IMG/VR virus record: IMGVR_UViG_3300009103_000007
Coordinates: 57,042 to 121,041 of that record
DNA from: a virus
Length of the DNA stretch: 64,000 nt
Direction: 5' to 3' (one strand)
Shown piece after piece: positions 1-64,000 of this stretch (its first letter is position 1; the number at the start of each line of letters is the position of its first letter). The position numbers were made by a program, and so were the translations under genes. The notes under the pieces are model-generated. The model worked only from the letters and a program-made list of their open reading frames with translations. It was not told where the DNA came from and made no database searches.

Positions 1-261
1 CTAACAGAAACAATGCCGGAATTGGGCGAGCCATTTTATATATCAGAGGTGTTTAAGATATTGAAAGATGTGGAGGAAGTCCTTGATGTGATAAATGTAA
101 AGGTCGTTTCTATTGATCCGACTGGCAATACAAATTATAGATCAGATATATTATATGATATTGAGAACAACATATCTCCCGAAGGGCGCGCCATATATTT
201 TCCACACAATTATATATGGGAAATTAAGTATGTAGGCGACGTGAGAGGCACCGTTAGATAA
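1..261 (+). CDS. Baseplate wedge protein, gp6-like, C-terminal end (partial)
   Basis: The frame is open from the first base, so the window holds only the C-terminal 86 residues; the ATG at 13 is probably internal. The fragment reads LTETMPELGEPFYISEVFK and then a segment on Val/Asp-rich strands (VEEVLDVINVKVVSIDP). An xMPExGExFYIS-type segment followed by a short alpha/beta tail is what I associate with the C-terminus of gp6-family baseplate wedge proteins, which dimerise to form the inner baseplate ring. The stop overlaps the next start (TAATG at 259-263), so it is translationally coupled to a structural gene. The assignment rests on a short fragment plus context; another baseplate protein is possible. 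Confidence 0.55.
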   Translation, partial: LTETMPELGEPFYISEVFKILKDVEEVLDVINVKVVSIDPTGNTNYRSDILYDIENNISPEGRAIYFPHNYIWEIKYVGDVRGTVR

Positions 262-2924
262 TGGCCGTAAAAAGATATACTGCAAGCAAAGACAATACTG
301 TTACGAATTCCTATAAATTTAATTTAACTTCGAGGGCTTATAGCTCGAATATGGGGAGTTCTGATATAATGGAGATATATTCCATATTTGGGCAGGCCAA
401 CTCTTCTTCATTGGAAAAAACACGTATTTTGGTAGACTTCCCCATAGAAGAGATACACAAAGATCGCTTAGCCTCCACAATACCGCGTTCCGGATCGGTT
501 AAGTTTTACATGGTGTTGACGAATGCTGAACATGGCCAAAGCACACCAGAAAAATATACAATTTCAGCAATTCCGATTTTAAGAGAGTGGGATGAGGGAT
601 ACGGCCTTGACATGGAGTCTTTTTTAGATGAGGGAGCAAGCAACTGGCTTTCAGCTAGTGACGGCAATCTGTGGCACACACAGGGGGGAGACTACAGAGA
701 CTACCATATTAATCCATACACAGCAGTGCCAAACGAATATACGCAGTATTTAAAATCCGGTATCGAAAATATAGAGATGGATGTAACCCACATAGTGGAA
801 GAATGGATCTCTGGGCAAGCAAATGATATGCCAAGTGCTACATCAAAAATTGTTTTTACTAATGATATCAGTAGGTTCTCTGGATCAACGTTAACACTTT
901 ATTCTCACGAAGGCCAGCAGGGTATCTTTAAATTTACTCGCGGAAATGGCGGAACTACCGTTTCAGCTGGCGAGCCTACCGGCTCATCAGGAAATACTCA
1001 CTATGTCCCCACAGGATCTAACGTTTCGGAATTAATAACGAACTTATATGATTCTGTGGTATCAGCTTTTTCTAGTAAAATATACGGACAAGTAGAGACA
1101 GGAAACAGATCGATGGAACTCACACAATCTTCAGGTGGGTTTTTTGGAAACACTGTCATAACTGCATCCGTTCATCAAACTAGCTCAATTACAATTTCAG
1201 CTGGCAATATAGCGGATGGTGATAGGTTTGAAATAAGATTTGCCGGCTTGAACCTTACTAGTAAGTTTTATTCATTTACAGCTTCTGGCGACGCCGGCAC
1301 ATACAATTTTGATAAAGGCGCCTCAAACGTGGCCGCAGCAACAAATCTATATACGAAGATAAAGAGCACCGCAGAAGTTGCTAACTATATGGAGCCATCC
1401 AACCCATCGAACGGTGTAGTGGTGTTAAAAATGTTTAAACCAGGCCCAGTTTACGGATCCGGTAGCGTATCATTTAGGTTGAGATCCGGTGGCACAATCC
1501 CTGCCTCGCGCGTAGAGATAAACGGAATTAGTAATGAGGTCGATTCAAATATTAATCAGATCAATTTTAATCCACCGAGTATATATCAAAGTCTGCCGCC
1601 GGTATTTACTGGTGGTGAATCAGCGCCATCTAATGGACTTCTTTTAAAGCTATCTGGATCTTATGAAGCGGGGTCGCTAAAGAGATCTTTTTATACGAAG
1701 AAATTTTTTGCAAGAGGTTCTCAGTATTTCTTTCACAGGCCTAGACTTGAAGCGCGCTGGGATTCGTCCATGAAAGATGATAGGGGTTCTGTGTATAAAT
1801 CAAGCAGTCTGGCAGAAGAAGCTGATAATTTGAATTCGATTTTCCTGTATAATAGACAAAGGGGTGGTTTGACTGACCTTCCAAATACTTCCTCTTATCT
1901 GCTTGCGCAATTGGTAACATCTTCTACGGGAGGCACTCCTGAAACTCTCAGTAAAGGAGGAGGAGTTTCTCCTGGCGCTTTAACATATATAACTGCAAGC
2001 AGGATGGATAAGGGTGTATATCGAGCACAGTTTGCATATCCTGGGAATTCAGCGACGTTATATGATATGTGGTACCGCGGCGAAAAGAAAACAAAAGCAA
2101 CAGCAACACTTTCTGTGACAGAGTCTCCAACGGCCGGGAACACAATAACCATAATAGACAACAGCGAAACACCAGTAAGTAAAACATATATTGCCCATCA
2201 GGATGGCAGCCTTTCTGATCTTCATTTTGATGTTGATGGCAGCCAGCAGACTGTAGCTTTGGCGATTAAAGCAGCGATCGAATCTTCGGGAGGCCACAAC
2301 GGCACAATACTTGTTTCAGATCCCGTCAACACAACGGGTAATACTTGGGCAATTACTCTAACTCAGAATGTCGAGGGCCCTACCGGAAATACAACAATTA
2401 CAAGCAACGTGACAAATCTTGATGCCGGCTCAGGAGTCGCAAAGAACGGCGAATTTTCTGGGGGAGCGGTTCCGATAACTGCACTTGGGATAACTGGATC
2501 TCCGTTTACCATAAGAAAAATGGAGCACGATTTTTACCACCATACACCCTCATACTTGACAAAGATAATAAACCTCAAACCGTCTTACAACAGCAACGAG
2601 AGGGTAACTTTTAGAGTTTTTACGAGAGATAAAAATTGGGCACCCAACGTTTACAGCAAAGCAACAAACAAAGTCCCAATTTCCAATATTAGAGACGGGT
2701 ATTATAAACTTAAGAGAGTGGCTGATGACTTGACAGTAATACCATACTCTACGGGAAGTGTGCCTAGTTATTCTTCCATGTCTTATGATTTGAGTGGTAG
2801 TTATTTTGATTTAGATATGTCTTTATTGGAGTCTGGATATCTTTACGAAATTAGTTTCCTTTACAGGTTCGGTGGAGATTATGTTGAACAAAAGGAAAAA
2901 TTTAAGTTCAGAGTAGAAGCATGA
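261..2924 (+). CDS. Virion structural protein with DNRLRE-like N-terminus and inserted GNT domains
   Basis: 887 residues. The N-terminus (about 10-205) has the pattern KDNTVTNSYKFNLT, NMGSSDIMEIYSIFGQ, then EWDEGYGLDMESF and W/GGDY elements. This resembles DNRLRE/adhesin-type beta-sandwich modules found in marine T4-like structural proteins. Residues about 218-308 and 611-735 each end in the signature LTQxxxGxxGNTxI (LTQSSGGFFGNTVI and LTQNVEGPTGNTTI), followed in the second by FSGG. A related but weaker unit covers about 310-450 (ending FTGGE). The C-terminal 90 residues look like another beta domain. There is no signal peptide or membrane segment. It starts in the TAATG overlap with the upstream gene and its stop overlaps the next ATG (ATGA, 2921). 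A fibre or baseplate-peripheral role is inferred from position and composition. Confidence 0.7.
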   Translation: MAVKRYTASKDNTVTNSYKFNLTSRAYSSNMGSSDIMEIYSIFGQANSSSLEKTRILVDFPIEEIHKDRLASTIPRSGSVKFYMVLTNAEHGQSTPEKYTISAIPILREWDEGYGLDMESFLDEGASNWLSASDGNLWHTQGGDYRDYHINPYTAVPNEYTQYLKSGIENIEMDVTHIVEEWISGQANDMPSATSKIVFTNDISRFSGSTLTLYSHEGQQGIFKFTRGNGGTTVSAGEPTGSSGNTHYVPTGSNVSELITNLYDSVVSAFSSKIYGQVETGNRSMELTQSSGGFFGNTVITASVHQTSSITISAGNIADGDRFEIRFAGLNLTSKFYSFTASGDAGTYNFDKGASNVAAATNLYTKIKSTAEVANYMEPSNPSNGVVVLKMFKPGPVYGSGSVSFRLRSGGTIPASRVEINGISNEVDSNINQINFNPPSIYQSLPPVFTGGESAPSNGLLLKLSGSYEAGSLKRSFYTKKFFARGSQYFFHRPRLEARWDSSMKDDRGSVYKSSSLAEEADNLNSIFLYNRQRGGLTDLPNTSSYLLAQLVTSSTGGTPETLSKGGGVSPGALTYITASRMDKGVYRAQFAYPGNSATLYDMWYRGEKKTKATATLSVTESPTAGNTITIIDNSETPVSKTYIAHQDGSLSDLHFDVDGSQQTVALAIKAAIESSGGHNGTILVSDPVNTTGNTWAITLTQNVEGPTGNTTITSNVTNLDAGSGVAKNGEFSGGAVPITALGITGSPFTIRKMEHDFYHHTPSYLTKIINLKPSYNSNERVTFRVFTRDKNWAPNVYSKATNKVPISNIRDGYYKLKRVADDLTVIPYSTGSVPSYSSMSYDLSGSYFDLDMSLLESGYLYEISFLYRFGGDYVEQKEKFKFRVEA

Positions 2925-5900
2925 CAAATTATAGAGATAAATATCGGAATCGCCCATCCCGCAAACTTACTGAATTTGATTCAACCGAAAGGAAGAATAT
3001 TTTTTTCAATAAGCGAGGAGAAAACATACTCGCCAATAAAGATATTGATGATATAACACCACTGGATGCTGAATCTGAAAGATTTATAAGAGCGTTCATT
3101 AAGAAAAAGACAAGATATGTTCCAGAAATGGATCATAACGATCCATCGACGTTTGCTTTTTATGGCTCGGCCGAAAAATATTATGAAGACTCAATTTCTC
3201 GCATATATGATACATATCCATATGATGGGTCCAAAGCAGAACGTTTAGAATGGTTCTTAAGCTCTTCTTATTTAGACATTTATATGTTTGAGCACGAGTA
3301 CCCAAAGAGTACCGGATATGTTAAACTTTCTCCTGAAGGTTGGGGGTTGAAGGAGGCGTCTGATAGTAAGTATGGAAAGCCTGCTAATCTGCAATATATA
3401 TATTTTAACGGCGGCCCACACAAAAACAACATATATAATGCTGCTAAAAATAGAGAAAGTAATTTAAAAATTGATGGAGCAAAAGGAAACACTGTAGAAT
3501 TTTGGCTAAAAAAGAAAGCGTACGTATCTTCCACATTGACAACGCGGGAAGTGTTGTTCGATGTGCACGCCAGTAGAATTACCGCCTCTACTGACAATGA
3601 TTATGCACGCTTTAGAGTAGAGCTTGATCAATCTGTTACTTCGGGTAGTCCTTTTCGGGTTACTTATTTGTCTGGAGCAGTAGGGTTCGATTCGGAACTT
3701 ATTGGCAAGAATATCACCAAGGCCTCGGTGGCTGATGATTCTTGGCACCACTATGCTATAACGGTCAAGCACTCTGGATCTTCTGGCCTGTGCGCCAAGC
3801 TTTATGTCGACGGCGCGCTCGAAGATGTGAAAAAGCAAGAAATAACTTCTTTTGGATCCGTGGATCGCCATCTTGTGGGCACCGTTGGTGCTTTGGTTGC
3901 TGAAGATGGCACCGCCGGCGGCCTTGGATGGGGGAAGTTATCCGGATCACTAGACGAATTTAGGTATTGGAAAGAAGAAAGGTCCTCGAAACAGATAGGC
4001 AGATATTGGTATAGCCCCGTAGCTGGAGGAACAGACAAAGATCACTCCAACGCTTCCTTGGGTTTATACTATAAGTTCAACGAAGGTCTTACATCACCTA
4101 TCCGCGACAGGACAATATTAGATTATTCCGGCCGGATTTCTAATGGTAAGTTTGTTGGCTATACTTCGTCTTGCAGATCCACATCTTCAGCAATAACTGA
4201 AGCTTCAGTTATATCCGAATCTGGCTTTGTGGAAAAGGGCGACCCAATCGTTAACAAAGAAAACACACAAGTTATAGCACTGCAAGAGAATTACTCTAAA
4301 AAAGGCAGTTCACATGATAGATCAAACCTCTCTTCGATGCAGAATACTATACCCGCCTACATTACTGAATCCGGCGGTCCATTGTTCCAGGAATTGCTGC
4401 AGGTTGTATCCTCTGCTTTTGACGATATTTATATAAAAATAAAACTTTTACCAAAAATAAAAGATTACACTTATCATGACTTTTTTAACAAAAAGGGCAC
4501 ATCTAAGGTATTAAGGGACAACAACTTTTTACTTGGATGTGAATCTTCTGAGGATTTCGAATTTGTTGGCAGCCATATAAAACCATGGATAAGCTACATC
4601 TTGGAACATTTTGGGCTTGTTTCTAGAAATGTTTTTGCAAATGTTGAAGTATTTGAACATTTTTCTAATAGAGCCGAGAAAGTCACTTACGAGCAGCAGC
4701 TTCATGAAGTAAAGAATGTAATTTTATCCAACATACACAGAAACCTCCCACTCTTGTATAAAACAAAAGGAACGGAACAATCCTTCAGGAACTTGATAAG
4801 GTGCTTTGGTGTGGATGATGAGTTGGTGCGACTTAATGTTTACGCTAATAACGAAGAGTACAAAATAAGTAACAATGCTACGTATTCTATTTTGAAACCC
4901 AAGAGTGTCGACTTCACAGATAAGGATTACTTGGGTACCATTTATCCTATTGCTGCCGCAAGTGACGAGAGAAGCTATATAACTGCCTCCTCTGGACAGA
5001 TTCCAATCACCGTGGAGGGTAATTTTATTTTTCAAGAAGGCAAAGACGAAACTCAAAGCTTTGAAAAGACCTCCCTATTTGGAATGTATTCGGTAGAAGG
5101 AAAACAAACATCCAGCGATTTATCTTGGGCCAGCCCATCGTCTGGCTCATTTCAGGTATATGCAAGCAAATATAAAAAGCACGGAAACCGCGCTCAATTT
5201 GTTCTAGAGAGCGCTTCAGATTTATTTGAAACGGTAACTTCTTCATATTTTCCAGATGTTTATGATGGTAGTCATTGGAATATCTCTGTTAGGATGGGGA
5301 AATACTCCGATTTAAAATATGATGTTGCTGCTAGTTCATCGGTAGGTACACACGCTGTTGAATTTGCGGGATACAATTACGATCTAGACGTTCTTAAACA
5401 TAGTTTTTACGTTACAAAAAGCATTGCAGCAACAGATTATGAGGCTTTCTGCAAAAGCAACATGGCGCCATATCTTGGAGCCCAGAGAACAAACTTTTCT
5501 GGATCGAGTATCACCCCGGCTGATTCCCGTGCCCTCTCGTTTAATGTTTGGCACGACAAGCTGTCGGAACTTGAACTGAAGGAGCATGCGAAAAATCCAC
5601 TGTCTTATGGCCGACAGGACCCACAGTTCGTTTCTAATTTTGATGTTGGTAAGAACCTCTCAGGTCAAGATTCTTTAGTCCTTAGGTGGCAATTTTCAGA
5701 CATTACAGCATCTTCTGGCAATGGTGAATTATCTGTGGTGGATTATACCAGCGGGTCATTATATAGATCGACAAGTGCCGGGTATAAATATCCTGGTAAG
5801 GGATTTGGTTTTGCATCCACGACAGGCTCCATAAGACAAGAATTCCTTCCAGTAACAAAATATGCAGGAATAGATAACGTCTACACTAGCGATAGGGTTA

Positions 5901-8900
5901 AAATAAGAACTATTGATTCTACTGCTTACGAGGCAGACTCTAGACCAATTACTTATTATTTTACATTTGAGAAGAGCATGTATCAGGCGATATCAGAGGA
6001 GATGATGAATTTCTTTTCTGGAGTTAAGGGTCTGAACAATTTGTTGGGCGACCCTATCAACAAATATAGGGAAAACTACAAACTTCTTGGAAAGCTTAGG
6101 CAAAGATTTTTTGAAAAAGTTGAATCGGATATTGAGTTTGAAAGATATATTCAATATTACAGATGGATAGATGATTCTTTATCAAATTTCTTAAATCAGC
6201 TTACACCATTATCGTCCGAGTTTTCGGACAGAATAAGAGATATTGTAGAGAGTCATGTTCTGGAGAGAAACAAATACCAACACAAATTTCCAACCTTAGA
6301 ACCAAAAGATGGAGATTTAGAAGCTCATGTTATGGGTATCAACGAACTATTATATGATTGGGAATTCGGACATGCACCCCCAGTAGATACCGATAAGGTT
6401 ATAACACACAGACCGCTCATAAAAGCTGTTTATTTTCCGGGGGGATTCAATGCCAACCCAGGCGGCGATGATGAATTAATAATTGATAAAATTAGCAAAT
6501 CACTATCTTTTAATAATGCCCCGATAGCTCGCAACAGCCCAAGTACAATATCTAGTTATTCACTAGCGGGCACAGAATTTATAGTAGGCAATAGCCCGTC
6601 CGGAGACTGGTCAGGCCAAGCTGGAAAGCTAGCAACTTGGGATGCAGAAAATTCTGAATGGGATTTTTCCGTGAACCCATATGGTGAGAATCCTGGATAC
6701 AACGCGTTCACTATAAGTGCGTGGATAAATATTTCTTCATATCATGGAAACAACGCATCCGACAAGAGGATAATATTAGAGAAGAGTTACGAATATAAAT
6801 TAGCAATGGATTACAAGCTTTCCAGCGGCAATAATGTTCCGGACAAGTTGCAATTTTTCATATACGACCAGGGCACAAATGGTTACAGCAGCACCAATCG
6901 TATGCAGTTGCTATCATCGACTGCAGCTGCCACAATGACTGATCATGAATTTCATCATGTTGTAGTCGTGGTGGACTCCACATCTGGCGATAAAATAAGG
7001 CTATATTTAGATGGCACACAGATTACTTTAGATTCAGATACTACGGTCACCACATCGGGCGCGGGAGTCACCAACATGCGCGCCGGCTCAGGCAAACTAA
7101 AGTTTGGCGAAGATATGGATTATGGTCATGACTATTTGGCAGATACAGTATTTTTCAACAAAGCACTCAACTCGGCCGAGATAGAAGAGTTATATAATTC
7201 GGGAGATCTAATGGAAGTCTCGGAACACTCTGCTTATGATAATGTAATATCGTGGTGGAAGATGGGCGAGGGGGACGCCACCGGCGCTGCTGGAGTGAGG
7301 GATAGCGTCGGCTCTCATCACGGAACACTCCAAAATGAAGGAACGATAGTCCAATATTCTTCCGGAGAAAGCCCAAATACAGTCTTGGCGAAATACGGAG
7401 ATGGGTCATTTAACGGCGGCACAGTAAACTTCTATTATGACTGGGATAAAGAGCAAATAGTCAGAGAAACCATAAAGGTCGCATCAGAAAAGAAAAGTTG
7501 TTTTTGGTGGCAAGAAAGGGCCGAGAGAAATCTTATAAACGTTTTGGGCATGTCTTCCAGCGTCGATAACACTAGGGAGGTTATAAAACTTAGAGGAAAC
7601 ACTGTGGTCAGCGGATCAACTTACGCAATAAGAAAATTGTCGCGACCATATAAAATTTCTCTAGATATGCAGAAGTCATATAAGGGTGGTGGAAACCACA
7701 AGGCAAATAAAACCAAAGATCTCTACAAAGTTGTGAATTATGATGAGAGCAACGAATTAATTATAAGGTCTGAAGATATAGGGGTTTTCAAAGAATGCGG
7801 GGACATCAAGGAGCCTGCCGCAAAGAAGTCATATTTCGCGAAAGTTGATCTTGCTGGTGCAGATGATTATTCAGATACTGATGCATCAATGGTCCTTCCC
7901 TTTACATTGATGTCTTCTTCTGTTGGTACAGATTTTAGTAACTTTAAACAAAATCTACAAATCACCAACAACCATCATGATGGCATGGGTGCTTCGGATG
8001 AAATATCTATAAGAAGTTCTTTCGCCGCGGCCCATGTGGGGGGCATGCCTCACCGGCACGTAGCATTTAACAATAATTTTCAAGGGCGCCGAGCCATCGC
8101 CATTGTTAATTTTACTGGCCAAACAAATCAGGGGGGAGAATCAGTTGACCTCACTCCACGCGGCGGCACAAGAGAACGTTATAGGGAGGGGGTAGAGTGG
8201 TCGAAAGTAAACGGAAACGCCGCCGCCTCTGCATTAAATTTGTCTAATGCCATCAACGTATCTAGTAACTTTGAAGCCCGCATCGATCCGACTGACTCTA
8301 CCAAGATATTGATAACATCACTTCGCCCGGGTAATTTGGGTAATAAAGACGAAATAGTCTTCAATAACGGCGGTGGATCTTCAGCCATGTGGACAATACA
8401 AAAATTTTCTTCAGGTTTGTTCCAAGATCGCCCAGAGGCATATCATTTAACTGGGGCTGATAATGGTAGCTGGCTGAAGCTCAAGAAAGTTGATCTTGTA
8501 AATGCTCGCTCGCAGTTTTATAGAGATTTTGCCGCAAACACATTTTACAACGTTAAGAATATAAAGTATAATACGTCTTCTGCGTTGATAGGAAACTACG
8601 ACAAAGACTATCAAATTGTTATGACGACCGGTAGGCGCTCAAATAATGGATATCTTTTGGACTTGACAGCGTCAGCTTATCCGGCTAACCCTTCGTGGTC
8701 TTGGCCAATAAGCGGAGTAATAGACCATGCGATAGTAGAGCGCCCTCGGCAAAGTCACGTTATAACAAGTCGATTTTCGACAGTGGGTGGTGAATCTGCT
8801 AGTCCGCACACTAGGGATATGGAAACAGACGAATATTCAATTTATTCTACTTTAAATTATAAGAATGCAATCATCCGTCGGGCCCTGAATGAGCTTCACA

Positions 8901-11900
8901 GGGAGCGCTCAAATCAGTTTGGATTCCGTCTTGGCAGCGCAGATTCGGGTTCGCATACAGTTGGCGTCCCATCTCCATTAAACCATGCTTCGGTTCATAT
9001 GACTAACAGAAACCCTCGCCACGCGCTGAGGTACGACAAAGTTAAGGATTTTAATACCAAGGTGATTAAGTTCGACGGAACTAGTGATTACTTTGATATA
9101 AGTGCGACTAGACTTATCTTTAAAGATAGTGCAGGCTCTTCATTTTTTGCTTGGATAAAACATCCCGAAGTTACTCAGGTTTATTCTCACGCCCTTCTAG
9201 CTATCAATGGCCCCACAGGTAACGACAACCCGCTGATATTTGGTTTATCCGGCACAGGGTTTTCCGCGGCCGAAGAAGGCCACCCAATGTGGTGGGACGA
9301 TGCGACCGGCACGCCAATTCGCTACCTGCCAGCCCCTAGTTCTTCGAAGGCCAGAATTGATGATGACAAATGGCATTTGGTTGGGTTTGTTTATAATTCC
9401 GCCGGAAACATGGCTACCATATACGTAGATGGAGTTCAATATGATGAACCGTTTGTAGTTTCTAGTCTTACCAGCGTGATAGCCGCTAATGACTACGTCT
9501 CGATAGGGACAGAATTCGACGCCAGTTCCGCGGGAACCCCCGGCAACTGGGCTAAGGGTTACGTGTCAAATGTGTCCATTTGGAGTACAGCGTTAAGTAA
9601 TGACCAAGTAGCTGAATTATATACTGATGGATATGCTGAGAGATCTAATTTTTGGGAAGGATATAAAACTGGTCCGGCCAACCTACTTCACCATAGTGCC
9701 GCAAAACACTTAGCGGCATGGTATCGCTTTGGTGATGGTTATGACGAATCGACACCCGCAAACAAGGATATGTTGGGCGGAGATAATAATAGTGACGCAG
9801 GTAATAGGATCTATGATATGAGTCCTGGCACCAAATATCATGCAACTCCGATGGGGACATTCGCCGCTAGTGCGATGCTTGACGCTGAAGGCTTTCCGGG
9901 GCGCACTGGCCCCGCTCCAAAGTTTGATAACTTTTTTGTAAACCATCCAATACCTCAGTCCGAGTTTCAATACGCATGGATAACAGCAAGTATTGACAAG
10001 AGTAAAACCGTATACGATTTCGTAGAGAGTAATGCCGGCTTTGGATATCAACACAATTTTTCGATTACAGATTCTGTTACGGGAGAATACTTGAAATCAA
10101 AAGAATCGATACCGTTTATTACAATAAGCGAGGTTGGGAGTCATCACGGCATATATGCCGCCAGTGATCCCGACACGGAGGTCCCTCTTACTTTTGGACT
10201 GTCCTTGGTAGGCAGCGCCGCCGGCATTGTGGCCGACGATGATAGGTACGTAATGACTGACTTTGTGGGAATGAACACCATTGTTTATGAACCCGTGAAC
10301 CCAACGACGAACACGCTTGGTCATAATTCACTTGAAATGGTAAATACTGCTGGCCAGACTGTGATTCAGGATATCAATTATATTAATTCTACCATCAATA
10401 ATACAGATTTGCCTTGGGAAGGGATGTATTCCCCGCCGGTCGTAACCGGTGATGATACTGTGGTACCGGAAGGCCTCGCGACCACGTTAAATGCAATCAT
10501 AAACAACCGCCAGGGCCCTTATGGTTGGCCGTCATGGAAGCAGCTTCGAGGCGCCTCACACCCCGTGGCGCGCTCTCACAGAAAAGCAAATATACACTCA
10601 TTCGTCGTACGCGGAGGCGTTACACCAAATGAGGTAAATATTAACTCACTGCAGCTTTACGAGGTAGATGCCTTTTCTAATGAATATAATTCGAAAACAA
10701 ATATAGTCTATCCAGAAAACTACAATGGCCAACGGAATGAAGAATTCAATGTAGTCAAGATGACAAATGCTCGCTCTAACGCAAATTATATTGATATACC
10801 TGTTACGGTTAGATTTAATCCGGTGTGTTTTTCTGAACACGCAAATCGAATGCCGGGTACCCTCGGCGGCCCCCACAGACTTAGTTTTTGGGAAGCCAAA
10901 TCTCGACTAGAGAAGGCTAGCCAAAATCAAGAGCAATCGATTTGGGATCTTGATGAATATATTTATGACTTGTGGGCTTCTAGTGCTGGCACTGGCCTTT
11001 CCGGCCAATCACCGGAAGGGGACCCTTTATTGTTAGAACGCTCCGACGCTCAGTTTTCCTCGCGCGCATGGGACATAACAGCTACGAAGGTTTCTTATCA
11101 AAATGATGTAACTACCTATGCTAACAAGAAAATAACTGAAAAATTGGAGATTGATGAATATAGGCAAGGGGCTGCCTTAAATCTTATTGGCCAAGTTGGG
11201 CGCTTTAGTGAAGCTGCCTCGTCGGAGATAAATTATATTGAAACTATTTATCCCAGAGAAGAGAACACTTTTACAAAAAATGCAAGAACAAGAGAGAAGT
11301 TTAAATTCACTTGGGTTTCTGGCAGCTCTAATAGAACTAAAATATTTGAAAATTCCAATAATTATGGTTCATATATAGCTATCTCGTCATCGTCACCATA
11401 TTATTATTTATTTCCAGAGATTTCTTCAAAAGGGAATATTGGGTATAGGGATCACAACGGCCTTAACATTGAAGCGGTAGACATGGTGGGTGATGAGACA
11501 GCAACAGGATTTGGAACACTTCATAGGATAACTTCGTCAGTGTGGCTTCTTGATTCGCGAAAAGACTTCTCTAAACCACCATTAAATTTGACGGCCTCTT
11601 ATTTCAGAGGGAGGCATGGTCTAAGAACCGAGTCAGATAGAAATGACTTTTTAGCAAACAGAGATCAAGGCAAAAGAGGGGAAGGTACACTACAAAATGA
11701 TTACAACATTTTCGGATTGGGATATAATGCGCTCCATGGCTATACCCCGCCGGCGCCTTTATATAACAGAAGGATACCACAGTTTGTGCAAATTTCTAAT
11801 GCACAGTGCACAATTACAGCAGCTAACAGTTGGGGCTCCGGCTGGCCAGACACCTACCACGAACGCACAGTAACAATCAAGGATGCTGATGGCAATTCAG

Positions 11901-14900
11901 TTATTTTCAAGGTAAATAAGAACACAGCTTATACCACCACGGGGGGTGCTCTTGGGGTAGGCAATGGGACAGTGTCAATACCCCTTCAAGGTGCCGTCGA
12001 CACTGGTAAAGCAATTACTGGCATAAGGAATGCACTCTTGTTCGCCGCGTCTTCGGACATCGCACAGTATACTCTGAATATTACGGTGTCAGATATAGAG
12101 GAATCTAAGAGAATTATTTTGACACAAACAACCCCCGGCACGATAGGCAACACTACACTTACTTTTTCTCACGGCGGAAGCAACCCCCTGAGTAGTGCAT
12201 ATACTTTTGCTGACTCTTCGTTCACAAAAGGCGCCGACGCTGAATACCTCTCTGGCGAAGCAAAGTGGGAAACGGGCCAGCAAGCGGACAGGTACCCATC
12301 TAAGGATAGCTATTATCTGCAAACCAATGCAGTAAAAGCTATCGCGCAAGACCATTCTCTAATACCTGAATTCAGAATAAGTGATTTTGTAGAAGATGTG
12401 GTAACTAACGAGAATGGTGATTTCTTGAGCATAAGTGACAAATTTTTATCCCTAACTGGCGCCCTATATGCAAACTCAGAAGGTGAAATAGAATCAGACA
12501 CAAAGTTCTTTAAAACATATTCAACTAGCGAATTTATGAAGTATTTTGATATTGTTTCTGAAAACTGCATAGAGCATGATTTTTTGCCTCGTCGCTTTAC
12601 TCTAAAATGTAATGCTGCCTTGCAATTCGTTCCCTATTACGGCTTCTATCCAGCAGAAAGGACTCAACAATTGGCAGAACTTTTTGGAAGGGGATACATG
12701 CCGGACGACTCTTGGTCAGTGAACTTTACACCGGGAACAGGAATAGCAAACAAAAGCCATTATTTGAAAAAGAAAATTTCAGGCTCTCTAGCTCGTGCTG
12801 TAAAGCCATTATTTTCGCCGGGCGTGCTGTACAATTCAATTAAATCTGGTATAGCAGTTGATTATCCAATCTTTAAAACAGATATCAGCCAAGGTTTGGG
12901 TAGCGCTACAAAGGGGGTAAAGTATCTAACTTCAACCTCTGGGCCGTTAAAAAAGTGGCATCACCTATCCGCTTCGGCCGGCCAGTCCGGAATCACAGGA
13001 TCCTTGATTAACGGCACACACATGGCGGGATATCGTAACTTTACAGGATCAATAGCTACTATGCGCGCCGGGATTCCTCGTCTTTCTGGCTCTGTTGAGA
13101 GCCCTTCTGTTGGCGGCGTTAGCTATAGGGTTAAGTTTGAGGATTTGCTAAATCCTGAGAACCTGTTTGAAAAATCAATGTATAATAGCGAACCTCATCC
13201 AAGTGCTAGTGCTTATTTTGGAGGCAGGGAATGGTCGAAAATAAATGACTATCCATATAAGTTCGGCACAATAAACAAGAATGACGACCACTTCGGCCGC
13301 CTAGGCATCGCAACGTTCAGCAGATCTAAGGGTCTCGCCACTTCATTGGCGCCATATAAAATGGCAATGAACAATTTCGCAGCAGAAACAGTAAATTTCT
13401 TCTTAAAAGACAGCAAAGTGGCTACCTTGACATCCAAGGAAGTAAATTTTCAGCTGGATGCGGATGTTATATATAAGACAAGGATATACCTGAAGAATGT
13501 AGATTTAATGATGTACGATAGGCATTCTGCATTTGGTCCCCCAGTTGATGAGGGGGAGGGGTTAGAGGTAACTATAACAACTGCTGCCGGCGGCAAGCGC
13601 GCCTATGGAGGCAACATGAGATCTCATGTTGTGGATGGTGGCACTCTAGCGTGGCAAACTGATGCTGTTATGACAACACTCCCTGCTATTAAAATAAATT
13701 TCTTAAATGAAGACGGTACGGAAACTGAAAAAAAGATTCAGTTTTACAACGCTGCTTCAACTCCGGATACACTTGAAACTGCTGATATTTATAGCATTAA
13801 GTTGTGTGATGAAAACAAGAATGTTATATCTGATGAGAGTTTGGCTACCAAAATTATTTTGGGATTAGGTCACCTTGGGTTTGTTGATATGTCTTCCATG
13901 GGCGCCCACATTTTTAATACATCGCAAGCGAATCCTGGAGCAGGCGCCAATAGTGGAACTTTTAGCGTTACGAAGGTGAATGGTTCCGACGGTACGAACA
14001 CTTTTTATATTTTATCAGCCGATGCGATCGCTGCAGGGGCTAATGCTCACCTATTTCAGTATTTAGATGATTTGACGGGCGGCACGAACGTAACTCTTGT
14101 ACAGAGAGAGACGGAAACTAGAAATCATATGCATGGTTATGCTCCGTTTACTCCTCCTTTCTTAGACAAAAACTCTGAGCCATATATGGAAATTTCCTAT
14201 CGGCCGCAAAGTACAGACGCAGAAGATCCTAGAATTGTGAATGTAACGTTAGATAAGATTCACAGAGGCATGACCGTTGAGTATAAGAATTTCCATCCAG
14301 ATAACGAGCCAAACAACAAGTTGAATAATACTAACTTTCGAGAATCGATGAATTTGGGAGCGAGTCTTGATTTTAAAGAATTTGTCCGCTATTACGATAG
14401 TGGGAACCACAACGAGGAGATTTTAGCCAAACGTCGATGGGTGATACAAACAAAATGGGAAACACCCGTTTTGGATTTCAAGAATGCGGAAAAGACAGCT
14501 TTAAGGCTCGACACGATGACAACTGAAAAAATTTCCACTTCACCGTGGAAAGTAAGAAACTGGGATTCATACTATACGATTGAACACTCTTCTGATATTC
14601 CGTATTTAACGGGGTCGACCGGCATGTGGCACCAAAATGGCGTACGCACCTCCACTTCGGGAAATGGGTATTATATGCAAGTATCTGATATTCCTGGCCT
14701 TGATCAGGATCACCAACTGGGGAGACATCTTGGCTGGACCAACGGCGCCGGAAGAACAACCGAGTCGGGTATCACACCAGTCGGCCGAATATCTCAAAAG
14801 AAGGAAATAAGTGAAGCAGTTGTAGCTATACCTTATACTGTTGATTCGGAAACCTGTGAGGTTAAGTTTTTTAATTTAGAATTATCATCTCGAATGCGCG

Positions 14901-15754
14901 CAGCCACACTTAATGCGGAGATGCACGAAAGATTATTGAGAGCATCATCCAGAGGCGGAGTCAATGTATTTGAAGCCACATATAAGGAATGGTACGATAA
15001 TCCAGGCCAAAGCGCTGAAGAATATATTTCATATCAGATGAGGATGATGAGTAAGTATGTAATTCCGCCTAGGTTCGATTTCATGGAATATAAGGATATA
15101 ACAAAACTCACCGCAGTTTGTCCCATGATGTATATATTCCAATTCCGAGCCCTTTTAGACGAAAAGGATTTAGCTAATATATGGCAGAATATCATGCCAT
15201 CTAGCAGAACTTCAGCTGCGAATGGTAGGTACTCCAACATAAAAGAATCAGAAGATTTGAATATGGCGCCCGACGTTAAATATGTATCACACTTTATTAC
15301 AAATCATGGCAATTTTCGACCGGATCAAGAAGTGAACGATGCGAATCCTAGATTTTCACCTGTCAGCGACATTGATCAAGATAGGTTTCTTAACGGCAAG
15401 GTGAGATGGTTGGTGTTTAAGGCAAAAATGAGAGCAGAGACAGATTTGGCGAAAATAAAACAAAAGTCAATAGACAAATCCTTTTTAGTGGAAGAGTCGT
15501 CGCTAGAGACATCTTCTAACAGAAACTACTCTAGGAGTGCCACGCATTCGCCAGGGGATCCTATTGATTATGTGCCAGATATATTTTCTGAAGCAGATGG
15601 GGTTATCCGCCACAACCCGGACGAAGATTCAAACCTTCCAGCTGCGTCAGACTTGCAGCGCATTTATAGATATGGTTATAACTGGCCTTATGATTTCTTT
15701 TCTTTGGTAGAACTAGTTAAGGTAGAGGCCAAGATGGATTTTGTAAAGAGGTGA
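2921..15754 (+). CDS. Giant virion protein (4277 aa) with three LamG-like domains, probable tail fibre/baseplate adhesin
   Basis: One uninterrupted frame of 12.8 kb. At least three concanavalin/LamG-type segments are visible, each with a strand-rich start, a W-H-x(3)-[VI] core, a YVDG/YLDG turn and a final [LF]Y.F.EG or W.x.GEG strand: about 185-380 (DDSWHHYAITV, LYVDGALED), 1258-1445 (HEFHHVVVVV, LYLDGTQI) and 2050-2270 (DDKWHLVGFV, IYVDGVQYD). A GNT-type domain lies near 2956-3105 (LTQTTPGTIGNTTL) and a weaker one near 1714-1832. Segments about 500-1150 and 3900-4277 are more helical, as expected for a scaffold attached to the baseplate. LamG-like folds bind carbohydrate in many families, so a role in host-surface recognition is inferred. 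Start ATG overlaps the previous stop. The translation shows no sign of a frameshift. Confidence 0.75.
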   Translation: MTNYRDKYRNRPSRKLTEFDSTERKNIFFNKRGENILANKDIDDITPLDAESERFIRAFIKKKTRYVPEMDHNDPSTFAFYGSAEKYYEDSISRIYDTYPYDGSKAERLEWFLSSSYLDIYMFEHEYPKSTGYVKLSPEGWGLKEASDSKYGKPANLQYIYFNGGPHKNNIYNAAKNRESNLKIDGAKGNTVEFWLKKKAYVSSTLTTREVLFDVHASRITASTDNDYARFRVELDQSVTSGSPFRVTYLSGAVGFDSELIGKNITKASVADDSWHHYAITVKHSGSSGLCAKLYVDGALEDVKKQEITSFGSVDRHLVGTVGALVAEDGTAGGLGWGKLSGSLDEFRYWKEERSSKQIGRYWYSPVAGGTDKDHSNASLGLYYKFNEGLTSPIRDRTILDYSGRISNGKFVGYTSSCRSTSSAITEASVISESGFVEKGDPIVNKENTQVIALQENYSKKGSSHDRSNLSSMQNTIPAYITESGGPLFQELLQVVSSAFDDIYIKIKLLPKIKDYTYHDFFNKKGTSKVLRDNNFLLGCESSEDFEFVGSHIKPWISYILEHFGLVSRNVFANVEVFEHFSNRAEKVTYEQQLHEVKNVILSNIHRNLPLLYKTKGTEQSFRNLIRCFGVDDELVRLNVYANNEEYKISNNATYSILKPKSVDFTDKDYLGTIYPIAAASDERSYITASSGQIPITVEGNFIFQEGKDETQSFEKTSLFGMYSVEGKQTSSDLSWASPSSGSFQVYASKYKKHGNRAQFVLESASDLFETVTSSYFPDVYDGSHWNISVRMGKYSDLKYDVAASSSVGTHAVEFAGYNYDLDVLKHSFYVTKSIAATDYEAFCKSNMAPYLGAQRTNFSGSSITPADSRALSFNVWHDKLSELELKEHAKNPLSYGRQDPQFVSNFDVGKNLSGQDSLVLRWQFSDITASSGNGELSVVDYTSGSLYRSTSAGYKYPGKGFGFASTTGSIRQEFLPVTKYAGIDNVYTSDRVKIRTIDSTAYEADSRPITYYFTFEKSMYQAISEEMMNFFSGVKGLNNLLGDPINKYRENYKLLGKLRQRFFEKVESDIEFERYIQYYRWIDDSLSNFLNQLTPLSSEFSDRIRDIVESHVLERNKYQHKFPTLEPKDGDLEAHVMGINELLYDWEFGHAPPVDTDKVITHRPLIKAVYFPGGFNANPGGDDELIIDKISKSLSFNNAPIARNSPSTISSYSLAGTEFIVGNSPSGDWSGQAGKLATWDAENSEWDFSVNPYGENPGYNAFTISAWINISSYHGNNASDKRIILEKSYEYKLAMDYKLSSGNNVPDKLQFFIYDQGTNGYSSTNRMQLLSSTAAATMTDHEFHHVVVVVDSTSGDKIRLYLDGTQITLDSDTTVTTSGAGVTNMRAGSGKLKFGEDMDYGHDYLADTVFFNKALNSAEIEELYNSGDLMEVSEHSAYDNVISWWKMGEGDATGAAGVRDSVGSHHGTLQNEGTIVQYSSGESPNTVLAKYGDGSFNGGTVNFYYDWDKEQIVRETIKVASEKKSCFWWQERAERNLINVLGMSSSVDNTREVIKLRGNTVVSGSTYAIRKLSRPYKISLDMQKSYKGGGNHKANKTKDLYKVVNYDESNELIIRSEDIGVFKECGDIKEPAAKKSYFAKVDLAGADDYSDTDASMVLPFTLMSSSVGTDFSNFKQNLQITNNHHDGMGASDEISIRSSFAAAHVGGMPHRHVAFNNNFQGRRAIAIVNFTGQTNQGGESVDLTPRGGTRERYREGVEWSKVNGNAAASALNLSNAINVSSNFEARIDPTDSTKILITSLRPGNLGNKDEIVFNNGGGSSAMWTIQKFSSGLFQDRPEAYHLTGADNGSWLKLKKVDLVNARSQFYRDFAANTFYNVKNIKYNTSSALIGNYDKDYQIVMTTGRRSNNGYLLDLTASAYPANPSWSWPISGVIDHAIVERPRQSHVITSRFSTVGGESASPHTRDMETDEYSIYSTLNYKNAIIRRALNELHRERSNQFGFRLGSADSGSHTVGVPSPLNHASVHMTNRNPRHALRYDKVKDFNTKVIKFDGTSDYFDISATRLIFKDSAGSSFFAWIKHPEVTQVYSHALLAINGPTGNDNPLIFGLSGTGFSAAEEGHPMWWDDATGTPIRYLPAPSSSKARIDDDKWHLVGFVYNSAGNMATIYVDGVQYDEPFVVSSLTSVIAANDYVSIGTEFDASSAGTPGNWAKGYVSNVSIWSTALSNDQVAELYTDGYAERSNFWEGYKTGPANLLHHSAAKHLAAWYRFGDGYDESTPANKDMLGGDNNSDAGNRIYDMSPGTKYHATPMGTFAASAMLDAEGFPGRTGPAPKFDNFFVNHPIPQSEFQYAWITASIDKSKTVYDFVESNAGFGYQHNFSITDSVTGEYLKSKESIPFITISEVGSHHGIYAASDPDTEVPLTFGLSLVGSAAGIVADDDRYVMTDFVGMNTIVYEPVNPTTNTLGHNSLEMVNTAGQTVIQDINYINSTINNTDLPWEGMYSPPVVTGDDTVVPEGLATTLNAIINNRQGPYGWPSWKQLRGASHPVARSHRKANIHSFVVRGGVTPNEVNINSLQLYEVDAFSNEYNSKTNIVYPENYNGQRNEEFNVVKMTNARSNANYIDIPVTVRFNPVCFSEHANRMPGTLGGPHRLSFWEAKSRLEKASQNQEQSIWDLDEYIYDLWASSAGTGLSGQSPEGDPLLLERSDAQFSSRAWDITATKVSYQNDVTTYANKKITEKLEIDEYRQGAALNLIGQVGRFSEAASSEINYIETIYPREENTFTKNARTREKFKFTWVSGSSNRTKIFENSNNYGSYIAISSSSPYYYLFPEISSKGNIGYRDHNGLNIEAVDMVGDETATGFGTLHRITSSVWLLDSRKDFSKPPLNLTASYFRGRHGLRTESDRNDFLANRDQGKRGEGTLQNDYNIFGLGYNALHGYTPPAPLYNRRIPQFVQISNAQCTITAANSWGSGWPDTYHERTVTIKDADGNSVIFKVNKNTAYTTTGGALGVGNGTVSIPLQGAVDTGKAITGIRNALLFAASSDIAQYTLNITVSDIEESKRIILTQTTPGTIGNTTLTFSHGGSNPLSSAYTFADSSFTKGADAEYLSGEAKWETGQQADRYPSKDSYYLQTNAVKAIAQDHSLIPEFRISDFVEDVVTNENGDFLSISDKFLSLTGALYANSEGEIESDTKFFKTYSTSEFMKYFDIVSENCIEHDFLPRRFTLKCNAALQFVPYYGFYPAERTQQLAELFGRGYMPDDSWSVNFTPGTGIANKSHYLKKKISGSLARAVKPLFSPGVLYNSIKSGIAVDYPIFKTDISQGLGSATKGVKYLTSTSGPLKKWHHLSASAGQSGITGSLINGTHMAGYRNFTGSIATMRAGIPRLSGSVESPSVGGVSYRVKFEDLLNPENLFEKSMYNSEPHPSASAYFGGREWSKINDYPYKFGTINKNDDHFGRLGIATFSRSKGLATSLAPYKMAMNNFAAETVNFFLKDSKVATLTSKEVNFQLDADVIYKTRIYLKNVDLMMYDRHSAFGPPVDEGEGLEVTITTAAGGKRAYGGNMRSHVVDGGTLAWQTDAVMTTLPAIKINFLNEDGTETEKKIQFYNAASTPDTLETADIYSIKLCDENKNVISDESLATKIILGLGHLGFVDMSSMGAHIFNTSQANPGAGANSGTFSVTKVNGSDGTNTFYILSADAIAAGANAHLFQYLDDLTGGTNVTLVQRETETRNHMHGYAPFTPPFLDKNSEPYMEISYRPQSTDAEDPRIVNVTLDKIHRGMTVEYKNFHPDNEPNNKLNNTNFRESMNLGASLDFKEFVRYYDSGNHNEEILAKRRWVIQTKWETPVLDFKNAEKTALRLDTMTTEKISTSPWKVRNWDSYYTIEHSSDIPYLTGSTGMWHQNGVRTSTSGNGYYMQVSDIPGLDQDHQLGRHLGWTNGAGRTTESGITPVGRISQKKEISEAVVAIPYTVDSETCEVKFFNLELSSRMRAATLNAEMHERLLRASSRGGVNVFEATYKEWYDNPGQSAEEYISYQMRMMSKYVIPPRFDFMEYKDITKLTAVCPMMYIFQFRALLDEKDLANIWQNIMPSSRTSAANGRYSNIKESEDLNMAPDVKYVSHFITNHGNFRPDQEVNDANPRFSPVSDIDQDRFLNGKVRWLVFKAKMRAETDLAKIKQKSIDKSFLVEESSLETSSNRNYSRSATHSPGDPIDYVPDIFSEADGVIRHNPDEDSNLPAASDLQRIYRYGYNWPYDFFSLVELVKVEAKMDFVKR
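13613..13630. repeat. Perfect 18-bp palindrome inside the giant gene
   Basis: The arms AACATGAGA and TCTCATGTT are exact reverse complements with no spacer, centred on AGATCT. It lies in frame within codons for an N-M-R-S-H-V stretch. Function is unknown; it may be chance, but it is one of several perfect palindromes in the structural genes. Confidence 0.6.
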
Positions 15755-15758
15755 AAAA

Positions 15759-16670
15759 ATGACTTTTTATAACAAAAAAGAAGATGTAATAGATATCAAA
15801 TTAACACAATTCGGAAAGAACCTGTTAAGCCGCGGCGCCTTTAAGCCAGCGTATTATGCTTTTTTTGACGATGACATCATATATGAGGCTGCTGCAGGTT
15901 TTGTGAAAGAACTACAAAACAATAGCGAAGACAGAATTAGGGATTCAATTCGTTTACAGACACCTTATGTAAACATTGGTATTGAAACAAGATTTGACCA
16001 AGAAACCAAGAAAATTGAAAAAGGTGATTCCAGTGTTTATAAGATAATACAAAGAAAACAGAACCCACTAGAAAAAGAAAAATTGTTAAAGTACCCGCTT
16101 GCAGACAAAGAACTGGGCACCCAAAAGACACCTTACTTCAAAGTGGCGTTCCTAGGAAGTGAAATCACAGGTAGTGTCACAAAATTGATAGAAAAAGTGT
16201 CAAACCCCTCAGATTTGAAAATCAAATCGCCGACCGGCATATTAACATCTACGCCACAGATTGCTACCAAGCCATTTGTGAATTTAAAAATAGATTATAG
16301 TCGCATCATTGAACCCGACGCCACGACCCCATCAGATTTTACTGTTGATCTTCTTGCGGATGAAATAACCTATCCAAATGGAATAAGGATCAAAAAGGAA
16401 GAGGCTAATATAATTCTTGACTTGCAGGAATTCGGTGTGCCACATCTTCAAGATAATTTTGAAATTGAGATATTTGAATTCATTGAAGAGGTAGCATCTA
16501 CCGATGATCCGAACACCGAAGAGGACGAGGGTCTAATACTGACAAGGACAGTTAAACTTGAAGATAATGATCAGATATTTGAATTGTTTGATATTTTTAC
16601 GGATTCATCAGTTTCAGTTTATGACCCAGAACAGCGCGCCAAGGAACGCCGAGCACGCACTATTTATTAG
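15759..16670 (+). CDS. Virion structural protein sharing an N-terminal motif with the protein at 24416
   Basis: 303 residues. The first 45 residues carry the pattern D-[VI]-I-x(3)-LTxxGxxxLxxGxFKxxYYAFxDDxIxYE, which recurs at the start of the 359-residue protein encoded at 24416 (DAVLTDAGRQRMARGEFKIVKYAFGDEEINY). The rest is mixed alpha/beta with an acidic C-terminal third (FEIEIFEFIEEV, EEDEGL). A ribosome-binding site GAGGTG sits 5 bases before the ATG. It lies between giant structural genes, so it is probably a virion or tail-assembly protein; the biochemical role is not recognisable. The last codons (CGC ACT ATT TAT TAG) coincide with the recurring CTATTTAT element. Confidence 0.6.
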   Translation: MTFYNKKEDVIDIKLTQFGKNLLSRGAFKPAYYAFFDDDIIYEAAAGFVKELQNNSEDRIRDSIRLQTPYVNIGIETRFDQETKKIEKGDSSVYKIIQRKQNPLEKEKLLKYPLADKELGTQKTPYFKVAFLGSEITGSVTKLIEKVSNPSDLKIKSPTGILTSTPQIATKPFVNLKIDYSRIIEPDATTPSDFTVDLLADEITYPNGIRIKKEEANIILDLQEFGVPHLQDNFEIEIFEFIEEVASTDDPNTEEDEGLILTRTVKLEDNDQIFELFDIFTDSSVSVYDPEQRAKERRARTIY

Positions 16671-16673
16671 TAT
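16660..16673. promoter_or_regulatory. CTATTTAT-type element overlapping a stop codon
   Basis: CTATTTATTAGTAT directly precedes the Shine-Dalgarno GGAGG (16676-16680) of the next gene. It is very similar to the site at 42326 (CTATTTATAGTAT then TTGGAG). Here the element doubles as the last codons of the upstream gene. It is either a late-promoter-like site or an mRNA/regulator site. Confidence 0.35.
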
Positions 16674-16684
16674 TTGGAGGATGA

Positions 16685-19600
16685 ATGAGTACACCAGATC
16701 AGATAGCAAACTATAGTCCCTTTCCTGCGCTTTCGATTACATCGGTATTCATAGGCACTGATGACGTGACAATACGCTGCAGTATATCCACTTCCGGTGG
16801 CACAACCTTGACGCCATCTTGGTTCGAAGCTGGTGTTTTTTCACGTTTTGTAAAGTTTTATTTTGTATTAACTGGTATTCATTTTAGGGAGGATGACCAC
16901 AACTCTTCGTGGACTCAAGCCGCCGCGGCCCTGAATATAGATGCCAAAACGCGTTGTCAGTTCCTTCAAAACGAGGGCCTATTCGAAGATTCAGGGTTCG
17001 CTGGACTTACGTCAATTAAAGTTGTTAATTTGTCGGAAATAATATTGGACGAGGCTCAATATAGATCAACGAAGGATGTGAATAATATAATATTTGAAAT
17101 AAAGATCCCAATCAAATTAGGAAACGACTCAGCCGAATACGCCACCGACCGCGACCCGCTCGTTGGCGAATACACCGAAAACAAGATAAGTTTGGTGGCA
17201 TTTAGTCACTTAGATGTTCAGGAATTGGCAGATCAGTTTGACATTAACATACCAGAAAACCCCACTGATCCATTGTGGCAGATTGGCGGGAATATGACGT
17301 ACGATACGCTTCTTACGAGAAGTGCTGAACAAGATCCAATGAAGGTACCAGACACTATTAATACTTTTGTGTATTCTCAATCGGGTACATACAGGGGCAA
17401 ATCATATGTCACTGGCCAGCCATATATCGGCCCTGCACACTATCACAATGATCCCCTTTATTTCAATGCCGGTGACCCCAATGGGAACGATAGATATTAC
17501 GGCACTGATGCAGAAACTGGTACGGGATACACTGGGTGGATGGCCGGCGCAATTCACAACCATGCGCCAGCACCTGATCAACGACAACCCTTGTTAGCTG
17601 TTCGTGAAACCAGAAACACAAAAGTTAGCGCAGTTGCTTCCACATTTTCGAGTGTTGGTTTTTCTGTTGGCTTCTTCGGCGCAAATGCCATATATAGCCA
17701 AGAAGAGGGTCAGTTACAACTTGGTGGCCCATTAGTGGAAGATTTAGATAAAAAATTTAAACAAACGTTTGATCCTCTAGTTCTTTACGGTCGCAGCGGC
17801 CGCGCTCAAGGAGGCCTTGGGTTTGTTGAAACATATTTAGATAGGATGAGGCAAATTTATTTTATGAAGGAGCATAAGAAGAATTCGATAGAATTTATTG
17901 TGGATAAGGAGGCGTGGATCCACACTGAGCATGCGCCCCCAATACAGGCATCGGACACGGGTTCTGGCGTTGGGCAAACACGTGAAATTGGTAGAAGTTA
18001 CCATGGTATCCTATTCGGCCTAGATTACAGAAAGATAGTACAAACAAACTCTGTATATGGGTTTCTTCTTAAGAAATTTGCACCAAATCCGATCGTACCC
18101 GACCGCCGCGACTCACTTCTTGCAAGATGCGATCTTGAGGAGATAAAGATATATAGGAGGAGGTTATCTAATGTTCCAAGTGGCAACAACAGCATGGGCT
18201 CTAATGGGTTTGAATATCACCGCGACGAGGAGTTTGGGGAAAAACTTCTTGTAACTTCTTTTGACCGGCCAGACCTTGAGAGGAATACTCACTCTGAGAA
18301 CTATAAGATGAATCTCTTCCCCGCCGGCGATGCTACTGGCGCTGCATCCATACAAGAGTTGGATGTTCGTTATGATCATCTTGGGGAAAACGAACACTTG
18401 AGAAGCTTCCTTGTTAAAGATTTTGAGTTATTTCGAAAAGTGAATTATGGAAAATACACGTACATAGTAGAGTTAAAAATAAGAGATGGAATTAAAAGCT
18501 ACATCGTTGAGCGCTATAATGCCCTGCTGGAGGCATCGCAAGTTCTTAAAGAGTTTGTTGTCTTAGCTTCGAGGCCTTATGTAGATATGAATAATAGATT
18601 TTCAGGCTTCGACCATCAAGGGACTTTGGTGAAAACTAATATTGCGCCTCATGGATTGGTGCCCCTGACTTCAGTGGGATCTTATGATTATGTTATGGAT
18701 GCCTATACGGAAGACTTCATCAATACAATAGAAAATAATGATTCAATGTGGCCTAGCAAAATTAGAAATTCTATAGAAACTTATATTGATTCGGCTGTCC
18801 TTCTTACTGATAGTGGTAATGCCGCGATTCCCATTTTCGCGCGAAAAGGACAACTCATGTCAGCCGTAATACCCAACTCGGATTCACCAACACGCGCCAA
18901 AGTTAGGTACGCACAGGAGCTTTGTGAGCAGGTTTCTTCTTTAGTTGGAATTTATGAAAAGTTGTTAGAAAGAGACAAGTATACCCCTGCGCGCCGCTGT
19001 CCAGTTAACAATCCATTATCAATATGTTCAGAATTCAATAACACAGAGGATAATCATATGTGTAAAAATTCTCTTACTGGCGGTTTTCATGGTTCTTCTA
19101 CCCCGCGCGCGCCAAAAAAACATATTATAATTAAGGCAGATCTGCGCTTTACCGTCGAGGCTATCAGGGAAGGCGACGTGGTCGTTTCTTTCGATGTGGT
19201 TAATCCTACAGTGTTGCCTCCGGGCATTCGCCATGGTTTTGATCAGGCAACAGAAAGAAATCTACTGACGGCCGCTCAGATAGCTGCCGAATACAGACCC
19301 TCTGATGAAGCTGTTGATCCATCAGAGTTTTCTGATCGATTGGATTCGGGGCCCCCTGCTAGTGATTATGATGTTTCTGATGTTTTGGATATGGACTATG
19401 GATACGCGCCGACAGCCGTAAGCATGGGCCCAGCAATGCCCGAAATAGATACTTCGGCTTTAGCTCGCAGCTTATCAAGCTCAGATTCTACTCTACCTGG
19501 GTTTGGTGTAACGGGAAGAGAACTCTCGGCGTTAGCTAGTGGGTTGTCCACTCTTAATGTCGAGCCTCGCGAAATAAAGATTTTTTCTGCTGCTGAGGCG

Positions 19601-20464
19601 TGGACAATTGCAAGCAATGATGAAATGAAAGGAACAAAAACCGCCAATGAACAAAGTGCGAAAGCAAATAGACTGGAAATAATTGTAGGACAGGGTAACG
19701 CTAGGGATAGCGACGGCTCTGCTGGTTTTGGGTTCTATTACGATCCTTCTGCCTATAATTCGCAAGCCGCGGCCGCTGCTGGCATTGTAGGGGGTATTTC
19801 TTTTGGAATTGCCGGCGCAGGCGTCGGCACCGCGACCCCATCGCCCCGCCGTTCGGTCCCTGCGAATTACGGACTTGATATTGAGCGCCGCACAAAACTA
19901 TCTGCTGCTATCGAGGCCGCTTTGTGTGCTGCCGCCGGCTTTCGAAATTTTTCTGCGATTTTGGAAAGGGAAAGTTTGGAGGTAACAGCAGAAGAGCTTG
20001 CAGTGGCTAGAAATGTTGGGAATCAATATTACCAAACCATGGATATGCTTCGTGCAGCAACCCGAGTTTTTAATGTTGGCCCAGGCATGCCCGCGGGGTC
20101 AAACTCAATGTCTCAGAATGCCAGAGAGGCTACGCGGAATGGTGAAATCTCGGGAGGTATATCTGACTTACCCTCAGCTCGCACTTTCGAATCTCCCGCA
20201 CAACTACAACGCGCCGACCCGCATGCTGAATTCTTTGGCTCTAGGAGCGCTCCGCTAGTACTTAAGACCGGTCCGTCCCTTGGTGCTTCCGGCGCCGGTA
20301 CATTTAGGAACCTACCGCGAAATTCAAGAATAGTATCCACTCCAATGCCGGGATCGACAGTGATGCTTGCAAGGATTCAACACAATTCACGTTCAGAATT
20401 TGCAGGTCAGGGAAATGTGAGAACATCTAATGATGTGGGATTCTTGGAGGTGCGTAATGACTAA
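16685..20464 (+). CDS. Large virion structural protein (1259 aa), function unknown
   Basis: Begins 5 bases after a strong GGAGG. The N-terminal part is beta-rich (SITSVFIGTDDVTIRCSIS, FVKFYFVLTGI), followed by a His/Tyr/Asn-rich stretch (about 245-300, HYHNDPLYFN, AIHNHAPAPD) typical of fibre or metal-binding surface regions. The middle (about 380-760) is mixed and contains a helical block (IVERYNALLEASQVLKEFVVL). The C-terminal third is low-complexity, rich in Ala/Gly/Ser/Pro, with a glycine-zipper-like hydrophobic run at about 1027-1050 (AAAAAGIVGGISFGIAG). No enzyme motif was found. Its stop overlaps the next start by 8 bases. Size and neighbours point to a baseplate or fibre component; I do not recognise the family. 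Confidence 0.6.
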   Translation: MSTPDQIANYSPFPALSITSVFIGTDDVTIRCSISTSGGTTLTPSWFEAGVFSRFVKFYFVLTGIHFREDDHNSSWTQAAAALNIDAKTRCQFLQNEGLFEDSGFAGLTSIKVVNLSEIILDEAQYRSTKDVNNIIFEIKIPIKLGNDSAEYATDRDPLVGEYTENKISLVAFSHLDVQELADQFDINIPENPTDPLWQIGGNMTYDTLLTRSAEQDPMKVPDTINTFVYSQSGTYRGKSYVTGQPYIGPAHYHNDPLYFNAGDPNGNDRYYGTDAETGTGYTGWMAGAIHNHAPAPDQRQPLLAVRETRNTKVSAVASTFSSVGFSVGFFGANAIYSQEEGQLQLGGPLVEDLDKKFKQTFDPLVLYGRSGRAQGGLGFVETYLDRMRQIYFMKEHKKNSIEFIVDKEAWIHTEHAPPIQASDTGSGVGQTREIGRSYHGILFGLDYRKIVQTNSVYGFLLKKFAPNPIVPDRRDSLLARCDLEEIKIYRRRLSNVPSGNNSMGSNGFEYHRDEEFGEKLLVTSFDRPDLERNTHSENYKMNLFPAGDATGAASIQELDVRYDHLGENEHLRSFLVKDFELFRKVNYGKYTYIVELKIRDGIKSYIVERYNALLEASQVLKEFVVLASRPYVDMNNRFSGFDHQGTLVKTNIAPHGLVPLTSVGSYDYVMDAYTEDFINTIENNDSMWPSKIRNSIETYIDSAVLLTDSGNAAIPIFARKGQLMSAVIPNSDSPTRAKVRYAQELCEQVSSLVGIYEKLLERDKYTPARRCPVNNPLSICSEFNNTEDNHMCKNSLTGGFHGSSTPRAPKKHIIIKADLRFTVEAIREGDVVVSFDVVNPTVLPPGIRHGFDQATERNLLTAAQIAAEYRPSDEAVDPSEFSDRLDSGPPASDYDVSDVLDMDYGYAPTAVSMGPAMPEIDTSALARSLSSSDSTLPGFGVTGRELSALASGLSTLNVEPREIKIFSAAEAWTIASNDEMKGTKTANEQSAKANRLEIIVGQGNARDSDGSAGFGFYYDPSAYNSQAAAAAGIVGGISFGIAGAGVGTATPSPRRSVPANYGLDIERRTKLSAAIEAALCAAAGFRNFSAILERESLEVTAEELAVARNVGNQYYQTMDMLRAATRVFNVGPGMPAGSNSMSQNAREATRNGEISGGISDLPSARTFESPAQLQRADPHAEFFGSRSAPLVLKTGPSLGASGAGTFRNLPRNSRIVSTPMPGSTVMLARIQHNSRSEFAGQGNVRTSNDVGFLEVRND

Positions 20465-23400
20465 TAGATTCGAGGATCCTTGCTCTGCACCACCACCATG
20501 TCCAGATCCCAACAATCCCGAGTGTGATAATAATCCGTGGCGCCGGAATAACAACGGCGGGAACGAGACAACACCAGTCCCGCCGGTACACCCCAGAACA
20601 GCTACAAGGGTCTTATTTCCAAAAAATGTAATCACTTCGAACGAGATGTTACTATCGGATTCTGATCCGGATTCCGACTCTTTCAACAATCCACTAACTT
20701 CCAATAGAAGTGTGACATTGATAGATACTCATTTTTGGCTGCAGGGGCTTCCGTTTCGACACAATGAACGAGGGCAGGCAGATCAAACTTCCAATTGGGC
20801 CCAGCGCGCCTCAAAATATATTCCTTCGCCGGTTAGCAGGTCATCTATACGGATCGCTTCTACAGGTCGAGATGATCATAGTAATTATGGCAGGGGTCTT
20901 GGAGGCACTGTACGTGTCCATCAGGACCGAGAAAGACAAAGGGTCAGGTACCGTGAAGGCGGCCACGCTTTAGATGAATTAGAGTATGGCATGATATCAT
21001 CTCCGTGGGAAGGCTTTGGAAAGTTTGATAGTTTTCGGTATGTTACAGCGTTATTTTATGATGTTCGAAAGTCTGGAGCTGTTGGGCCCGTGTTCCCCAT
21101 CAAATATGGGTACCAACATACGCGCCTACCAGAATTGCCGGGCGTCGAGACATTCAATTATGGTATTAAGCACAAGATAACGATAGGTAATGTCGACGGA
21201 TTCCCTACGGGTGACAGATCCGATGAGGAAAGTCCCTTTCGGTTTCCAAAAGAGGACTTTTCTGTTCCTGAAGCGAATTGGTCTGGCGCCCATTGGCGAA
21301 CTGCCATTGATGTAGACCTTACTGGATATCATGATCACGAAACCGTGGATGACGAGCAGTATGCGCACTTCGCAAACCCCGAAGAAACGACTCTTAGCAG
21401 ACGCTGGTCGCTGTATAGATCTCTCTATATGTTCGGCTACTCGAACGTGTGGCCGCGGCGCATACCAGACAAAGCGGTATACATCGGCGTCGATGCCGGA
21501 AGCCGCGGCCCAAATCCAATTGATTTTGAGAGACAATTTAAAATCGATTTGGCTGCAGCTTGGGACAATTTGCCAAATGAAAGAAAGGCGAGATACAGTC
21601 ATGGGGTTATTCCGGATAGGAGATTCATCGCGGACACAACTTTCGAGTCCCCGATACCTTTTTATGAGGGCGAATTGGCAAGGATGTCCATTCCCCAATC
21701 TGTAACAGGTAAGGTCTCACTGCATCTTACAAATACAGATATTGATAAAGTACCCACAACCAGAAAAGCTAGCTTATATAGGACATATTCAGCTACGAGG
21801 GAAAGTGCTGAACTTCTTGAAAGTGGCAATGCAGCTTGGTGCCCCATATTGCCAGATCATCAGGATAAGATCCAAAAATTTACTTGCCAAAATGTGATTG
21901 ATTTTAAGGAGATACACGACAGCGGTTTGTTAACAACATTTAATAAGCATGTGCATATAAGGATAGGCACGAGTCAGACTTCAAAATTGGCGGATTTGTT
22001 GCGAGAAACAAAAATGGATAAGCATATATTGGAGTATATGTGTAAATATTCATCGGAAAACCGACTATACACACAAGTTATGGATGAATCGCATCGCGAT
22101 ATGAATGTGGCAGTCCAAGGGCGTGACCGCGCCCAAGCCGGAGCTGGTACAACTTCTGAATCTTATAGAGTGAATGAGGGTATAGTGGAGAGTGTGAGAA
22201 TCCGAGCATGGCCTCGCCAATTTGATTTTAATTATGTAGATGATGTTCCCCCAGATCTTGCGACCACAGCTGAGAAATGGCCAGTGGACCCGATTGCATA
22301 TATAAGAGATGAGATAAAAGACTTTCAAGAAGATGAATATAGTGATTATTCTGAAATAACTTACGAAGATGCCGTAAACATGGAATGCCCAGACCAGCGC
22401 GCCATCGCCAAGTCTATTACACGCACCCAATATGCAGAAAAACTCCAGTATTCTCTGCAACGCTGCGCCGATTATCGGCGCAGCGTGAGAAGTCCCGACG
22501 GAACCCTTGCGCTTGAAACGGTCAATACGTGCATGGAACGCGTTCTCAGCGCCTTGGATAGATCGATGCGCCAAGCGCTCGCCACGATCGAGGCATCACA
22601 GCCCGGAAGCGATATAACGGTTTATTATTTTAATCCTGACACAGGGGAACTTGACAGGTCCCATGTTCTGCGCGCCAACTGCCGAAGCATCGACGCGTCT
22701 ACAGGCATTGCGAAGAAAAAATACAGCGGATTTGACAAGAAGGCATATCCGCTAAATTATGAGAATCACAATCAAGAGGACATGTTACGATTTTGGGATT
22801 TTATTAGAAGTCAAGTCTTTTGGAATAAGTTTAAAAACTTTTATTATCCTGAAAACCACTCAAACGAATATATAAGATCTTTTAAAGATATTGTGGAAGG
22901 CAAAAAAGCATACTCAGAGGTTATCGGATACAAAGTATGCAAATATATGATACTGGATGGCGAGGTTCAAGATATAGAACCCTTGCAGGAATTTTATATG
23001 ATGGACTGCAGCGAAATCCGGGAAATAGATTTTTATGACACTCAGATAGTTTTTGGCTTATCCTACATGTATAGAATTTATGCCATTAATATGGTATTCG
23101 GTTCTAGATATCAGTATGATAAGGCGTATCTTAGGGGTTGGGGAGGCTTCGGCACCGGCGGACACGCATCACACGGCGATTCTAACGCCGATGGCTCCGT
23201 ATTGGTGGGTCATAACCTTCGCGGCCCATCGATTAGTCGTTGGCAACAGGGTCCGGGCTCAAATCCCTTGCCCCACAAGAAGAACATCGATGCACGACTG
23301 GTTGTAAATACATATCCGTTTTTTACGATTGTAGAAACCCCCTTCATGGAGAAGTACGTGAAGGTAGTCGACCGGCCACCACTCTTTCCACAGGTAACAT

Positions 23401-24326
23401 TTTTGCCATATCAGGGAATAGCAGATAAGTTGAGAGTGATGATGCATGCAAACTATGGCCAATATAGTGCGGTACCAATTGGGATTCTTGAGAGTGATGA
23501 GGAAATAATGAATACAATGCAGGAGTCGGCAGCAAGACAAATGCACGACAATCCAGCATACCCTCATGACGGCAAAGTAAACTATAAGCACGATTCTATA
23601 CCAACTCACTATCAAATAATGAGATTGGGAAAGCCGCGTAATGTTGAAACGGCGCCCTATTCTTGGCCGCCAAATAGATATGAGGATTTCAAATATAGTC
23701 AGTATGTTGCAGAAATTCCTACGTCGGGCATGTGTGCATTCTTTGAAGAAGACGTTACTACTGGGTTTATGCCTGATACTGAATACTATTATATATTTCG
23801 GGCAAAAGATGACCAAGGTATCTCAAACCCCACTGAGGTGTTTCGAGTAAAAATGGCCACCTATGAGAATGGGACCTTTATGGATATGAGGACACACGAG
23901 TTGACACCAGAGATTGACAAGAGGTCCATTACTTTTGAAAGGTTGTTGGAAATAAGACCAAGCTTAAAATATCGTCAAATAAAATTCAGAAACGACCCAA
24001 ACACGCCTCCAGATCCAGATGGTGTCCGCCTCGGTCGACCATTTCCGGATGCTTTCGGTCTGGAACGGGAACACACCCCATTGTATGGTCGTAAATTTAA
24101 GATGAGAATAACATCGAAAACTTCCGGAAGAAAGATGGATATCCATTTTAGTTTTAAGACAGGTAACAGTGTTGTCCCCATACAAGTGGGTGCACCGGAT
24201 AGGGTTGTCCAAGGGGACCCCCGCTGGCGCCCACCTCCGGAGAAAGAAACTCCGTGTGGCACATCATCTAAGGTCCGGTCGGCTATAGAATATAGAGATG
24301 AGTTGTTTTCAGAGGATGATGAGTAG
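20457..24326 (+). CDS. Large virion structural protein (1289 aa) with FN3-like C-terminal segment
   Basis: I place the start at ATG 20457 (MTNRFEDP) because GGAGG lies at 20446-20450, six bases upstream; the in-frame ATG at 20430 has no such site. The N-terminus is Cys/Pro/Asn-rich (CSAPPPCPDPNNPEC), possibly disordered. The body is mixed with many aromatic residues. Near the C-terminus PDTEYYYIFRAKDDQGISNP followed by TEVFRVKM has the pattern of an FN3-type beta sandwich, and the last 100 residues add beta strands and an acidic end. A stretch around 22385-22715 is visibly richer in GC than its surroundings and holds a 25-base perfect palindrome. The gene overlaps the preceding one by 8 bases. 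Probable tail or baseplate structural protein; no family recognised with certainty. Confidence 0.6.
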   Translation: MTNRFEDPCSAPPPCPDPNNPECDNNPWRRNNNGGNETTPVPPVHPRTATRVLFPKNVITSNEMLLSDSDPDSDSFNNPLTSNRSVTLIDTHFWLQGLPFRHNERGQADQTSNWAQRASKYIPSPVSRSSIRIASTGRDDHSNYGRGLGGTVRVHQDRERQRVRYREGGHALDELEYGMISSPWEGFGKFDSFRYVTALFYDVRKSGAVGPVFPIKYGYQHTRLPELPGVETFNYGIKHKITIGNVDGFPTGDRSDEESPFRFPKEDFSVPEANWSGAHWRTAIDVDLTGYHDHETVDDEQYAHFANPEETTLSRRWSLYRSLYMFGYSNVWPRRIPDKAVYIGVDAGSRGPNPIDFERQFKIDLAAAWDNLPNERKARYSHGVIPDRRFIADTTFESPIPFYEGELARMSIPQSVTGKVSLHLTNTDIDKVPTTRKASLYRTYSATRESAELLESGNAAWCPILPDHQDKIQKFTCQNVIDFKEIHDSGLLTTFNKHVHIRIGTSQTSKLADLLRETKMDKHILEYMCKYSSENRLYTQVMDESHRDMNVAVQGRDRAQAGAGTTSESYRVNEGIVESVRIRAWPRQFDFNYVDDVPPDLATTAEKWPVDPIAYIRDEIKDFQEDEYSDYSEITYEDAVNMECPDQRAIAKSITRTQYAEKLQYSLQRCADYRRSVRSPDGTLALETVNTCMERVLSALDRSMRQALATIEASQPGSDITVYYFNPDTGELDRSHVLRANCRSIDASTGIAKKKYSGFDKKAYPLNYENHNQEDMLRFWDFIRSQVFWNKFKNFYYPENHSNEYIRSFKDIVEGKKAYSEVIGYKVCKYMILDGEVQDIEPLQEFYMMDCSEIREIDFYDTQIVFGLSYMYRIYAINMVFGSRYQYDKAYLRGWGGFGTGGHASHGDSNADGSVLVGHNLRGPSISRWQQGPGSNPLPHKKNIDARLVVNTYPFFTIVETPFMEKYVKVVDRPPLFPQVTFLPYQGIADKLRVMMHANYGQYSAVPIGILESDEEIMNTMQESAARQMHDNPAYPHDGKVNYKHDSIPTHYQIMRLGKPRNVETAPYSWPPNRYEDFKYSQYVAEIPTSGMCAFFEEDVTTGFMPDTEYYYIFRAKDDQGISNPTEVFRVKMATYENGTFMDMRTHELTPEIDKRSITFERLLEIRPSLKYRQIKFRNDPNTPPDPDGVRLGRPFPDAFGLEREHTPLYGRKFKMRITSKTSGRKMDIHFSFKTGNSVVPIQVGAPDRVVQGDPRWRPPPEKETPCGTSSKVRSAIEYRDELFSEDDE
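22461..22485. repeat. Perfect 25-base palindrome (12-bp arms, 1-base centre) within coding sequence
   Basis: The left arm CGCTGCGCCGAT (22461-22472) and right arm ATCGGCGCAGCG (22474-22485) are exact reverse complements around T22473. It sits in a locally GC-rich stretch of the 1289-residue structural gene. As RNA it would form a very stable hairpin; as DNA it could extrude as a cruciform. Confidence 0.75.
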
Positions 24327-24367
24327 GTGAATAATGATTATTAGTTTGCTAAATACCAAATTTAAAA

Positions 24368-24380
24368 CTATTTATTTTAT
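24368..24380. promoter_or_regulatory. CTATTTAT-type element in the 89-base gap before 24416
   Basis: CTATTTATTTTAT lies about 36 bases upstream of the start of the next gene and before its AAGGAG. The surrounding gap (24327-24415) is AT-rich and has no gene. It has the same core as the sites at 35121, 42326, 46461 and 62582. A late promoter is the simplest reading, as it follows the end of a long gene. Confidence 0.4.
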
Positions 24381-24415
24381 AAAAAGTGATCATTTTGCGT
24401 TAAAGGAGATAATTT

Positions 24416-25495
24416 ATGGCTTTTTTGGATAATTCTGGTGATATTATTTTAGATGCGGTTCTTACCGACGCCGGCCGCCAGCGCATGGCCAGAGGCGAGT
24501 TTAAGATAGTTAAGTATGCTTTCGGAGATGAAGAGATAAATTATGCACTTTTTAATGGTAATCACCCTAGCGGCTCTGCGTTTGCAGATATTAAAATAAT
24601 GCAAACACCCGTGATGGAGGCATTTACAAACAATACTTCATTGATGAAGACAAAGTTAATTTCTCTTAATAGGAATAATATTCTTTTTCTGCCAATTTTG
24701 AGAGTAAATGAAAGGCCCGCCTTCGACTCAGGAGTCGCTACCTCTTGGGCATCCAAGGCAAATCAAGGCTCTTATAAAAATGGCTGGATTCTTTTAGCTG
24801 ATAAGGCGACAAAAGATGCATTGAATCCTGGAGGCGTCCACGAACGAGATCCAGGCCGCGGCATATTTGTCGGCCACGCAAATCCACCAGAGGGTCAAGT
24901 TAGACATATTTGTATTGATCAGGGTATAGAGACGGGAGGAAAGGTGCCTCCTGAGACTCCGATGCCCGATGATCTTCGCGAAACGGCATATTTGGTTCGT
25001 ATGGATCATCGACTCATGAGGTTGTCCCTCGCATCAACGGGCGATAAAGAAGACGACAACGCCCTCGGCCCTTCCGGAGTTCCGAGGCAAATCGCTGGTG
25101 ATATATTACAGAATTCTTTTGTGGACGATGACGGAATAGCAACATATTACTTACCCAGAACTCATTTCGGCCCATCTGCCGCCACCCGGGCCGCTGGTAT
25201 TGTAGCAGCAAGAGGTCACGAAGATGCCAACAAAATTACTAAAGCTATCACCGCAGAATCTTTTAATGGACCCCTTGGCCCACGATTGCGATTCGCTCCC
25301 AAGAGTTCCCTACACATACAGCAGACTGATGCATTGTTCGATGAGATTGGCAAAACTGTAACATCTGGCAAGAATATCGTTGTTGGTGCTAGCACACTCA
25401 CTGCATACAAATTTATTGATACACTGATAAACGTGGTAGGGGTGACCACAGGACATTCTATTGATTTGCCAATAAGAATTATAAAGAAGACTTAA
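24416..25495 (+). CDS. Conserved virion structural protein (359 aa)
   Basis: N-terminus MAFLDNSGDIILDAVLTDAG followed by RQRMARGEFKIVKYAFGDEEINYALFN is a conserved opening in T4-like marine phage structural proteins, and its motif is shared with the 303-residue protein at 15759. The rest is mixed and includes a long loop region with PPEGQ, PPETPMPDD and DRGI-type segments. The C-terminus (ASTLTAYKFIDTLINVVG, DLPIRIIKK) looks like a beta hairpin. It has a good ribosome-binding site (AAGGAG, spacing 8) and its own upstream CTATTTAT element, suggesting it opens a new transcription unit with the two genes that follow. Exact role unknown. Confidence 0.65.
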   Translation: MAFLDNSGDIILDAVLTDAGRQRMARGEFKIVKYAFGDEEINYALFNGNHPSGSAFADIKIMQTPVMEAFTNNTSLMKTKLISLNRNNILFLPILRVNERPAFDSGVATSWASKANQGSYKNGWILLADKATKDALNPGGVHERDPGRGIFVGHANPPEGQVRHICIDQGIETGGKVPPETPMPDDLRETAYLVRMDHRLMRLSLASTGDKEDDNALGPSGVPRQIAGDILQNSFVDDDGIATYYLPRTHFGPSAATRAAGIVAARGHEDANKITKAITAESFNGPLGPRLRFAPKSSLHIQQTDALFDEIGKTVTSGKNIVVGASTLTAYKFIDTLINVVGVTTGHSIDLPIRIIKKT

Positions 25496-25513
25496 AAGAA
25501 TTAGGAGAAGCAA

Positions 25514-26860
25514 ATGGCACAAGCGACATTTTTTAAAACCTTTACAAATACGGACAGAACCTCAACAAGGACATTGTTACATGAGGCTATCCCGATCACG
25601 GGAGCAATTGTCTCTGGCACATATAATCGTGTAAGTTCAAATTCAGGAAGAGAGAAGAATATAAAAGTATTTTCCCATGGTATGTTTCAATCCGTATACG
25701 ATTATCCGTATTTATCATCTTCGGCAAATCATATATTTGACATTAGTGTGGGTTGCAGCACTGCGTCTGCGTTATCTGCCAGCAAGGCAATCGTTGGAGT
25801 GGACTACGTACAGATTGATAAGAAAGTAAACATTTACAATCAAATGGCTCAAATGCTTATGGGTTACGAGCTGCAAACCATTCCAGGTGCAGATGGCACA
25901 AACTTCACTCAAACAAGAATTCGAGCATTTGATGCCGACGCCGATTTCTCAACAGCAGGCGACAAAATGCATGATGCTATATTTTTCAACTTTTCGCGCC
26001 TCCTAACGAAAGACGAAATAAAGAAGGGGTCTTTTAAGATGAAGCTCGGAGCAGGCCACTGGACTGCTTCGGTGGGCTCTGTATCAAATGGTGGAACTTT
26101 TACGGTAGCGGACACAGACGCTGCTTCTAATTATTTTATTAACTGCCCAGCCGGAGAGTATGGAATTCTTTATGGCACAAATGACGGCTCTTATACCCAG
26201 TTGAGTGCATCAAGCCCAACATCAACAAAGGTTGGTTTAATATTTTATCAAGCCGGCATATGTGTACTAACATCTTCAATTTTTGAGGATGGCACTGGCC
26301 GGATTTATAAAAAGAGCGCCGGCGCCAATGGCGCCGGCACCGCTTATGCTGCTGGCGCACACGTCGTCCGCGATCACGGCGCCGGCGGCGTACAAAACAG
26401 CTTGTTGCATTCCCGCGTTGGTGCTCTTTATACGGGATCCCTCGCCGGCAACGCTGGCCGCGGCTTTTTCTATGATTCAGATAAAACAAAATCTAGGCGC
26501 TATCACGAGCTATTTACGGGCTCAACAATAGACACTTTGTGTGACGGTATACGAAACAAAGTTATAAACATTTCATTTAATAATACCACCGAGTTGAATT
26601 CAACGGTTTATTTTTGTAGGGCTCACCACAATGAGTTTAACTATTCTTCTAACCCAACATACTTAAGCGGTAGCCAGATGAGGGTCAAGACTATCGGAGC
26701 TGCCGGCGTTGGCAATGCTTTAATGCCACCCCGCGCATACATTACCACAGTTGGACTCTACTCCGCAGACAATGAATTGTTGGCAGTTGCCAAGCTTTCT
26801 GAACCAATCAGAAAGGATCCAACTAATGAGGTAACCTTAAGAGTCCGCCTGGATTACTAA
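25514..26860 (+). CDS. Virion structural protein, paralogue of the next gene
   Basis: 448 residues. Its C-terminal 40 residues (ITTVGLYSADNELLAVAKLS then PIRKDPTNEVTLRVRLDY) match the C-terminus of the downstream protein (ISKIGIYDEDRNLIAIASLA, PVKKTELREYTFKLRLDF). The ELNSTVYFCRAHHNEFNYSS / SNPTY segment also recurs there (LAHAKKGELNYSHNPTY). The middle (about 265-310) is Ala/Gly-rich, encoded by a cluster of GC-rich palindromes. The beta-rich composition and C-terminal strand pair suggest a fibre or decoration protein forming repeated copies in the virion. An AGGAG sits ten bases before the ATG. Function beyond structural is unknown. Confidence 0.6.
   Translation: MAQATFFKTFTNTDRTSTRTLLHEAIPITGAIVSGTYNRVSSNSGREKNIKVFSHGMFQSVYDYPYLSSSANHIFDISVGCSTASALSASKAIVGVDYVQIDKKVNIYNQMAQMLMGYELQTIPGADGTNFTQTRIRAFDADADFSTAGDKMHDAIFFNFSRLLTKDEIKKGSFKMKLGAGHWTASVGSVSNGGTFTVADTDAASNYFINCPAGEYGILYGTNDGSYTQLSASSPTSTKVGLIFYQAGICVLTSSIFEDGTGRIYKKSAGANGAGTAYAAGAHVVRDHGAGGVQNSLLHSRVGALYTGSLAGNAGRGFFYDSDKTKSRRYHELFTGSTIDTLCDGIRNKVINISFNNTTELNSTVYFCRAHHNEFNYSSNPTYLSGSQMRVKTIGAAGVGNALMPPRAYITTVGLYSADNELLAVAKLSEPIRKDPTNEVTLRVRLDY
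26318..26338. repeat. Perfect 21-base GC-rich palindrome in coding sequence
   Basis: The arms GCCGGCGCCA (26318-26327) and TGGCGCCGGC (26329-26338) are exact reverse complements around A26328. It is composed of the GCCGGC and GGCGCC hexamers that are frequent in this window, and encodes an Ala/Gly/Asn stretch. Confidence 0.7.
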
Positions 26861-26861
26861 A

Positions 26862-28112
26862 ATGATACATAAGAAGTTCACTTCAGATGACTTATTCTAC
26901 AACACTGTTGTGACTTATCCTGAATTTCAATTTATAGTTCAGAGTGGAAAAGTATATCTCAATAGAGAGGTTGAAACCGCCGGCGATTTTGGCAATAAAA
27001 TCAAGCACGCACCACAGGGGTCAGTAAATCTTTATGAACTGAACATAAACAGGCCCGCTGATACTGAAACGAAGAACAATCTAATATACCCCTTCGTAAC
27101 TAAAGACGGCGCCCGTACAAGCTTCAGGACCATATCAACAAATCAATTTCAAGATTCGAGCCAATATAACTTTGGAGATGTAATAAAAGGTTCATACCCC
27201 CTTACGGCAAGTATAAGTAGAATATATGTCAAATCTGGTATAGAATTTGATATTCACAACCACGATGACCCTATAACGACTGCTCCGGATAATAAAAAAT
27301 ATATACGAGCACTCAGAAATAGTTTGGAGAATAGTAACCAGAGGAGCGCTTATTATTTCTACTCCTCTTCAATGTCAACTGCCGCATCAGCAAATGCGCC
27401 CGCATACAAGGGTACATGCAACGTAAACCTAGTCTGTATACCATCTATTTTTTATGGCAGCGGTTTACAGAAGGGTAGTATACAGTTAGATTATTTTATC
27501 ACGGGCGCCCTGTGCGCCCAACTCAAAGATTCTAATAAGAATGGGGAACTCATAGAACAGATAGGGGCCAATGCTGGAAAAGTTGCTGGTGTGGCTTTAT
27601 ATGAACAGGGAATACTTGTTTTAACGGGGTCTTACGACTTACCAACTACTCATACAGAAAACTTCTTCAGCGCCGGCGCCGTTAAGCCTTCATGGCTATC
27701 TTATGGATCAGGCATGTCGGAAGTGGGCCAATCTTCAGGGTATATAGTTACCTCAAAGTGCACTCATGTGACCTCTTTTAGGGGTACCAATAAGATACCA
27801 ACACTAACCATGTTGGCACATGCTAAAAAGGGAGAACTTAATTATTCTCACAATCCCACATATTGTCACGTCAGTCATTCGATTACTTCTTCGACTAGCA
27901 ACAATTCTTATACTGAGACTCCAGGCACCATTAAAAATATTAAGAAATCTCGCTTTGAGGGGTACGACGAGGAATTTGAACCTATAACATACATTTCAAA
28001 AATAGGAATATATGATGAAGATAGAAACCTAATAGCAATTGCTTCATTAGCAAATCCAGTTAAAAAGACAGAACTAAGAGAGTATACTTTTAAATTAAGA
28101 TTAGACTTTTGA
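26862..28112 (+). CDS. Virion structural protein, paralogue of the preceding gene
   Basis: 416 residues, starting one base after the stop of its paralogue and so probably coupled; no clear Shine-Dalgarno is visible. It shares the NYSHNPTY motif and C-terminal strand pair with the upstream protein. The N-terminus (MIHKKFTSDDLFYNTVVTYP) differs, so the pair share the C-terminal architecture but have diverged distally. Secondary structure looks mostly beta, without enzymatic motifs. The pair may form hetero-oligomers or alternate positions in the same virion structure; this is inference from duplication and adjacency. Confidence 0.6.
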   Translation: MIHKKFTSDDLFYNTVVTYPEFQFIVQSGKVYLNREVETAGDFGNKIKHAPQGSVNLYELNINRPADTETKNNLIYPFVTKDGARTSFRTISTNQFQDSSQYNFGDVIKGSYPLTASISRIYVKSGIEFDIHNHDDPITTAPDNKKYIRALRNSLENSNQRSAYYFYSSSMSTAASANAPAYKGTCNVNLVCIPSIFYGSGLQKGSIQLDYFITGALCAQLKDSNKNGELIEQIGANAGKVAGVALYEQGILVLTGSYDLPTTHTENFFSAGAVKPSWLSYGSGMSEVGQSSGYIVTSKCTHVTSFRGTNKIPTLTMLAHAKKGELNYSHNPTYCHVSHSITSSTSNNSYTETPGTIKNIKKSRFEGYDEEFEPITYISKIGIYDEDRNLIAIASLANPVKKTELREYTFKLRLDF

Positions 28113-28121
28113 GAAAGCAGA

Positions 28122-28718
28122 ATGAATGCTGAAAAGAAGTTTACATTATTATCTGTCCGTGTAAAGTACCTCAAAGAAGAACACAGAGTAACAACTGAGA
28201 TATTTAATGATGCATCACGATCATTCTCGGGAGAATTTCTTTTAAAAATTAAACACTCTGGAAGTGCTCCATCTCCCGCTTCAAATCAAGAGGTTGCTGG
28301 CAAGGACTCTTCCGCTCCACCAGATAATGATTCATCTATCGATCACACCAAGGACGATGATCTGAAGAAGATATATCGAAAAATAGCAACTGATTCCCAT
28401 CCGGACAAAACAATAGATAAATCTGATTTTGAAAAAAAATATAAAGCTCAGCTTTTCGAAAAGGCGCGCCAATCTTATGAGGAGGGGGACTATTGTACCC
28501 TATCGGAACTTGCGAAGGAGTTGGGTTTTGAACCGCCGCGACCCACAAAAAAGCACGTAAAAATGGCGAAATCCACTATTGTTAAATTAGAAAAAGATAT
28601 TAAAAAAATGAAAAATACATATGCCTGGGTGTGGTACAATGAAGAGGTCAAAGAAAAGAAGGACACTATAATGGAGAAATATGTCGAACTTTATGAAAAA
28701 AACAATTCTAGGACTTGA
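28122..28718 (+). CDS. J-domain (DnaJ-like) protein
   Basis: 198 residues. Residues about 79-96 read DDLKKIYRKIATDSHPDKT, a J-domain helix II followed by the invariant HPD tripeptide (93-95) that stimulates Hsp70/DnaK ATPase. Helix III follows (KYKAQLFEKARQSYEEGD, 107-123) and then a second helical pair. The usual helix I with its Y-x-x-L-G motif is not evident, and the N-terminal 75 residues are variable with a Ser/Pro/Asp-rich linker. No Gly/Phe region or zinc fingers, so it is a minimal J-protein. Known J-proteins bring substrates to DnaK; in a phage this could aid virion assembly or replication complex remodelling. It overlaps the resolvase gene by 38 bases and starts the nucleic-acid island. 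Confidence 0.7.
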   Translation: MNAEKKFTLLSVRVKYLKEEHRVTTEIFNDASRSFSGEFLLKIKHSGSAPSPASNQEVAGKDSSAPPDNDSSIDHTKDDDLKKIYRKIATDSHPDKTIDKSDFEKKYKAQLFEKARQSYEEGDYCTLSELAKELGFEPPRPTKKHVKMAKSTIVKLEKDIKKMKNTYAWVWYNEEVKEKKDTIMEKYVELYEKNNSRT

Positions 28719-29235
28719 TGTATCCACATCTATAACGGGTGCAAGTATTATACATGGGGAGAAAATTGTCAAAACTTACATATGGGATTTGAGAAACAAA
28801 AGAAAGTTTACATCCTTGTATGAAAAAGCAGAATTCATAAGAGAAAAGGTAAAAGAAATAGAAGAAACACAAGAAGTTGCTGCGGTGATAATTGAAAAAC
28901 CATTTATGTTTTTTAATTCAGGTGGATCCAGTGCTAAAACAATGTCTACGCTTCAGAGTTTTAATGGAATGGTTTCTTGGATTTGTAGAGACACTTTCGG
29001 GTTTGATCCAGTTCATATTGCCGTCCGAGAAGCGCGAAAAATAGCTGGTTTAAATATAAAAAGAGGAGAGAACACCAAAGAGAAAGTATTGTCTTTTGTG
29101 CTTGACAAATACCCGCATATTAATGTAGAATATACTAAACATGGAAATCCACGCCCTGGCGTGTATGATATGTGCGATAGCATTATAATTGGCTTAGCGG
29201 GTAATAAATTTGTCGGAGAAAATTCAACTACTTAA
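28681..29235 (+). CDS. RuvC-like Holliday-junction resolvase / RNase H-fold nuclease
   Basis: 184 residues. The RNase H fold pattern is clear: strand 1 ILGLDVSTSITGASI with the first catalytic Asp at 13, VIIEKP with Glu72, and YDMCDSIIIGL with Asp163/Asp166 at the C-terminus. The VREARKIAGL segment before it is also typical of RuvC-type phage resolvases. Such enzymes resolve branched DNA before packaging, the job done by gp49 in T4. The ATG at 28681 has GGAGA 3 bases upstream; the ATG at 28693 is an alternative and keeps all catalytic residues. It overlaps the J-domain gene by 38 bases and the primase gene by 26. Confidence 0.75.
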   Translation: MSNFMKKTILGLDVSTSITGASIIHGEKIVKTYIWDLRNKRKFTSLYEKAEFIREKVKEIEETQEVAAVIIEKPFMFFNSGGSSAKTMSTLQSFNGMVSWICRDTFGFDPVHIAVREARKIAGLNIKRGENTKEKVLSFVLDKYPHINVEYTKHGNPRPGVYDMCDSIIIGLAGNKFVGENSTT

Positions 29236-30133
29236 TAGGTTCCTTGGCCATTCGTGGATCAATGGAGAAGAACATTTGTTCAATTGCCCCAGCTGCAATC
29301 ATCACAAGAAGAAGTTATCTATTAATATAGATAAAAATGTCTTTAAATGTTGGGTTTGTGACTATTCTGGAACAGATATCAGCCAGCTGCTAAAAAAACA
29401 TGCTTCTGGCACTCTTTTAAGTGAGTGGAGGCAGTTATCCGGCCAGATCGATATGTCTAGGTATGAAAAGATTTTCTCTTCTGAAGAATTGAAAATTGAA
29501 GAGGCCATAAACCTTCCTTCCGGATTTAAGACGTTATCTGGAACTAAATTTACGATCAATAATAGGCCCCTAAGGTATCTCTATTCTAGAGGTCTTACAG
29601 ACGAAGATGTAGTAAGGTGGAAGATCGGATTTTGTGATTATGGGGAATATGAAAACAGGATTATCATTCCGTCGTTTGATATAGCTGGAAATTTAAATTA
29701 TTTTGTAGGAAGAGCGTATGCTCAAGGCACCTACAAATATAGGAACCCTAAAATTAGTAAAGATATTATTTTCAATGATCTTCTCATCAATTGGGAGAAG
29801 GAAATAATTCTTGTAGAGGGTGTGTTTGACGCAATAAAATGTGAGAATGCGATTCCTCTTTTGGGGTCTTCGTTGAGGGAGGGCAGTCGCTTGTTTGAAA
29901 AGATCTGCCTAAAGAGGCCCACTGTATATATGGCATTGGATAGCGATGCTAAGGAAAAAGAGTATAATATAATGAATAAGCTGAGGTCCTATGGGGTAGA
30001 TACCTATTCTATTGGGTTGGGGGGTTACAATGATCTCGGAGAAATGACAAGAGAAGAAATATTAAATCGAAAATGTAATGCGGATATTGTAACAAATATA
30101 GACTATTTAAAGTATAAAATGAAACTCCAGTGA
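29210..30133 (+). CDS. DnaG-type DNA primase
   Basis: 307 residues from a TTG start overlapping the resolvase gene. A zinc-binding domain is present: C26-P-S-C29 and C47-W-V-C50, followed by a linker. The Toprim core has ILVEGVFDAIK (Glu203 in VEG) and ALDSDAK (Asp244, Asp246). This matches a short DnaG/gp61-type primase without a separate helicase-binding domain. It makes RNA primers for lagging-strand replication. No ATG lies early enough to keep the full zinc domain, so TTG 29210 is favoured although its ribosome-binding site is weak. The stop is followed directly by a GAGG used by the next small gene. Confidence 0.8.
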   Translation: MSEKIQLLNRFLGHSWINGEEHLFNCPSCNHHKKKLSINIDKNVFKCWVCDYSGTDISQLLKKHASGTLLSEWRQLSGQIDMSRYEKIFSSEELKIEEAINLPSGFKTLSGTKFTINNRPLRYLYSRGLTDEDVVRWKIGFCDYGEYENRIIIPSFDIAGNLNYFVGRAYAQGTYKYRNPKISKDIIFNDLLINWEKEIILVEGVFDAIKCENAIPLLGSSLREGSRLFEKICLKRPTVYMALDSDAKEKEYNIMNKLRSYGVDTYSIGLGGYNDLGEMTREEILNRKCNADIVTNIDYLKYKMKLQ

Positions 30134-30143
30134 GGTTTAAAAC

Positions 30144-30317
30144 ATGGAAATAACAAAAAAGCGCTTAAAGACGCTTATTAAAGAGGAAATGCTTTTGTTG
30201 GCAGAGAGTGGTGATATAAAGCTTGTCTCCGAGTCAGAGATGAAGGCTTTTGAGCTGATATTGGAAAAACTAACAGAAGAAGATCTCCATCAATACGGAT
30301 TAAGAAAGATAAGATAA
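30144..30317 (+). CDS. Small conserved-style protein of 57 aa, unknown function
   Basis: ATG 30144 lies 8 bases after GAGG (30132-30135), and the frame runs to TAA 30315-30317. The product begins MEITKKRLKTLIKEEMLLLA and is mostly helical and charged. The opening [KT]xxLKxxIKEE is a recurring N-terminal motif of small phage proteins; the 136-residue product at 41674 opens in the same way (LKVMIKECVREVL). No other gene lies between the primase and the fusion nuclease. Good spacing and codon structure make it likely real. Confidence 0.6.
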   Translation: MEITKKRLKTLIKEEMLLLAESGDIKLVSESEMKAFELILEKLTEEDLHQYGLRKIR

Positions 30318-30320
30318 TTC

Positions 30321-30349
30321 TTGACTTATTCAGCTACTTTATGTATAAT
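30321..30349 (+). promoter_or_regulatory. Near-consensus sigma70 promoter
   Basis: TTGACT (30321-30326), a 17-base spacer, and TATAAT (30344-30349) give a nearly perfect host housekeeping promoter. The next start codon (30379) lies 29 bases downstream with GGAG (30370-30373) between. It would allow host RNA polymerase to express the recombination nuclease early, independently of late transcription through the structural genes. Confidence 0.75.
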
Positions 30350-30378
30350 GAAGTAATAGAAAAAGAGTCGGAGAACTA

Positions 30379-33300
30379 ATGAAATTTGCGCACATCGCAG
30401 ACACACATATTCGTAATTTAAAATATCACTTTGAGTATAGAGAGGTTTTTGGTCAACTTTACTCTTCTTTAAAAGAAGAAGAGGTTGACTACATTATACA
30501 CTGTGGTGACATAGCTCACACCAAGACACAAATATCTCCCGAATTTGTGGATCTTTGTCGAGAATTTTTTGAAAATTTAGCATCGATTGCCCCAACTTAT
30601 ATAATTTTGGGGAACCATGATGGTAACTTAAGAAATGGATCTAGGCAAGATGCAATTTCCCCTATCGTAAGGGCTATCAATTCTCCTAATTTAATATTGC
30701 TTAAGGATGCAGGCGAGACAAAATTGGCCCCGGGGTTTTGTCTGAATGTTTTATCGGTCTTTGACGAAGAGAATTGGGTATCCCCATCTTCTAATGAGGA
30801 TGTTAATATTGCACTGTATCATGGTGCCATCAATAGGTCCAAGACAGACTCTGATTGGACTCTTGGCGGCGACCATGGTGTAGAGGTTTTTGATGAATTC
30901 GATTTTGCATTTCTTGGGGACATACATAAGACACAGGCCCTCGATAAGGAGGAAAGGATTTGGTACGCTGGCTCTACTGTTCAACAAAACTTTGGAGAAT
31001 CCCTAGATAAGGGGTACTTGCTTTGGGACATAGAAAGTAAGGACAAGTTCTCCAACAAATTGATTACATTTGTAAATCCGAAGCCCTTTATAACGCTTTC
31101 CTTAACAAAGAAGGGGAATCTTCCCAGAAGTAAACCACCGTCGGGCGCCCGCCTGAGAATAGTGTCAGAAGAAAACGTGTCTTTTGACAAAGTACGGAAA
31201 GCAGTTGATATAGTAAAATATCGGTACAATCCAGAATCCGTAACCTACCTTAATCGCGCTGCGGGCAAGCAAATAGTCGTCTCCTCCCCTCATGGTTTTG
31301 TGCAGAAAGATCTTAGAGACATAAAGACGCAAGAAGAATTAATAACTAAATACTTGCAAGAATTCGAAGCCACAGAGCAAGTAATAAAGAAGGTCTTCGA
31401 TCTCAACAAGAGGTACAATACGCAAATTGAAGAAGGTGAAGACACTTTAAGGAATATAAACTGGTCTCTTCAGTCTTTGCGGTGGGACAATTTGTTTAAT
31501 TATGGCTCTGATAACTTTATAGATTTTACCAAACTTGAGGGGGTGGTTGGTATTTTTGGTAAAAATTACTCTGGCAAGTCATCTATTGTTGATTCTTTAT
31601 TGTATACAATGTTTAATAGTACATCAAAAAAGATAGTGAAGAATCTTAATATTATTAATCAAAATCAAGAATTTTGTAAGGCAGTTGCCTCAATACGAAT
31701 AGACGATACGGATTACTATATTGAAAGGCAATCAGAAAAATACCTGAAAAGACTTAAAGGTGTCGAGTCCATGGAAGCGAAAACTGATTTAGAGTTTTAT
31801 GAAAAAGATGCAGTGGACAATATAACGGGACTGAATGGAACGTCACGACAAGATACAGATAAGAATATTAGAAAATACTTTGGCTCTTTGGAGGATTTCC
31901 TAACTACCTCTATGTCAAGTCAATTAGATTCCTTATCTTTTATTAATGAGGGCTCGATGAGGCGAAAGGAAATCTTGGCTAAATTTCTGGATCTTGAGAT
32001 TTTTGATAAAAAATACAAGTTAGCAAAAGAAGAATCCGCTGCAACAAGTGCTGCCCTCAAGCGACTAGAGGGTATTGACTTTGAGGGCCAAACAAGAAGT
32101 TTGGAATCGTCAATCATGAAGAGTGAATTGGCCATAGAAGATAATAAGGCTGAATGCGGAAAACTAAAAGAAGTGATGCAGGCTCTCCAAGAAGAGATCT
32201 TAGATGTTCAAGAGAAGATCAGTTCAGTTCCTGGCGAGATCATTGATCCGGTTTTGACAAGCAGGGAAATAAGGGAAAAGCAAAAGACTATTCTTCAGGC
32301 AACTGGAGATAGAAAGAATGCCATCAAGGAACTGTCCGAGAGTGAAGAGAAGTTTGAAAAGATAGATACTTTTTTATCACAATTTAATATTGAATCGTAT
32401 CAAGAAAAAAAGCGCTTAATAGATTCAAAAAAAGATAAATTAAAATCTCTTCTTGAGGAACTTCGACGGGCCTCACAGACTAAAGACAATAACGTGAAAA
32501 AGCGCGACCTTTTATCTGAGGTGCCTTGCGGCACACAATATCCATCTTGCAAGTTTATTAAAGATGCACACACCGCTGTGGATTTAATTCAGGTGACTGA
32601 AAGAAAAATGAATGAATTAACAAATGAAGTGAATTCTACTGGAGCAGACTTGGCCCTGCATACAGGAGAGCAGATAGAGGATCACATTTCTAAGTACGAG
32701 AGGCTTCTAGAGAAGAGGTCATCGATGGCCACGAGAATCGCGACTTCTAGACTTAAAATAGAGAGGACTGATTCACTCTTATTTCGCACGCAGGTAGAAT
32801 TGGAAGATCTGCAGGCAAAAAATCTCGAATATCAAGATAATCGGGAAGCAATAGAGAACCTGAAAGAGTTGATTAATCACAATGATGAATTGCGGCAAAT
32901 TATGGAAAATAAAAGCGATCAACTTGAAATTTGTCAAGAAAGAGTGATGAGTCTGCACAAGAGGCATGGCTCCTTGGAAGAAAAATTAACACAAATTAAA
33001 GAAATGTCGAATGAGTATGAGACTCTAAAAGAAGAGGTTGCCGCACATCACTTGATGATGTCATGCTGTCACCCAGATGGGGTTTCTTATGATATAATAA
33101 AAGAAAGACTTCCAATTATTAATCAGGAAATAGCCAAAATATTGACCAATATTGTGGAATTTGAAATTTTTATTCAAAATAATGAAAAGAAGCTTGATAT
33201 TTTCATAAAACACCCAAAACACGAACCCCGCCCACTGGAGATGGGTTCTGGCGCCGAAAAAACCATTGCCTCTATGGCCATTCGTTTGGCATTCTTAACA

Positions 33301-33516
33301 GTGTCGTCTTTACCGAAATCGGATCTATTTATATTAGATGAGCCTGGCACCGCTTTGGACGAAGAGAACATGGAAGGGTTTGTTCGGATATTGGATATGG
33401 TTAAGGGTTATTTTAAAACTGTTATTTTGATATCTCATCTTGATAGCTTGAAAGATTGTGTTGATATGCAAATTAATATAGAGAAAAAAGATGATTATGC
33501 ATATGTTAATATATAG
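30379..33516 (+). CDS. Single-chain Mre11-Rad50-like (SbcD-SbcC; gp47-gp46) recombination nuclease-ATPase
   Basis: 1045 residues in one frame. Residues 1-340 are a calcineurin-like phosphoesterase: HIADTH (Asp8, His10), HCGDIAH, LGNHDG, LYHGA and LGDIHKTQ, the SbcD/Mre11/gp47 motifs. Residues 370-1045 are an SbcC/Rad50/gp46 ATPase: Walker A GKNYSGKSS (394-402), long coiled coils, signature MGSGAEKT (955-962), Walker B FILDEP (Asp987, Glu988) and ISHLD. At the coiled-coil tip are C717 and C724 (PCGTQYPSCK), a C-x6-C in place of the usual C-x2-C zinc hook. In T4 these are two proteins (339 and 560 aa) that process DNA ends for recombination-dependent replication and host DNA degradation. Preceded by a strong sigma70 promoter. 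Start has GGAG 5 bases upstream. Confidence 0.88.
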   Translation: MKFAHIADTHIRNLKYHFEYREVFGQLYSSLKEEEVDYIIHCGDIAHTKTQISPEFVDLCREFFENLASIAPTYIILGNHDGNLRNGSRQDAISPIVRAINSPNLILLKDAGETKLAPGFCLNVLSVFDEENWVSPSSNEDVNIALYHGAINRSKTDSDWTLGGDHGVEVFDEFDFAFLGDIHKTQALDKEERIWYAGSTVQQNFGESLDKGYLLWDIESKDKFSNKLITFVNPKPFITLSLTKKGNLPRSKPPSGARLRIVSEENVSFDKVRKAVDIVKYRYNPESVTYLNRAAGKQIVVSSPHGFVQKDLRDIKTQEELITKYLQEFEATEQVIKKVFDLNKRYNTQIEEGEDTLRNINWSLQSLRWDNLFNYGSDNFIDFTKLEGVVGIFGKNYSGKSSIVDSLLYTMFNSTSKKIVKNLNIINQNQEFCKAVASIRIDDTDYYIERQSEKYLKRLKGVESMEAKTDLEFYEKDAVDNITGLNGTSRQDTDKNIRKYFGSLEDFLTTSMSSQLDSLSFINEGSMRRKEILAKFLDLEIFDKKYKLAKEESAATSAALKRLEGIDFEGQTRSLESSIMKSELAIEDNKAECGKLKEVMQALQEEILDVQEKISSVPGEIIDPVLTSREIREKQKTILQATGDRKNAIKELSESEEKFEKIDTFLSQFNIESYQEKKRLIDSKKDKLKSLLEELRRASQTKDNNVKKRDLLSEVPCGTQYPSCKFIKDAHTAVDLIQVTERKMNELTNEVNSTGADLALHTGEQIEDHISKYERLLEKRSSMATRIATSRLKIERTDSLLFRTQVELEDLQAKNLEYQDNREAIENLKELINHNDELRQIMENKSDQLEICQERVMSLHKRHGSLEEKLTQIKEMSNEYETLKEEVAAHHLMMSCCHPDGVSYDIIKERLPIINQEIAKILTNIVEFEIFIQNNEKKLDIFIKHPKHEPRPLEMGSGAEKTIASMAIRLAFLTVSSLPKSDLFILDEPGTALDEENMEGFVRILDMVKGYFKTVILISHLDSLKDCVDMQINIEKKDDYAYVNI

Positions 33517-33525
33517 GGGGTACCG

Positions 33526-33750
33526 ATGATGGCTAGATTTAAGGCATTTGCCGACAAGTATGTAGAGAGGTTTATTTCTAGGAAATTTTTAGCGTGGCTT
33601 ACTGCAACCATCTTATGTGTTATAGGGTCTGTAACTAGTGATAACTGGACGGCGATAACATTGGCATATATCGGCACGCAAGCTTTGGTTGATATGGCAG
33701 TTCAGTGGAAACACGGCCCGAGAGAAGAAAATGACTTGGTTGGTAGTTAA
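33526..33750 (+). CDS. Small membrane protein, holin-like candidate
   Basis: 74 residues. A basic amphipathic N-terminus (RFKAFADKYVERFISRKF) precedes two hydrophobic segments, LAWLTATILCVIGSV (about 22-37) and AITLAYIGTQALVDMAV (about 43-59), and a charged C-terminus. The ISRKFxxxxxAxxxxxIG arrangement resembles small phage holins. A GGGGG sits at 33516-33520, suitable for ATG 33526 or 33529. The gene overlaps the next membrane/coiled-coil gene, which supports a lysis cassette, but no endolysin lies in the window. Another inner-membrane role is possible. Confidence 0.5.
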   Translation: MMARFKAFADKYVERFISRKFLAWLTATILCVIGSVTSDNWTAITLAYIGTQALVDMAVQWKHGPREENDLVGS

Positions 33751-34135
33751 AACTTTTTGCAAAAAATCTTGGATTTGGATCAAGGAACACTGGCAGATTC
33801 CTTTTCTGTTTTTGTGGACAGTTGGGGTCTGGATTGTGGCTCGAAGAAATACAGATGCAATGCTAGAGGTGATTAATGCGAAGAAGGATTCTTATAAAAA
33901 ACAATTAGAGGTACTGAAGGACTCTCACAGTAGGGAAATTTTAGAGAGAGACAGGTTAATGCAACACTATGAGGATGCCCTGAAAAAGGTCGAAGCCGAT
34001 TTTGTCAAAAACAAAGAAGAACTTACGAACGCTCATAAAAATAGTATTAAAGAGGTCGTAATCAAATCAAAGGGAAACCCTGACGAAATCCGGAAAAGAA
34101 TTGAAGAAGAGTTTGGCATTAGATATGTGGAATAG
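33731..34135 (+). CDS. Membrane-anchored coiled-coil protein, i-spanin (Rz)-like candidate
   Basis: I use ATG 33731 (MTWLVVKTF), 134 residues; an upstream in-frame start at 33689 would overlap the holin-like gene by 62 bases. An N-terminal membrane segment, IPFLFLWTVGVWIVA (about 22-36), is followed by a long charged helical region (about 40-115, KKDSYKKQLEVLKDSHSREI) with coiled-coil character. This N-terminal anchor plus periplasmic coiled coil matches the general layout of Rz-type inner-membrane spanin subunits. Its neighbours are a holin-like protein and a secreted coiled-coil protein overlapping its 3' end, like Rz/Rz1. Identification is by topology and context only. Confidence 0.5.
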   Translation: MTWLVVKTFCKKSWIWIKEHWQIPFLFLWTVGVWIVARRNTDAMLEVINAKKDSYKKQLEVLKDSHSREILERDRLMQHYEDALKKVEADFVKNKEELTNAHKNSIKEVVIKSKGNPDEIRKRIEEEFGIRYVE

Positions 34136-34592
34136 ATTAATAATTTACACTCTTGCAGTAATGTGTGCATTGCCGGCCATGGCCAACCCGACAATGGGGG
34201 AAAGCGTTGTCCCTCCCGGCTCTTTTACTCGTGTTGATGATGGTATTGCTCTTGGTTTGGGCATCGAGGGGCCCCTTTGGTGCTATGACGAGGAAGCAAA
34301 TGCCATATTGATAACTGCCAAAGCCCGTGCCGTAGCAAATTGCGAATTAAAAATGCAGTTTGAGCTAGAGAAACAAAAAGTTAAATACGACTTGGAGGTA
34401 TCAAACTTGAGATTGAGGGTTGAGACGCTTACAAAACAGCATGAAGAAATTCTCCTTATTAAGAATGTAGAAATAGAGAGACTCACCGAAGCATCTTTGA
34501 AGCGCCCCAACGATTATACTGCATGGTGGACAGCTGGCGGTTTTGCAACTGGAGTGCTAGTTACTTTAGCTATCTTTTTTTCTGTTCAGTAA
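34125..34592 (+). CDS. Secreted coiled-coil protein with C-terminal membrane segment, spanin-like candidate
   Basis: 155 residues from ATG 34125 (a TTG at 34101 would add eight). The N-terminus MWNRLIIYTLAVMCALPAMA is a signal peptide with a good signal-peptidase-I site (AMA/NP); the Cys inside is not in a normal lipobox. A region rich in Gly and Pro follows, then a coiled coil (about 70-128, ELKMQFELEKQKVKYDLEVS) and a terminal hydrophobic segment WTAGGFATGVLVTLAIFF. Exported N-terminus, periplasmic coiled coil and C-terminal membrane anchor is the topology of single-component (u-) spanins except for the missing lipid anchor. It overlaps the preceding gene by 11 bases. Function inferred only. 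Confidence 0.45.
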   Translation: MWNRLIIYTLAVMCALPAMANPTMGESVVPPGSFTRVDDGIALGLGIEGPLWCYDEEANAILITAKARAVANCELKMQFELEKQKVKYDLEVSNLRLRVETLTKQHEEILLIKNVEIERLTEASLKRPNDYTAWWTAGGFATGVLVTLAIFFSVQ

Positions 34593-34602
34593 TGGAGGAT
34601 TT

Positions 34603-34734
34603 ATGTTTTCTAAAATTGTTAAACGCGTGAGCAAGTTCGCAGTTTGTCTGTGTTATTCTATAGTGTACTTTTTATTTCTCGGTGTGCCTCATCCGACTGG
34701 TATTTTATGGAGCGCAGAGAATGAAAAAGGATGA
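34603..34734 (+). CDS. Small membrane peptide of 43 aa
   Basis: ATG 34603 is preceded by TGGAGGA (34593-34599) with suitable spacing, and the frame ends at TGA 34732-34734. The product begins MFSKIVKRVSKFAV, has a hydrophobic segment VCLCYSIVYFLFLGV (about 14-28) with two cysteines, then VPHPTG and a short polar tail. It overlaps the next gene by 14 bases and lies at the end of the membrane-protein cluster. It may be an accessory lysis peptide such as a holin regulator; nothing in the sequence proves this. Confidence 0.5.
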   Translation: MFSKIVKRVSKFAVCLCYSIVYFLFLGVPHPTGILWSAENEKG

Positions 34735-35101
34735 TTTGAATTATATAGCCAAGGTTGAGAGGGCTATTGCTGATAAGTATGGTGCGGAAGCCATCTCTAA
34801 CCCAAAGAGCGGCTGGGACGAAGAGAAGGAAAAAAAATACCTTCAAGAGCTTTCTGAGCTTTATAAAAACTCTTCGCCACCACAAGGAGAAATCGTGGAT
34901 ATGGGCTCCTTTGTTATAAAGGGGAATGCTTTCCTTAACAGTGGCCGAAATCGTAGAACCTGCCCAAATTGTGAATCTTATTCTCTTTCATTTAGTGATG
35001 ATTTATATATGAGCAAATATGATTGCTGTTTTGACTGTTTTGTGGAATATGTTGAGGGTAGAGAGGCTCGCTGGAAAACTGGCTGGAGACCAAATAAGTA
35101 A
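34721..35101 (+). CDS. Small zinc-ribbon-like protein, conserved hypothetical
   Basis: 126 residues from ATG 34721, which has GGAG at 34709-34712 (spacing 8). The N-terminal half is helical (DDLNYIAKVERAIADKYG). The C-terminal half carries TCPNC (C-x2-C) and YDCCFDC (C-x2-C) about 25 residues apart, framing SLSFSDDLYMSKY, and ends with VEYVEGREARWKTGW. This is the arrangement of a zinc-binding ribbon and is familiar to me from uncharacterised proteins of T4-like marine phages. A nucleic-acid or protein-contact role is plausible. It sits between the membrane cluster and the terminase genes. Confidence 0.6.
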   Translation: MKKDDLNYIAKVERAIADKYGAEAISNPKSGWDEEKEKKYLQELSELYKNSSPPQGEIVDMGSFVIKGNAFLNSGRNRRTCPNCESYSLSFSDDLYMSKYDCCFDCFVEYVEGREARWKTGWRPNK

Positions 35102-35138
35102 CTATTTAAATATACGGATACTATTTATATAAGAGGAT
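35101..35138. promoter_or_regulatory. Tandem CTATTTA elements before the packaging genes
   Basis: Two 19-base units lie head to tail: 35101-35119 (ACTATTTAAATATACGGAT) and 35120-35138 (ACTATTTATATAAGAGGAT), identical at 15 of 19 positions. The second runs into the Shine-Dalgarno of the next gene. The first is far enough upstream to act as a promoter whose transcript contains the ribosome-binding site. Confidence 0.4.
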
Positions 35139-35143
35139 ATAAT

Positions 35144-35683
35144 ATGGCTACAACATTAGAGATAATTAACGGAATTTCCCAAGTGCTTGCAAATACATAC
35201 GATGGTGCACTGGACAAGGACGGAAAGCCGATCGAAATCGGCCTTCGTCGAGAAGAGGGTGATCCTCTTTTGGATGAACGCGTCATGGATGGCTTCGGGG
35301 CCTACATTAGTGGCGACCGCCTCCACATCAAATACCACTGCGAACCAATGCTTAAGGAGGTCCACAACCCATCTTACGAGTCAGAAATAGACTCAATGGT
35401 AGAAAAAGTAAAATCCTTTATACAAAAGGAGTTCAAGAAGGTTACGGGGGATAGTTTATCACTTTCCCAGCCTTCAGAAGTGGACGTTCTAGTAGAATAC
35501 ATATCGAGAATCAGAGTTTCCGTGAAAGCTCACAAGTGCTGGAAAATTGGCTCCATAGGGGCAGATCCTGTCTTCGATGATAAAAAGAGAAAATTAGATT
35601 CAGCCACTCGCAACTGGATTGAGCTCGGTGGTTTAGAAAAGGGCGGCAAAAAGCCGAAAAATGTTACAGCTAAGAAATCATGA
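35144..35683 (+). CDS. Conserved protein immediately upstream of the large terminase; small-terminase candidate by position
   Basis: 179 residues. The N-terminus (TTLEIINGISQVLANTYDGA) is helical; the middle contains beta segments (RLHIKYHCEPML) and a helix (EIDSMVEKVKSFIQKEFKKV); the C-terminus is Lys-rich (GLEKGGKKPKNVTAKKS). No helix-turn-helix or other diagnostic DNA-binding motif of gp16 is obvious. Its stop overlaps the terminase start (35680), so they are co-translated. Small terminase subunits usually occupy this position, but the sequence alone does not establish the role. Confidence 0.5.
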   Translation: MATTLEIINGISQVLANTYDGALDKDGKPIEIGLRREEGDPLLDERVMDGFGAYISGDRLHIKYHCEPMLKEVHNPSYESEIDSMVEKVKSFIQKEFKKVTGDSLSLSQPSEVDVLVEYISRIRVSVKAHKCWKIGSIGADPVFDDKKRKLDSATRNWIELGGLEKGGKKPKNVTAKKS

Positions 35684-37266
35684 CCGTCTCTCTGGATAAG
35701 CGAGAAATAATGAAAGAGATAGTCAGGTGTGGAAAGAAGCCTGACTATTTTATAAACACTTATGCTAAGATCACTCACCCTCAGCGAGGACTGATCCCAT
35801 TTCATATATATGACTTTCAGAGAGATCTGTTACACGATTTTGAAGATCATCGTTTCAATGTGATTCTTAAGGCGCGCCAGCTCGGAATCTCAACTATAAC
35901 TGCAGCCTATATTGCGTGGATGATGGTATTTCACAGAGAAAAGAATGTACTAGTTATAGCTACCAAATTTCAGACTGCAGCAAATTTGGTGAAAAAGGTT
36001 AAGGCTATTATTAGGAGCTTGCCCGCGTGGCTTAAAATTTCGGATGTTACGATAGACAACAGGGCGTCTTTTGAGTTATCCAATGGCTCTCAGATAAAAG
36101 CCTCCTCAACATCATCTGATGCTGGCCGCTCTGAGGCTCTTTCTTTATTGGTCATAGACGAGGCTGCACATGTCGAAGGTCTAGACGAATTATGGATGGG
36201 TCTTTACCCAACACTCTCCACAGGCGGCCGCTGCATAGCCTTGTCGACCCCCAATGGCGTTGGGAACTGGTTTCATAAAACATATGTCGAGTCCGAATCG
36301 GGCACAAACGATTTTAATGATGTGAAGTTGAAGTGGGACGTACATCCTGACCGCGATAGCGCATGGTTCCAACGCGAGACCAAGAATATGTCCAGAAGAG
36401 AAATAGCCCAAGAGCTGGAATGTAACTTTAACATGTCAGGGGAGACCGTTTTCGATGGTATGGATATTGAACGCATCTCGGCCAACGTTAGGGAGCCGAA
36501 ATACAGGACAGGTTTTGACAGAAACTTTTGGATATGGGAAGAATATCAGCCGAACTCAACATATATGATTTCTGCCGACGTAGCCCGCGGCGACGGAAAA
36601 GATTATTCTGTTTTTCACATTTTTAAGTTAGAAACCATGGAGCTGGTGGGCGAGTATCAGGGGAAAGTTACGCCGGATGTTTTTTCGCGAGTGCTACATG
36701 ATGCAGGAAACGAATATGGAAAGTGTTTGATGGTGGTGGAAAACAATTCAGTCGGCTTCTCTGTTTTAGAAAAATTAAAAGACTTGAGTTATTCAAACAT
36801 ATATCATTCAATTAAATCAACTCACGAGTATGTTGAGGAACACTTAGCGGAAAGGATGTCAAACGCTGTTGCTGGCTTCACAAACTCTTTAAAGACTCGT
36901 CCACTAATAATAGCAAAGATGGAAGAATTCGTAAGAAACAGTCTAATTACAATATATTCTCCAAGGTTGTTGAATGAGATGAAAACTTTTATTTGGAACA
37001 ATGGCCGTCCCGAGGCAATGAGGTCTTACAATGACGACCTCGTCATGTCGTGTGCGATCGGCTGCTGGGTAAGGGACACGGCACTTGAGGGAAATGCTAG
37101 AGATTTGGAATACAAGAAGGCTTTTATAAATTCAACTATTTCAACTTCAACAGAATTAGACACTAGAATTCCAGGAATGTTGGGAAGAAGTAATTTAAAA
37201 TTGAAAGAAGATATGGTAAAACAAATAGAGGCACAAAAAAGCTTTCCGTGGTTATTTAAAGGTTAA
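35680..37266 (+). CDS. Terminase large subunit, gp17-like packaging ATPase-nuclease
   Basis: 528 residues, near the length of phage large terminases. ATPase domain: adenine-binding/Q-motif region YDFQRDLLHDF (about 44-54), Walker A-like KARQLGIST (64-72), Walker B LLVIDEAAH (157-164), and coupling motif ALSTPNG (187-193). Nuclease domain: MISADVARGDGKDYS with the first metal-binding Asp300, VVENNSVGF and SYNDDLVMSCAIG near the C-terminus. It packs DNA through the portal and cuts concatemers. It overlaps the upstream gene by 4 bases and is followed within 4 bases by the portal gene, the T4 order 17-(18,19)-20 shortened to 17-20. Confidence 0.92.
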   Translation: MTVSLDKREIMKEIVRCGKKPDYFINTYAKITHPQRGLIPFHIYDFQRDLLHDFEDHRFNVILKARQLGISTITAAYIAWMMVFHREKNVLVIATKFQTAANLVKKVKAIIRSLPAWLKISDVTIDNRASFELSNGSQIKASSTSSDAGRSEALSLLVIDEAAHVEGLDELWMGLYPTLSTGGRCIALSTPNGVGNWFHKTYVESESGTNDFNDVKLKWDVHPDRDSAWFQRETKNMSRREIAQELECNFNMSGETVFDGMDIERISANVREPKYRTGFDRNFWIWEEYQPNSTYMISADVARGDGKDYSVFHIFKLETMELVGEYQGKVTPDVFSRVLHDAGNEYGKCLMVVENNSVGFSVLEKLKDLSYSNIYHSIKSTHEYVEEHLAERMSNAVAGFTNSLKTRPLIIAKMEEFVRNSLITIYSPRLLNEMKTFIWNNGRPEAMRSYNDDLVMSCAIGCWVRDTALEGNARDLEYKKAFINSTISTSTELDTRIPGMLGRSNLKLKEDMVKQIEAQKSFPWLFKG

Positions 37267-37269
37267 TAA

Positions 37270-39285
37270 ATGGAAAAAAACAAGAAAAACACTAGAAACC
37301 CACAAAGTCTCCTTTTCCGGAGACTGACTAGGTTACTGTCCGGACCGCTTGTCAACTACAGAACTCAAACGGCTCATCGCTTGAGAAGAATAGACATGGA
37401 CAAGTATTCTAAGAAGTTCACATCCGCTACAGGGAGGGATTTCAAGAAAACTGCATACAACCCATACGACAATTTGCAAGCAAACGTTATGGCAACTCAG
37501 CAACGAACTGAGAGATATGTAGATTTTGATCAAATGGAGTATACTCCAGAAATCGCTTCAGCGATAGACATATACGCTGATGAAATGACAACTCACAGCA
37601 AGCTTCAGAAGCTTTTGGATATAGACTGCCATAATGAAGAAATAAAATCGATACTCGAATCACTTTATTACAATGTTATGAATGTTGAGTATAACTTGTT
37701 TACTTGGTGTCGCACAATGTGCAAATATGGAGACTTTTTCCTGTACTTGGACATTGATCAAGATACGGGTATACAGAGTGTGATAGGTCTCCCGTCGTAT
37801 GAGGTGGAAAGGCTGGAGGGGGAAGACAAGACAAATCCCAATTATATACAATTTCAATGGAATTCGGCCGGATTGACATTTGAGAATTGGCAATGCGCAC
37901 ATTTCCGTATACTGGGGAACGATAAGTACAATCCATATGGCACTTCTATTTTAGAGCCGGCCAGAAGAATTTGGCGCCAATTAACATTGCTAGAAGATGC
38001 GATGATGGCATATCGTATTGTTAGGTCACCGGAGCGTAGGGTGTTTTATATTGATGTTGGGAGTATACCTCCGACAGATGTGGAGCAATATATGCAAAAG
38101 GTGATGACGCAAATGAAAAGACATCAAGTGGTGGATCCTAGCACCGGACGCGTCGATCTTAGATATAATCCTCTCTCAATTGATGAGGATTACTTTATAC
38201 CCGTCCGTGGTCAAAGCGCTACAAAAATAGATACAGTTCCGGGCGGTACATATACTGGTGATATCGATGACGTAAAATATTTAAGAGATAAATTGTTTTC
38301 AGCGCTGAAAATTCCTCCGTCTTATCTTTCTAGGTCTGACGAGGGAGGCGAGGAAGATAAAAGTACATTAGCCCAGAAAGACATAAGATTCGCTAGAACT
38401 ATTCAGCGCCTCCAACGTTCGGTAATCACTGAATTGGAGAAGGTTGGCATTATACACTTGTATACTCTCGGTTATCGAGATGAGGATTTGGTTAGTTTTA
38501 AAATTTCTCTCAACAACCCATCTAAAATAGCAGAATTGCAGGAACTAGAGCATTGGAAAACAAAATTTGATATTGCATCTTCGGCCACTGAGGGATTTTT
38601 CTCCAAGAGATGGATTGCCAAGCGCATGTTTGGATTGACAGATGAAGAATTTATTAGAAGCAGAAGAGAATTATTTAGTGACCGCAAATTTGAAGCAGAG
38701 CTGGAAATAGTGGCCGAACAAGTGCAGGCAGCCATGAGCCCGGGCACCCAAGGTGGTGACATGGGCGGCATGGGCCTTGAGAATGAGCCGGGTGGCATGG
38801 GTACTGTTGGTATGGAGCCGGAATTAGGCGTTCCTGATGAAGGCGCCGGCCCTGCCCCCGAGGCACCTACTGCAGGGGCCCCCGCCGAAGATGCTGGAGA
38901 ATTATTAGCAGCACCGCCAGGAAAAAGAGACGATGATGCTGGTTCCCGCTGGACATATCCCGATGGCCGCACCACCACAAGTAAATCTAAAGGCAAAAAG
39001 TACACACCAAGGTCAAAGAAGGGTGGCGACCGCCGCGCGGGATCTGGTCCTAGAAAGAAGGTTATGAAGGGGCAGGGTTCCATGGAGAAGGCTAGAACGG
39101 GAATCAGGAACATCATGCCTGGGGCTAGTGATTTGTTAGGTTTGGGAAGAGGGATATACGAAGAAAAGGATACTAGTTACTTATTAGAAGAGGAGAAAAA
39201 GATCTTACTTCAAAATGCTGAGATAAAGAAGCTTTTTGAGAGTTTAAAATCGAGGGATAAAAAAAATGAGACTAAAGCACAATAA
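37270..39285 (+). CDS. Portal vertex protein, gp20-like
   Basis: 671 residues, longer than T4 gp20 (524). Core features: SAIDIYADEMT, VEYNLFTWCRTMCKYGDFFL, VIGLPSYEVERLEG, RIWRQLTLLEDAMMAYRIVR followed by SPERRVFYIDVG, and DVKYLRDKLFSALKIPPSYL, all typical of T4-type portals. Residues about 495-560 form an extension rich in Gly/Met/Pro/Glu (MSPGTQGGDMGGMG), followed by a basic segment (about 570-620, KSKGKKYTPRSKKGGD) and an acidic/basic helix. This tail may reach into the head interior and contact DNA or scaffold. The ring forms the DNA entry channel. It overlaps the next gene by 20 bases. Confidence 0.88.
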   Translation: MEKNKKNTRNPQSLLFRRLTRLLSGPLVNYRTQTAHRLRRIDMDKYSKKFTSATGRDFKKTAYNPYDNLQANVMATQQRTERYVDFDQMEYTPEIASAIDIYADEMTTHSKLQKLLDIDCHNEEIKSILESLYYNVMNVEYNLFTWCRTMCKYGDFFLYLDIDQDTGIQSVIGLPSYEVERLEGEDKTNPNYIQFQWNSAGLTFENWQCAHFRILGNDKYNPYGTSILEPARRIWRQLTLLEDAMMAYRIVRSPERRVFYIDVGSIPPTDVEQYMQKVMTQMKRHQVVDPSTGRVDLRYNPLSIDEDYFIPVRGQSATKIDTVPGGTYTGDIDDVKYLRDKLFSALKIPPSYLSRSDEGGEEDKSTLAQKDIRFARTIQRLQRSVITELEKVGIIHLYTLGYRDEDLVSFKISLNNPSKIAELQELEHWKTKFDIASSATEGFFSKRWIAKRMFGLTDEEFIRSRRELFSDRKFEAELEIVAEQVQAAMSPGTQGGDMGGMGLENEPGGMGTVGMEPELGVPDEGAGPAPEAPTAGAPAEDAGELLAAPPGKRDDDAGSRWTYPDGRTTTSKSKGKKYTPRSKKGGDRRAGSGPRKKVMKGQGSMEKARTGIRNIMPGASDLLGLGRGIYEEKDTSYLLEEEKKILLQNAEIKKLFESLKSRDKKNETKAQ

Positions 39286-40105
39286 AAAGAGAAATACTGC
39301 GTTTGTTTACGAGGCTCTTGTCCGCGAATTGACAGAATCCATTGTTAAAAACAAGAAAGACAAGCAGAACAAAATTGTTTCTATAATTAAGGAGCATTTT
39401 TCTAAAAACACCCTCCTCAATAAGGAGTTGGGCATTTATCAGGCTGTTTATGACACAAAGCAGGTAGATCGCAAGTTGGCTGAAAAGATTGTACTTGAAG
39501 CGAAGGAAGAGTATGCTTCCCTAAACAAGGGAAAAATCTTCAAAGAGCAGAGCGCCCTTATAAACAAGATTAACAAAACCATATCAAGTAAGATATTTAA
39601 TAATTTTTTGCCAAACTATAGGAGTATAGCATCAGTATATTCTATATTTAATAACTCCCTACCTGTAAAGGACAGGGTTCTATTGGAGGAAAATTTAGTT
39701 GAACAAATGTCAGCTTCTGCTGAAACACTTGGAGAGCAGAACCAAAAACCAATAGACAACATTGTTTATAAATCGTTTGTAAACAAGTTCAACGAAGAAT
39801 ATTCTGGAAAACTTGCAGAAGAGCAGAAGGATCTTTTAGTGAGATATATCTCTTCCTTTTCCGATAATGGGCTTCAAATGAAAACATATTTAAACGAAGA
39901 AGTTGGCCGACTGAAATCAAAATTATCGAAGGTGAAAACCAACAAGCATGTTAAGGCCGATAATGAGATGGTTCTTAAGATTGGCAAAGTGCACTCTCTT
40001 CTTGAAGGTTGTAAAGAGCGAGAAATGGATGTTGATATGTTAGAGTTGGTTTTGAAAACACAAGAATTAGTAAACGAGATAGAAGAAGATGACAATAAAG
40101 GTTGA
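39266..40105 (+). CDS. Conserved helical protein between portal and protease genes
   Basis: 279 residues, overlapping portal by 20 bases, with GAGGG 9 bases before the ATG. Almost entirely charged helices (KKRNTAFVYEALVRELTESI, LAEKIVLEAKEEYASLNKGK, LLVRYISSFSDNG), with a terminal coiled coil (EVGRLKSKLSKVKTNKHVK). It is positioned where T4 has small prohead-core genes (67, 68). A core or assembly-chaperone role is possible, but I recognise no defined family. No signal peptide or enzymatic motif. Confidence 0.55.
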   Translation: MRLKHNKKRNTAFVYEALVRELTESIVKNKKDKQNKIVSIIKEHFSKNTLLNKELGIYQAVYDTKQVDRKLAEKIVLEAKEEYASLNKGKIFKEQSALINKINKTISSKIFNNFLPNYRSIASVYSIFNNSLPVKDRVLLEENLVEQMSASAETLGEQNQKPIDNIVYKSFVNKFNEEYSGKLAEEQKDLLVRYISSFSDNGLQMKTYLNEEVGRLKSKLSKVKTNKHVKADNEMVLKIGKVHSLLEGCKEREMDVDMLELVLKTQELVNEIEEDDNKG

Positions 40106-40640
40106 CATAGAACAAGGAACCACGGTTACTGTTGAGCTTAATGCCAAGCGCACACTTGATGGTAATATAATGATCTTCGATCACGAAGACATAGATATTG
40201 TACTCATTGAGGATAAAAATAAGTGCCTGACATTCCCGAAAGGGAGTGCTACAGACAGAGTCTACTCATCCCAGGATAGATTATTTAGGTTCATGGTCAG
40301 AAGGGGGGTAATTGACCCATCATCTATACAAGGAGGCAACATATATGGCTCTATGGAAGCCTCGATATTGGCTTCTAGAATCCCTGGCGTTGACTCTGTA
40401 CAAGCTACTCTGTTTGCTCTTTATGAGTATATCAAAGAAGAGAAACCCTATTTCGCAACTTCTAGGGACTATGATGTCGACTCGTTAGACAAGCTTGTGA
40501 GACCTAAAGACAGCGATAGTACCGATTTGGGGGATGTCCCCCATGCAGCAACCAAGGGCTCTCTAGACATGAGAGTGCGGCCGTATGGATATAGATATAA
40601 CTATTCTTTATTGAGAGAGGATGAGAATAATACTAAGTGA
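40089..40640 (+). CDS. Conserved protein of the head-gene cluster, unknown function
   Basis: 183 residues, starting inside the previous gene (17-base overlap). The opening is beta-rich (TIKVDIEQGTTVTVELNAKR, GNIMIFDHEDIDIVLIED), followed by a helical part (RLFRFMVRRGVIDP, IPGVDSVQATLFALYEYIKE). The C-terminus has conserved-looking VRPYGYRYNYSLLRE. No enzymatic motif. The stop overlaps a GTG start (GTGA at 40637-40640). Placement between portal and prohead protease suggests a head-assembly or core role. Confidence 0.5.
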   Translation: MTIKVDIEQGTTVTVELNAKRTLDGNIMIFDHEDIDIVLIEDKNKCLTFPKGSATDRVYSSQDRLFRFMVRRGVIDPSSIQGGNIYGSMEASILASRIPGVDSVQATLFALYEYIKEEKPYFATSRDYDVDSLDKLVRPKDSDSTDLGDVPHAATKGSLDMRVRPYGYRYNYSLLREDENNTK

Positions 40641-40975
40641 ATTTTATTTGGTTTTGTTTTATAGCATACGGTTTGACACAGATTTTGGTTTATGGGTCGA
40701 TATTTGACCCCTACCGACCCAAAGAGGGAAAGCTTGGGAAATTGTTTTCTTGCCCCATGTGCATGGGATTTTGGGTGGGCATATTTTTGTGGCTGTTTAG
40801 GGATTTTACGACACTAATTACATTTGACAGTTCTGTTGTTACTGGGCTTTTTTGTGGGTTTGTTTCGTCTGGCGTAAGTTATGCATTGAGTGTGATTTTC
40901 GGTGATGATGGGTTCAAGCTGGAAAAGAAAGTTCACATATACCGCAGGAAACCGGTTAGGAGATTGCACAAATGA
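40637..40975 (+). CDS. Small inner-membrane protein with SCPMCMGFWVG motif (DUF1360-like)
   Basis: 112 residues from a GTG overlapping the previous stop. Three hydrophobic stretches: NFIWFCFIAYGLTQILVYG, FWVGIFLWLFRD and SVVTGLFCGFVSSGVSYALSVI. The motif FSCPMCMGFWVG resembles the [LF]xCxxCxGFWxG signature of DUF1360-type membrane proteins found in phages and bacteria. The C-terminus is basic (KKVHIYRRKPVRRLHK), likely cytoplasmic. A membrane protein in a head-gene cluster is odd: it might assist prohead assembly at the membrane or act in lysis or superinfection control. Function unproven. Confidence 0.6.
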   Translation: MNFIWFCFIAYGLTQILVYGSIFDPYRPKEGKLGKLFSCPMCMGFWVGIFLWLFRDFTTLITFDSSVVTGLFCGFVSSGVSYALSVIFGDDGFKLEKKVHIYRRKPVRRLHK

Positions 40976-41042
40976 AACCAATTACAAAAATTAGATGGTT
41001 TCTACGTCCAGTGGCAAATTGCTGCAAAGGATCGTAGGTGAC

Positions 41043-41057
41043 GCGGGTCGCCCCCGC
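41043..41057 (+). other. Short GC-rich hairpin upstream of the protease ribosome-binding site
   Basis: GCGGG-TCGCC-CCCGC can form a 5-bp hairpin ending five bases before GAGGAG (41062-41067). No U-run follows, so it is not a terminator. It could limit loading of ribosomes on the protease gene or stabilise the mRNA. The rest of 40976-41071 holds only a 21-codon frame (40972-41037) that I do not call. Confidence 0.4.
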
Positions 41058-41071
41058 AGATGAGGAGTAAA

Positions 41072-41677
41072 ATGAAGTTATTAAGAGAGTATTTTGAGTT
41101 GTGTGACGGCGGTGTCTGCAAAGACCTCCTTACGGAGGAAGAAAAGCGCCGTATCCGCGACGAGGGCGCCTGCATATTGACTGGCGTAATGCAGATGTCA
41201 GAGACTGTTAATGGGAACGGCCGCGTTTATCCTCACAAAATATTGGCAAGAGAGGTAAAGAGTTACGAAAAGGCCGTCAAAGAACGCCGCGCCCTAGGGG
41301 AGTTGGACCATCCTGACACCTCTGTCGTTAATCTCGCAAATTGCTCTCACCTTGTTACAGAGATCTGGATGGAAGATAAAAAGTGTATGGGAAAAATAGA
41401 GGTCTTAAACACGCCCGCTGGTCAAGTATTGAAAGAGTTGGTAAAAGCTGGCTGCAAGTTGGGCATTTCTTCCAGAGGAATGGGCTCGGTAAAGGAGTCC
41501 AATGGGCAAACAATAGTGGAAGACGACTTTCAGCTAATATGTTTTGATATGGTTTCGGATCCTTCGACTCCGGGAGCATTTATGATGACGGAAGCCAAAG
41601 ATCCAAACAAGGTGTTTTCAAAAGCCGATAAGATTAACAGATCTATAAACAGTATACTTTATAAGTTTGAAGAATGA
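41072..41677 (+). CDS. Prohead core protease, gp21-like
   Basis: 201 residues from ATG 41072 (MKLLREYF), with GAGGAG at 41062-41067; an in-frame ATG at 41060 lies upstream of that site. The fold markers of the T4 gp21 (S77/S78-type) protease are present: VMQMSETVNGNGRVYP, ALGELDHP with catalytic-type His80, and GCKLGISSRGMGSV with Ser133/134, then DDFQLICFDMVSDPSTPGA. It cleaves scaffold and capsid proteins during head maturation. It ends 4 bases inside the next gene. Confidence 0.87.
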   Translation: MKLLREYFELCDGGVCKDLLTEEEKRRIRDEGACILTGVMQMSETVNGNGRVYPHKILAREVKSYEKAVKERRALGELDHPDTSVVNLANCSHLVTEIWMEDKKCMGKIEVLNTPAGQVLKELVKAGCKLGISSRGMGSVKESNGQTIVEDDFQLICFDMVSDPSTPGAFMMTEAKDPNKVFSKADKINRSINSILYKFEE

Positions 41678-42084
41678 AGAAAAACGACCTTAAAGTAATG
41701 ATAAAAGAGTGCGTTCGAGAAGTATTGTTCGAAGAGGGGGTTTTATCAAGCGTTATAGCGGAAGTTGCTCATGGTTTGGCTACGGCACAAAATCTTATTG
41801 TTGAAAGTAAACGCAAAGTTGAAAAACCACCGACCGATCTTAGGGGTGACACCACATCTCGGGAAACAGCAGCTAGAAATCGCCTTAATGAAACCAAGAA
41901 AAAAATGTTAAGCGCTATTGGTAACAGCTCTATGGCTGGGGTTTTTGAGGGCACTGAACCACTTGCTTCTTCTGGGGAACATTCTCAACATTCACCATTG
42001 GCAGGAGTGGACTCTAAAGATTCTGGAGTAGATATAAGTGGTATTTTGGGCATCGCTGGAGATGCTTGGAAAAGGTTAAAATAA
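41674..42084 (+). CDS. Small prohead-associated protein, unknown
   Basis: 136 residues. It opens MKKNDLKVMIKECVREVLFE, the same LKxxIKExxxE opening style as the 57-residue protein at 30144. The rest is polar and low-complexity, Ser/Gly/Asp-rich (SSGEHSQHSPLAGVDSKDSG), with a Thr/Arg/Glu helix (SRETAARNRLNETKKKMLSA). The gene overlaps the protease by 4 bases and precedes bS21. It could be a cleavable internal head or core protein. No family recognised. Confidence 0.45.
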   Translation: MKKNDLKVMIKECVREVLFEEGVLSSVIAEVAHGLATAQNLIVESKRKVEKPPTDLRGDTTSRETAARNRLNETKKKMLSAIGNSSMAGVFEGTEPLASSGEHSQHSPLAGVDSKDSGVDISGILGIAGDAWKRLK

Positions 42085-42094
42085 GGGATTTAAA

Positions 42095-42322
42095 GTGTCA
42101 AGAAAACCAGTTAATGTAGAAGTGATAGTGAGAGATCCGGACCAAACTGAGAGAATGATAAAAAAGTTTAGCCGGAAAGTTAAAAAATCCGGAATACTGG
42201 ACGAGGTTAAGGAAAGAAGGTTTTATACCAAAAAATCGATAAAACGTAGATTGAAGAGAAAGGCTAAAAAAAAGAAATCTCAAGAGTCTACTAAGAAACA
42301 TAATGAGAAGTTTGGCAACTAG
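42095..42322 (+). CDS. bS21-like ribosomal protein homologue
   Basis: 75 residues, from GTG 42095 with AAGGGA six bases upstream. VNVEVIVRDPDQTERMIKKF, then SRKVKKSGILDEVKERRFY and KKSIKRRLKRKAKKKKS follows the bS21 pattern: an N-terminal beta strand, a helix with [IL]xxF.RxVxKxGIL.EV..RRFY, then an Arg/Lys tail. bS21 sits at the platform of the 30S subunit near the anti-Shine-Dalgarno and supports initiation. Virus-encoded bS21 is known; it may replace the host copy and bias translation toward phage mRNAs. Here it lies in the middle of the head operon, so late expression is expected. A CTATTTATAGTAT element follows immediately. Confidence 0.82.
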   Translation: MSRKPVNVEVIVRDPDQTERMIKKFSRKVKKSGILDEVKERRFYTKKSIKRRLKRKAKKKKSQESTKKHNEKFGN

Positions 42323-42325
42323 CTT

Positions 42326-42338
42326 CTATTTATAGTAT
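42326..42338. promoter_or_regulatory. CTATTTATAGTAT element before head decoration-like genes
   Basis: CTATTTATAGTAT is 13 bases before ATG 42351 and immediately before the GGAG. The core CTATTTATAG is a near-palindrome (CTAT-TT-ATAG), and its complement reads CTATAAATAG. See the recurring element finding. Confidence 0.4.
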
Positions 42339-42350
42339 TGGAGAGAAGAC

Positions 42351-42767
42351 ATGGCTCACACAGCAGGCGTTTTTAAACATAATAGTTGGGGCAGAACACG
42401 AGGCCCAAAAAACGTAATAAATCCGAATGGCAGCTTGCCTCAGTCAGTAAATTTAGATGCTGCAGGCACGACCGCTTCCTATATCACTGAAAATCAGAGA
42501 TATTTGCACCTGTCTGCTGTGACTTCGCAGATTAACGGCGCCGAAGGTCAAGATGCAGCTGGAACAGTTGCTTTAAAGCTGCAAGTTTATTCTCACGCTT
42601 CTGATATTTGGGCTGATGCATCTTGGGCCACAATAGCAAATGCAACGACTGCAAGAGCTTTAACCATAATACCAATTTATGGATTAGACCAAGTAAGGGT
42701 TGTCTCTTCTTCACACACTAACGCCAATACGAGAGTGACGCTAACTTTGGCGTGTTCAACATTTTAG
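42351..42767 (+). CDS. Probable head decoration or fibre protein (paralogue 1)
   Basis: 138 residues. Motifs SWGRTRGPKNV, YITENQRYLHL, LKLQVYSHASDIW and a final TLACSTF are shared with the next protein (SWGRTRQPKNI, YLTENQRYLHV, LDVYAYSHAVGAW, AIFAACSTF). Predicted strand-rich, with no enzyme motif. It lies between the head-assembly cluster and the scaffold gene with its own upstream element, so it is likely expressed highly late in infection. Tandem duplication suggests a surface protein, but its location in the virion is unproven. Confidence 0.55.
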   Translation: MAHTAGVFKHNSWGRTRGPKNVINPNGSLPQSVNLDAAGTTASYITENQRYLHLSAVTSQINGAEGQDAAGTVALKLQVYSHASDIWADASWATIANATTARALTIIPIYGLDQVRVVSSSHTNANTRVTLTLACSTF

Positions 42768-42776
42768 GAGATAAGC

Positions 42777-43220
42777 ATGGCTAACACAGGAAAAGGCTTC
42801 GGAAGAGTAACTGATAGATCGGAAAGACATATACACCAGTCTTGGGGCCGCACACGCCAACCAAAAAATATAGCTGGCGCCCACACCACTGCAGCTGGGA
42901 TTATTGCTCATAACTCAGCCCCAAATGATAATTTGAACGACGCCGCGGCAGCCAATAATGGGTATTTAACTGAAAATCAGAGATATTTACATGTCACAGT
43001 GGACCCGAATGGCGCCCCCGGCCAAAACCTGGATGTATATGCTTACTCCCATGCAGTCGGCGCGTGGGCCCTACTAGAGACCTTAATCATTACTGGTATA
43101 ACAGTGAACACCACATATGTTGTTGAAATTCGTGGCATTGACCGCGTCGCCTTTAAACCGAATACGGGTAACTGGGGAAATGCACCCACTGCAATATTTG
43201 CTGCTTGTTCTACCTTCTAA
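42777..43220 (+). CDS. Probable head decoration or fibre protein (paralogue 2)
   Basis: 147 residues, nine bases after its paralogue. It shares the SWGRTRxPKN, TENQRYLHV and ACSTF blocks but has an extra N-terminal segment (MANTGKGFGRVTDRSERHIH) and a different central loop (HNSAPNDNLNDAAAANNG). The shared core suggests the same fold; the changed loops suggest different surface contacts. A ribosome-binding site AGGAG precedes the ATG. The 84 bases that follow are AT-rich, hold ACTAATTAAT and TATATTA sequences, and contain no gene. Confidence 0.55.
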   Translation: MANTGKGFGRVTDRSERHIHQSWGRTRQPKNIAGAHTTAAGIIAHNSAPNDNLNDAAAANNGYLTENQRYLHVTVDPNGAPGQNLDVYAYSHAVGAWALLETLIITGITVNTTYVVEIRGIDRVAFKPNTGNWGNAPTAIFAACSTF

Positions 43221-43304
43221 TTTTTCCTTCCTTTTTGCAAATTTGACTACTAATTAATAGAGAAGTACTCTTTCTATACGTATATTATTTTTAGGAGTTA
43301 GAAT

Positions 43305-44525
43305 ATGTCATCACTATTGGAGAAAGCAATCGTCGACGCGACAGCTTTAAAAGAAGCAGCCCTGAAAAACGCTGAAAACTTGGTTATAGAGAAATACTCT
43401 CAAGAAATCAAAGATGCCATGAACGCCCTCTTAGAACAAGAGGGGGATGAGTTCCTCGCTGATACCCTTACTTCTGATGATCCAATGGCAGATCCAATGG
43501 CAGATCCAATGGTTGCAGACACAATTGACCCCATGGCTTCCCCCCTCGAAGCCGACGTAGATGCAGAAGATCCCCAATCGCCCGAAGACAACATATCACA
43601 CGATTCCCTGCAAGCGTCATTGGGAGACGCTTTTCAATCTAATGCGGACGAGGACGAACTTGTCCGAATAAGACTTGATGCCCTAGAAGCAGAGTTTTCT
43701 GACGAAGACCGTGTTTTCGGCGGAGATGACGTACTGGATGATGACGAAGTGTCTGTAGATATTACGGATTTAGAAGCCAAGCATGGTATCGACCCGACGC
43801 CAACGACAACCCCTGACCTCCCAGCGACACCCGACATCACAGCCCCCGCTGCTCCGGCAGCTGATTCGATGGCAGGTATAACACAGTCTGCATTACAGGA
43901 AGTTTTGGACGAGATGGAGATAGAAGAGGATATTGATGTTGATGAATTATTGGAGGCACTCAAAGTGGATTTTGAGCCTCAAAAATCCGGCTGGGCGGGG
44001 ACTCCGGAAACAATCATGCGCGAGTATGAGCAGATGCTCCTTGCGCGAGAACAAGATGATGAAGTAAAAGAAGAGAATGAAGCACTTCGCAAGACTGTAG
44101 CGAAACTTCAGAAAGAAAACAAGCTTATAGGCAGCGCGAGCCTTAAATTACAAAAAGAGAATGAAAAGTTTCGCGCCGCATTTGATACTTTGCAAGAAAA
44201 GTTGGAACAAGTGAATGTCTCCAACGCAAAGTTGTTATATATTAACCAGACACACGAAAATGCCTCCCTGAATGAGCGACAAAAAAGAAAAGTTGTCGAA
44301 GCCATTTCCAAAGCTGGTTCAGTAAATGAAGCAAAGGTTGTCTTTGAGACCCTTCAAGATGCAGTTGGTAGCGCCGATTATAAAGGCAATAATGCTCCTT
44401 CAAATCTAAGTGAAGCGGTAACTAGAAAATCGTCGCTTATAATGGCTGCTCGCCAAGAGCAAAAAACTAATGAAGCTAGTCCCTTTTTCGATAGAATGCA
44501 GAGATTAGCTGGTATTAAGACATAA
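43305..44525 (+). CDS. Prohead scaffold/core protein, gp22-like
   Basis: 406 residues, strongly acidic in the first two thirds (EADVDAEDPQSPEDN, DDVLDDDEVSVDITDLEAK) and coiled-coil in the last third (EENEALRKTVAKLQKENKLI, LKLQKENEKFRAAFDTLQEK). It ends in RLAGIKT. These are properties of T4 gp22, the main internal scaffold removed by the protease. Position directly before the major capsid gene is also the T4 order (21-22-23). It is longer than gp22 (269 aa) because of the acidic repetitive region and a short DPMA repeat (43479-43511). AGGAG sits eight bases before the ATG. Confidence 0.8.
   Translation: MSSLLEKAIVDATALKEAALKNAENLVIEKYSQEIKDAMNALLEQEGDEFLADTLTSDDPMADPMADPMVADTIDPMASPLEADVDAEDPQSPEDNISHDSLQASLGDAFQSNADEDELVRIRLDALEAEFSDEDRVFGGDDVLDDDEVSVDITDLEAKHGIDPTPTTTPDLPATPDITAPAAPAADSMAGITQSALQEVLDEMEIEEDIDVDELLEALKVDFEPQKSGWAGTPETIMREYEQMLLAREQDDEVKEENEALRKTVAKLQKENKLIGSASLKLQKENEKFRAAFDTLQEKLEQVNVSNAKLLYINQTHENASLNERQKRKVVEAISKAGSVNEAKVVFETLQDAVGSADYKGNNAPSNLSEAVTRKSSLIMAARQEQKTNEASPFFDRMQRLAGIKT
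43479..43511 (+). repeat. 12-bp tandem repeat in the scaffold gene
   Basis: The unit GATCCAATGGCA occurs almost three times in a row and encodes D-P-M-A repeats, followed by a diverged DPMA unit (IDPMAS). It expands in whole codons, so length may change by slippage without frameshift. Confidence 0.7.
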
Positions 44526-44548
44526 AATTTTTAGGAGGTATTTAAACA

Positions 44549-46393
44549 ATGTCTGTTTTACAAAAACTTACAGAAGGCGTTGTAAACCGAGACCTCTCTA
44601 GAGAGAATCATGCTCTTCTCACGAAGTGGGAAAAGACTGGTCTTCTTGAGGGTTTAGGTGATGAACGCAAGAAACAGGGAATGGCCGTCCTGTTAGAAAA
44701 TCAGGCCAAGGAGCTTCTCCGTGAGGCTTCCTCGATGGCTGCAGGTGATGTCGAAGGCTTCGCTGCAGTTGCTTTTCCAATCGTTCGTCGTGTATTCGGT
44801 GGATTGATTGCTAATGATTTGATCTCGGTTCAGCCAATGAGCTTGCCATCTGGTCTTATCTTTTTCCTTGACTTTACACACACGGACTCCAGAGGTGGTG
44901 CAGACGCTAGAGCTGGAAAGGGATCTCTTTACGGTGGTAATGTTGTTGGTCGAGAGTTGACCGGTGGTGTTAATCTTGCCGAGAACTCTCTTGCTGGCGC
45001 TGGAGGTCACTATGATCTTGGTAATGCATACGCTGCAGTAACTGGTGCCGTAGACCCTGCAGACAATACCGGCCTTGGGGTTAGAACTGTGCACCTAGCT
45101 GCGGAGGGTACCCTCGTTTCAGATCTAACTGACGCACAAAAGAAGCTTATTAGATTCGACCCGGATGTCCTTGCACAGCCTACGGCAAGAATCCAAGTCT
45201 TAGATTGTGATTTCGATTCACTTGGGCAGCTTGACAAGGGTAATGTTAAGGCAGTTTGCGTGCATGATCCAGGCGCTGTAATCGCTTGTTTTGATGACAA
45301 CGTTGGCACAGCCGCCTTAAAGAGTGGAATTGTTCAAATTCGACGATTGACCGAAATGGTTGGAACAGGCGCCGATGAGAGACTTAGGATTGTTTTGATT
45401 TCTGCCGCCGGCGGAGCAATCGACTATGATACCACCAACAATGACATTGCAGCAGGCGATGGCGCAGATCAGTTGGGTGTTGTATCTTTCCCAAGAATTG
45501 ATGGCTTTCAAGCGTCTCAGTCTCATGACTCTCTTGGGGCATTGGTTGGTAAGGATGCATGGGGTCTTGAAGAGCCTGAGCCAGGAACTGGAAACTCTGG
45601 ATCCTCGGTAGATAAGAATACCATTGCTGAGATCGATATCAAGGTCGACAGTATTGCGGTAACAGCTCAGACTAAGAAACTGAAGGCTAAGTGGTCTCCA
45701 GAACTTGGTCAGGACTTGAACGCTTATCACAACCTTGATGCTGAGGTTGAGTTGACTGGTATTCTTTCGGAGCAGATTGCTCTCGAAATTGACCGTGAGC
45801 TTCTTGGAGAGCTTGTTGACGGCGCAACGGCCGGCACACGCTACTGGTCGCGCGCTCCTGGATTGTTTGTAAACTCTAGTGGTGAAACCCTTGGTGCTAC
45901 TTCTGCTGCACCTGACTTCACTGGTACTGTTAGTGAGTGGTATGAGACGCTTATTGAGACTATCAACGATGTTAGTGCTCAGATCCACAGAAAGACGCTT
46001 CGCGGCGGAGCGAACTTTGTTGTTTGTTCTCCCGAGGTTGCAAACATTCTTGAGTTTACGAGTGGTTTCCGCGCAAGTGTAACTGCTGATCAGGATCGTG
46101 GCACCATTGGTGCTGTGAAGGCTGGTTCGCTTAGTAAGAAGTTTGACGTTTACGTCGACCCTTACTTCTTGCGTAACGTGATCCTCGTTGGTCGTAAGGG
46201 AAGTTCTTTCCTTGAGAGTGGTTTTGTGTATGCACCATATGTGCCACTGCAGGTCACTCCTACTATCTTCGGCACTGAGGATTTCGTACCTCGTAAGGGC
46301 GTCATGACGCGCTATGCCAAGAAGATGGTTCGTCCAGATATGTACGGTCTTGTGGTTGTACGTGGTCTCCTTGGTGAGGAGATGCCTAGCTAA
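44549..46393 (+). CDS. Major capsid protein, gp23-like
   Basis: 614 residues, somewhat longer than T4 gp23 (521). The N-terminus contains the processed delta-type segment (about 1-60), then FAAVAFPIVRRVFGGLIAND and LISVQPMSLPSGLIFFLDF, the typical gp23 block. TAQTKKLKAKWSPELGQDLN, LEIDRELLGEL, and later KTLRGGANFVVCSPEVANIL, KFDVYVDPYF and GSSFLESGFVYAPYVPLQVT are all T4-type capsid (HK97 fold) markers. In its 3' half Arg is almost always CGT/CGC, unlike neighbouring genes that use AGA, in line with very high expression. AGGAGG at 44533-44538 and a strong terminator at 46415 frame the gene. Confidence 0.95.
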   Translation: MSVLQKLTEGVVNRDLSRENHALLTKWEKTGLLEGLGDERKKQGMAVLLENQAKELLREASSMAAGDVEGFAAVAFPIVRRVFGGLIANDLISVQPMSLPSGLIFFLDFTHTDSRGGADARAGKGSLYGGNVVGRELTGGVNLAENSLAGAGGHYDLGNAYAAVTGAVDPADNTGLGVRTVHLAAEGTLVSDLTDAQKKLIRFDPDVLAQPTARIQVLDCDFDSLGQLDKGNVKAVCVHDPGAVIACFDDNVGTAALKSGIVQIRRLTEMVGTGADERLRIVLISAAGGAIDYDTTNNDIAAGDGADQLGVVSFPRIDGFQASQSHDSLGALVGKDAWGLEEPEPGTGNSGSSVDKNTIAEIDIKVDSIAVTAQTKKLKAKWSPELGQDLNAYHNLDAEVELTGILSEQIALEIDRELLGELVDGATAGTRYWSRAPGLFVNSSGETLGATSAAPDFTGTVSEWYETLIETINDVSAQIHRKTLRGGANFVVCSPEVANILEFTSGFRASVTADQDRGTIGAVKAGSLSKKFDVYVDPYFLRNVILVGRKGSSFLESGFVYAPYVPLQVTPTIFGTEDFVPRKGVMTRYAKKMVRPDMYGLVVVRGLLGEEMPS

Positions 46394-46414
46394 GATTTTC
46401 TTTAGCTTAAGATT

Positions 46415-46454
46415 AAAAGCCCTTCCATTAAATTGGAAGGGCTTTTTCTTTTTT
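46415..46454 (+). terminator. Rho-independent terminator after the capsid gene
   Basis: A 12-bp inverted repeat (AAAAGCCCTTCC, 46415-46426; GGAAGGGCTTTT, 46435-46446) with an 8-base loop is followed by a T-rich tract to 46454. It ends the highly expressed capsid unit and is followed at once by a CTATTTAT element. Confidence 0.9.
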
Positions 46455-46460
46455 GAAATA

Positions 46461-46473
46461 CTATTTATACTAT
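46461..46473. promoter_or_regulatory. CTATTTATACTAT element after the capsid terminator
   Basis: CTATTTATACTAT begins seven bases after the terminator T-run and 72 bases before the next start (46533). This is the clearest context for a promoter: a terminator upstream and a gene without other promoter downstream. Confidence 0.5.
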
Positions 46474-46532
46474 GAAAGATGCAGCCGAGTAGGTTGCGAA
46501 TTAATCTTGATGTAATTAAGGAGAAAATAATT

Positions 46533-46937
46533 ATGGCAAAGCAAGGATTTGCAACCTCAGATAGAAGAAAAGTCGAAGTACTCGGAGCGTCTGGCAAGGA
46601 AATAAAGGTTCATGACTGCGGTACGGTATTTGTCGTAGGCGCAGATTGTATAGCAATTTCAGCCCCATCTGCAGTAGACTGCGGTGAAGGCTGGTGGTGC
46701 AGATTTGTTGTAGGTGCAGCAGACACTGTACAGTGCGATATAACATTGGGAGCTGGAACCATTACACTTTTAAATATGTCTGTTGACGGAACTGCGGGAG
46801 CTGTCTCAGCCCCAGGCGGACAGGTTATTAGAATTGAACATGACGCAGGCGGCGTCGGCGATCCCGTCGCGGGAGATGAGATTGAAGTTCTCGTCGCAAA
46901 TGGTCAGTTTTTCGCAAGAGCGCTCACGGCTCAGTAA
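46533..46937 (+). CDS. Small virion protein (134 aa), paralogue of the next gene
   Basis: Start chosen at ATG 46533 (MAKQGFATSDRRKVEVLG) because AAGGAG lies at 46518-46523; the upstream in-frame ATG at 46479 has none. Shared blocks with the following protein: F-x(3)-[DE]RRxVxVL, DCGxxFV, SAxxxGEGWxCRFxVGA and a C-terminal GDxxEVLVANGQFFARAL-type end. Beta-rich, with no enzymatic motif. It is located just after the capsid gene, where decoration proteins are common (T4 has vertex gp24 and hoc/soc elsewhere). Likely a capsid-surface protein, unproven. Confidence 0.6.
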   Translation: MAKQGFATSDRRKVEVLGASGKEIKVHDCGTVFVVGADCIAISAPSAVDCGEGWWCRFVVGAADTVQCDITLGAGTITLLNMSVDGTAGAVSAPGGQVIRIEHDAGGVGDPVAGDEIEVLVANGQFFARALTAQ

Positions 46938-46957
46938 AATTTTAAGGAGATAATATA

Positions 46958-47920
46958 ATGGCTAAGTCATCTATGACATTTTCAGAGAGAAGAAACGTAA
47001 AGGTGTTATCAGATTTTGCATCAACTGATTTAACTAGGTCTGATTGTGGCCGTATATTCGTCCTCAACTCTCCATTCGGGCATGCAGTCACTTTGCCTTC
47101 TGCCCAGACAGCCGGCGAAGGTTGGAATTGTAGGTTTATTGTAGGTGCTGTTCAGACTGATTTAACAAAAAGAGTTAATACAACAATAACAGTCCCTGGT
47201 TCAGAAGTTGTTAATGCAGTGCTGAAAAGAGTTGCAGCTAGTGCTTCTACGCAGGCTGGTGCGGCCGCAACAGAAACCTCAATATTGGATACTACCGGCC
47301 TGACTGCCGACAACACGCCTTTAGACGAAATTCTTACTATAACTGTGCCTGTATTGGCTTCGGGCTCCGGAACAGCTTTTTCTATTAAGTTTGTGGCCAA
47401 CAACACTGACCTGCCAGTAAACGATGGCAATGCAGCAACACCCGGAAATGTAGCCGCTACTTTTATTATAAGTAAAGAAACTCACGATTCCGATACAAAA
47501 TTACGTGATGCAATAATAGATTGTATAAATGGTACCTCTGCAGCGGCCGGCCTAGTTGAGAACACCACAATTGAAAGACCCGCAGCCGGATCGGAAGGGG
47601 CCCCTGGTTCAGGTGGCATAAAAGGAATCACTGCTGCAGCACCAGCGGATGCTGAAGAGATAAATATTACTTGCGATGTTGTGGGCGCTGCCGCTAGCGT
47701 TGGCCTAGGTGCTGCGTTCGTAACGGATACCAACGCCGGCGATGGTGACATCGCAATAGTTAAAAAGGGCGGAGATCTGGCAGCCGGCACTGATGCTACA
47801 GGAATACTTGTTTCTGGTCAAACTACAACAATTACTCCAACAGGTGCCACAATCGGTGATCAGTTGGAGTTTACAGTCTCTAACGGCCAATGGTTCGTAA
47901 GATCTTTCCGAGCAGCTTAA
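46958..47920 (+). CDS. Larger paralogue of the preceding protein with a central insertion (320 aa)
   Basis: The first 75 residues (MTFSERRNVKVLS, DCGRIFVLNS, AGEGWNCRFIVGAVQT) and last 35 (TITPTGATIGDQLEFTVSNG then QWFVRSFRA) align with the small neighbour. About 190 residues are inserted between them (about 76-285). The insertion opens with strands (TTITVPGSEVVNAVLKRVAA), then contains ILTITVPVLASGSGTAFSIK and INITCDVVGAAASVGLGAA. It has the general layout of the shuffled GNT domain, although its GNT signature is degenerate. A strong ribosome-binding site (AAGGAG) precedes it. Likely surface-exposed in the virion by analogy. Confidence 0.6.
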   Translation: MAKSSMTFSERRNVKVLSDFASTDLTRSDCGRIFVLNSPFGHAVTLPSAQTAGEGWNCRFIVGAVQTDLTKRVNTTITVPGSEVVNAVLKRVAASASTQAGAAATETSILDTTGLTADNTPLDEILTITVPVLASGSGTAFSIKFVANNTDLPVNDGNAATPGNVAATFIISKETHDSDTKLRDAIIDCINGTSAAAGLVENTTIERPAAGSEGAPGSGGIKGITAAAPADAEEINITCDVVGAAASVGLGAAFVTDTNAGDGDIAIVKKGGDLAAGTDATGILVSGQTTTITPTGATIGDQLEFTVSNGQWFVRSFRAA

Positions 47921-47931
47921 AAGGAATACCA

Positions 47932-48312
47932 ATGGGAAAACGTAGAAGAAAAATGAACAACCCTAAATTTAGGACAAAGTTTGCGAAAGCAATCACAACT
48001 TTCAACAACCTTAGGAACACAGTAAGCGAAGTAATGGAAGATGTCACTAACACGGTAGAGGAGCTGAAAACAGCAATTCCAAATGCACTTCAGTCTCTCA
48101 AAACAGAAGAGCCAACAGTTACAGCTACCACTACAACGACTGTGACAGAGACGCCAACTACGGAAACCACTGAAACAACTACTGAAGAGGTTGTCAATAC
48201 TCCGACAACCAAAACAAAAAACACTACGCGTAAAAAGACTACCACTACGCGCAAAAAGACGACTCGCAAGCCACGAGCAACGAGAACTAAGAAAACTAAG
48301 CAAGATGCTTAG
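47932..48312 (+). CDS. Basic, histone H1-like tail protein (126 aa)
   Basis: Start ATG 47932 (MGKRRRKMNNPKF) has AAGGA six bases upstream; the 47890 start lies inside the preceding gene. The N-terminus is basic and helical (KFRTKFAKAITTFNNLRNTV, EVMEDVTNTVEELKTAIPNA). The middle is Thr/Glu/Pro-rich (TVTETPTTETTETTTEEV) and the C-terminus Lys/Arg/Thr-rich with near-repeats RKKTTTTRKKTTRKPRATR. It resembles histone H1-type or AlgP-like DNA-condensing tails. It may bind DNA inside the head or condense it, or be a scaffold. Function inferred from composition only. Confidence 0.55.
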   Translation: MGKRRRKMNNPKFRTKFAKAITTFNNLRNTVSEVMEDVTNTVEELKTAIPNALQSLKTEEPTVTATTTTTVTETPTTETTETTTEEVVNTPTTKTKNTTRKKTTTTRKKTTRKPRATRTKKTKQDA

Positions 48313-48374
48313 GCACTTTACGGTCCCGTTTACTAATTAGTTTTAGATAATATAACTTAAGCGAGGATCCATGA

Positions 48375-50033
48375 ATGGCTTTACCTACACTAACACCTGC
48401 TAGCACAGTAAGTGCAGTTACGCTTCCAGCAACTGGTTCTCACGATGATGTGCATGACCATGTGCCGTATAAAATATATTCTGATGAGACGTCTCCACTA
48501 TATTCACACCAATTTGTTTCTGGAGCAGTCGATCAAGTATCATATGTATATAAGAAGCTTGGAGGCGATGTTCTAGATATAGAATTGACCCCAGGGAATG
48601 TGTATGCAGCATATGAGGAGTCTGTATTAGAATATTCTTATTTAATAAATGTTCATCAAGCGACAAATATCCTTTCGGATGCTTTGGGCGGGACAACTGG
48701 CTCTTTTGATCATAAAGGAATATTGGAAACTGGGGCCCTTTCTTCTTCTTTGGGGAAAAATCACGTTGCACTTAAATATCCAAAATTTGAATATGGGATG
48801 ACTCGACGCATCGCTGATGGCGTTGCATCGGAAGTGGGCCTGAATGCATCAGTGCAATATTCCGGCTCTTTTGTGGTGACACCTAATCAGCAAGATTATG
48901 ATCTACAGAAGATCTTCGACTCCGCAGTCAACGTTAAAGCAACGGGATCACTGGCGTTTTCAGAGACAGTCAATTCTGGCGGCCGCATTGCACCTGCAAC
49001 CGGGGAGACTTTTACTCTTGTTGACGCCCTCGGAAAACAACAAATTTTTACTTTCAACAGAGAAAACAACGATGTTGGAGTATCGATCGGCATTGCAGCT
49101 GCCTCGGCTGCCGCCGACGGCAATAAAGCGCCTGCAATAGCTGCCCAAGTGATAGAATCGATAAACAGTGTTTCTAAGATAAGAATAGCTGCAATAGTTG
49201 ACGAAGCCGACAATAAGAAAGTAAACTTGTTTCAAAATGATGGCGGATCCGAGGGTAATACAAAAATTATAGATACGTCTAATGCGAATATGACGCCGAC
49301 TGATTTTGCCAACGGCGAAACAAATTACAGATATGGAGAAAAAATAAAGGGAAAGAAGATTTTAATAAAAAAAGTCTATTACAAGACTCCACATGCTATG
49401 TGGAGATTCTATGGGTACTATGGTGGGCTGAATGTTGTAGGAAATTTACATAATTATGGCCAATTTTCAGATGACTCTACTTTCCAGCTTGTGCCTACGT
49501 GGCACAACAAGGCGCAAGCACTTGCGTTTGAAGATGCAATTTACACAAGAATGTCTCATTTCTCTTATGAGTTGAGGAACAATACGTTGAGATTGTTCCC
49601 TAATCCAGCAAACTTCTCGCCGAGTCGTATGTGGGTTGAATTCAGTATTCCGGAGGATGTTTGGGATAATGATGATAAGGCCACTAGCGGCGTAAATAAC
49701 ATGAACACGCTTCCTATGGGAAACTTACCATTTGCTAATATTAATGCTATTGGCAAGCAATGGATCCGCCGATTTGCTTTGGCCTTGAGTAAAGAAGTCC
49801 TCGGCCAAGTTAGAAGTAAGTTTGGCTCTGTGCCAATTCCTGGAGATAGTGTTACTTTAAATGGAGGTGATCTCATAACACAAGCAAAAGATGAGCAGGA
49901 AAAACTAAGAACAGAATTGAAGGAAACTTTAGCAGAGCTAACTTATGCAAAGATGGCAGAGACCGACTCTGCTATGCTTGAAAATAGCCAAAAGGTTTTA
50001 GAAAGAATACCAAATTATATATTTGTCGGATGA
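48375..50033 (+). CDS. Neck protein, gp13-like, with inserted GNT domain
   Basis: 552 residues, much longer than T4 gp13 (309). The C-terminal 250 residues carry the gp13-like signature: helix IGKQWIRRFALALSKEVLGQ followed by VRSKFGSVPIPGDSVTLNGG, then a coiled region ending PNYIFVG. The upstream half has VYAAYEESVLEYSYLIN and KYPKFEYGMTRRIAD blocks. Residues about 202-316 are a GNT domain (GETFTLVDALGKQQIFTFN, LFQNDGGSEGNTKI), splitting the neck protein. Neck proteins close the portal after packaging and join the tail. It is followed after ten bases by the gp14-like gene, as in T4. Confidence 0.72.
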   Translation: MALPTLTPASTVSAVTLPATGSHDDVHDHVPYKIYSDETSPLYSHQFVSGAVDQVSYVYKKLGGDVLDIELTPGNVYAAYEESVLEYSYLINVHQATNILSDALGGTTGSFDHKGILETGALSSSLGKNHVALKYPKFEYGMTRRIADGVASEVGLNASVQYSGSFVVTPNQQDYDLQKIFDSAVNVKATGSLAFSETVNSGGRIAPATGETFTLVDALGKQQIFTFNRENNDVGVSIGIAAASAAADGNKAPAIAAQVIESINSVSKIRIAAIVDEADNKKVNLFQNDGGSEGNTKIIDTSNANMTPTDFANGETNYRYGEKIKGKKILIKKVYYKTPHAMWRFYGYYGGLNVVGNLHNYGQFSDDSTFQLVPTWHNKAQALAFEDAIYTRMSHFSYELRNNTLRLFPNPANFSPSRMWVEFSIPEDVWDNDDKATSGVNNMNTLPMGNLPFANINAIGKQWIRRFALALSKEVLGQVRSKFGSVPIPGDSVTLNGGDLITQAKDEQEKLRTELKETLAELTYAKMAETDSAMLENSQKVLERIPNYIFVG

Positions 50034-50043
50034 GGATTGAGTT

Positions 50044-50523
50044 ATGTCTAAAATAAAGCAACCTGAAAATCCACCACCTCCACTTTTTACGGGAAAAAAA
50101 GAAAAGGATTTCGTCAAACAGGTAAATGACGAAATTATTGAAAGAGTCGTAGGTCAGACAATAGCCTACTATCCCATAAGTCTGGAACATACAAATTTTC
50201 ACGATTTATATGGTGAAGCAGTAGAAAAGAGTTTTCTCGCTCCAGTTAGGGTATATGCGATGGTGAAATATGACTCAGAAAGCACATCAACGACAACTTT
50301 GGGTGTTGACCGTATAGAGAAAATTACTGTCTTGTTTCATAAACGCCGACTGATAGAAGATCAGGACCTATTTGTTCGTGAAGGTGATTTTGTACAATAT
50401 GGTCAAAATTTTTATGAAATTTTAACTCTTGTTGAGCCCAAATGGCTTTTTGGACAGGTGGAGTCGAAATTTGAAATTGGTGCAGAGTGTGTGAGAGCTA
50501 GGGAGGGCCTATTTAATGTCTAA
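50044..50523 (+). CDS. Neck protein, gp14-like
   Basis: 159 residues, shorter than T4 gp14 (256). Matching order of motifs: IIERVVGQTIAYYPI (T4 has a GVECYYVP equivalent), HDLYGEAVEKSF (FGED-x-K-x-KF in T4), then a strand-rich core, EGDFVQYGQNFYEILTLVEP (EGDLIY...LFEINWVEP in T4) and WLFGQVESKFEIGAEC (FYQLGQN). It would complete the head by closing the portal with gp13. The 3' end overlaps the gp15-like gene by 8 bases. Confidence 0.75.
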   Translation: MSKIKQPENPPPPLFTGKKEKDFVKQVNDEIIERVVGQTIAYYPISLEHTNFHDLYGEAVEKSFLAPVRVYAMVKYDSESTSTTTLGVDRIEKITVLFHKRRLIEDQDLFVREGDFVQYGQNFYEILTLVEPKWLFGQVESKFEIGAECVRAREGLFNV

Positions 50524-51748
50524 AGAAGCACCAAAAGATCCGGGCCTGAAGATACACTTTGAACCATCGACAATCGAGAGTATAGACAGGTCCGTGATGT
50601 CTTTTTTAGAAGAAATGAAGCTGTTTACGGAAACCAATTCTGGATGGCGCGAAGTACCAGTAATCTGGGGTACAGCAGAAAGATCATTTCAAACAAAAAA
50701 CAACAAAGATATAAGAGATAAAAATGGAATGCTAATAATGCCCCTTATTACGGTGGAAAGAAAGCAGATTTCAAAACCCCTAGCAAGCAAGGGCGTCTTC
50801 CAAGGCAACATACCGCCACATTTTGATGAACAGGGGTCAGCACTTCCAGTTAGTAGGGTACTATATCAAGAAAAAACCATGAAATTTGCAAATGCTGACG
50901 CAAAAAAACTAACAGGACAGTTAAATTATCCGAGATGTAATGGTAAGATAGTATATAGAACTGTTTCTGCACCGATGCCCGTAAATGTTGAGGTGACATA
51001 TGAAATAACGCTAAGGACCGAATATCAACAACAAATGAACGAGCTAATGCAACCTTTTATAACTTCCCCCGGTACTATAAATTTTGTTCCACTAAGACAT
51101 GAAATTCATAGATATGAGGGGTTTATACAAGAGGAATATACACAAAATAATAACTTATCTGACTTTTCCTCAGAAGAGAGAAAGTTCGAAACAAAAATTT
51201 CTATGAGAGTTGTGGGATATTTGGTTGGCCAAGGAGATAATCAGTCAAAGCCACAATTTGCTGTCAGGGAGAATGCAGTCGAGGTGAAAATCCCAAGAGA
51301 GAGGATATCATTGGCAGAGATCCCAGAGCACAAACATGGCTCTTACTATGGCCTCGCTGGAGTCGCAGCCACCTTCTCGGCTCAAGGTTGCCCTTTCCCA
51401 TATTTGTTTAATAACGTCCCTGCAGCCGGAAAAGGCTCCGGGCAAGTCGGCACTGTCGGCTCAGGCGGTACTGCCATTACTCCTACTGTTTTCAGGCAAA
51501 TGTTGGCCGACAACCTTATCATAAGGGAGGTGTTGAAATTAAGTGATGCAGCTACACCTAATCCACCAAATGTCTTGACTTTGTCATCACAGTATGGTAT
51601 AAAAGAAAATAGTGAACTTTTGTTTGTAAATGGTTTAGTCCAAGCAGTTGGCGCTGCAAACGATTATACCATAAGCGGCAAAACAATCACATTGACAGAG
51701 AATTTATTGCAGAGCGATTCTGTTTATATAACTTATATAGTTGGATAA
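50516..51748 (+). CDS. Tail sheath terminator / tail completion protein, gp15-like
   Basis: 410 residues (T4 gp15, 272). Core match: GWREVPVIWGTAERSFQ, MLIMPLITVERKQIS, MPVNVEVTYEITLRTEYQQQ then MNELMQPFIT, and FETKISMRVVGYL, following the order of VPITYAS, ILPRINL, PIKMIYELSIFTRYEDDMFQ and WSLTFEVNGW in T4 gp15. The C-terminal roughly 80 residues are an added module (NSELLFVNGLVQAVG, NDYTISGKTITL, SVYITYIVG). This is the LFVNGxx...NDYT...ItL fold seen in many fibre proteins, and it resembles the C-terminus of the 1429-residue fibre protein. It caps the tail and anchors the sheath. Good SD, GGAGGG. Confidence 0.78.
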   Translation: MSKEAPKDPGLKIHFEPSTIESIDRSVMSFLEEMKLFTETNSGWREVPVIWGTAERSFQTKNNKDIRDKNGMLIMPLITVERKQISKPLASKGVFQGNIPPHFDEQGSALPVSRVLYQEKTMKFANADAKKLTGQLNYPRCNGKIVYRTVSAPMPVNVEVTYEITLRTEYQQQMNELMQPFITSPGTINFVPLRHEIHRYEGFIQEEYTQNNNLSDFSSEERKFETKISMRVVGYLVGQGDNQSKPQFAVRENAVEVKIPRERISLAEIPEHKHGSYYGLAGVAATFSAQGCPFPYLFNNVPAAGKGSGQVGTVGSGGTAITPTVFRQMLADNLIIREVLKLSDAATPNPPNVLTLSSQYGIKENSELLFVNGLVQAVGAANDYTISGKTITLTENLLQSDSVYITYIVG

Positions 51749-51763
51749 TAAAAAGGAGAAAAC

Positions 51764-52129
51764 ATGACCAACACGAATAAGAACACAGTTAACGAAAATG
51801 TAAATACAAATGAAGAAGTTGTAAACACAGTTAACGAAACTAATGATGCAGACACCAATCAGGACATTATTGAGCTTGAATGGGAAGAGGTGCAAGATAT
51901 CTTTGCAGCAAGAGAGGAATTAGCCGGCCTCCATGGGTATTTATCAAATATGATGCTGCAATTTGAAAAGACAAAGAAAACTCTTGTCGAGCGCGCTCTC
52001 GACATGGAGAACGATTTGTATGATCGTGCCAACGACTTGAGGGGCACAAAAAACGTTGGTGATGACTTAACCTATGAGTTGAAGCTTCCGAATAAAGCAA
52101 ATGAAAAAGGTTACTTGGTGAAGAAGTAG
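51764..52129 (+). CDS. Small coiled-coil protein, paralogue of the one at 52476
   Basis: 121 residues. The N-terminal 35 residues are Asn/Thr/Val-rich with repeated VN-E motifs (NTVNENVNTNEEVVNTVNET). From about 45 a helical core (ELAGLHGYLSNMMLQFEKTK, TLVERALDMENDLYDRANDL) matches the product at 52476 (MKVAKGKLADLLLQFENNKS, FIVQAIKSKEQEFYESLNSL). No family recognised. It follows gp15 directly with AAGGAG before the start. The 108 bases after it contain a weak hairpin (AAGAAG / CTTCTT, 52121-52141) and no gene. Confidence 0.55.
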   Translation: MTNTNKNTVNENVNTNEEVVNTVNETNDADTNQDIIELEWEEVQDIFAAREELAGLHGYLSNMMLQFEKTKKTLVERALDMENDLYDRANDLRGTKNVGDDLTYELKLPNKANEKGYLVKK

Positions 52130-52237
52130 GCTTCGCTTCTTTTGAGTTATCGGAAAGCCATAGGGTTAAAAAGCAGTATTTCCCGTTCGATCTGACTACT
52201 TACTTATGAAGAGAAAACAAGCGAAGAGGGTTTTAAG

Positions 52238-52459
52238 TTGTCTGAAGAATTCATTACTAGTGATATAGGTATTGCTGCTTATTTACAGCTACGTGGCTTT
52301 AAGTTGCTAGAATGTAAGCGTCAGCAAAATGGCAAATTCTTTTTCCGTTTTGCTGACCCTAATTCTGAGTGTCAACAGCGCGCCCTAGAATTTTTAGATT
52401 CAGATTTTTGTAAATTTGACAATAATGTAAGGAACTTAAAGAAAATATTGTTCTCATAA
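52238..52459 (+). CDS. Small DUF5659-like protein (73 aa)
   Basis: From TTG 52238 with GAGGG 7 bases upstream. FITSDIGIAAYLQLRGFKLL then ECKRQQNGKFFFRFADP and CQQRALEFLDSDFCKFDNNV follows the short alpha/beta pattern of DUF5659-type proteins: [TS]-x-D-x-x-[IL]-A-x-x-L-x-x-x-G followed by a [FY]xFxD strand. The family has no known function. It sits between two paralogous coiled-coil genes. The ATG at 52206 is out of frame, so TTG is the best start. Confidence 0.55.
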   Translation: MSEEFITSDIGIAAYLQLRGFKLLECKRQQNGKFFFRFADPNSECQQRALEFLDSDFCKFDNNVRNLKKILFS

Positions 52460-52475
52460 TCAAAGGAGAAAGCCT

Positions 52476-52865
52476 GTGAAGAGTGGTATTTTGGAAAAAC
52501 TCAAAGAATTAATTAATTCAATCGAAGAAGAGGAGAAAGTTGAAAATATGACTGAAGAAATTACAAAAGAAGAAGAAAAGAAAGTAGAATCAGAAATCCC
52601 TGACTATTTAGAATGCACGGCCGAGGAAACTGCACAGATTGTCCAACTGATGGACGAGATGAAAGTTGCTAAGGGTAAACTGGCCGACCTGCTGTTACAG
52701 TTTGAGAATAATAAAAGTTTTATTGTGCAAGCTATTAAGTCTAAAGAGCAGGAATTTTACGAATCACTAAATTCCCTCAGAGTTGAATATGGTCTCCCAG
52801 ATGACGGCATTTCTGTGCGTCTCCCCTCTGAGGATAACGAAAAGATCGTTTTTGTTAAAGATTGA
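52476..52865 (+). CDS. Small coiled-coil protein, paralogue of the one at 51764
   Basis: 129 residues from GTG 52476, preceded by AAAGGAG. The N-terminus is a Glu/Lys-rich helix (ILEKLKELINSIEEEEKVE, TEEITKEEEKKVESEI). The helical core MKVAKGKLADLLLQFENNKS is shared with the 121-residue protein. The end (GISVRLPSEDNEKIVFVKD) is a beta segment, matching ELKLPNKANEKGYLVKK in the paralogue. The small size and pairing suggest a structural or chaperone role. Function unknown. Followed by a 97-base AT-rich gap. Confidence 0.55.
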   Translation: MKSGILEKLKELINSIEEEEKVENMTEEITKEEEKKVESEIPDYLECTAEETAQIVQLMDEMKVAKGKLADLLLQFENNKSFIVQAIKSKEQEFYESLNSLRVEYGLPDDGISVRLPSEDNEKIVFVKD

Positions 52866-52962
52866 TAAAGACACTTTAATCACTCCATTTAATCACATTA
52901 TATAATTATTTAGTTTTCTGTTGTTAATCGAAAAAACCTAATCAAAACAGGAGAAAAATATA

Positions 52963-55900
52963 ATGGCTAGGACAAAGATTAATTCAACCCAGATGGTGGT
53001 AACAGCAACCGTGTCCCCACAATCATCTGATGGTGCCGCTCTAGGTACCGGCAGTGCGATGTGGTCAGACCTTTTTCTGGCATCCGCCGGGGTGATAAAT
53101 TTTAATAATGGTGATATGACCATGACTCATGGTAGCAACTTGCTTACCATATCTGGTGGTAACACCCGAGTTGATCGTTTAGAGATTGATAGTGCAAACG
53201 ACTACATTGATGTCGATACCGACCTCAAACTTATTGCGGCCGCAGACATTGTTCTCGACCCTGCAGGCGGCGATGTCAAAGCTGACGGCAACTTTTTGCC
53301 AAACTCTTCAGATGGTGGAACCCTAGGTTCTGCCTCCCTTATGTGGTCTGATGCTTTCTTGGCATCTGGTGCAGTAGTTAATTTTAATAATGGTGATATA
53401 ACGTTGACTCACTCATCAAATGCTTTGACTGTCGCCGGCGGTACGCTTGCAACTGCAGCTCTTACCACTTCTACTATCACTGCTAGTGGAATTATTAAGA
53501 CTGACGACACAACTGAAGCTACCTCAACAACCGACGGTTCCTTGCAGACCGACGGCGGCTTGAGCGTTGCAAAGAGCGCTGTTATTGGTGACGATCTTGA
53601 CCTCCTGTCTGATGGTGCAATTTTCGCCATGGGCGCAGGCCAAGATGTAAAAATCACTCATGATGGTGGAACAGGAGCCACACTCGCTTCAGCTGGTGCT
53701 TTCGTCATTGACGGTGCAGCTGCAGTTACAGTAGATTCGGACGCTGCATTAACAGTTGGTGGTGCTACAATCGACATGGATGCCGACGGTGGTGCCGTTG
53801 CTATTGATGGTACTGGTGGTGTGAATCTTGGTACTGCAACAAGTGGTGTTGCGATCTCGATAGGACACAGTACTTCGGAAACTACTGTTAACGACAATCT
53901 GAATACTACTGGCCGCATTCTTGTTAATGATTCGACCGATGCTACATCAGCCACTGACGGCTCTTTACAGACCGATGGTGGACTGAGTGTGGTCAAGGAT
54001 GCTATTATTGGTAATGATATGTACCTTTTGAGTGATAGCTCTGTTTTGGGTCTGGGTGCAGGTAAGGATGCCACTCTGACGCATGATGGGACAACTGGTG
54101 TAACCCTTGCAGCAAATCCCATTACGCTGGATTCTGGCGGGGCCCTCAACTTAGATTCAGATACTGGTGATATTGTCTTCAAAGATGGTGGAGCAGACCA
54201 GTTGGCTCTTGATCTGGATGGTACTTCTGGCGAAGTTATCATGCAGCTTAAGGTCGACTCCGACGACTTCGTCTTCAAGCAGTACGATGGCACCGAAGTT
54301 TTTCGTGTAGAAGATGACGGCGGCTTCGACATTGCCGGCGGCGCAGGTTCATCTGGTGTGACCATTTCGGCTGCTGGCCAGCTGACTGCTGATGGTCGAA
54401 TTATTGTCGATGATGCAACTGAGGCTACCTCAACAACTGACGGCTCTTTACAGACCGATGGTGGCTTGAGTGTCGCTAAGAGTGCTGTTATCGGCGATGA
54501 TCTTGATCTTTTATCTGATGGTGCTATTTTCGCCATGGGTGCAGGTCAGGATGTAACAATTACGCATGATGGCGGCACTGGAGCGACTCTCGCTTCCGCC
54601 GGCGCATTTGTAATTGACGGCGCTGCAGCTGTAACTGTGGACTCAGATGCTGCTTTGACTATTGGAGGTGCTTCTATCGATATGGACGCCGACGGAGGTG
54701 CAGTTGCTATTGATGGTACAGGTGGACTGAACCTCGCTACAGCAACCAGCGGTGTGGCAATTTCCATTGGCCACTCAACCTCAGAGACCACTGTTAATGA
54801 TAATCTCACCGTTACTGGTGATCTTACCGTCAACGGTGCAACAACGACCGTCTCTACAACCAACATGGTTGTTGAGGATAAGTTTATAGAGCTAGGCAAT
54901 GGAACAAGCGGATCACCTTCTGGTGACGCCGGTTTTGTTATTGAGCGTGGCTCATCTGACAACGTTGCTCTGATTTGGGACGAGTCAGCTGACGAGTTCT
55001 TTTTGGGCTCTGGCTCTGTCACGGGTGCAAGTTCAGGCAACCTTAGTTTGACTGCAGCAAACCTGCAAGCTGCTAGTATCCGCGGCTCCAAACTAGAGAT
55101 CGATGGCGCGTCAGATTATATTGATGTGGACACTGATCTTAAGATTGTGGCTGCAGCCGACATTGTTCTTAGTCCTGGCGGCAACAACGTTGTCCCAGAT
55201 GCTAGTGACGGTGCCGCTCTTGGGTCTGCTAGCTTGATGTGGTCTGACCTCTTTGTAGCTTCGGGCGCTGTTATTAATTTTAATAACGGTGACGTGACAA
55301 TGACTCACAGCTCTAATCTTCTGGCAATTGCTGGCGGTAATACTCGTGTTGAGAGACTCGAAATTGATAGTGCAAGTGACTACATTGATATGTCTGGATC
55401 AGATCTTCACATTGTTGCTGCAGCTGATGTTGTTGTGACTGGCGATCTTGTTCCTGCTGCTGATGACACCTATGACCTAGGTACCACCAGTGCTGCGTGG
55501 CAAGATCTTCACCTTGAGGGTGACGTTTTGCTAACTGACGCAGGAAAGATGGAGACTGCAGCCGGCGATCTCACGATCTCTTCTGCTGCTGCCGACGTTG
55601 TTCTTGATGCTGCTGCCGATGTCGTTATTGATGCTGCAGGCGGAAATGTCGAGTTCAAAGACGCAGGTACTCTACAGTTGTCTTTAGATATGGACGGCAC
55701 CTCTGGCGCCCAAATATTGAAGCTTGGTGTGGATAGTGATGATCTTGTTTTTCAGCAATATGATGGAAATGAGGTGATCCGTATTGCGGACGATAGAAGG
55801 TTGTATTTCTACGATAAGGGCGGTGAATACCTTTACGGCGATGGAGATGATTTTTATGCTATTTCGGGAGGAGACATTATTCTTGACCCGGGCGGCAATA

Positions 55901-57252
55901 ATGTGCTTCCTGGTTCGGATAGCGCTGACTCTCTTGGTTCGACTGCTGGCACATCTACTATTGCAGATGATTTTGCGTCATATGTCGTATCAAGTGGTAC
56001 AGATTACAGTAGCACTACGACGATGGTTTCCTTCACGGGCATTTCATCTGAAATGGGCGATGTTCTGTCTGGGGACACCATTACATTAAGTGATGGCTCA
56101 AATACCTGGACTGCCACCACTGCTGGTGCCGCTTCAGCAACTTTGACCAAGGCTTCTGGCTTCGGTTCTATTCTGGCATCGACCGCTCTTGACAGTTCAA
56201 CTTCAGCAGTTTCGCCATATGGTGGAGGTTGGTCTGTCGCTCTTATGCAGGCAGTTGCAGGTGACACTTTAACTATCGGTAGTTGGAGTGCTACAGTCGC
56301 CTCAGCGCCTTCCTCTACTAGCGGCACCATTGGTGTTAGTAGCGCATCTGGCACAGCTTCGCCTAATGGTGGATTGGCTTGTACTCTTGTTGGTGATGCA
56401 ATTGCGGTCACGTCTGCTAGTGGAACTCTAGATGTTAGCGCAATGAACGGCGGCCAAACAGTTAGCGTCACTAGGGCCACTTCTGCTTTGGCTTGGGCCA
56501 ACCTCTATGTCGATAATATCGACTTGAATGGCCAAGGTAGCATCAGTATTGGTGGTACCGGCCGCATTGACCTTGACGCTGATGATGACACCTCTATTCG
56601 TGCTTCGGCCGACGACGTGATCACATTTGAAATTGGTGGAGCAGACGAGCTAGTTCTCGATGGCTCTTCATTGAGGCCGAATACCAGTGATGGTTTGGCG
56701 CTTGGTGATTCTGATCAGATGTGGTCGGATGCTTTCATGGCATCCGGAGCAGTCATCAACTTCAATAACGGGGATGTTACTTTGACACACGCCGCGAACA
56801 AGCTATCGCTGGCCGGTGGCTCACTAGAGTATTCTGAAACTACCAACTTGGCTATTGACTCTAATGATAGTACTCATTATTTCTTAGTGTTGGATAGTGA
56901 TGATAACCTCATGAAGAGGGAAGCGGTTAATGACTTTGTACAGCACATTACTGGCGCCGCTAGCACCAGAGGTGGCTTGTTACAACATCAAGGTAAATTG
57001 TTCATTCAGCCTGTGACTGATGTCTTTTTATCTGGTGGTTTGACACAAGGGTTGACAGCATCCCTTGGATCTGCAGCATTATCTGGGTCCGTTATGGTGT
57101 TCTTGAATGGTATGTTACAAACTCGTTCTGGTTCTGTTTCGGCGGCAACTTTTGACTATAGGTTTGACAGTATTACTGCTCCTACTAAGGTCTTGATGTC
57201 TTCGGCACTTGATTCAGACGATGTTCTTACCATCAGGTACATGAAGAAATAA
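52963..57252 (+). CDS. Repetitive fibre-like virion protein (1429 aa)
   Basis: Two repeat types alternate. Type A, about 45 residues (SDGAALGSASLMWSDLFLAS, then INFNNGDVTMTHSSNLL, GG), occurs at 53024, 53308, 55200 and 56690. Type B, about 130 residues (TDGSLQTDGGLSVAKSAVIG, LSDGAIF, THDGGTGATLASAGAFVIDG, STSETTVNDNL), occurs at 53511 and 54418, with a shorter degenerate copy at 53936. A VEDKFIELGNGTSGSPSGDA, WDESADEFFLGSG segment separates them. At about 55970-56490 a Ser/Thr-rich non-repeat region interrupts a type A unit. The C-terminus (VMVFLNGMLQTRS, DDVLTIRYMKK) resembles the LFVNG module of gp15. Beta-helix or beta-solenoid trimer is likely; it may be a tail or head fibre. It ends at two hairpins, the second a terminator. 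Confidence 0.65.
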   Translation: MARTKINSTQMVVTATVSPQSSDGAALGTGSAMWSDLFLASAGVINFNNGDMTMTHGSNLLTISGGNTRVDRLEIDSANDYIDVDTDLKLIAAADIVLDPAGGDVKADGNFLPNSSDGGTLGSASLMWSDAFLASGAVVNFNNGDITLTHSSNALTVAGGTLATAALTTSTITASGIIKTDDTTEATSTTDGSLQTDGGLSVAKSAVIGDDLDLLSDGAIFAMGAGQDVKITHDGGTGATLASAGAFVIDGAAAVTVDSDAALTVGGATIDMDADGGAVAIDGTGGVNLGTATSGVAISIGHSTSETTVNDNLNTTGRILVNDSTDATSATDGSLQTDGGLSVVKDAIIGNDMYLLSDSSVLGLGAGKDATLTHDGTTGVTLAANPITLDSGGALNLDSDTGDIVFKDGGADQLALDLDGTSGEVIMQLKVDSDDFVFKQYDGTEVFRVEDDGGFDIAGGAGSSGVTISAAGQLTADGRIIVDDATEATSTTDGSLQTDGGLSVAKSAVIGDDLDLLSDGAIFAMGAGQDVTITHDGGTGATLASAGAFVIDGAAAVTVDSDAALTIGGASIDMDADGGAVAIDGTGGLNLATATSGVAISIGHSTSETTVNDNLTVTGDLTVNGATTTVSTTNMVVEDKFIELGNGTSGSPSGDAGFVIERGSSDNVALIWDESADEFFLGSGSVTGASSGNLSLTAANLQAASIRGSKLEIDGASDYIDVDTDLKIVAAADIVLSPGGNNVVPDASDGAALGSASLMWSDLFVASGAVINFNNGDVTMTHSSNLLAIAGGNTRVERLEIDSASDYIDMSGSDLHIVAAADVVVTGDLVPAADDTYDLGTTSAAWQDLHLEGDVLLTDAGKMETAAGDLTISSAAADVVLDAAADVVIDAAGGNVEFKDAGTLQLSLDMDGTSGAQILKLGVDSDDLVFQQYDGNEVIRIADDRRLYFYDKGGEYLYGDGDDFYAISGGDIILDPGGNNVLPGSDSADSLGSTAGTSTIADDFASYVVSSGTDYSSTTTMVSFTGISSEMGDVLSGDTITLSDGSNTWTATTAGAASATLTKASGFGSILASTALDSSTSAVSPYGGGWSVALMQAVAGDTLTIGSWSATVASAPSSTSGTIGVSSASGTASPNGGLACTLVGDAIAVTSASGTLDVSAMNGGQTVSVTRATSALAWANLYVDNIDLNGQGSISIGGTGRIDLDADDDTSIRASADDVITFEIGGADELVLDGSSLRPNTSDGLALGDSDQMWSDAFMASGAVINFNNGDVTLTHAANKLSLAGGSLEYSETTNLAIDSNDSTHYFLVLDSDDNLMKREAVNDFVQHITGAASTRGGLLQHQGKLFIQPVTDVFLSGGLTQGLTASLGSAALSGSVMVFLNGMLQTRSGSVSAATFDYRFDSITAPTKVLMSSALDSDDVLTIRYMKK
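53511..54807 (+). repeat. Large type-B repeat copies with conserved protein and divergent DNA
   Basis: The first (about 53511-53900) and third (about 54418-54807) copies differ at only a handful of the roughly 130 amino acids, for instance K/T, V/I, T/S and V/L changes. Their codons differ at many synonymous positions. The middle copy (about 53936-54100) is diverged and truncated. Direct repeats in protein but not in DNA identity. Confidence 0.75.
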
Positions 57253-57304
57253 AGCTTATTATCATGTAAGCTTAGGGGGGGAGCACACGCTCCCCCCTTT
57301 TTTT
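57252..57304 (+). terminator. Double hairpin ending the fibre gene; strong terminator
   Basis: The first hairpin has arms AAGCTTA (57252-57258) and TAAGCTT (57267-57273). The second, GGGGGGAGC (57276-57284) and GCTCCCCCC (57289-57297) around ACAC, is followed by T residues from 57298 to 57304, a classic rho-independent terminator. The remaining gap to the sheath gene (57305-57389) is AT-rich with ACTAATTAATTAA and holds no gene. Confidence 0.9.
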
Positions 57305-57389
57305 ATTTTATTCTTTTTGGGTATTTTTAAACTAATTAATTAAGTAAAATACAATTTTATTATCTTACCATTTTAGGAGATTCAAGAAT

Positions 57390-60300
57390 ATGGCAGCTAG
57401 AAAATTTAAGTTTGTTTCGCCTGGCGTCTTTTTAAAGGAAATTGACAATTCGCAGCTTCCAAAATTCCCGGGGCCCGTGGGGCCCGCCATCATAGGGCGC
57501 GCAAGAAAGGGCCCTGCGATGAAGCCAATACAGGTTAATTCATATGCGGAGTTTATAGATATATTTGGCGAACCGATACCGGGCAATCAGGGCGACGATG
57601 TTTGGAGAGATGGAAACGGCTTGCTAGCTCCCGCTTATGGTCCATATGCTGCAAAAGCATACCTGTCAGCTGACATTGAGTCACCGATTACTTATATAAG
57701 ATTGTTGGGTATACAGGGCGATGACGCTGTTGAGGCTTCGTCTGCTCATGAAGGTGGCACCGCCACAAATCCGAGTTATGGCGAATCACCGGAAGCAGGG
57801 TGGCACATGAACAAGGCTTATGGTATCTTTTTGATACCTTCGGGCTCCTCTCTTGGCGGAGTCGGAGCCGCCACGGGGATGCATGCAAATTCGAATCTGC
57901 AACTAGCAAGTCGTACTGCATCTTTGGCAGCAATTGTATATGGTGAATCCGATTATGAGTTATCAATGGTGGGGAGGAGTTCTACTAGTGTTATGTTAGG
58001 GTCTTCTTCGCACGCATATGATTATCGCACAGTCGACGGCGCCAGAGGGGGCGAAGCGTTCCAGATGTCGGGAGACAAGATGACGCTTCAAATGAAGAAA
58101 GCTACAGCTGGTTCTAAAAATGGTTTTCTTAGAGATATTTCCCTAAATAAGGGAAAGAATTACATAAGAGAGGTCATCAATTCAAATCCAGTAGCTGTGA
58201 ACAATCACGATGATAAGGGCATTTCGTATACTCGTGCGGGAACTTTATCTGAAATCTTTTTTGTGGGACAAACGTTTGAACAGGAATATTCAAGAGTAAA
58301 AGAGAGTATTGGCGATCCCGATGGCGTTTCTGCATTTGTGCTCCCTCTCAAGACTTCTGAAAGTTCAGACATGGCAGATTATAGCCATGAAATGTCTTCA
58401 GCTAGAACGGGTTGGTGCTTTTCGCAGGACACGGGTAACCCCAGCTTCTATGATTACAATAATATGTCCAAGCTATTTAGGCTCATTTCGCTTCATGAGG
58501 GAGAATCCGCCTCGAAAGAGTTGATCGTCGCAGTTGAGGATGTGAGGGTTGCATCGCAGGGCGCTGCAGATCCTTATGGCACTTTTACGATATCTGTCAA
58601 GCGCGCGTATGGTGGCAAAATTGTAACTGTAGAGTCGTTTCCGGGTTGCAACTTGAACCCAAGCTCTCAGAATTATCTTGCTCGACAGGTGGGCGATCAG
58701 TATGTTGGGTGGGATCCGATTGAAAAAAGAAACAAGATTTATGGAAATTATCCGAATCGCTCCATCTATATACGAGCAGAAATGGACAAGACTGTTGATG
58801 TTGGGGCAGAGTCTCCCGACAAAGTGCCATTTGGCTATTTTGGACCAATTAAACCGAAAGATATCACACATCAGGTTAGTGGAGCAGTTGATCGAGTGGA
58901 TGGCTGGGCTGCAGGCTCGATAAGAAACATGTTTCCGGAGAAGACTCCAACTGGCGGAAGTAAAGCAAGTCTCCGTATTCAGTGGCCATCTCTTCGTACG
59001 GTAAAAAGCGGATCCCTTGATGGGTCAACCTATTTTGGAGCCTCAATGTACAAGATGGGGTCTAAGGGTGTTCAGTCAGATGAATTTGATGCTGGGACGA
59101 TCGATTATCTTCGGCCCCTTCCGGCATACCTTCGTAAAGATGAGATAGCGGGGACAACTTCTGCCAACAGTCAATATAGCTATATATTTAGTCTGGATGA
59201 GCTTGTGGTTTCTGGGTCTAACAATGATACTCTTGGGGATGCGAGCACCGCAAAGGTTGTTAGTGCTTATCATCAGTCTGGATCCCGACGACCAATCCCT
59301 ATAGCCGCTGCATCTGCAACTGTTGCAATTACCACCGCCACGGCCGCAGACCTTGACGGCGACAACATAACCCTATCCCTAACCTCAGCCGATGACCTGA
59401 ATGGCGGAACGACAACGAAAGTATATAGATTCAACAATGGGGGGGGTCAGGCCAATGGAGCATCTATTTCCGGAAACATAGTGAGAGTTAATGTTGGCGG
59501 CGCCGGCGATGACGACGCCATTGCACAAAAACTGAAAGAGGCAATTGAAGCTTCTGCCGGTCATGATGAGAAACTTACTGTTGTAAGAAGTAATGCTACT
59601 TTAACAATAACCCAAGCAGTTAACGGAGTCCAAGGGAATACGGTAATACCAGCTCCCGCCAATGGTGCTGCCAATAAATTTACAGTGAATGGAGGGATCA
59701 TCCAAACTGCCTTCTCAGGCGGCGCCAATGAAAAAATTTCCTATACTGCAGCTACAACTGCCGGAGGAGAAAAATATAACGGCTCCGTAGAGGCTTTAAC
59801 TGAGTTGGGCTTTGATAGATTCTGGATGCCTTTGGCCGGCGGCCATGATGGTGTTGATATCCGAGAGGCTGACCCATTCTGTAATCGTGTTTTAAACGCA
59901 GGTGCTACAGCTGGCGGTTCAAGTAACTCCTACGCATATGCAACTGTGGAAAGGGCGATAAGTTTACTTAGTGACCCCGAGGCTGTGGAGTGTAATGTTA
60001 TGGTTGCCCCTGGGGTCACCAATACGTCGCTTACAACCAAGCTGATACAAACATGTGAAGCCCGCGCCGACGCTCTGGGAATCATTGACCTGCCAGATAT
60101 TTATGTACCCCCTCATGAAGCTAAGTGTGATAATTTTGAGGCGCGCCTGCAGACTACTCCCCTTAAGTCCGCGAAAGCACTTAAATTGAGGGCATTGAAT
60201 TCTAGCTATGGTTGCGCATACTACCCTTGGGTTAAAATAAAGGACTCTGAGAACACGAGAGATGTGTGGGTGCCACCTTCTGTCATAGCGCTTGGTATTT

Positions 60301-60848
60301 TTGGATACACTGAGCAAGCGGAGGAAGTTTGGTTTGCGCCAGCTGGGTTTAACCGAGGTGGTTTGAATGAGGGGAATGCGGGTGTACCTGTCTTACAGGT
60401 TACCGAGCAGCTACTCTCGAAGCAGAGAGATACACTTTATGAAGCTAACATCAACCCAATTGCCAGTTTTGTTACTGAGGGGTTGGTGGTTTTTGGCCAA
60501 AAGACGCTGCAAAGCACAGCATCTGCTTTGGATAGGATTAATGTTAGAAGACTTCTCATCTTTGTAAAGAAAGAAGTTTCAAGAATAGCTTCTGGTTTGC
60601 TGTTTGATCAGAACGTGCCTGCAACATGGAATCGCTTCACTGGACAGGTGGTGCCATTTCTGCAGAGCGTGAAAACACGCCTTGGACTTTCTGACTTCAA
60701 GGTTGTGTTGGACGAAACAACAACGACGCCAGATTTGATTGATAGAAATATATTGTACGCAAAGATCTACCTGAAGCCTGCGCGCGCAATCGAGTTTATT
60801 GCGGTTGATTTTGTTATAACGAGAACTGGAGCATCTTTTGACGATTAA
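57390..60848 (+). CDS. Tail sheath protein, gp18-like, enlarged (1152 aa)
   Basis: The N-terminus FKFVSPGVFLKEIDNSQLPK, then AIIGRARKGPAMKPIQVNSY and FIDIFGE is a T4-type sheath opening. The C-terminal third has NPIASFVTEGLVVFGQKTLQ, INVRRLLIFVKKEVSRIASG, RFTGQVVPFLQSVKTRLGL and FIAVDFVITRTGASF, the conserved sheath core that contracts. T4 gp18 is 659 residues; this one is far longer. Residues about 640-784 are a GNT domain (TITQAVNGVQGNTVI, AFSGG). The middle (about 150-620) holds extra beta-rich surface domains. It contracts to drive the tube into the host. Upstream element is AT-rich with AGGAG. The tube gene follows. Confidence 0.85.
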   Translation: MAARKFKFVSPGVFLKEIDNSQLPKFPGPVGPAIIGRARKGPAMKPIQVNSYAEFIDIFGEPIPGNQGDDVWRDGNGLLAPAYGPYAAKAYLSADIESPITYIRLLGIQGDDAVEASSAHEGGTATNPSYGESPEAGWHMNKAYGIFLIPSGSSLGGVGAATGMHANSNLQLASRTASLAAIVYGESDYELSMVGRSSTSVMLGSSSHAYDYRTVDGARGGEAFQMSGDKMTLQMKKATAGSKNGFLRDISLNKGKNYIREVINSNPVAVNNHDDKGISYTRAGTLSEIFFVGQTFEQEYSRVKESIGDPDGVSAFVLPLKTSESSDMADYSHEMSSARTGWCFSQDTGNPSFYDYNNMSKLFRLISLHEGESASKELIVAVEDVRVASQGAADPYGTFTISVKRAYGGKIVTVESFPGCNLNPSSQNYLARQVGDQYVGWDPIEKRNKIYGNYPNRSIYIRAEMDKTVDVGAESPDKVPFGYFGPIKPKDITHQVSGAVDRVDGWAAGSIRNMFPEKTPTGGSKASLRIQWPSLRTVKSGSLDGSTYFGASMYKMGSKGVQSDEFDAGTIDYLRPLPAYLRKDEIAGTTSANSQYSYIFSLDELVVSGSNNDTLGDASTAKVVSAYHQSGSRRPIPIAAASATVAITTATAADLDGDNITLSLTSADDLNGGTTTKVYRFNNGGGQANGASISGNIVRVNVGGAGDDDAIAQKLKEAIEASAGHDEKLTVVRSNATLTITQAVNGVQGNTVIPAPANGAANKFTVNGGIIQTAFSGGANEKISYTAATTAGGEKYNGSVEALTELGFDRFWMPLAGGHDGVDIREADPFCNRVLNAGATAGGSSNSYAYATVERAISLLSDPEAVECNVMVAPGVTNTSLTTKLIQTCEARADALGIIDLPDIYVPPHEAKCDNFEARLQTTPLKSAKALKLRALNSSYGCAYYPWVKIKDSENTRDVWVPPSVIALGIFGYTEQAEEVWFAPAGFNRGGLNEGNAGVPVLQVTEQLLSKQRDTLYEANINPIASFVTEGLVVFGQKTLQSTASALDRINVRRLLIFVKKEVSRIASGLLFDQNVPATWNRFTGQVVPFLQSVKTRLGLSDFKVVLDETTTTPDLIDRNILYAKIYLKPARAIEFIAVDFVITRTGASFDD

Positions 60849-60899
60849 AGGGTGAAAATCTTCAGCGAGTTAATATATACTATTAGGAGAACACTACTT

Positions 60900-61502
60900 A
60901 TGGCAACAAATACAAATTTCTGGAGTGAAGCAAATCTTGAGCCGAAGCGTTCATTTAGATGGATGCTTTATATTGCTGGTATGCCCCAGTTTATTGTGAA
61001 GTCGGCGAAAAAGCCAAGTTTTAGTGTTGCGGAAACACCGCATGAGTTTTTAAATTATAAGTTTTATTACCCCGGCAGAGTAGAGTGGAACACAATTGAC
61101 GTGTCAATCGTCGATCCAGTTCAGCCTGACTCCACGGCCAGTTTAATGAAAGTGTTGAGCAATGCAGGGTATGTGACGCCTGATAATTTCACAGCCATGG
61201 CAGATCAGCCGCGAACTATTTCGAAGGAGTCGTTCGTGGAAACACTTGGTAGGCAGATATCGTTAGTTCAGTTTGGTGCAAATACTGGCGCTCAAACCCA
61301 AAATGTGCTAGAGCACTGGGTACTAAATAATCCATTCTTAACAAGTGTGGATTTCGGGCAGCTAGATTATAGTAGTGACGACTTAGTTAATCTTTCGATG
61401 ACCATCAGGTATGATTGGGCTAATTTGAGAACTCCTGATATCGAAGCCGATACATCAAGGCTCTGGACGCTCAATTCAGGACCAAATATTAATTTGAGTT
61501 AA
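60900..61502 (+). CDS. Tail tube protein, gp19-like
   Basis: 200 residues (T4 gp19: 163) from ATG 60900, which has AGGAG at 60885-60889; the first in-frame ATG at 60852 lies 14 codons earlier with no site. RSFRWMLYIAGMPQFIVKSA, KKPSFSVAETPHEFLNYKFY, YPGRVEWNTIDVSIVDPVQP and VLEHWVLNNPFLTSVDFGQL then YSSDDLVNLSMTIRYDWANL are conserved tube positions. Hexamers stack to form the rigid tube inside the sheath. The sheath gene ends 52 bases upstream. Confidence 0.88.
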   Translation: MATNTNFWSEANLEPKRSFRWMLYIAGMPQFIVKSAKKPSFSVAETPHEFLNYKFYYPGRVEWNTIDVSIVDPVQPDSTASLMKVLSNAGYVTPDNFTAMADQPRTISKESFVETLGRQISLVQFGANTGAQTQNVLEHWVLNNPFLTSVDFGQLDYSSDDLVNLSMTIRYDWANLRTPDIEADTSRLWTLNSGPNINLS

Positions 61503-61528
61503 TGACTCAATAGACGAAAAGAGGATTA

Positions 61529-64000: not shown

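Follow-up and report, generated by a model that had tools for sequence, protein, structure and literature searches.

Why should unrelated structural proteins of a single virus carry the same short sequence signature? In the window, by which we mean the 64,000 nucleotides of IMG/VR record IMGVR_UViG_3300009103_000007 analysed here, a sequence-only reading had noticed five copies of a pattern ending in GNT in four genes, and had proposed that they mark a domain shuffled among sheath, neck and fibre-type proteins, perhaps serving attachment to one shared target. Six-frame translation of the window returned five matches to Q-x3-G-x2-GNT, all in the places reported before. The same five, together with two weaker copies, were recovered with a profile made of 96 homologous units, none of them from the window (the outside-only profile). 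With this profile the five strong copies had E values from 1.5e-27 to 4e-12, the next-best score in the window that was not a copy was 4.3 bits, and the top score in 20 shuffled windows was 7 bits. A profile search of the entire 121 kb contig found the same seven modules and no others.

The modules are located in four proteins, all encoded on the + strand. Three are in an 887-residue protein (gene 261-2924): module 1 (801..1211; profile E 2e-19, outside-only 3e-13), the degenerate module 2 directly behind it (1170..1433; profile E 7e-7, outside-only 1.6e-6) and module 3 (2070..2471; profile E 2e-31). A dedicated scan for relatives of this protein found none, yet the module-bearing loci of other viruses described below contain members of its family. 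The 4277-residue protein (gene 2921-15754) has a strong module at 11834..12244 (profile E 1e-17, outside-only 4e-12) and a weak one at 8102..8422 (profile E 3e-7, outside-only 2.5e-5), the latter already suspected at 8060-8415; a further copy suspected in an insert of a 320-residue protein gave no score with the outside-only profile. The gp13-like neck protein (552 aa, 48375..50033; phrog_211 head-tail adaptor Ad2, 1.8e-11) carries a module at 48927..49328 (profile E 2e-21). In the gp18-like tail sheath (1152 aa, 57390..60848; phrog_23 tail sheath, 2.7e-70; Phage_sheath_1C, 2.9e-9) the module is at 59286..59732 (profile E 3e-25), just before a subtilisin-like domain and ahead of the PF04984/PF17482 match at residues 852-1144.

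Module 3 was modelled with AlphaFold using 101 homologues (pLDDT 89.5, pTM 0.85), and the model consisted of strands and a single helix at residues 63-75. By this model the GNT unit is an autonomously folding domain of about 120 residues, a beta structure with the helix between its halves. In the model of the whole neck protein, of too low a quality to position the insert in space (pLDDT 67.7, pTM 0.39), helix and strands of the insert succeeded each other as they do in the module. The consensus has T-rich strands, an A-x2-L-x2-A-I-N helix, LTQ-x3-G-x2-GNT-x-I and F-x-GG, with Q, G, G, N, T, F and G nearly invariant. The modules are rich in Thr, Ala, Gly and Ser and low in charge (charged residues 12%, as against 19% in the remainder of the host proteins), and conservation is limited to the Gly/Asn/Thr turns and the core. 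Neither a conserved surface patch hinting at a ligand nor a conserved charged cluster suggesting catalysis was seen in the modules. Taking into account the low charge and the confinement of conservation to turns and core, an enzymatic role is unlikely.

The insertion of the unit into neck and sheath was directly visible in alignments with a close relative, L003, which lacks the module in both proteins. The L003 neck has 0 residues opposite the 113-residue module and is 76% identical elsewhere; the L003 sheath has 0 residues opposite the 142-residue module at 60% identity elsewhere. In five more pairs of related sheaths 6-26 residues stood opposite the module, so that empty sites were found in seven relative pairs altogether. 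Core strands flank the neck insertion point, near residues 161-176 on one side and 330-335 on the other. These alignments bear on the simplest alternative, that normal segments of the gp13 or gp18 core had been mistaken for inserts. Simple sheaths such as that of Agrobacterium phage Milano do possess a homologous extension domain as a resident part, which is what such an explanation would expect, but a relative with 60-76% identity and nothing opposite the module in either protein, sister sheaths that differ by the module, and its occurrence in just 12 of 121 neck homologues (at about one site) leave this alternative very improbable. The unit is an insertion in neck and sheath, as had been proposed, and not part of the gp13/gp18 core.

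One neck homologue, L136 (4339-6066, +), has a GND-type unit at the same site (residues ~180-335; LTSSVAGTDGNDITI ... SGG). This form is intermediate, with the GNT module on one side and the GN-D/H motif found in simple sheaths on the other; the true superfamily extends beyond the GNT pattern. In L003 an 1832-residue protein with many near-identical repeats of ~50 residues (GLISGSGGIDIAGTADFGAAVNVQGALDVDGATTLDGLTVAEAAVFSST) is encoded upstream of the sheath (L003:4358-9856, +); the same place in the window is taken by a 1429-residue protein (52963-57252).

It had also been suggested that neck and sheath exceed their T4 counterparts in length because of such insertions. This holds for the neck, in which the module accounts for the excess over a near relative. 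For the sheath it is true in part only: the protein is ~490 residues longer than T4 gp18, and the module contributes only ~150 of these. Several hundred extra residues relative to T4 gp18, with no Pfam match, are found at residues ~100-640 of the window sheath. Further inserts beside the GNT module are likely in this protein, and also in the L132, L196 and L191 sheaths.

Among related sheaths the module occupies about seven sites (window-sheath core positions 156-191, 209, 251, 320, 504-528, 606 and 649-691), and both the conserved N-terminal part and the C-terminal sheath domain were free of it. A tree of 87 sheath cores showed a minimum of 15 switches between presence and absence on well-supported branches, and 24 changes were needed to explain the states of all sites; these counts are approximate, since divergent modules, e.g. 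that of L140, may score below the threshold, which does not affect the empty sites inspected directly. Gain and loss of the module are thus frequent among related sheaths. When relatives were selected by the neck protein only, at least one module was present in 13 of 44 contigs, most of which are fragments.

Similar units in other phages had been anticipated, and they proved to be widespread. In 216 loci we counted 345 modules in 236 reading frames, 59 of which contained two or more, and tandem arrays reached seven modules. Besides sheath and neck, the hosts fall into 66 other protein clusters, some of which are fragments that may belong together. Because the loci had been selected with a DNA pattern for the motif and through homology to sheath or neck, the numbers indicate breadth and not frequency. 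A podovirus tail tubular protein B related to those of Pelagibacter phages (L238:4440-7664, -) carries three modules; in the cultured Pelagibacter phage HTVC035P the corresponding site is occupied by an unrelated stretch of ~80 residues, with no module. The tail tubular protein B of L049 has one module, at a different site from L238. For tail-fibre, head-closure and Hoc-like (head-decoration) hosts the PHROG hints were weaker, and the module can be placed only tentatively in proteins of these kinds.

Strict matches of the DNA pattern numbered at least 120 in IMG/VR, and a single one was found in 257 Gb of prokaryote genomes. The latter (L133, NZMJ01000124.1, a MAG labelled Maricaulis) shares its contig with tape-measure and tail genes, so that the contig is probably of phage origin and was binned into the MAG; a prophage or cellular origin of the module was rejected on these counts. 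Among named phages, tblastn against 50,697 phage genomes gave no match, within the limits set by the low-complexity filter; the queries were two units, the consensus and a multi-module protein of 1003 residues. A literature search, mainly of open-access papers, returned no description of the family.

The shuffling among unrelated virion proteins that had been postulated was seen at the DNA level. A member of the 887-residue protein family (L073) and a member of the 4277-residue protein family (L077) were 88% identical in DNA over 399 nt, and the similarity stopped at the module borders. DNA similarity restricted to the module was likewise found between L044 and the tail protein of L049 (80% over 330 nt) and between two different genes of phage L307 (70% over 455 nt). 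GNT modules have thus been exchanged between unrelated proteins. Vertical descent is visible as well: when modules below 60% identity were compared, the best match belonged to the same host family in 80 of 273 cases as against 20 expected by chance, which indicates shuffling on top of inheritance.

The copies in the window reflect both processes. They are mutually ~20-30% alike, and modules of other phages are as similar to them as their siblings are, or more so. The nearest relatives of module 1 of the 887-residue protein are modules in the same position of the same family in other phages, showing that it was vertically inherited, and those of the neck module are in the same protein of other phages. 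The closest match of module 3 is in a protein of another family of another phage (48% identical), and the sheath module has about equally near relatives in several families. Given this low mutual similarity and the separate histories, a single ligand common to the five copies, as the sequence-only reading had envisaged, appears unlikely on sequence grounds.

What, then, could the module do for the particle? In the account that we favour, and to which we assign a probability of about 60 per cent, it is a sheath-related mobile surface domain providing weak multivalent adhesion, where homology, fold, insertion, multiple sites, gain and loss and exchange between proteins are observed and we infer exposure on this virion and adhesion. 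The domain is passed among phages by recombination at module borders and by tandem duplication, and would be retained in positions that leave assembly undisturbed, namely surface loops of the sheath, neck, tail-nozzle and fibre-type proteins. The likely benefit is weak multivalent adhesion to polymers of cell surfaces or particles, diversified by fast-changing loops; provided that the module is functional at all, we consider this benefit somewhat more probable than all others together. Indirect support for an external position of the modules on the virion encoded by the window comes from their homology to the Milano extension domain. In PMC9230969 additional sheath domains are taken to point outward from the tube, with a possible role in adhesion or stability, and the placement of the module outside the sheath core agrees with this as well as with the external Milano domain.

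Stability is the basis of a competing explanation, in which the module is a cementing domain whose contacts between subunits lend stability to the sheath in its extended state or to the joint of head and tail, with the host proteins using it independently. In Milano a disulfide between subunits involves Cys182 of the extension domain (PMC10811340), and tail stabilisation has been proposed for additional sheath domains (PMC9230969). Close relatives differ in the presence of the module, however, and one sheath offers about seven sites for it, so that cementing would require a new contact to arise at every one of them; the module also occurs in tail-fibre-like and nozzle proteins. We regard cementing as unlikely. 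A similarly low probability is given to the view that the copies share no function, and that a well-folding, tolerated piece is scattered by recombination with near-neutral gain and loss, or acts as a spacer in long proteins. The frequent gain and loss, the many unrelated hosts, the tandem arrays of up to seven and the failure to see a conserved surface patch would all fit such a view, but fold-defining residues are conserved across hundreds of copies, several phages retain the neck site and the first of the sites in the 887-residue protein, and each copy costs ~400 bp in compact marine phage genomes.

Whichever benefit applies, the insertion of a domain into essential virion proteins can be traced directly here, from the clean empty sites and from DNA matches confined to the module. 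With mapped sites that accept an insert of 120 residues, sheath and neck proteins are useful for display, and also for tests of the part that accessory surface domains play in marine phages.

Among known families, the closest relatives are domains of contractile sheaths. The top three matches of the family profile among all PDB chains were tail sheaths (Milano gp20, 9.5e-5; 7-7-1, 3.9e-4; a third sheath, 0.17), and the match on Milano gp20 covers residues 90-189, lying over its external sheath extension domain at residues 91-203 (PMC10811340). The likeness to the extension domain of the Milano (8fop) and 7-7-1 (9hz7) sheaths, which overlaps PF17481, is a significant profile match over most of the domain and includes the A-x2-I..AAI helix and the LT-x3-G-x2-GN turn; the GNT and F-x-GG signatures are kept only partly in Milano. 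This profile similarity makes the GNT unit a relative of the outer domain carried by simple contractile sheaths, by descent or through a common ancestor. None of 101 members matched PF17481 (Phage_sheath_domII) at E 0.01, a model that Milano itself reached only with 0.034; the unit is thus related to PF17481 and is not filed as a member of it. Neither Pfam nor PHROGs had a model for the module: at most 3 of the 101 members matched any PHROG, the best named one being tail sheath. In Milano and 7-7-1 the domain is a resident of one short sheath, with its external placement known by experiment in Milano, whereas the GNT unit has been added at many sites, those in non-sheath proteins included. The accessory sheath domains described by Evseev et al. 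2022 (PMC9230969) also lie between conserved N- and C-terminal core parts, as do all sheath GNT modules; the neck and fibre copies do not fit that feature. That survey covers sheaths only, and its accessible text does not name the GNT family, its mobility between proteins or its gain and loss.

By fold, the best solved match was the flagellar cap protein FliD, domains D2-D3 (Foldseek E 2.5e-3). Next came the sheaths of Mu and Milano and, further down, that of 7-7-1, and these sheath matches were weak (E 0.14-0.9). Predicted viral proteins in BFVD matched better than solved ones (down to E 1e-8) and included distant GNT copies in phages such as RcTitan. FliD D2-D3 has a similar succession of helix and strands and a Foldseek probability of 0.92-1.0, but its TM-score to the module is only 0.41-0.50 and FliD is a cellular flagellar protein. 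A flagellin hook IN motif was rejected, with no PF07196 match in the contig at E 10 or in the 101 members at E 0.01.

The textbook example of a promiscuous virion module is the phage Ig-like domain. Like the GNT unit, the phage Ig-like domains (Fraser 2006, as cited in PMC9230969 and PMC10385173; Hoc) are accessory domains of head, neck and tail proteins, variably present among relatives and found in tandem strings. They belong to a different sequence family, and the GNT unit has a central helix. An Ig-like identity was rejected since none of the 101 members matched an Ig or Big Pfam model at E 0.01, and an Ig beta-sandwich since the Foldseek probability was at most 0.2, the TM-score was at most 0.33 and the helix at 63-75 is in mid-domain. 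With more than 200 viral loci, the GNT unit is a second promiscuous virion module, distinct in sequence from the Ig-like one. The chances seem to us evenly balanced that it represents an unnamed, widespread family of promiscuous virion-surface domains, derived from a sheath extension and forming a counterpart of the Ig-like domains, that is exchanged horizontally among uncultured myo- and podoviruses and retunes the contacts of the whole particle, as in this one phage with copies in sheath, neck and fibre-type proteins.
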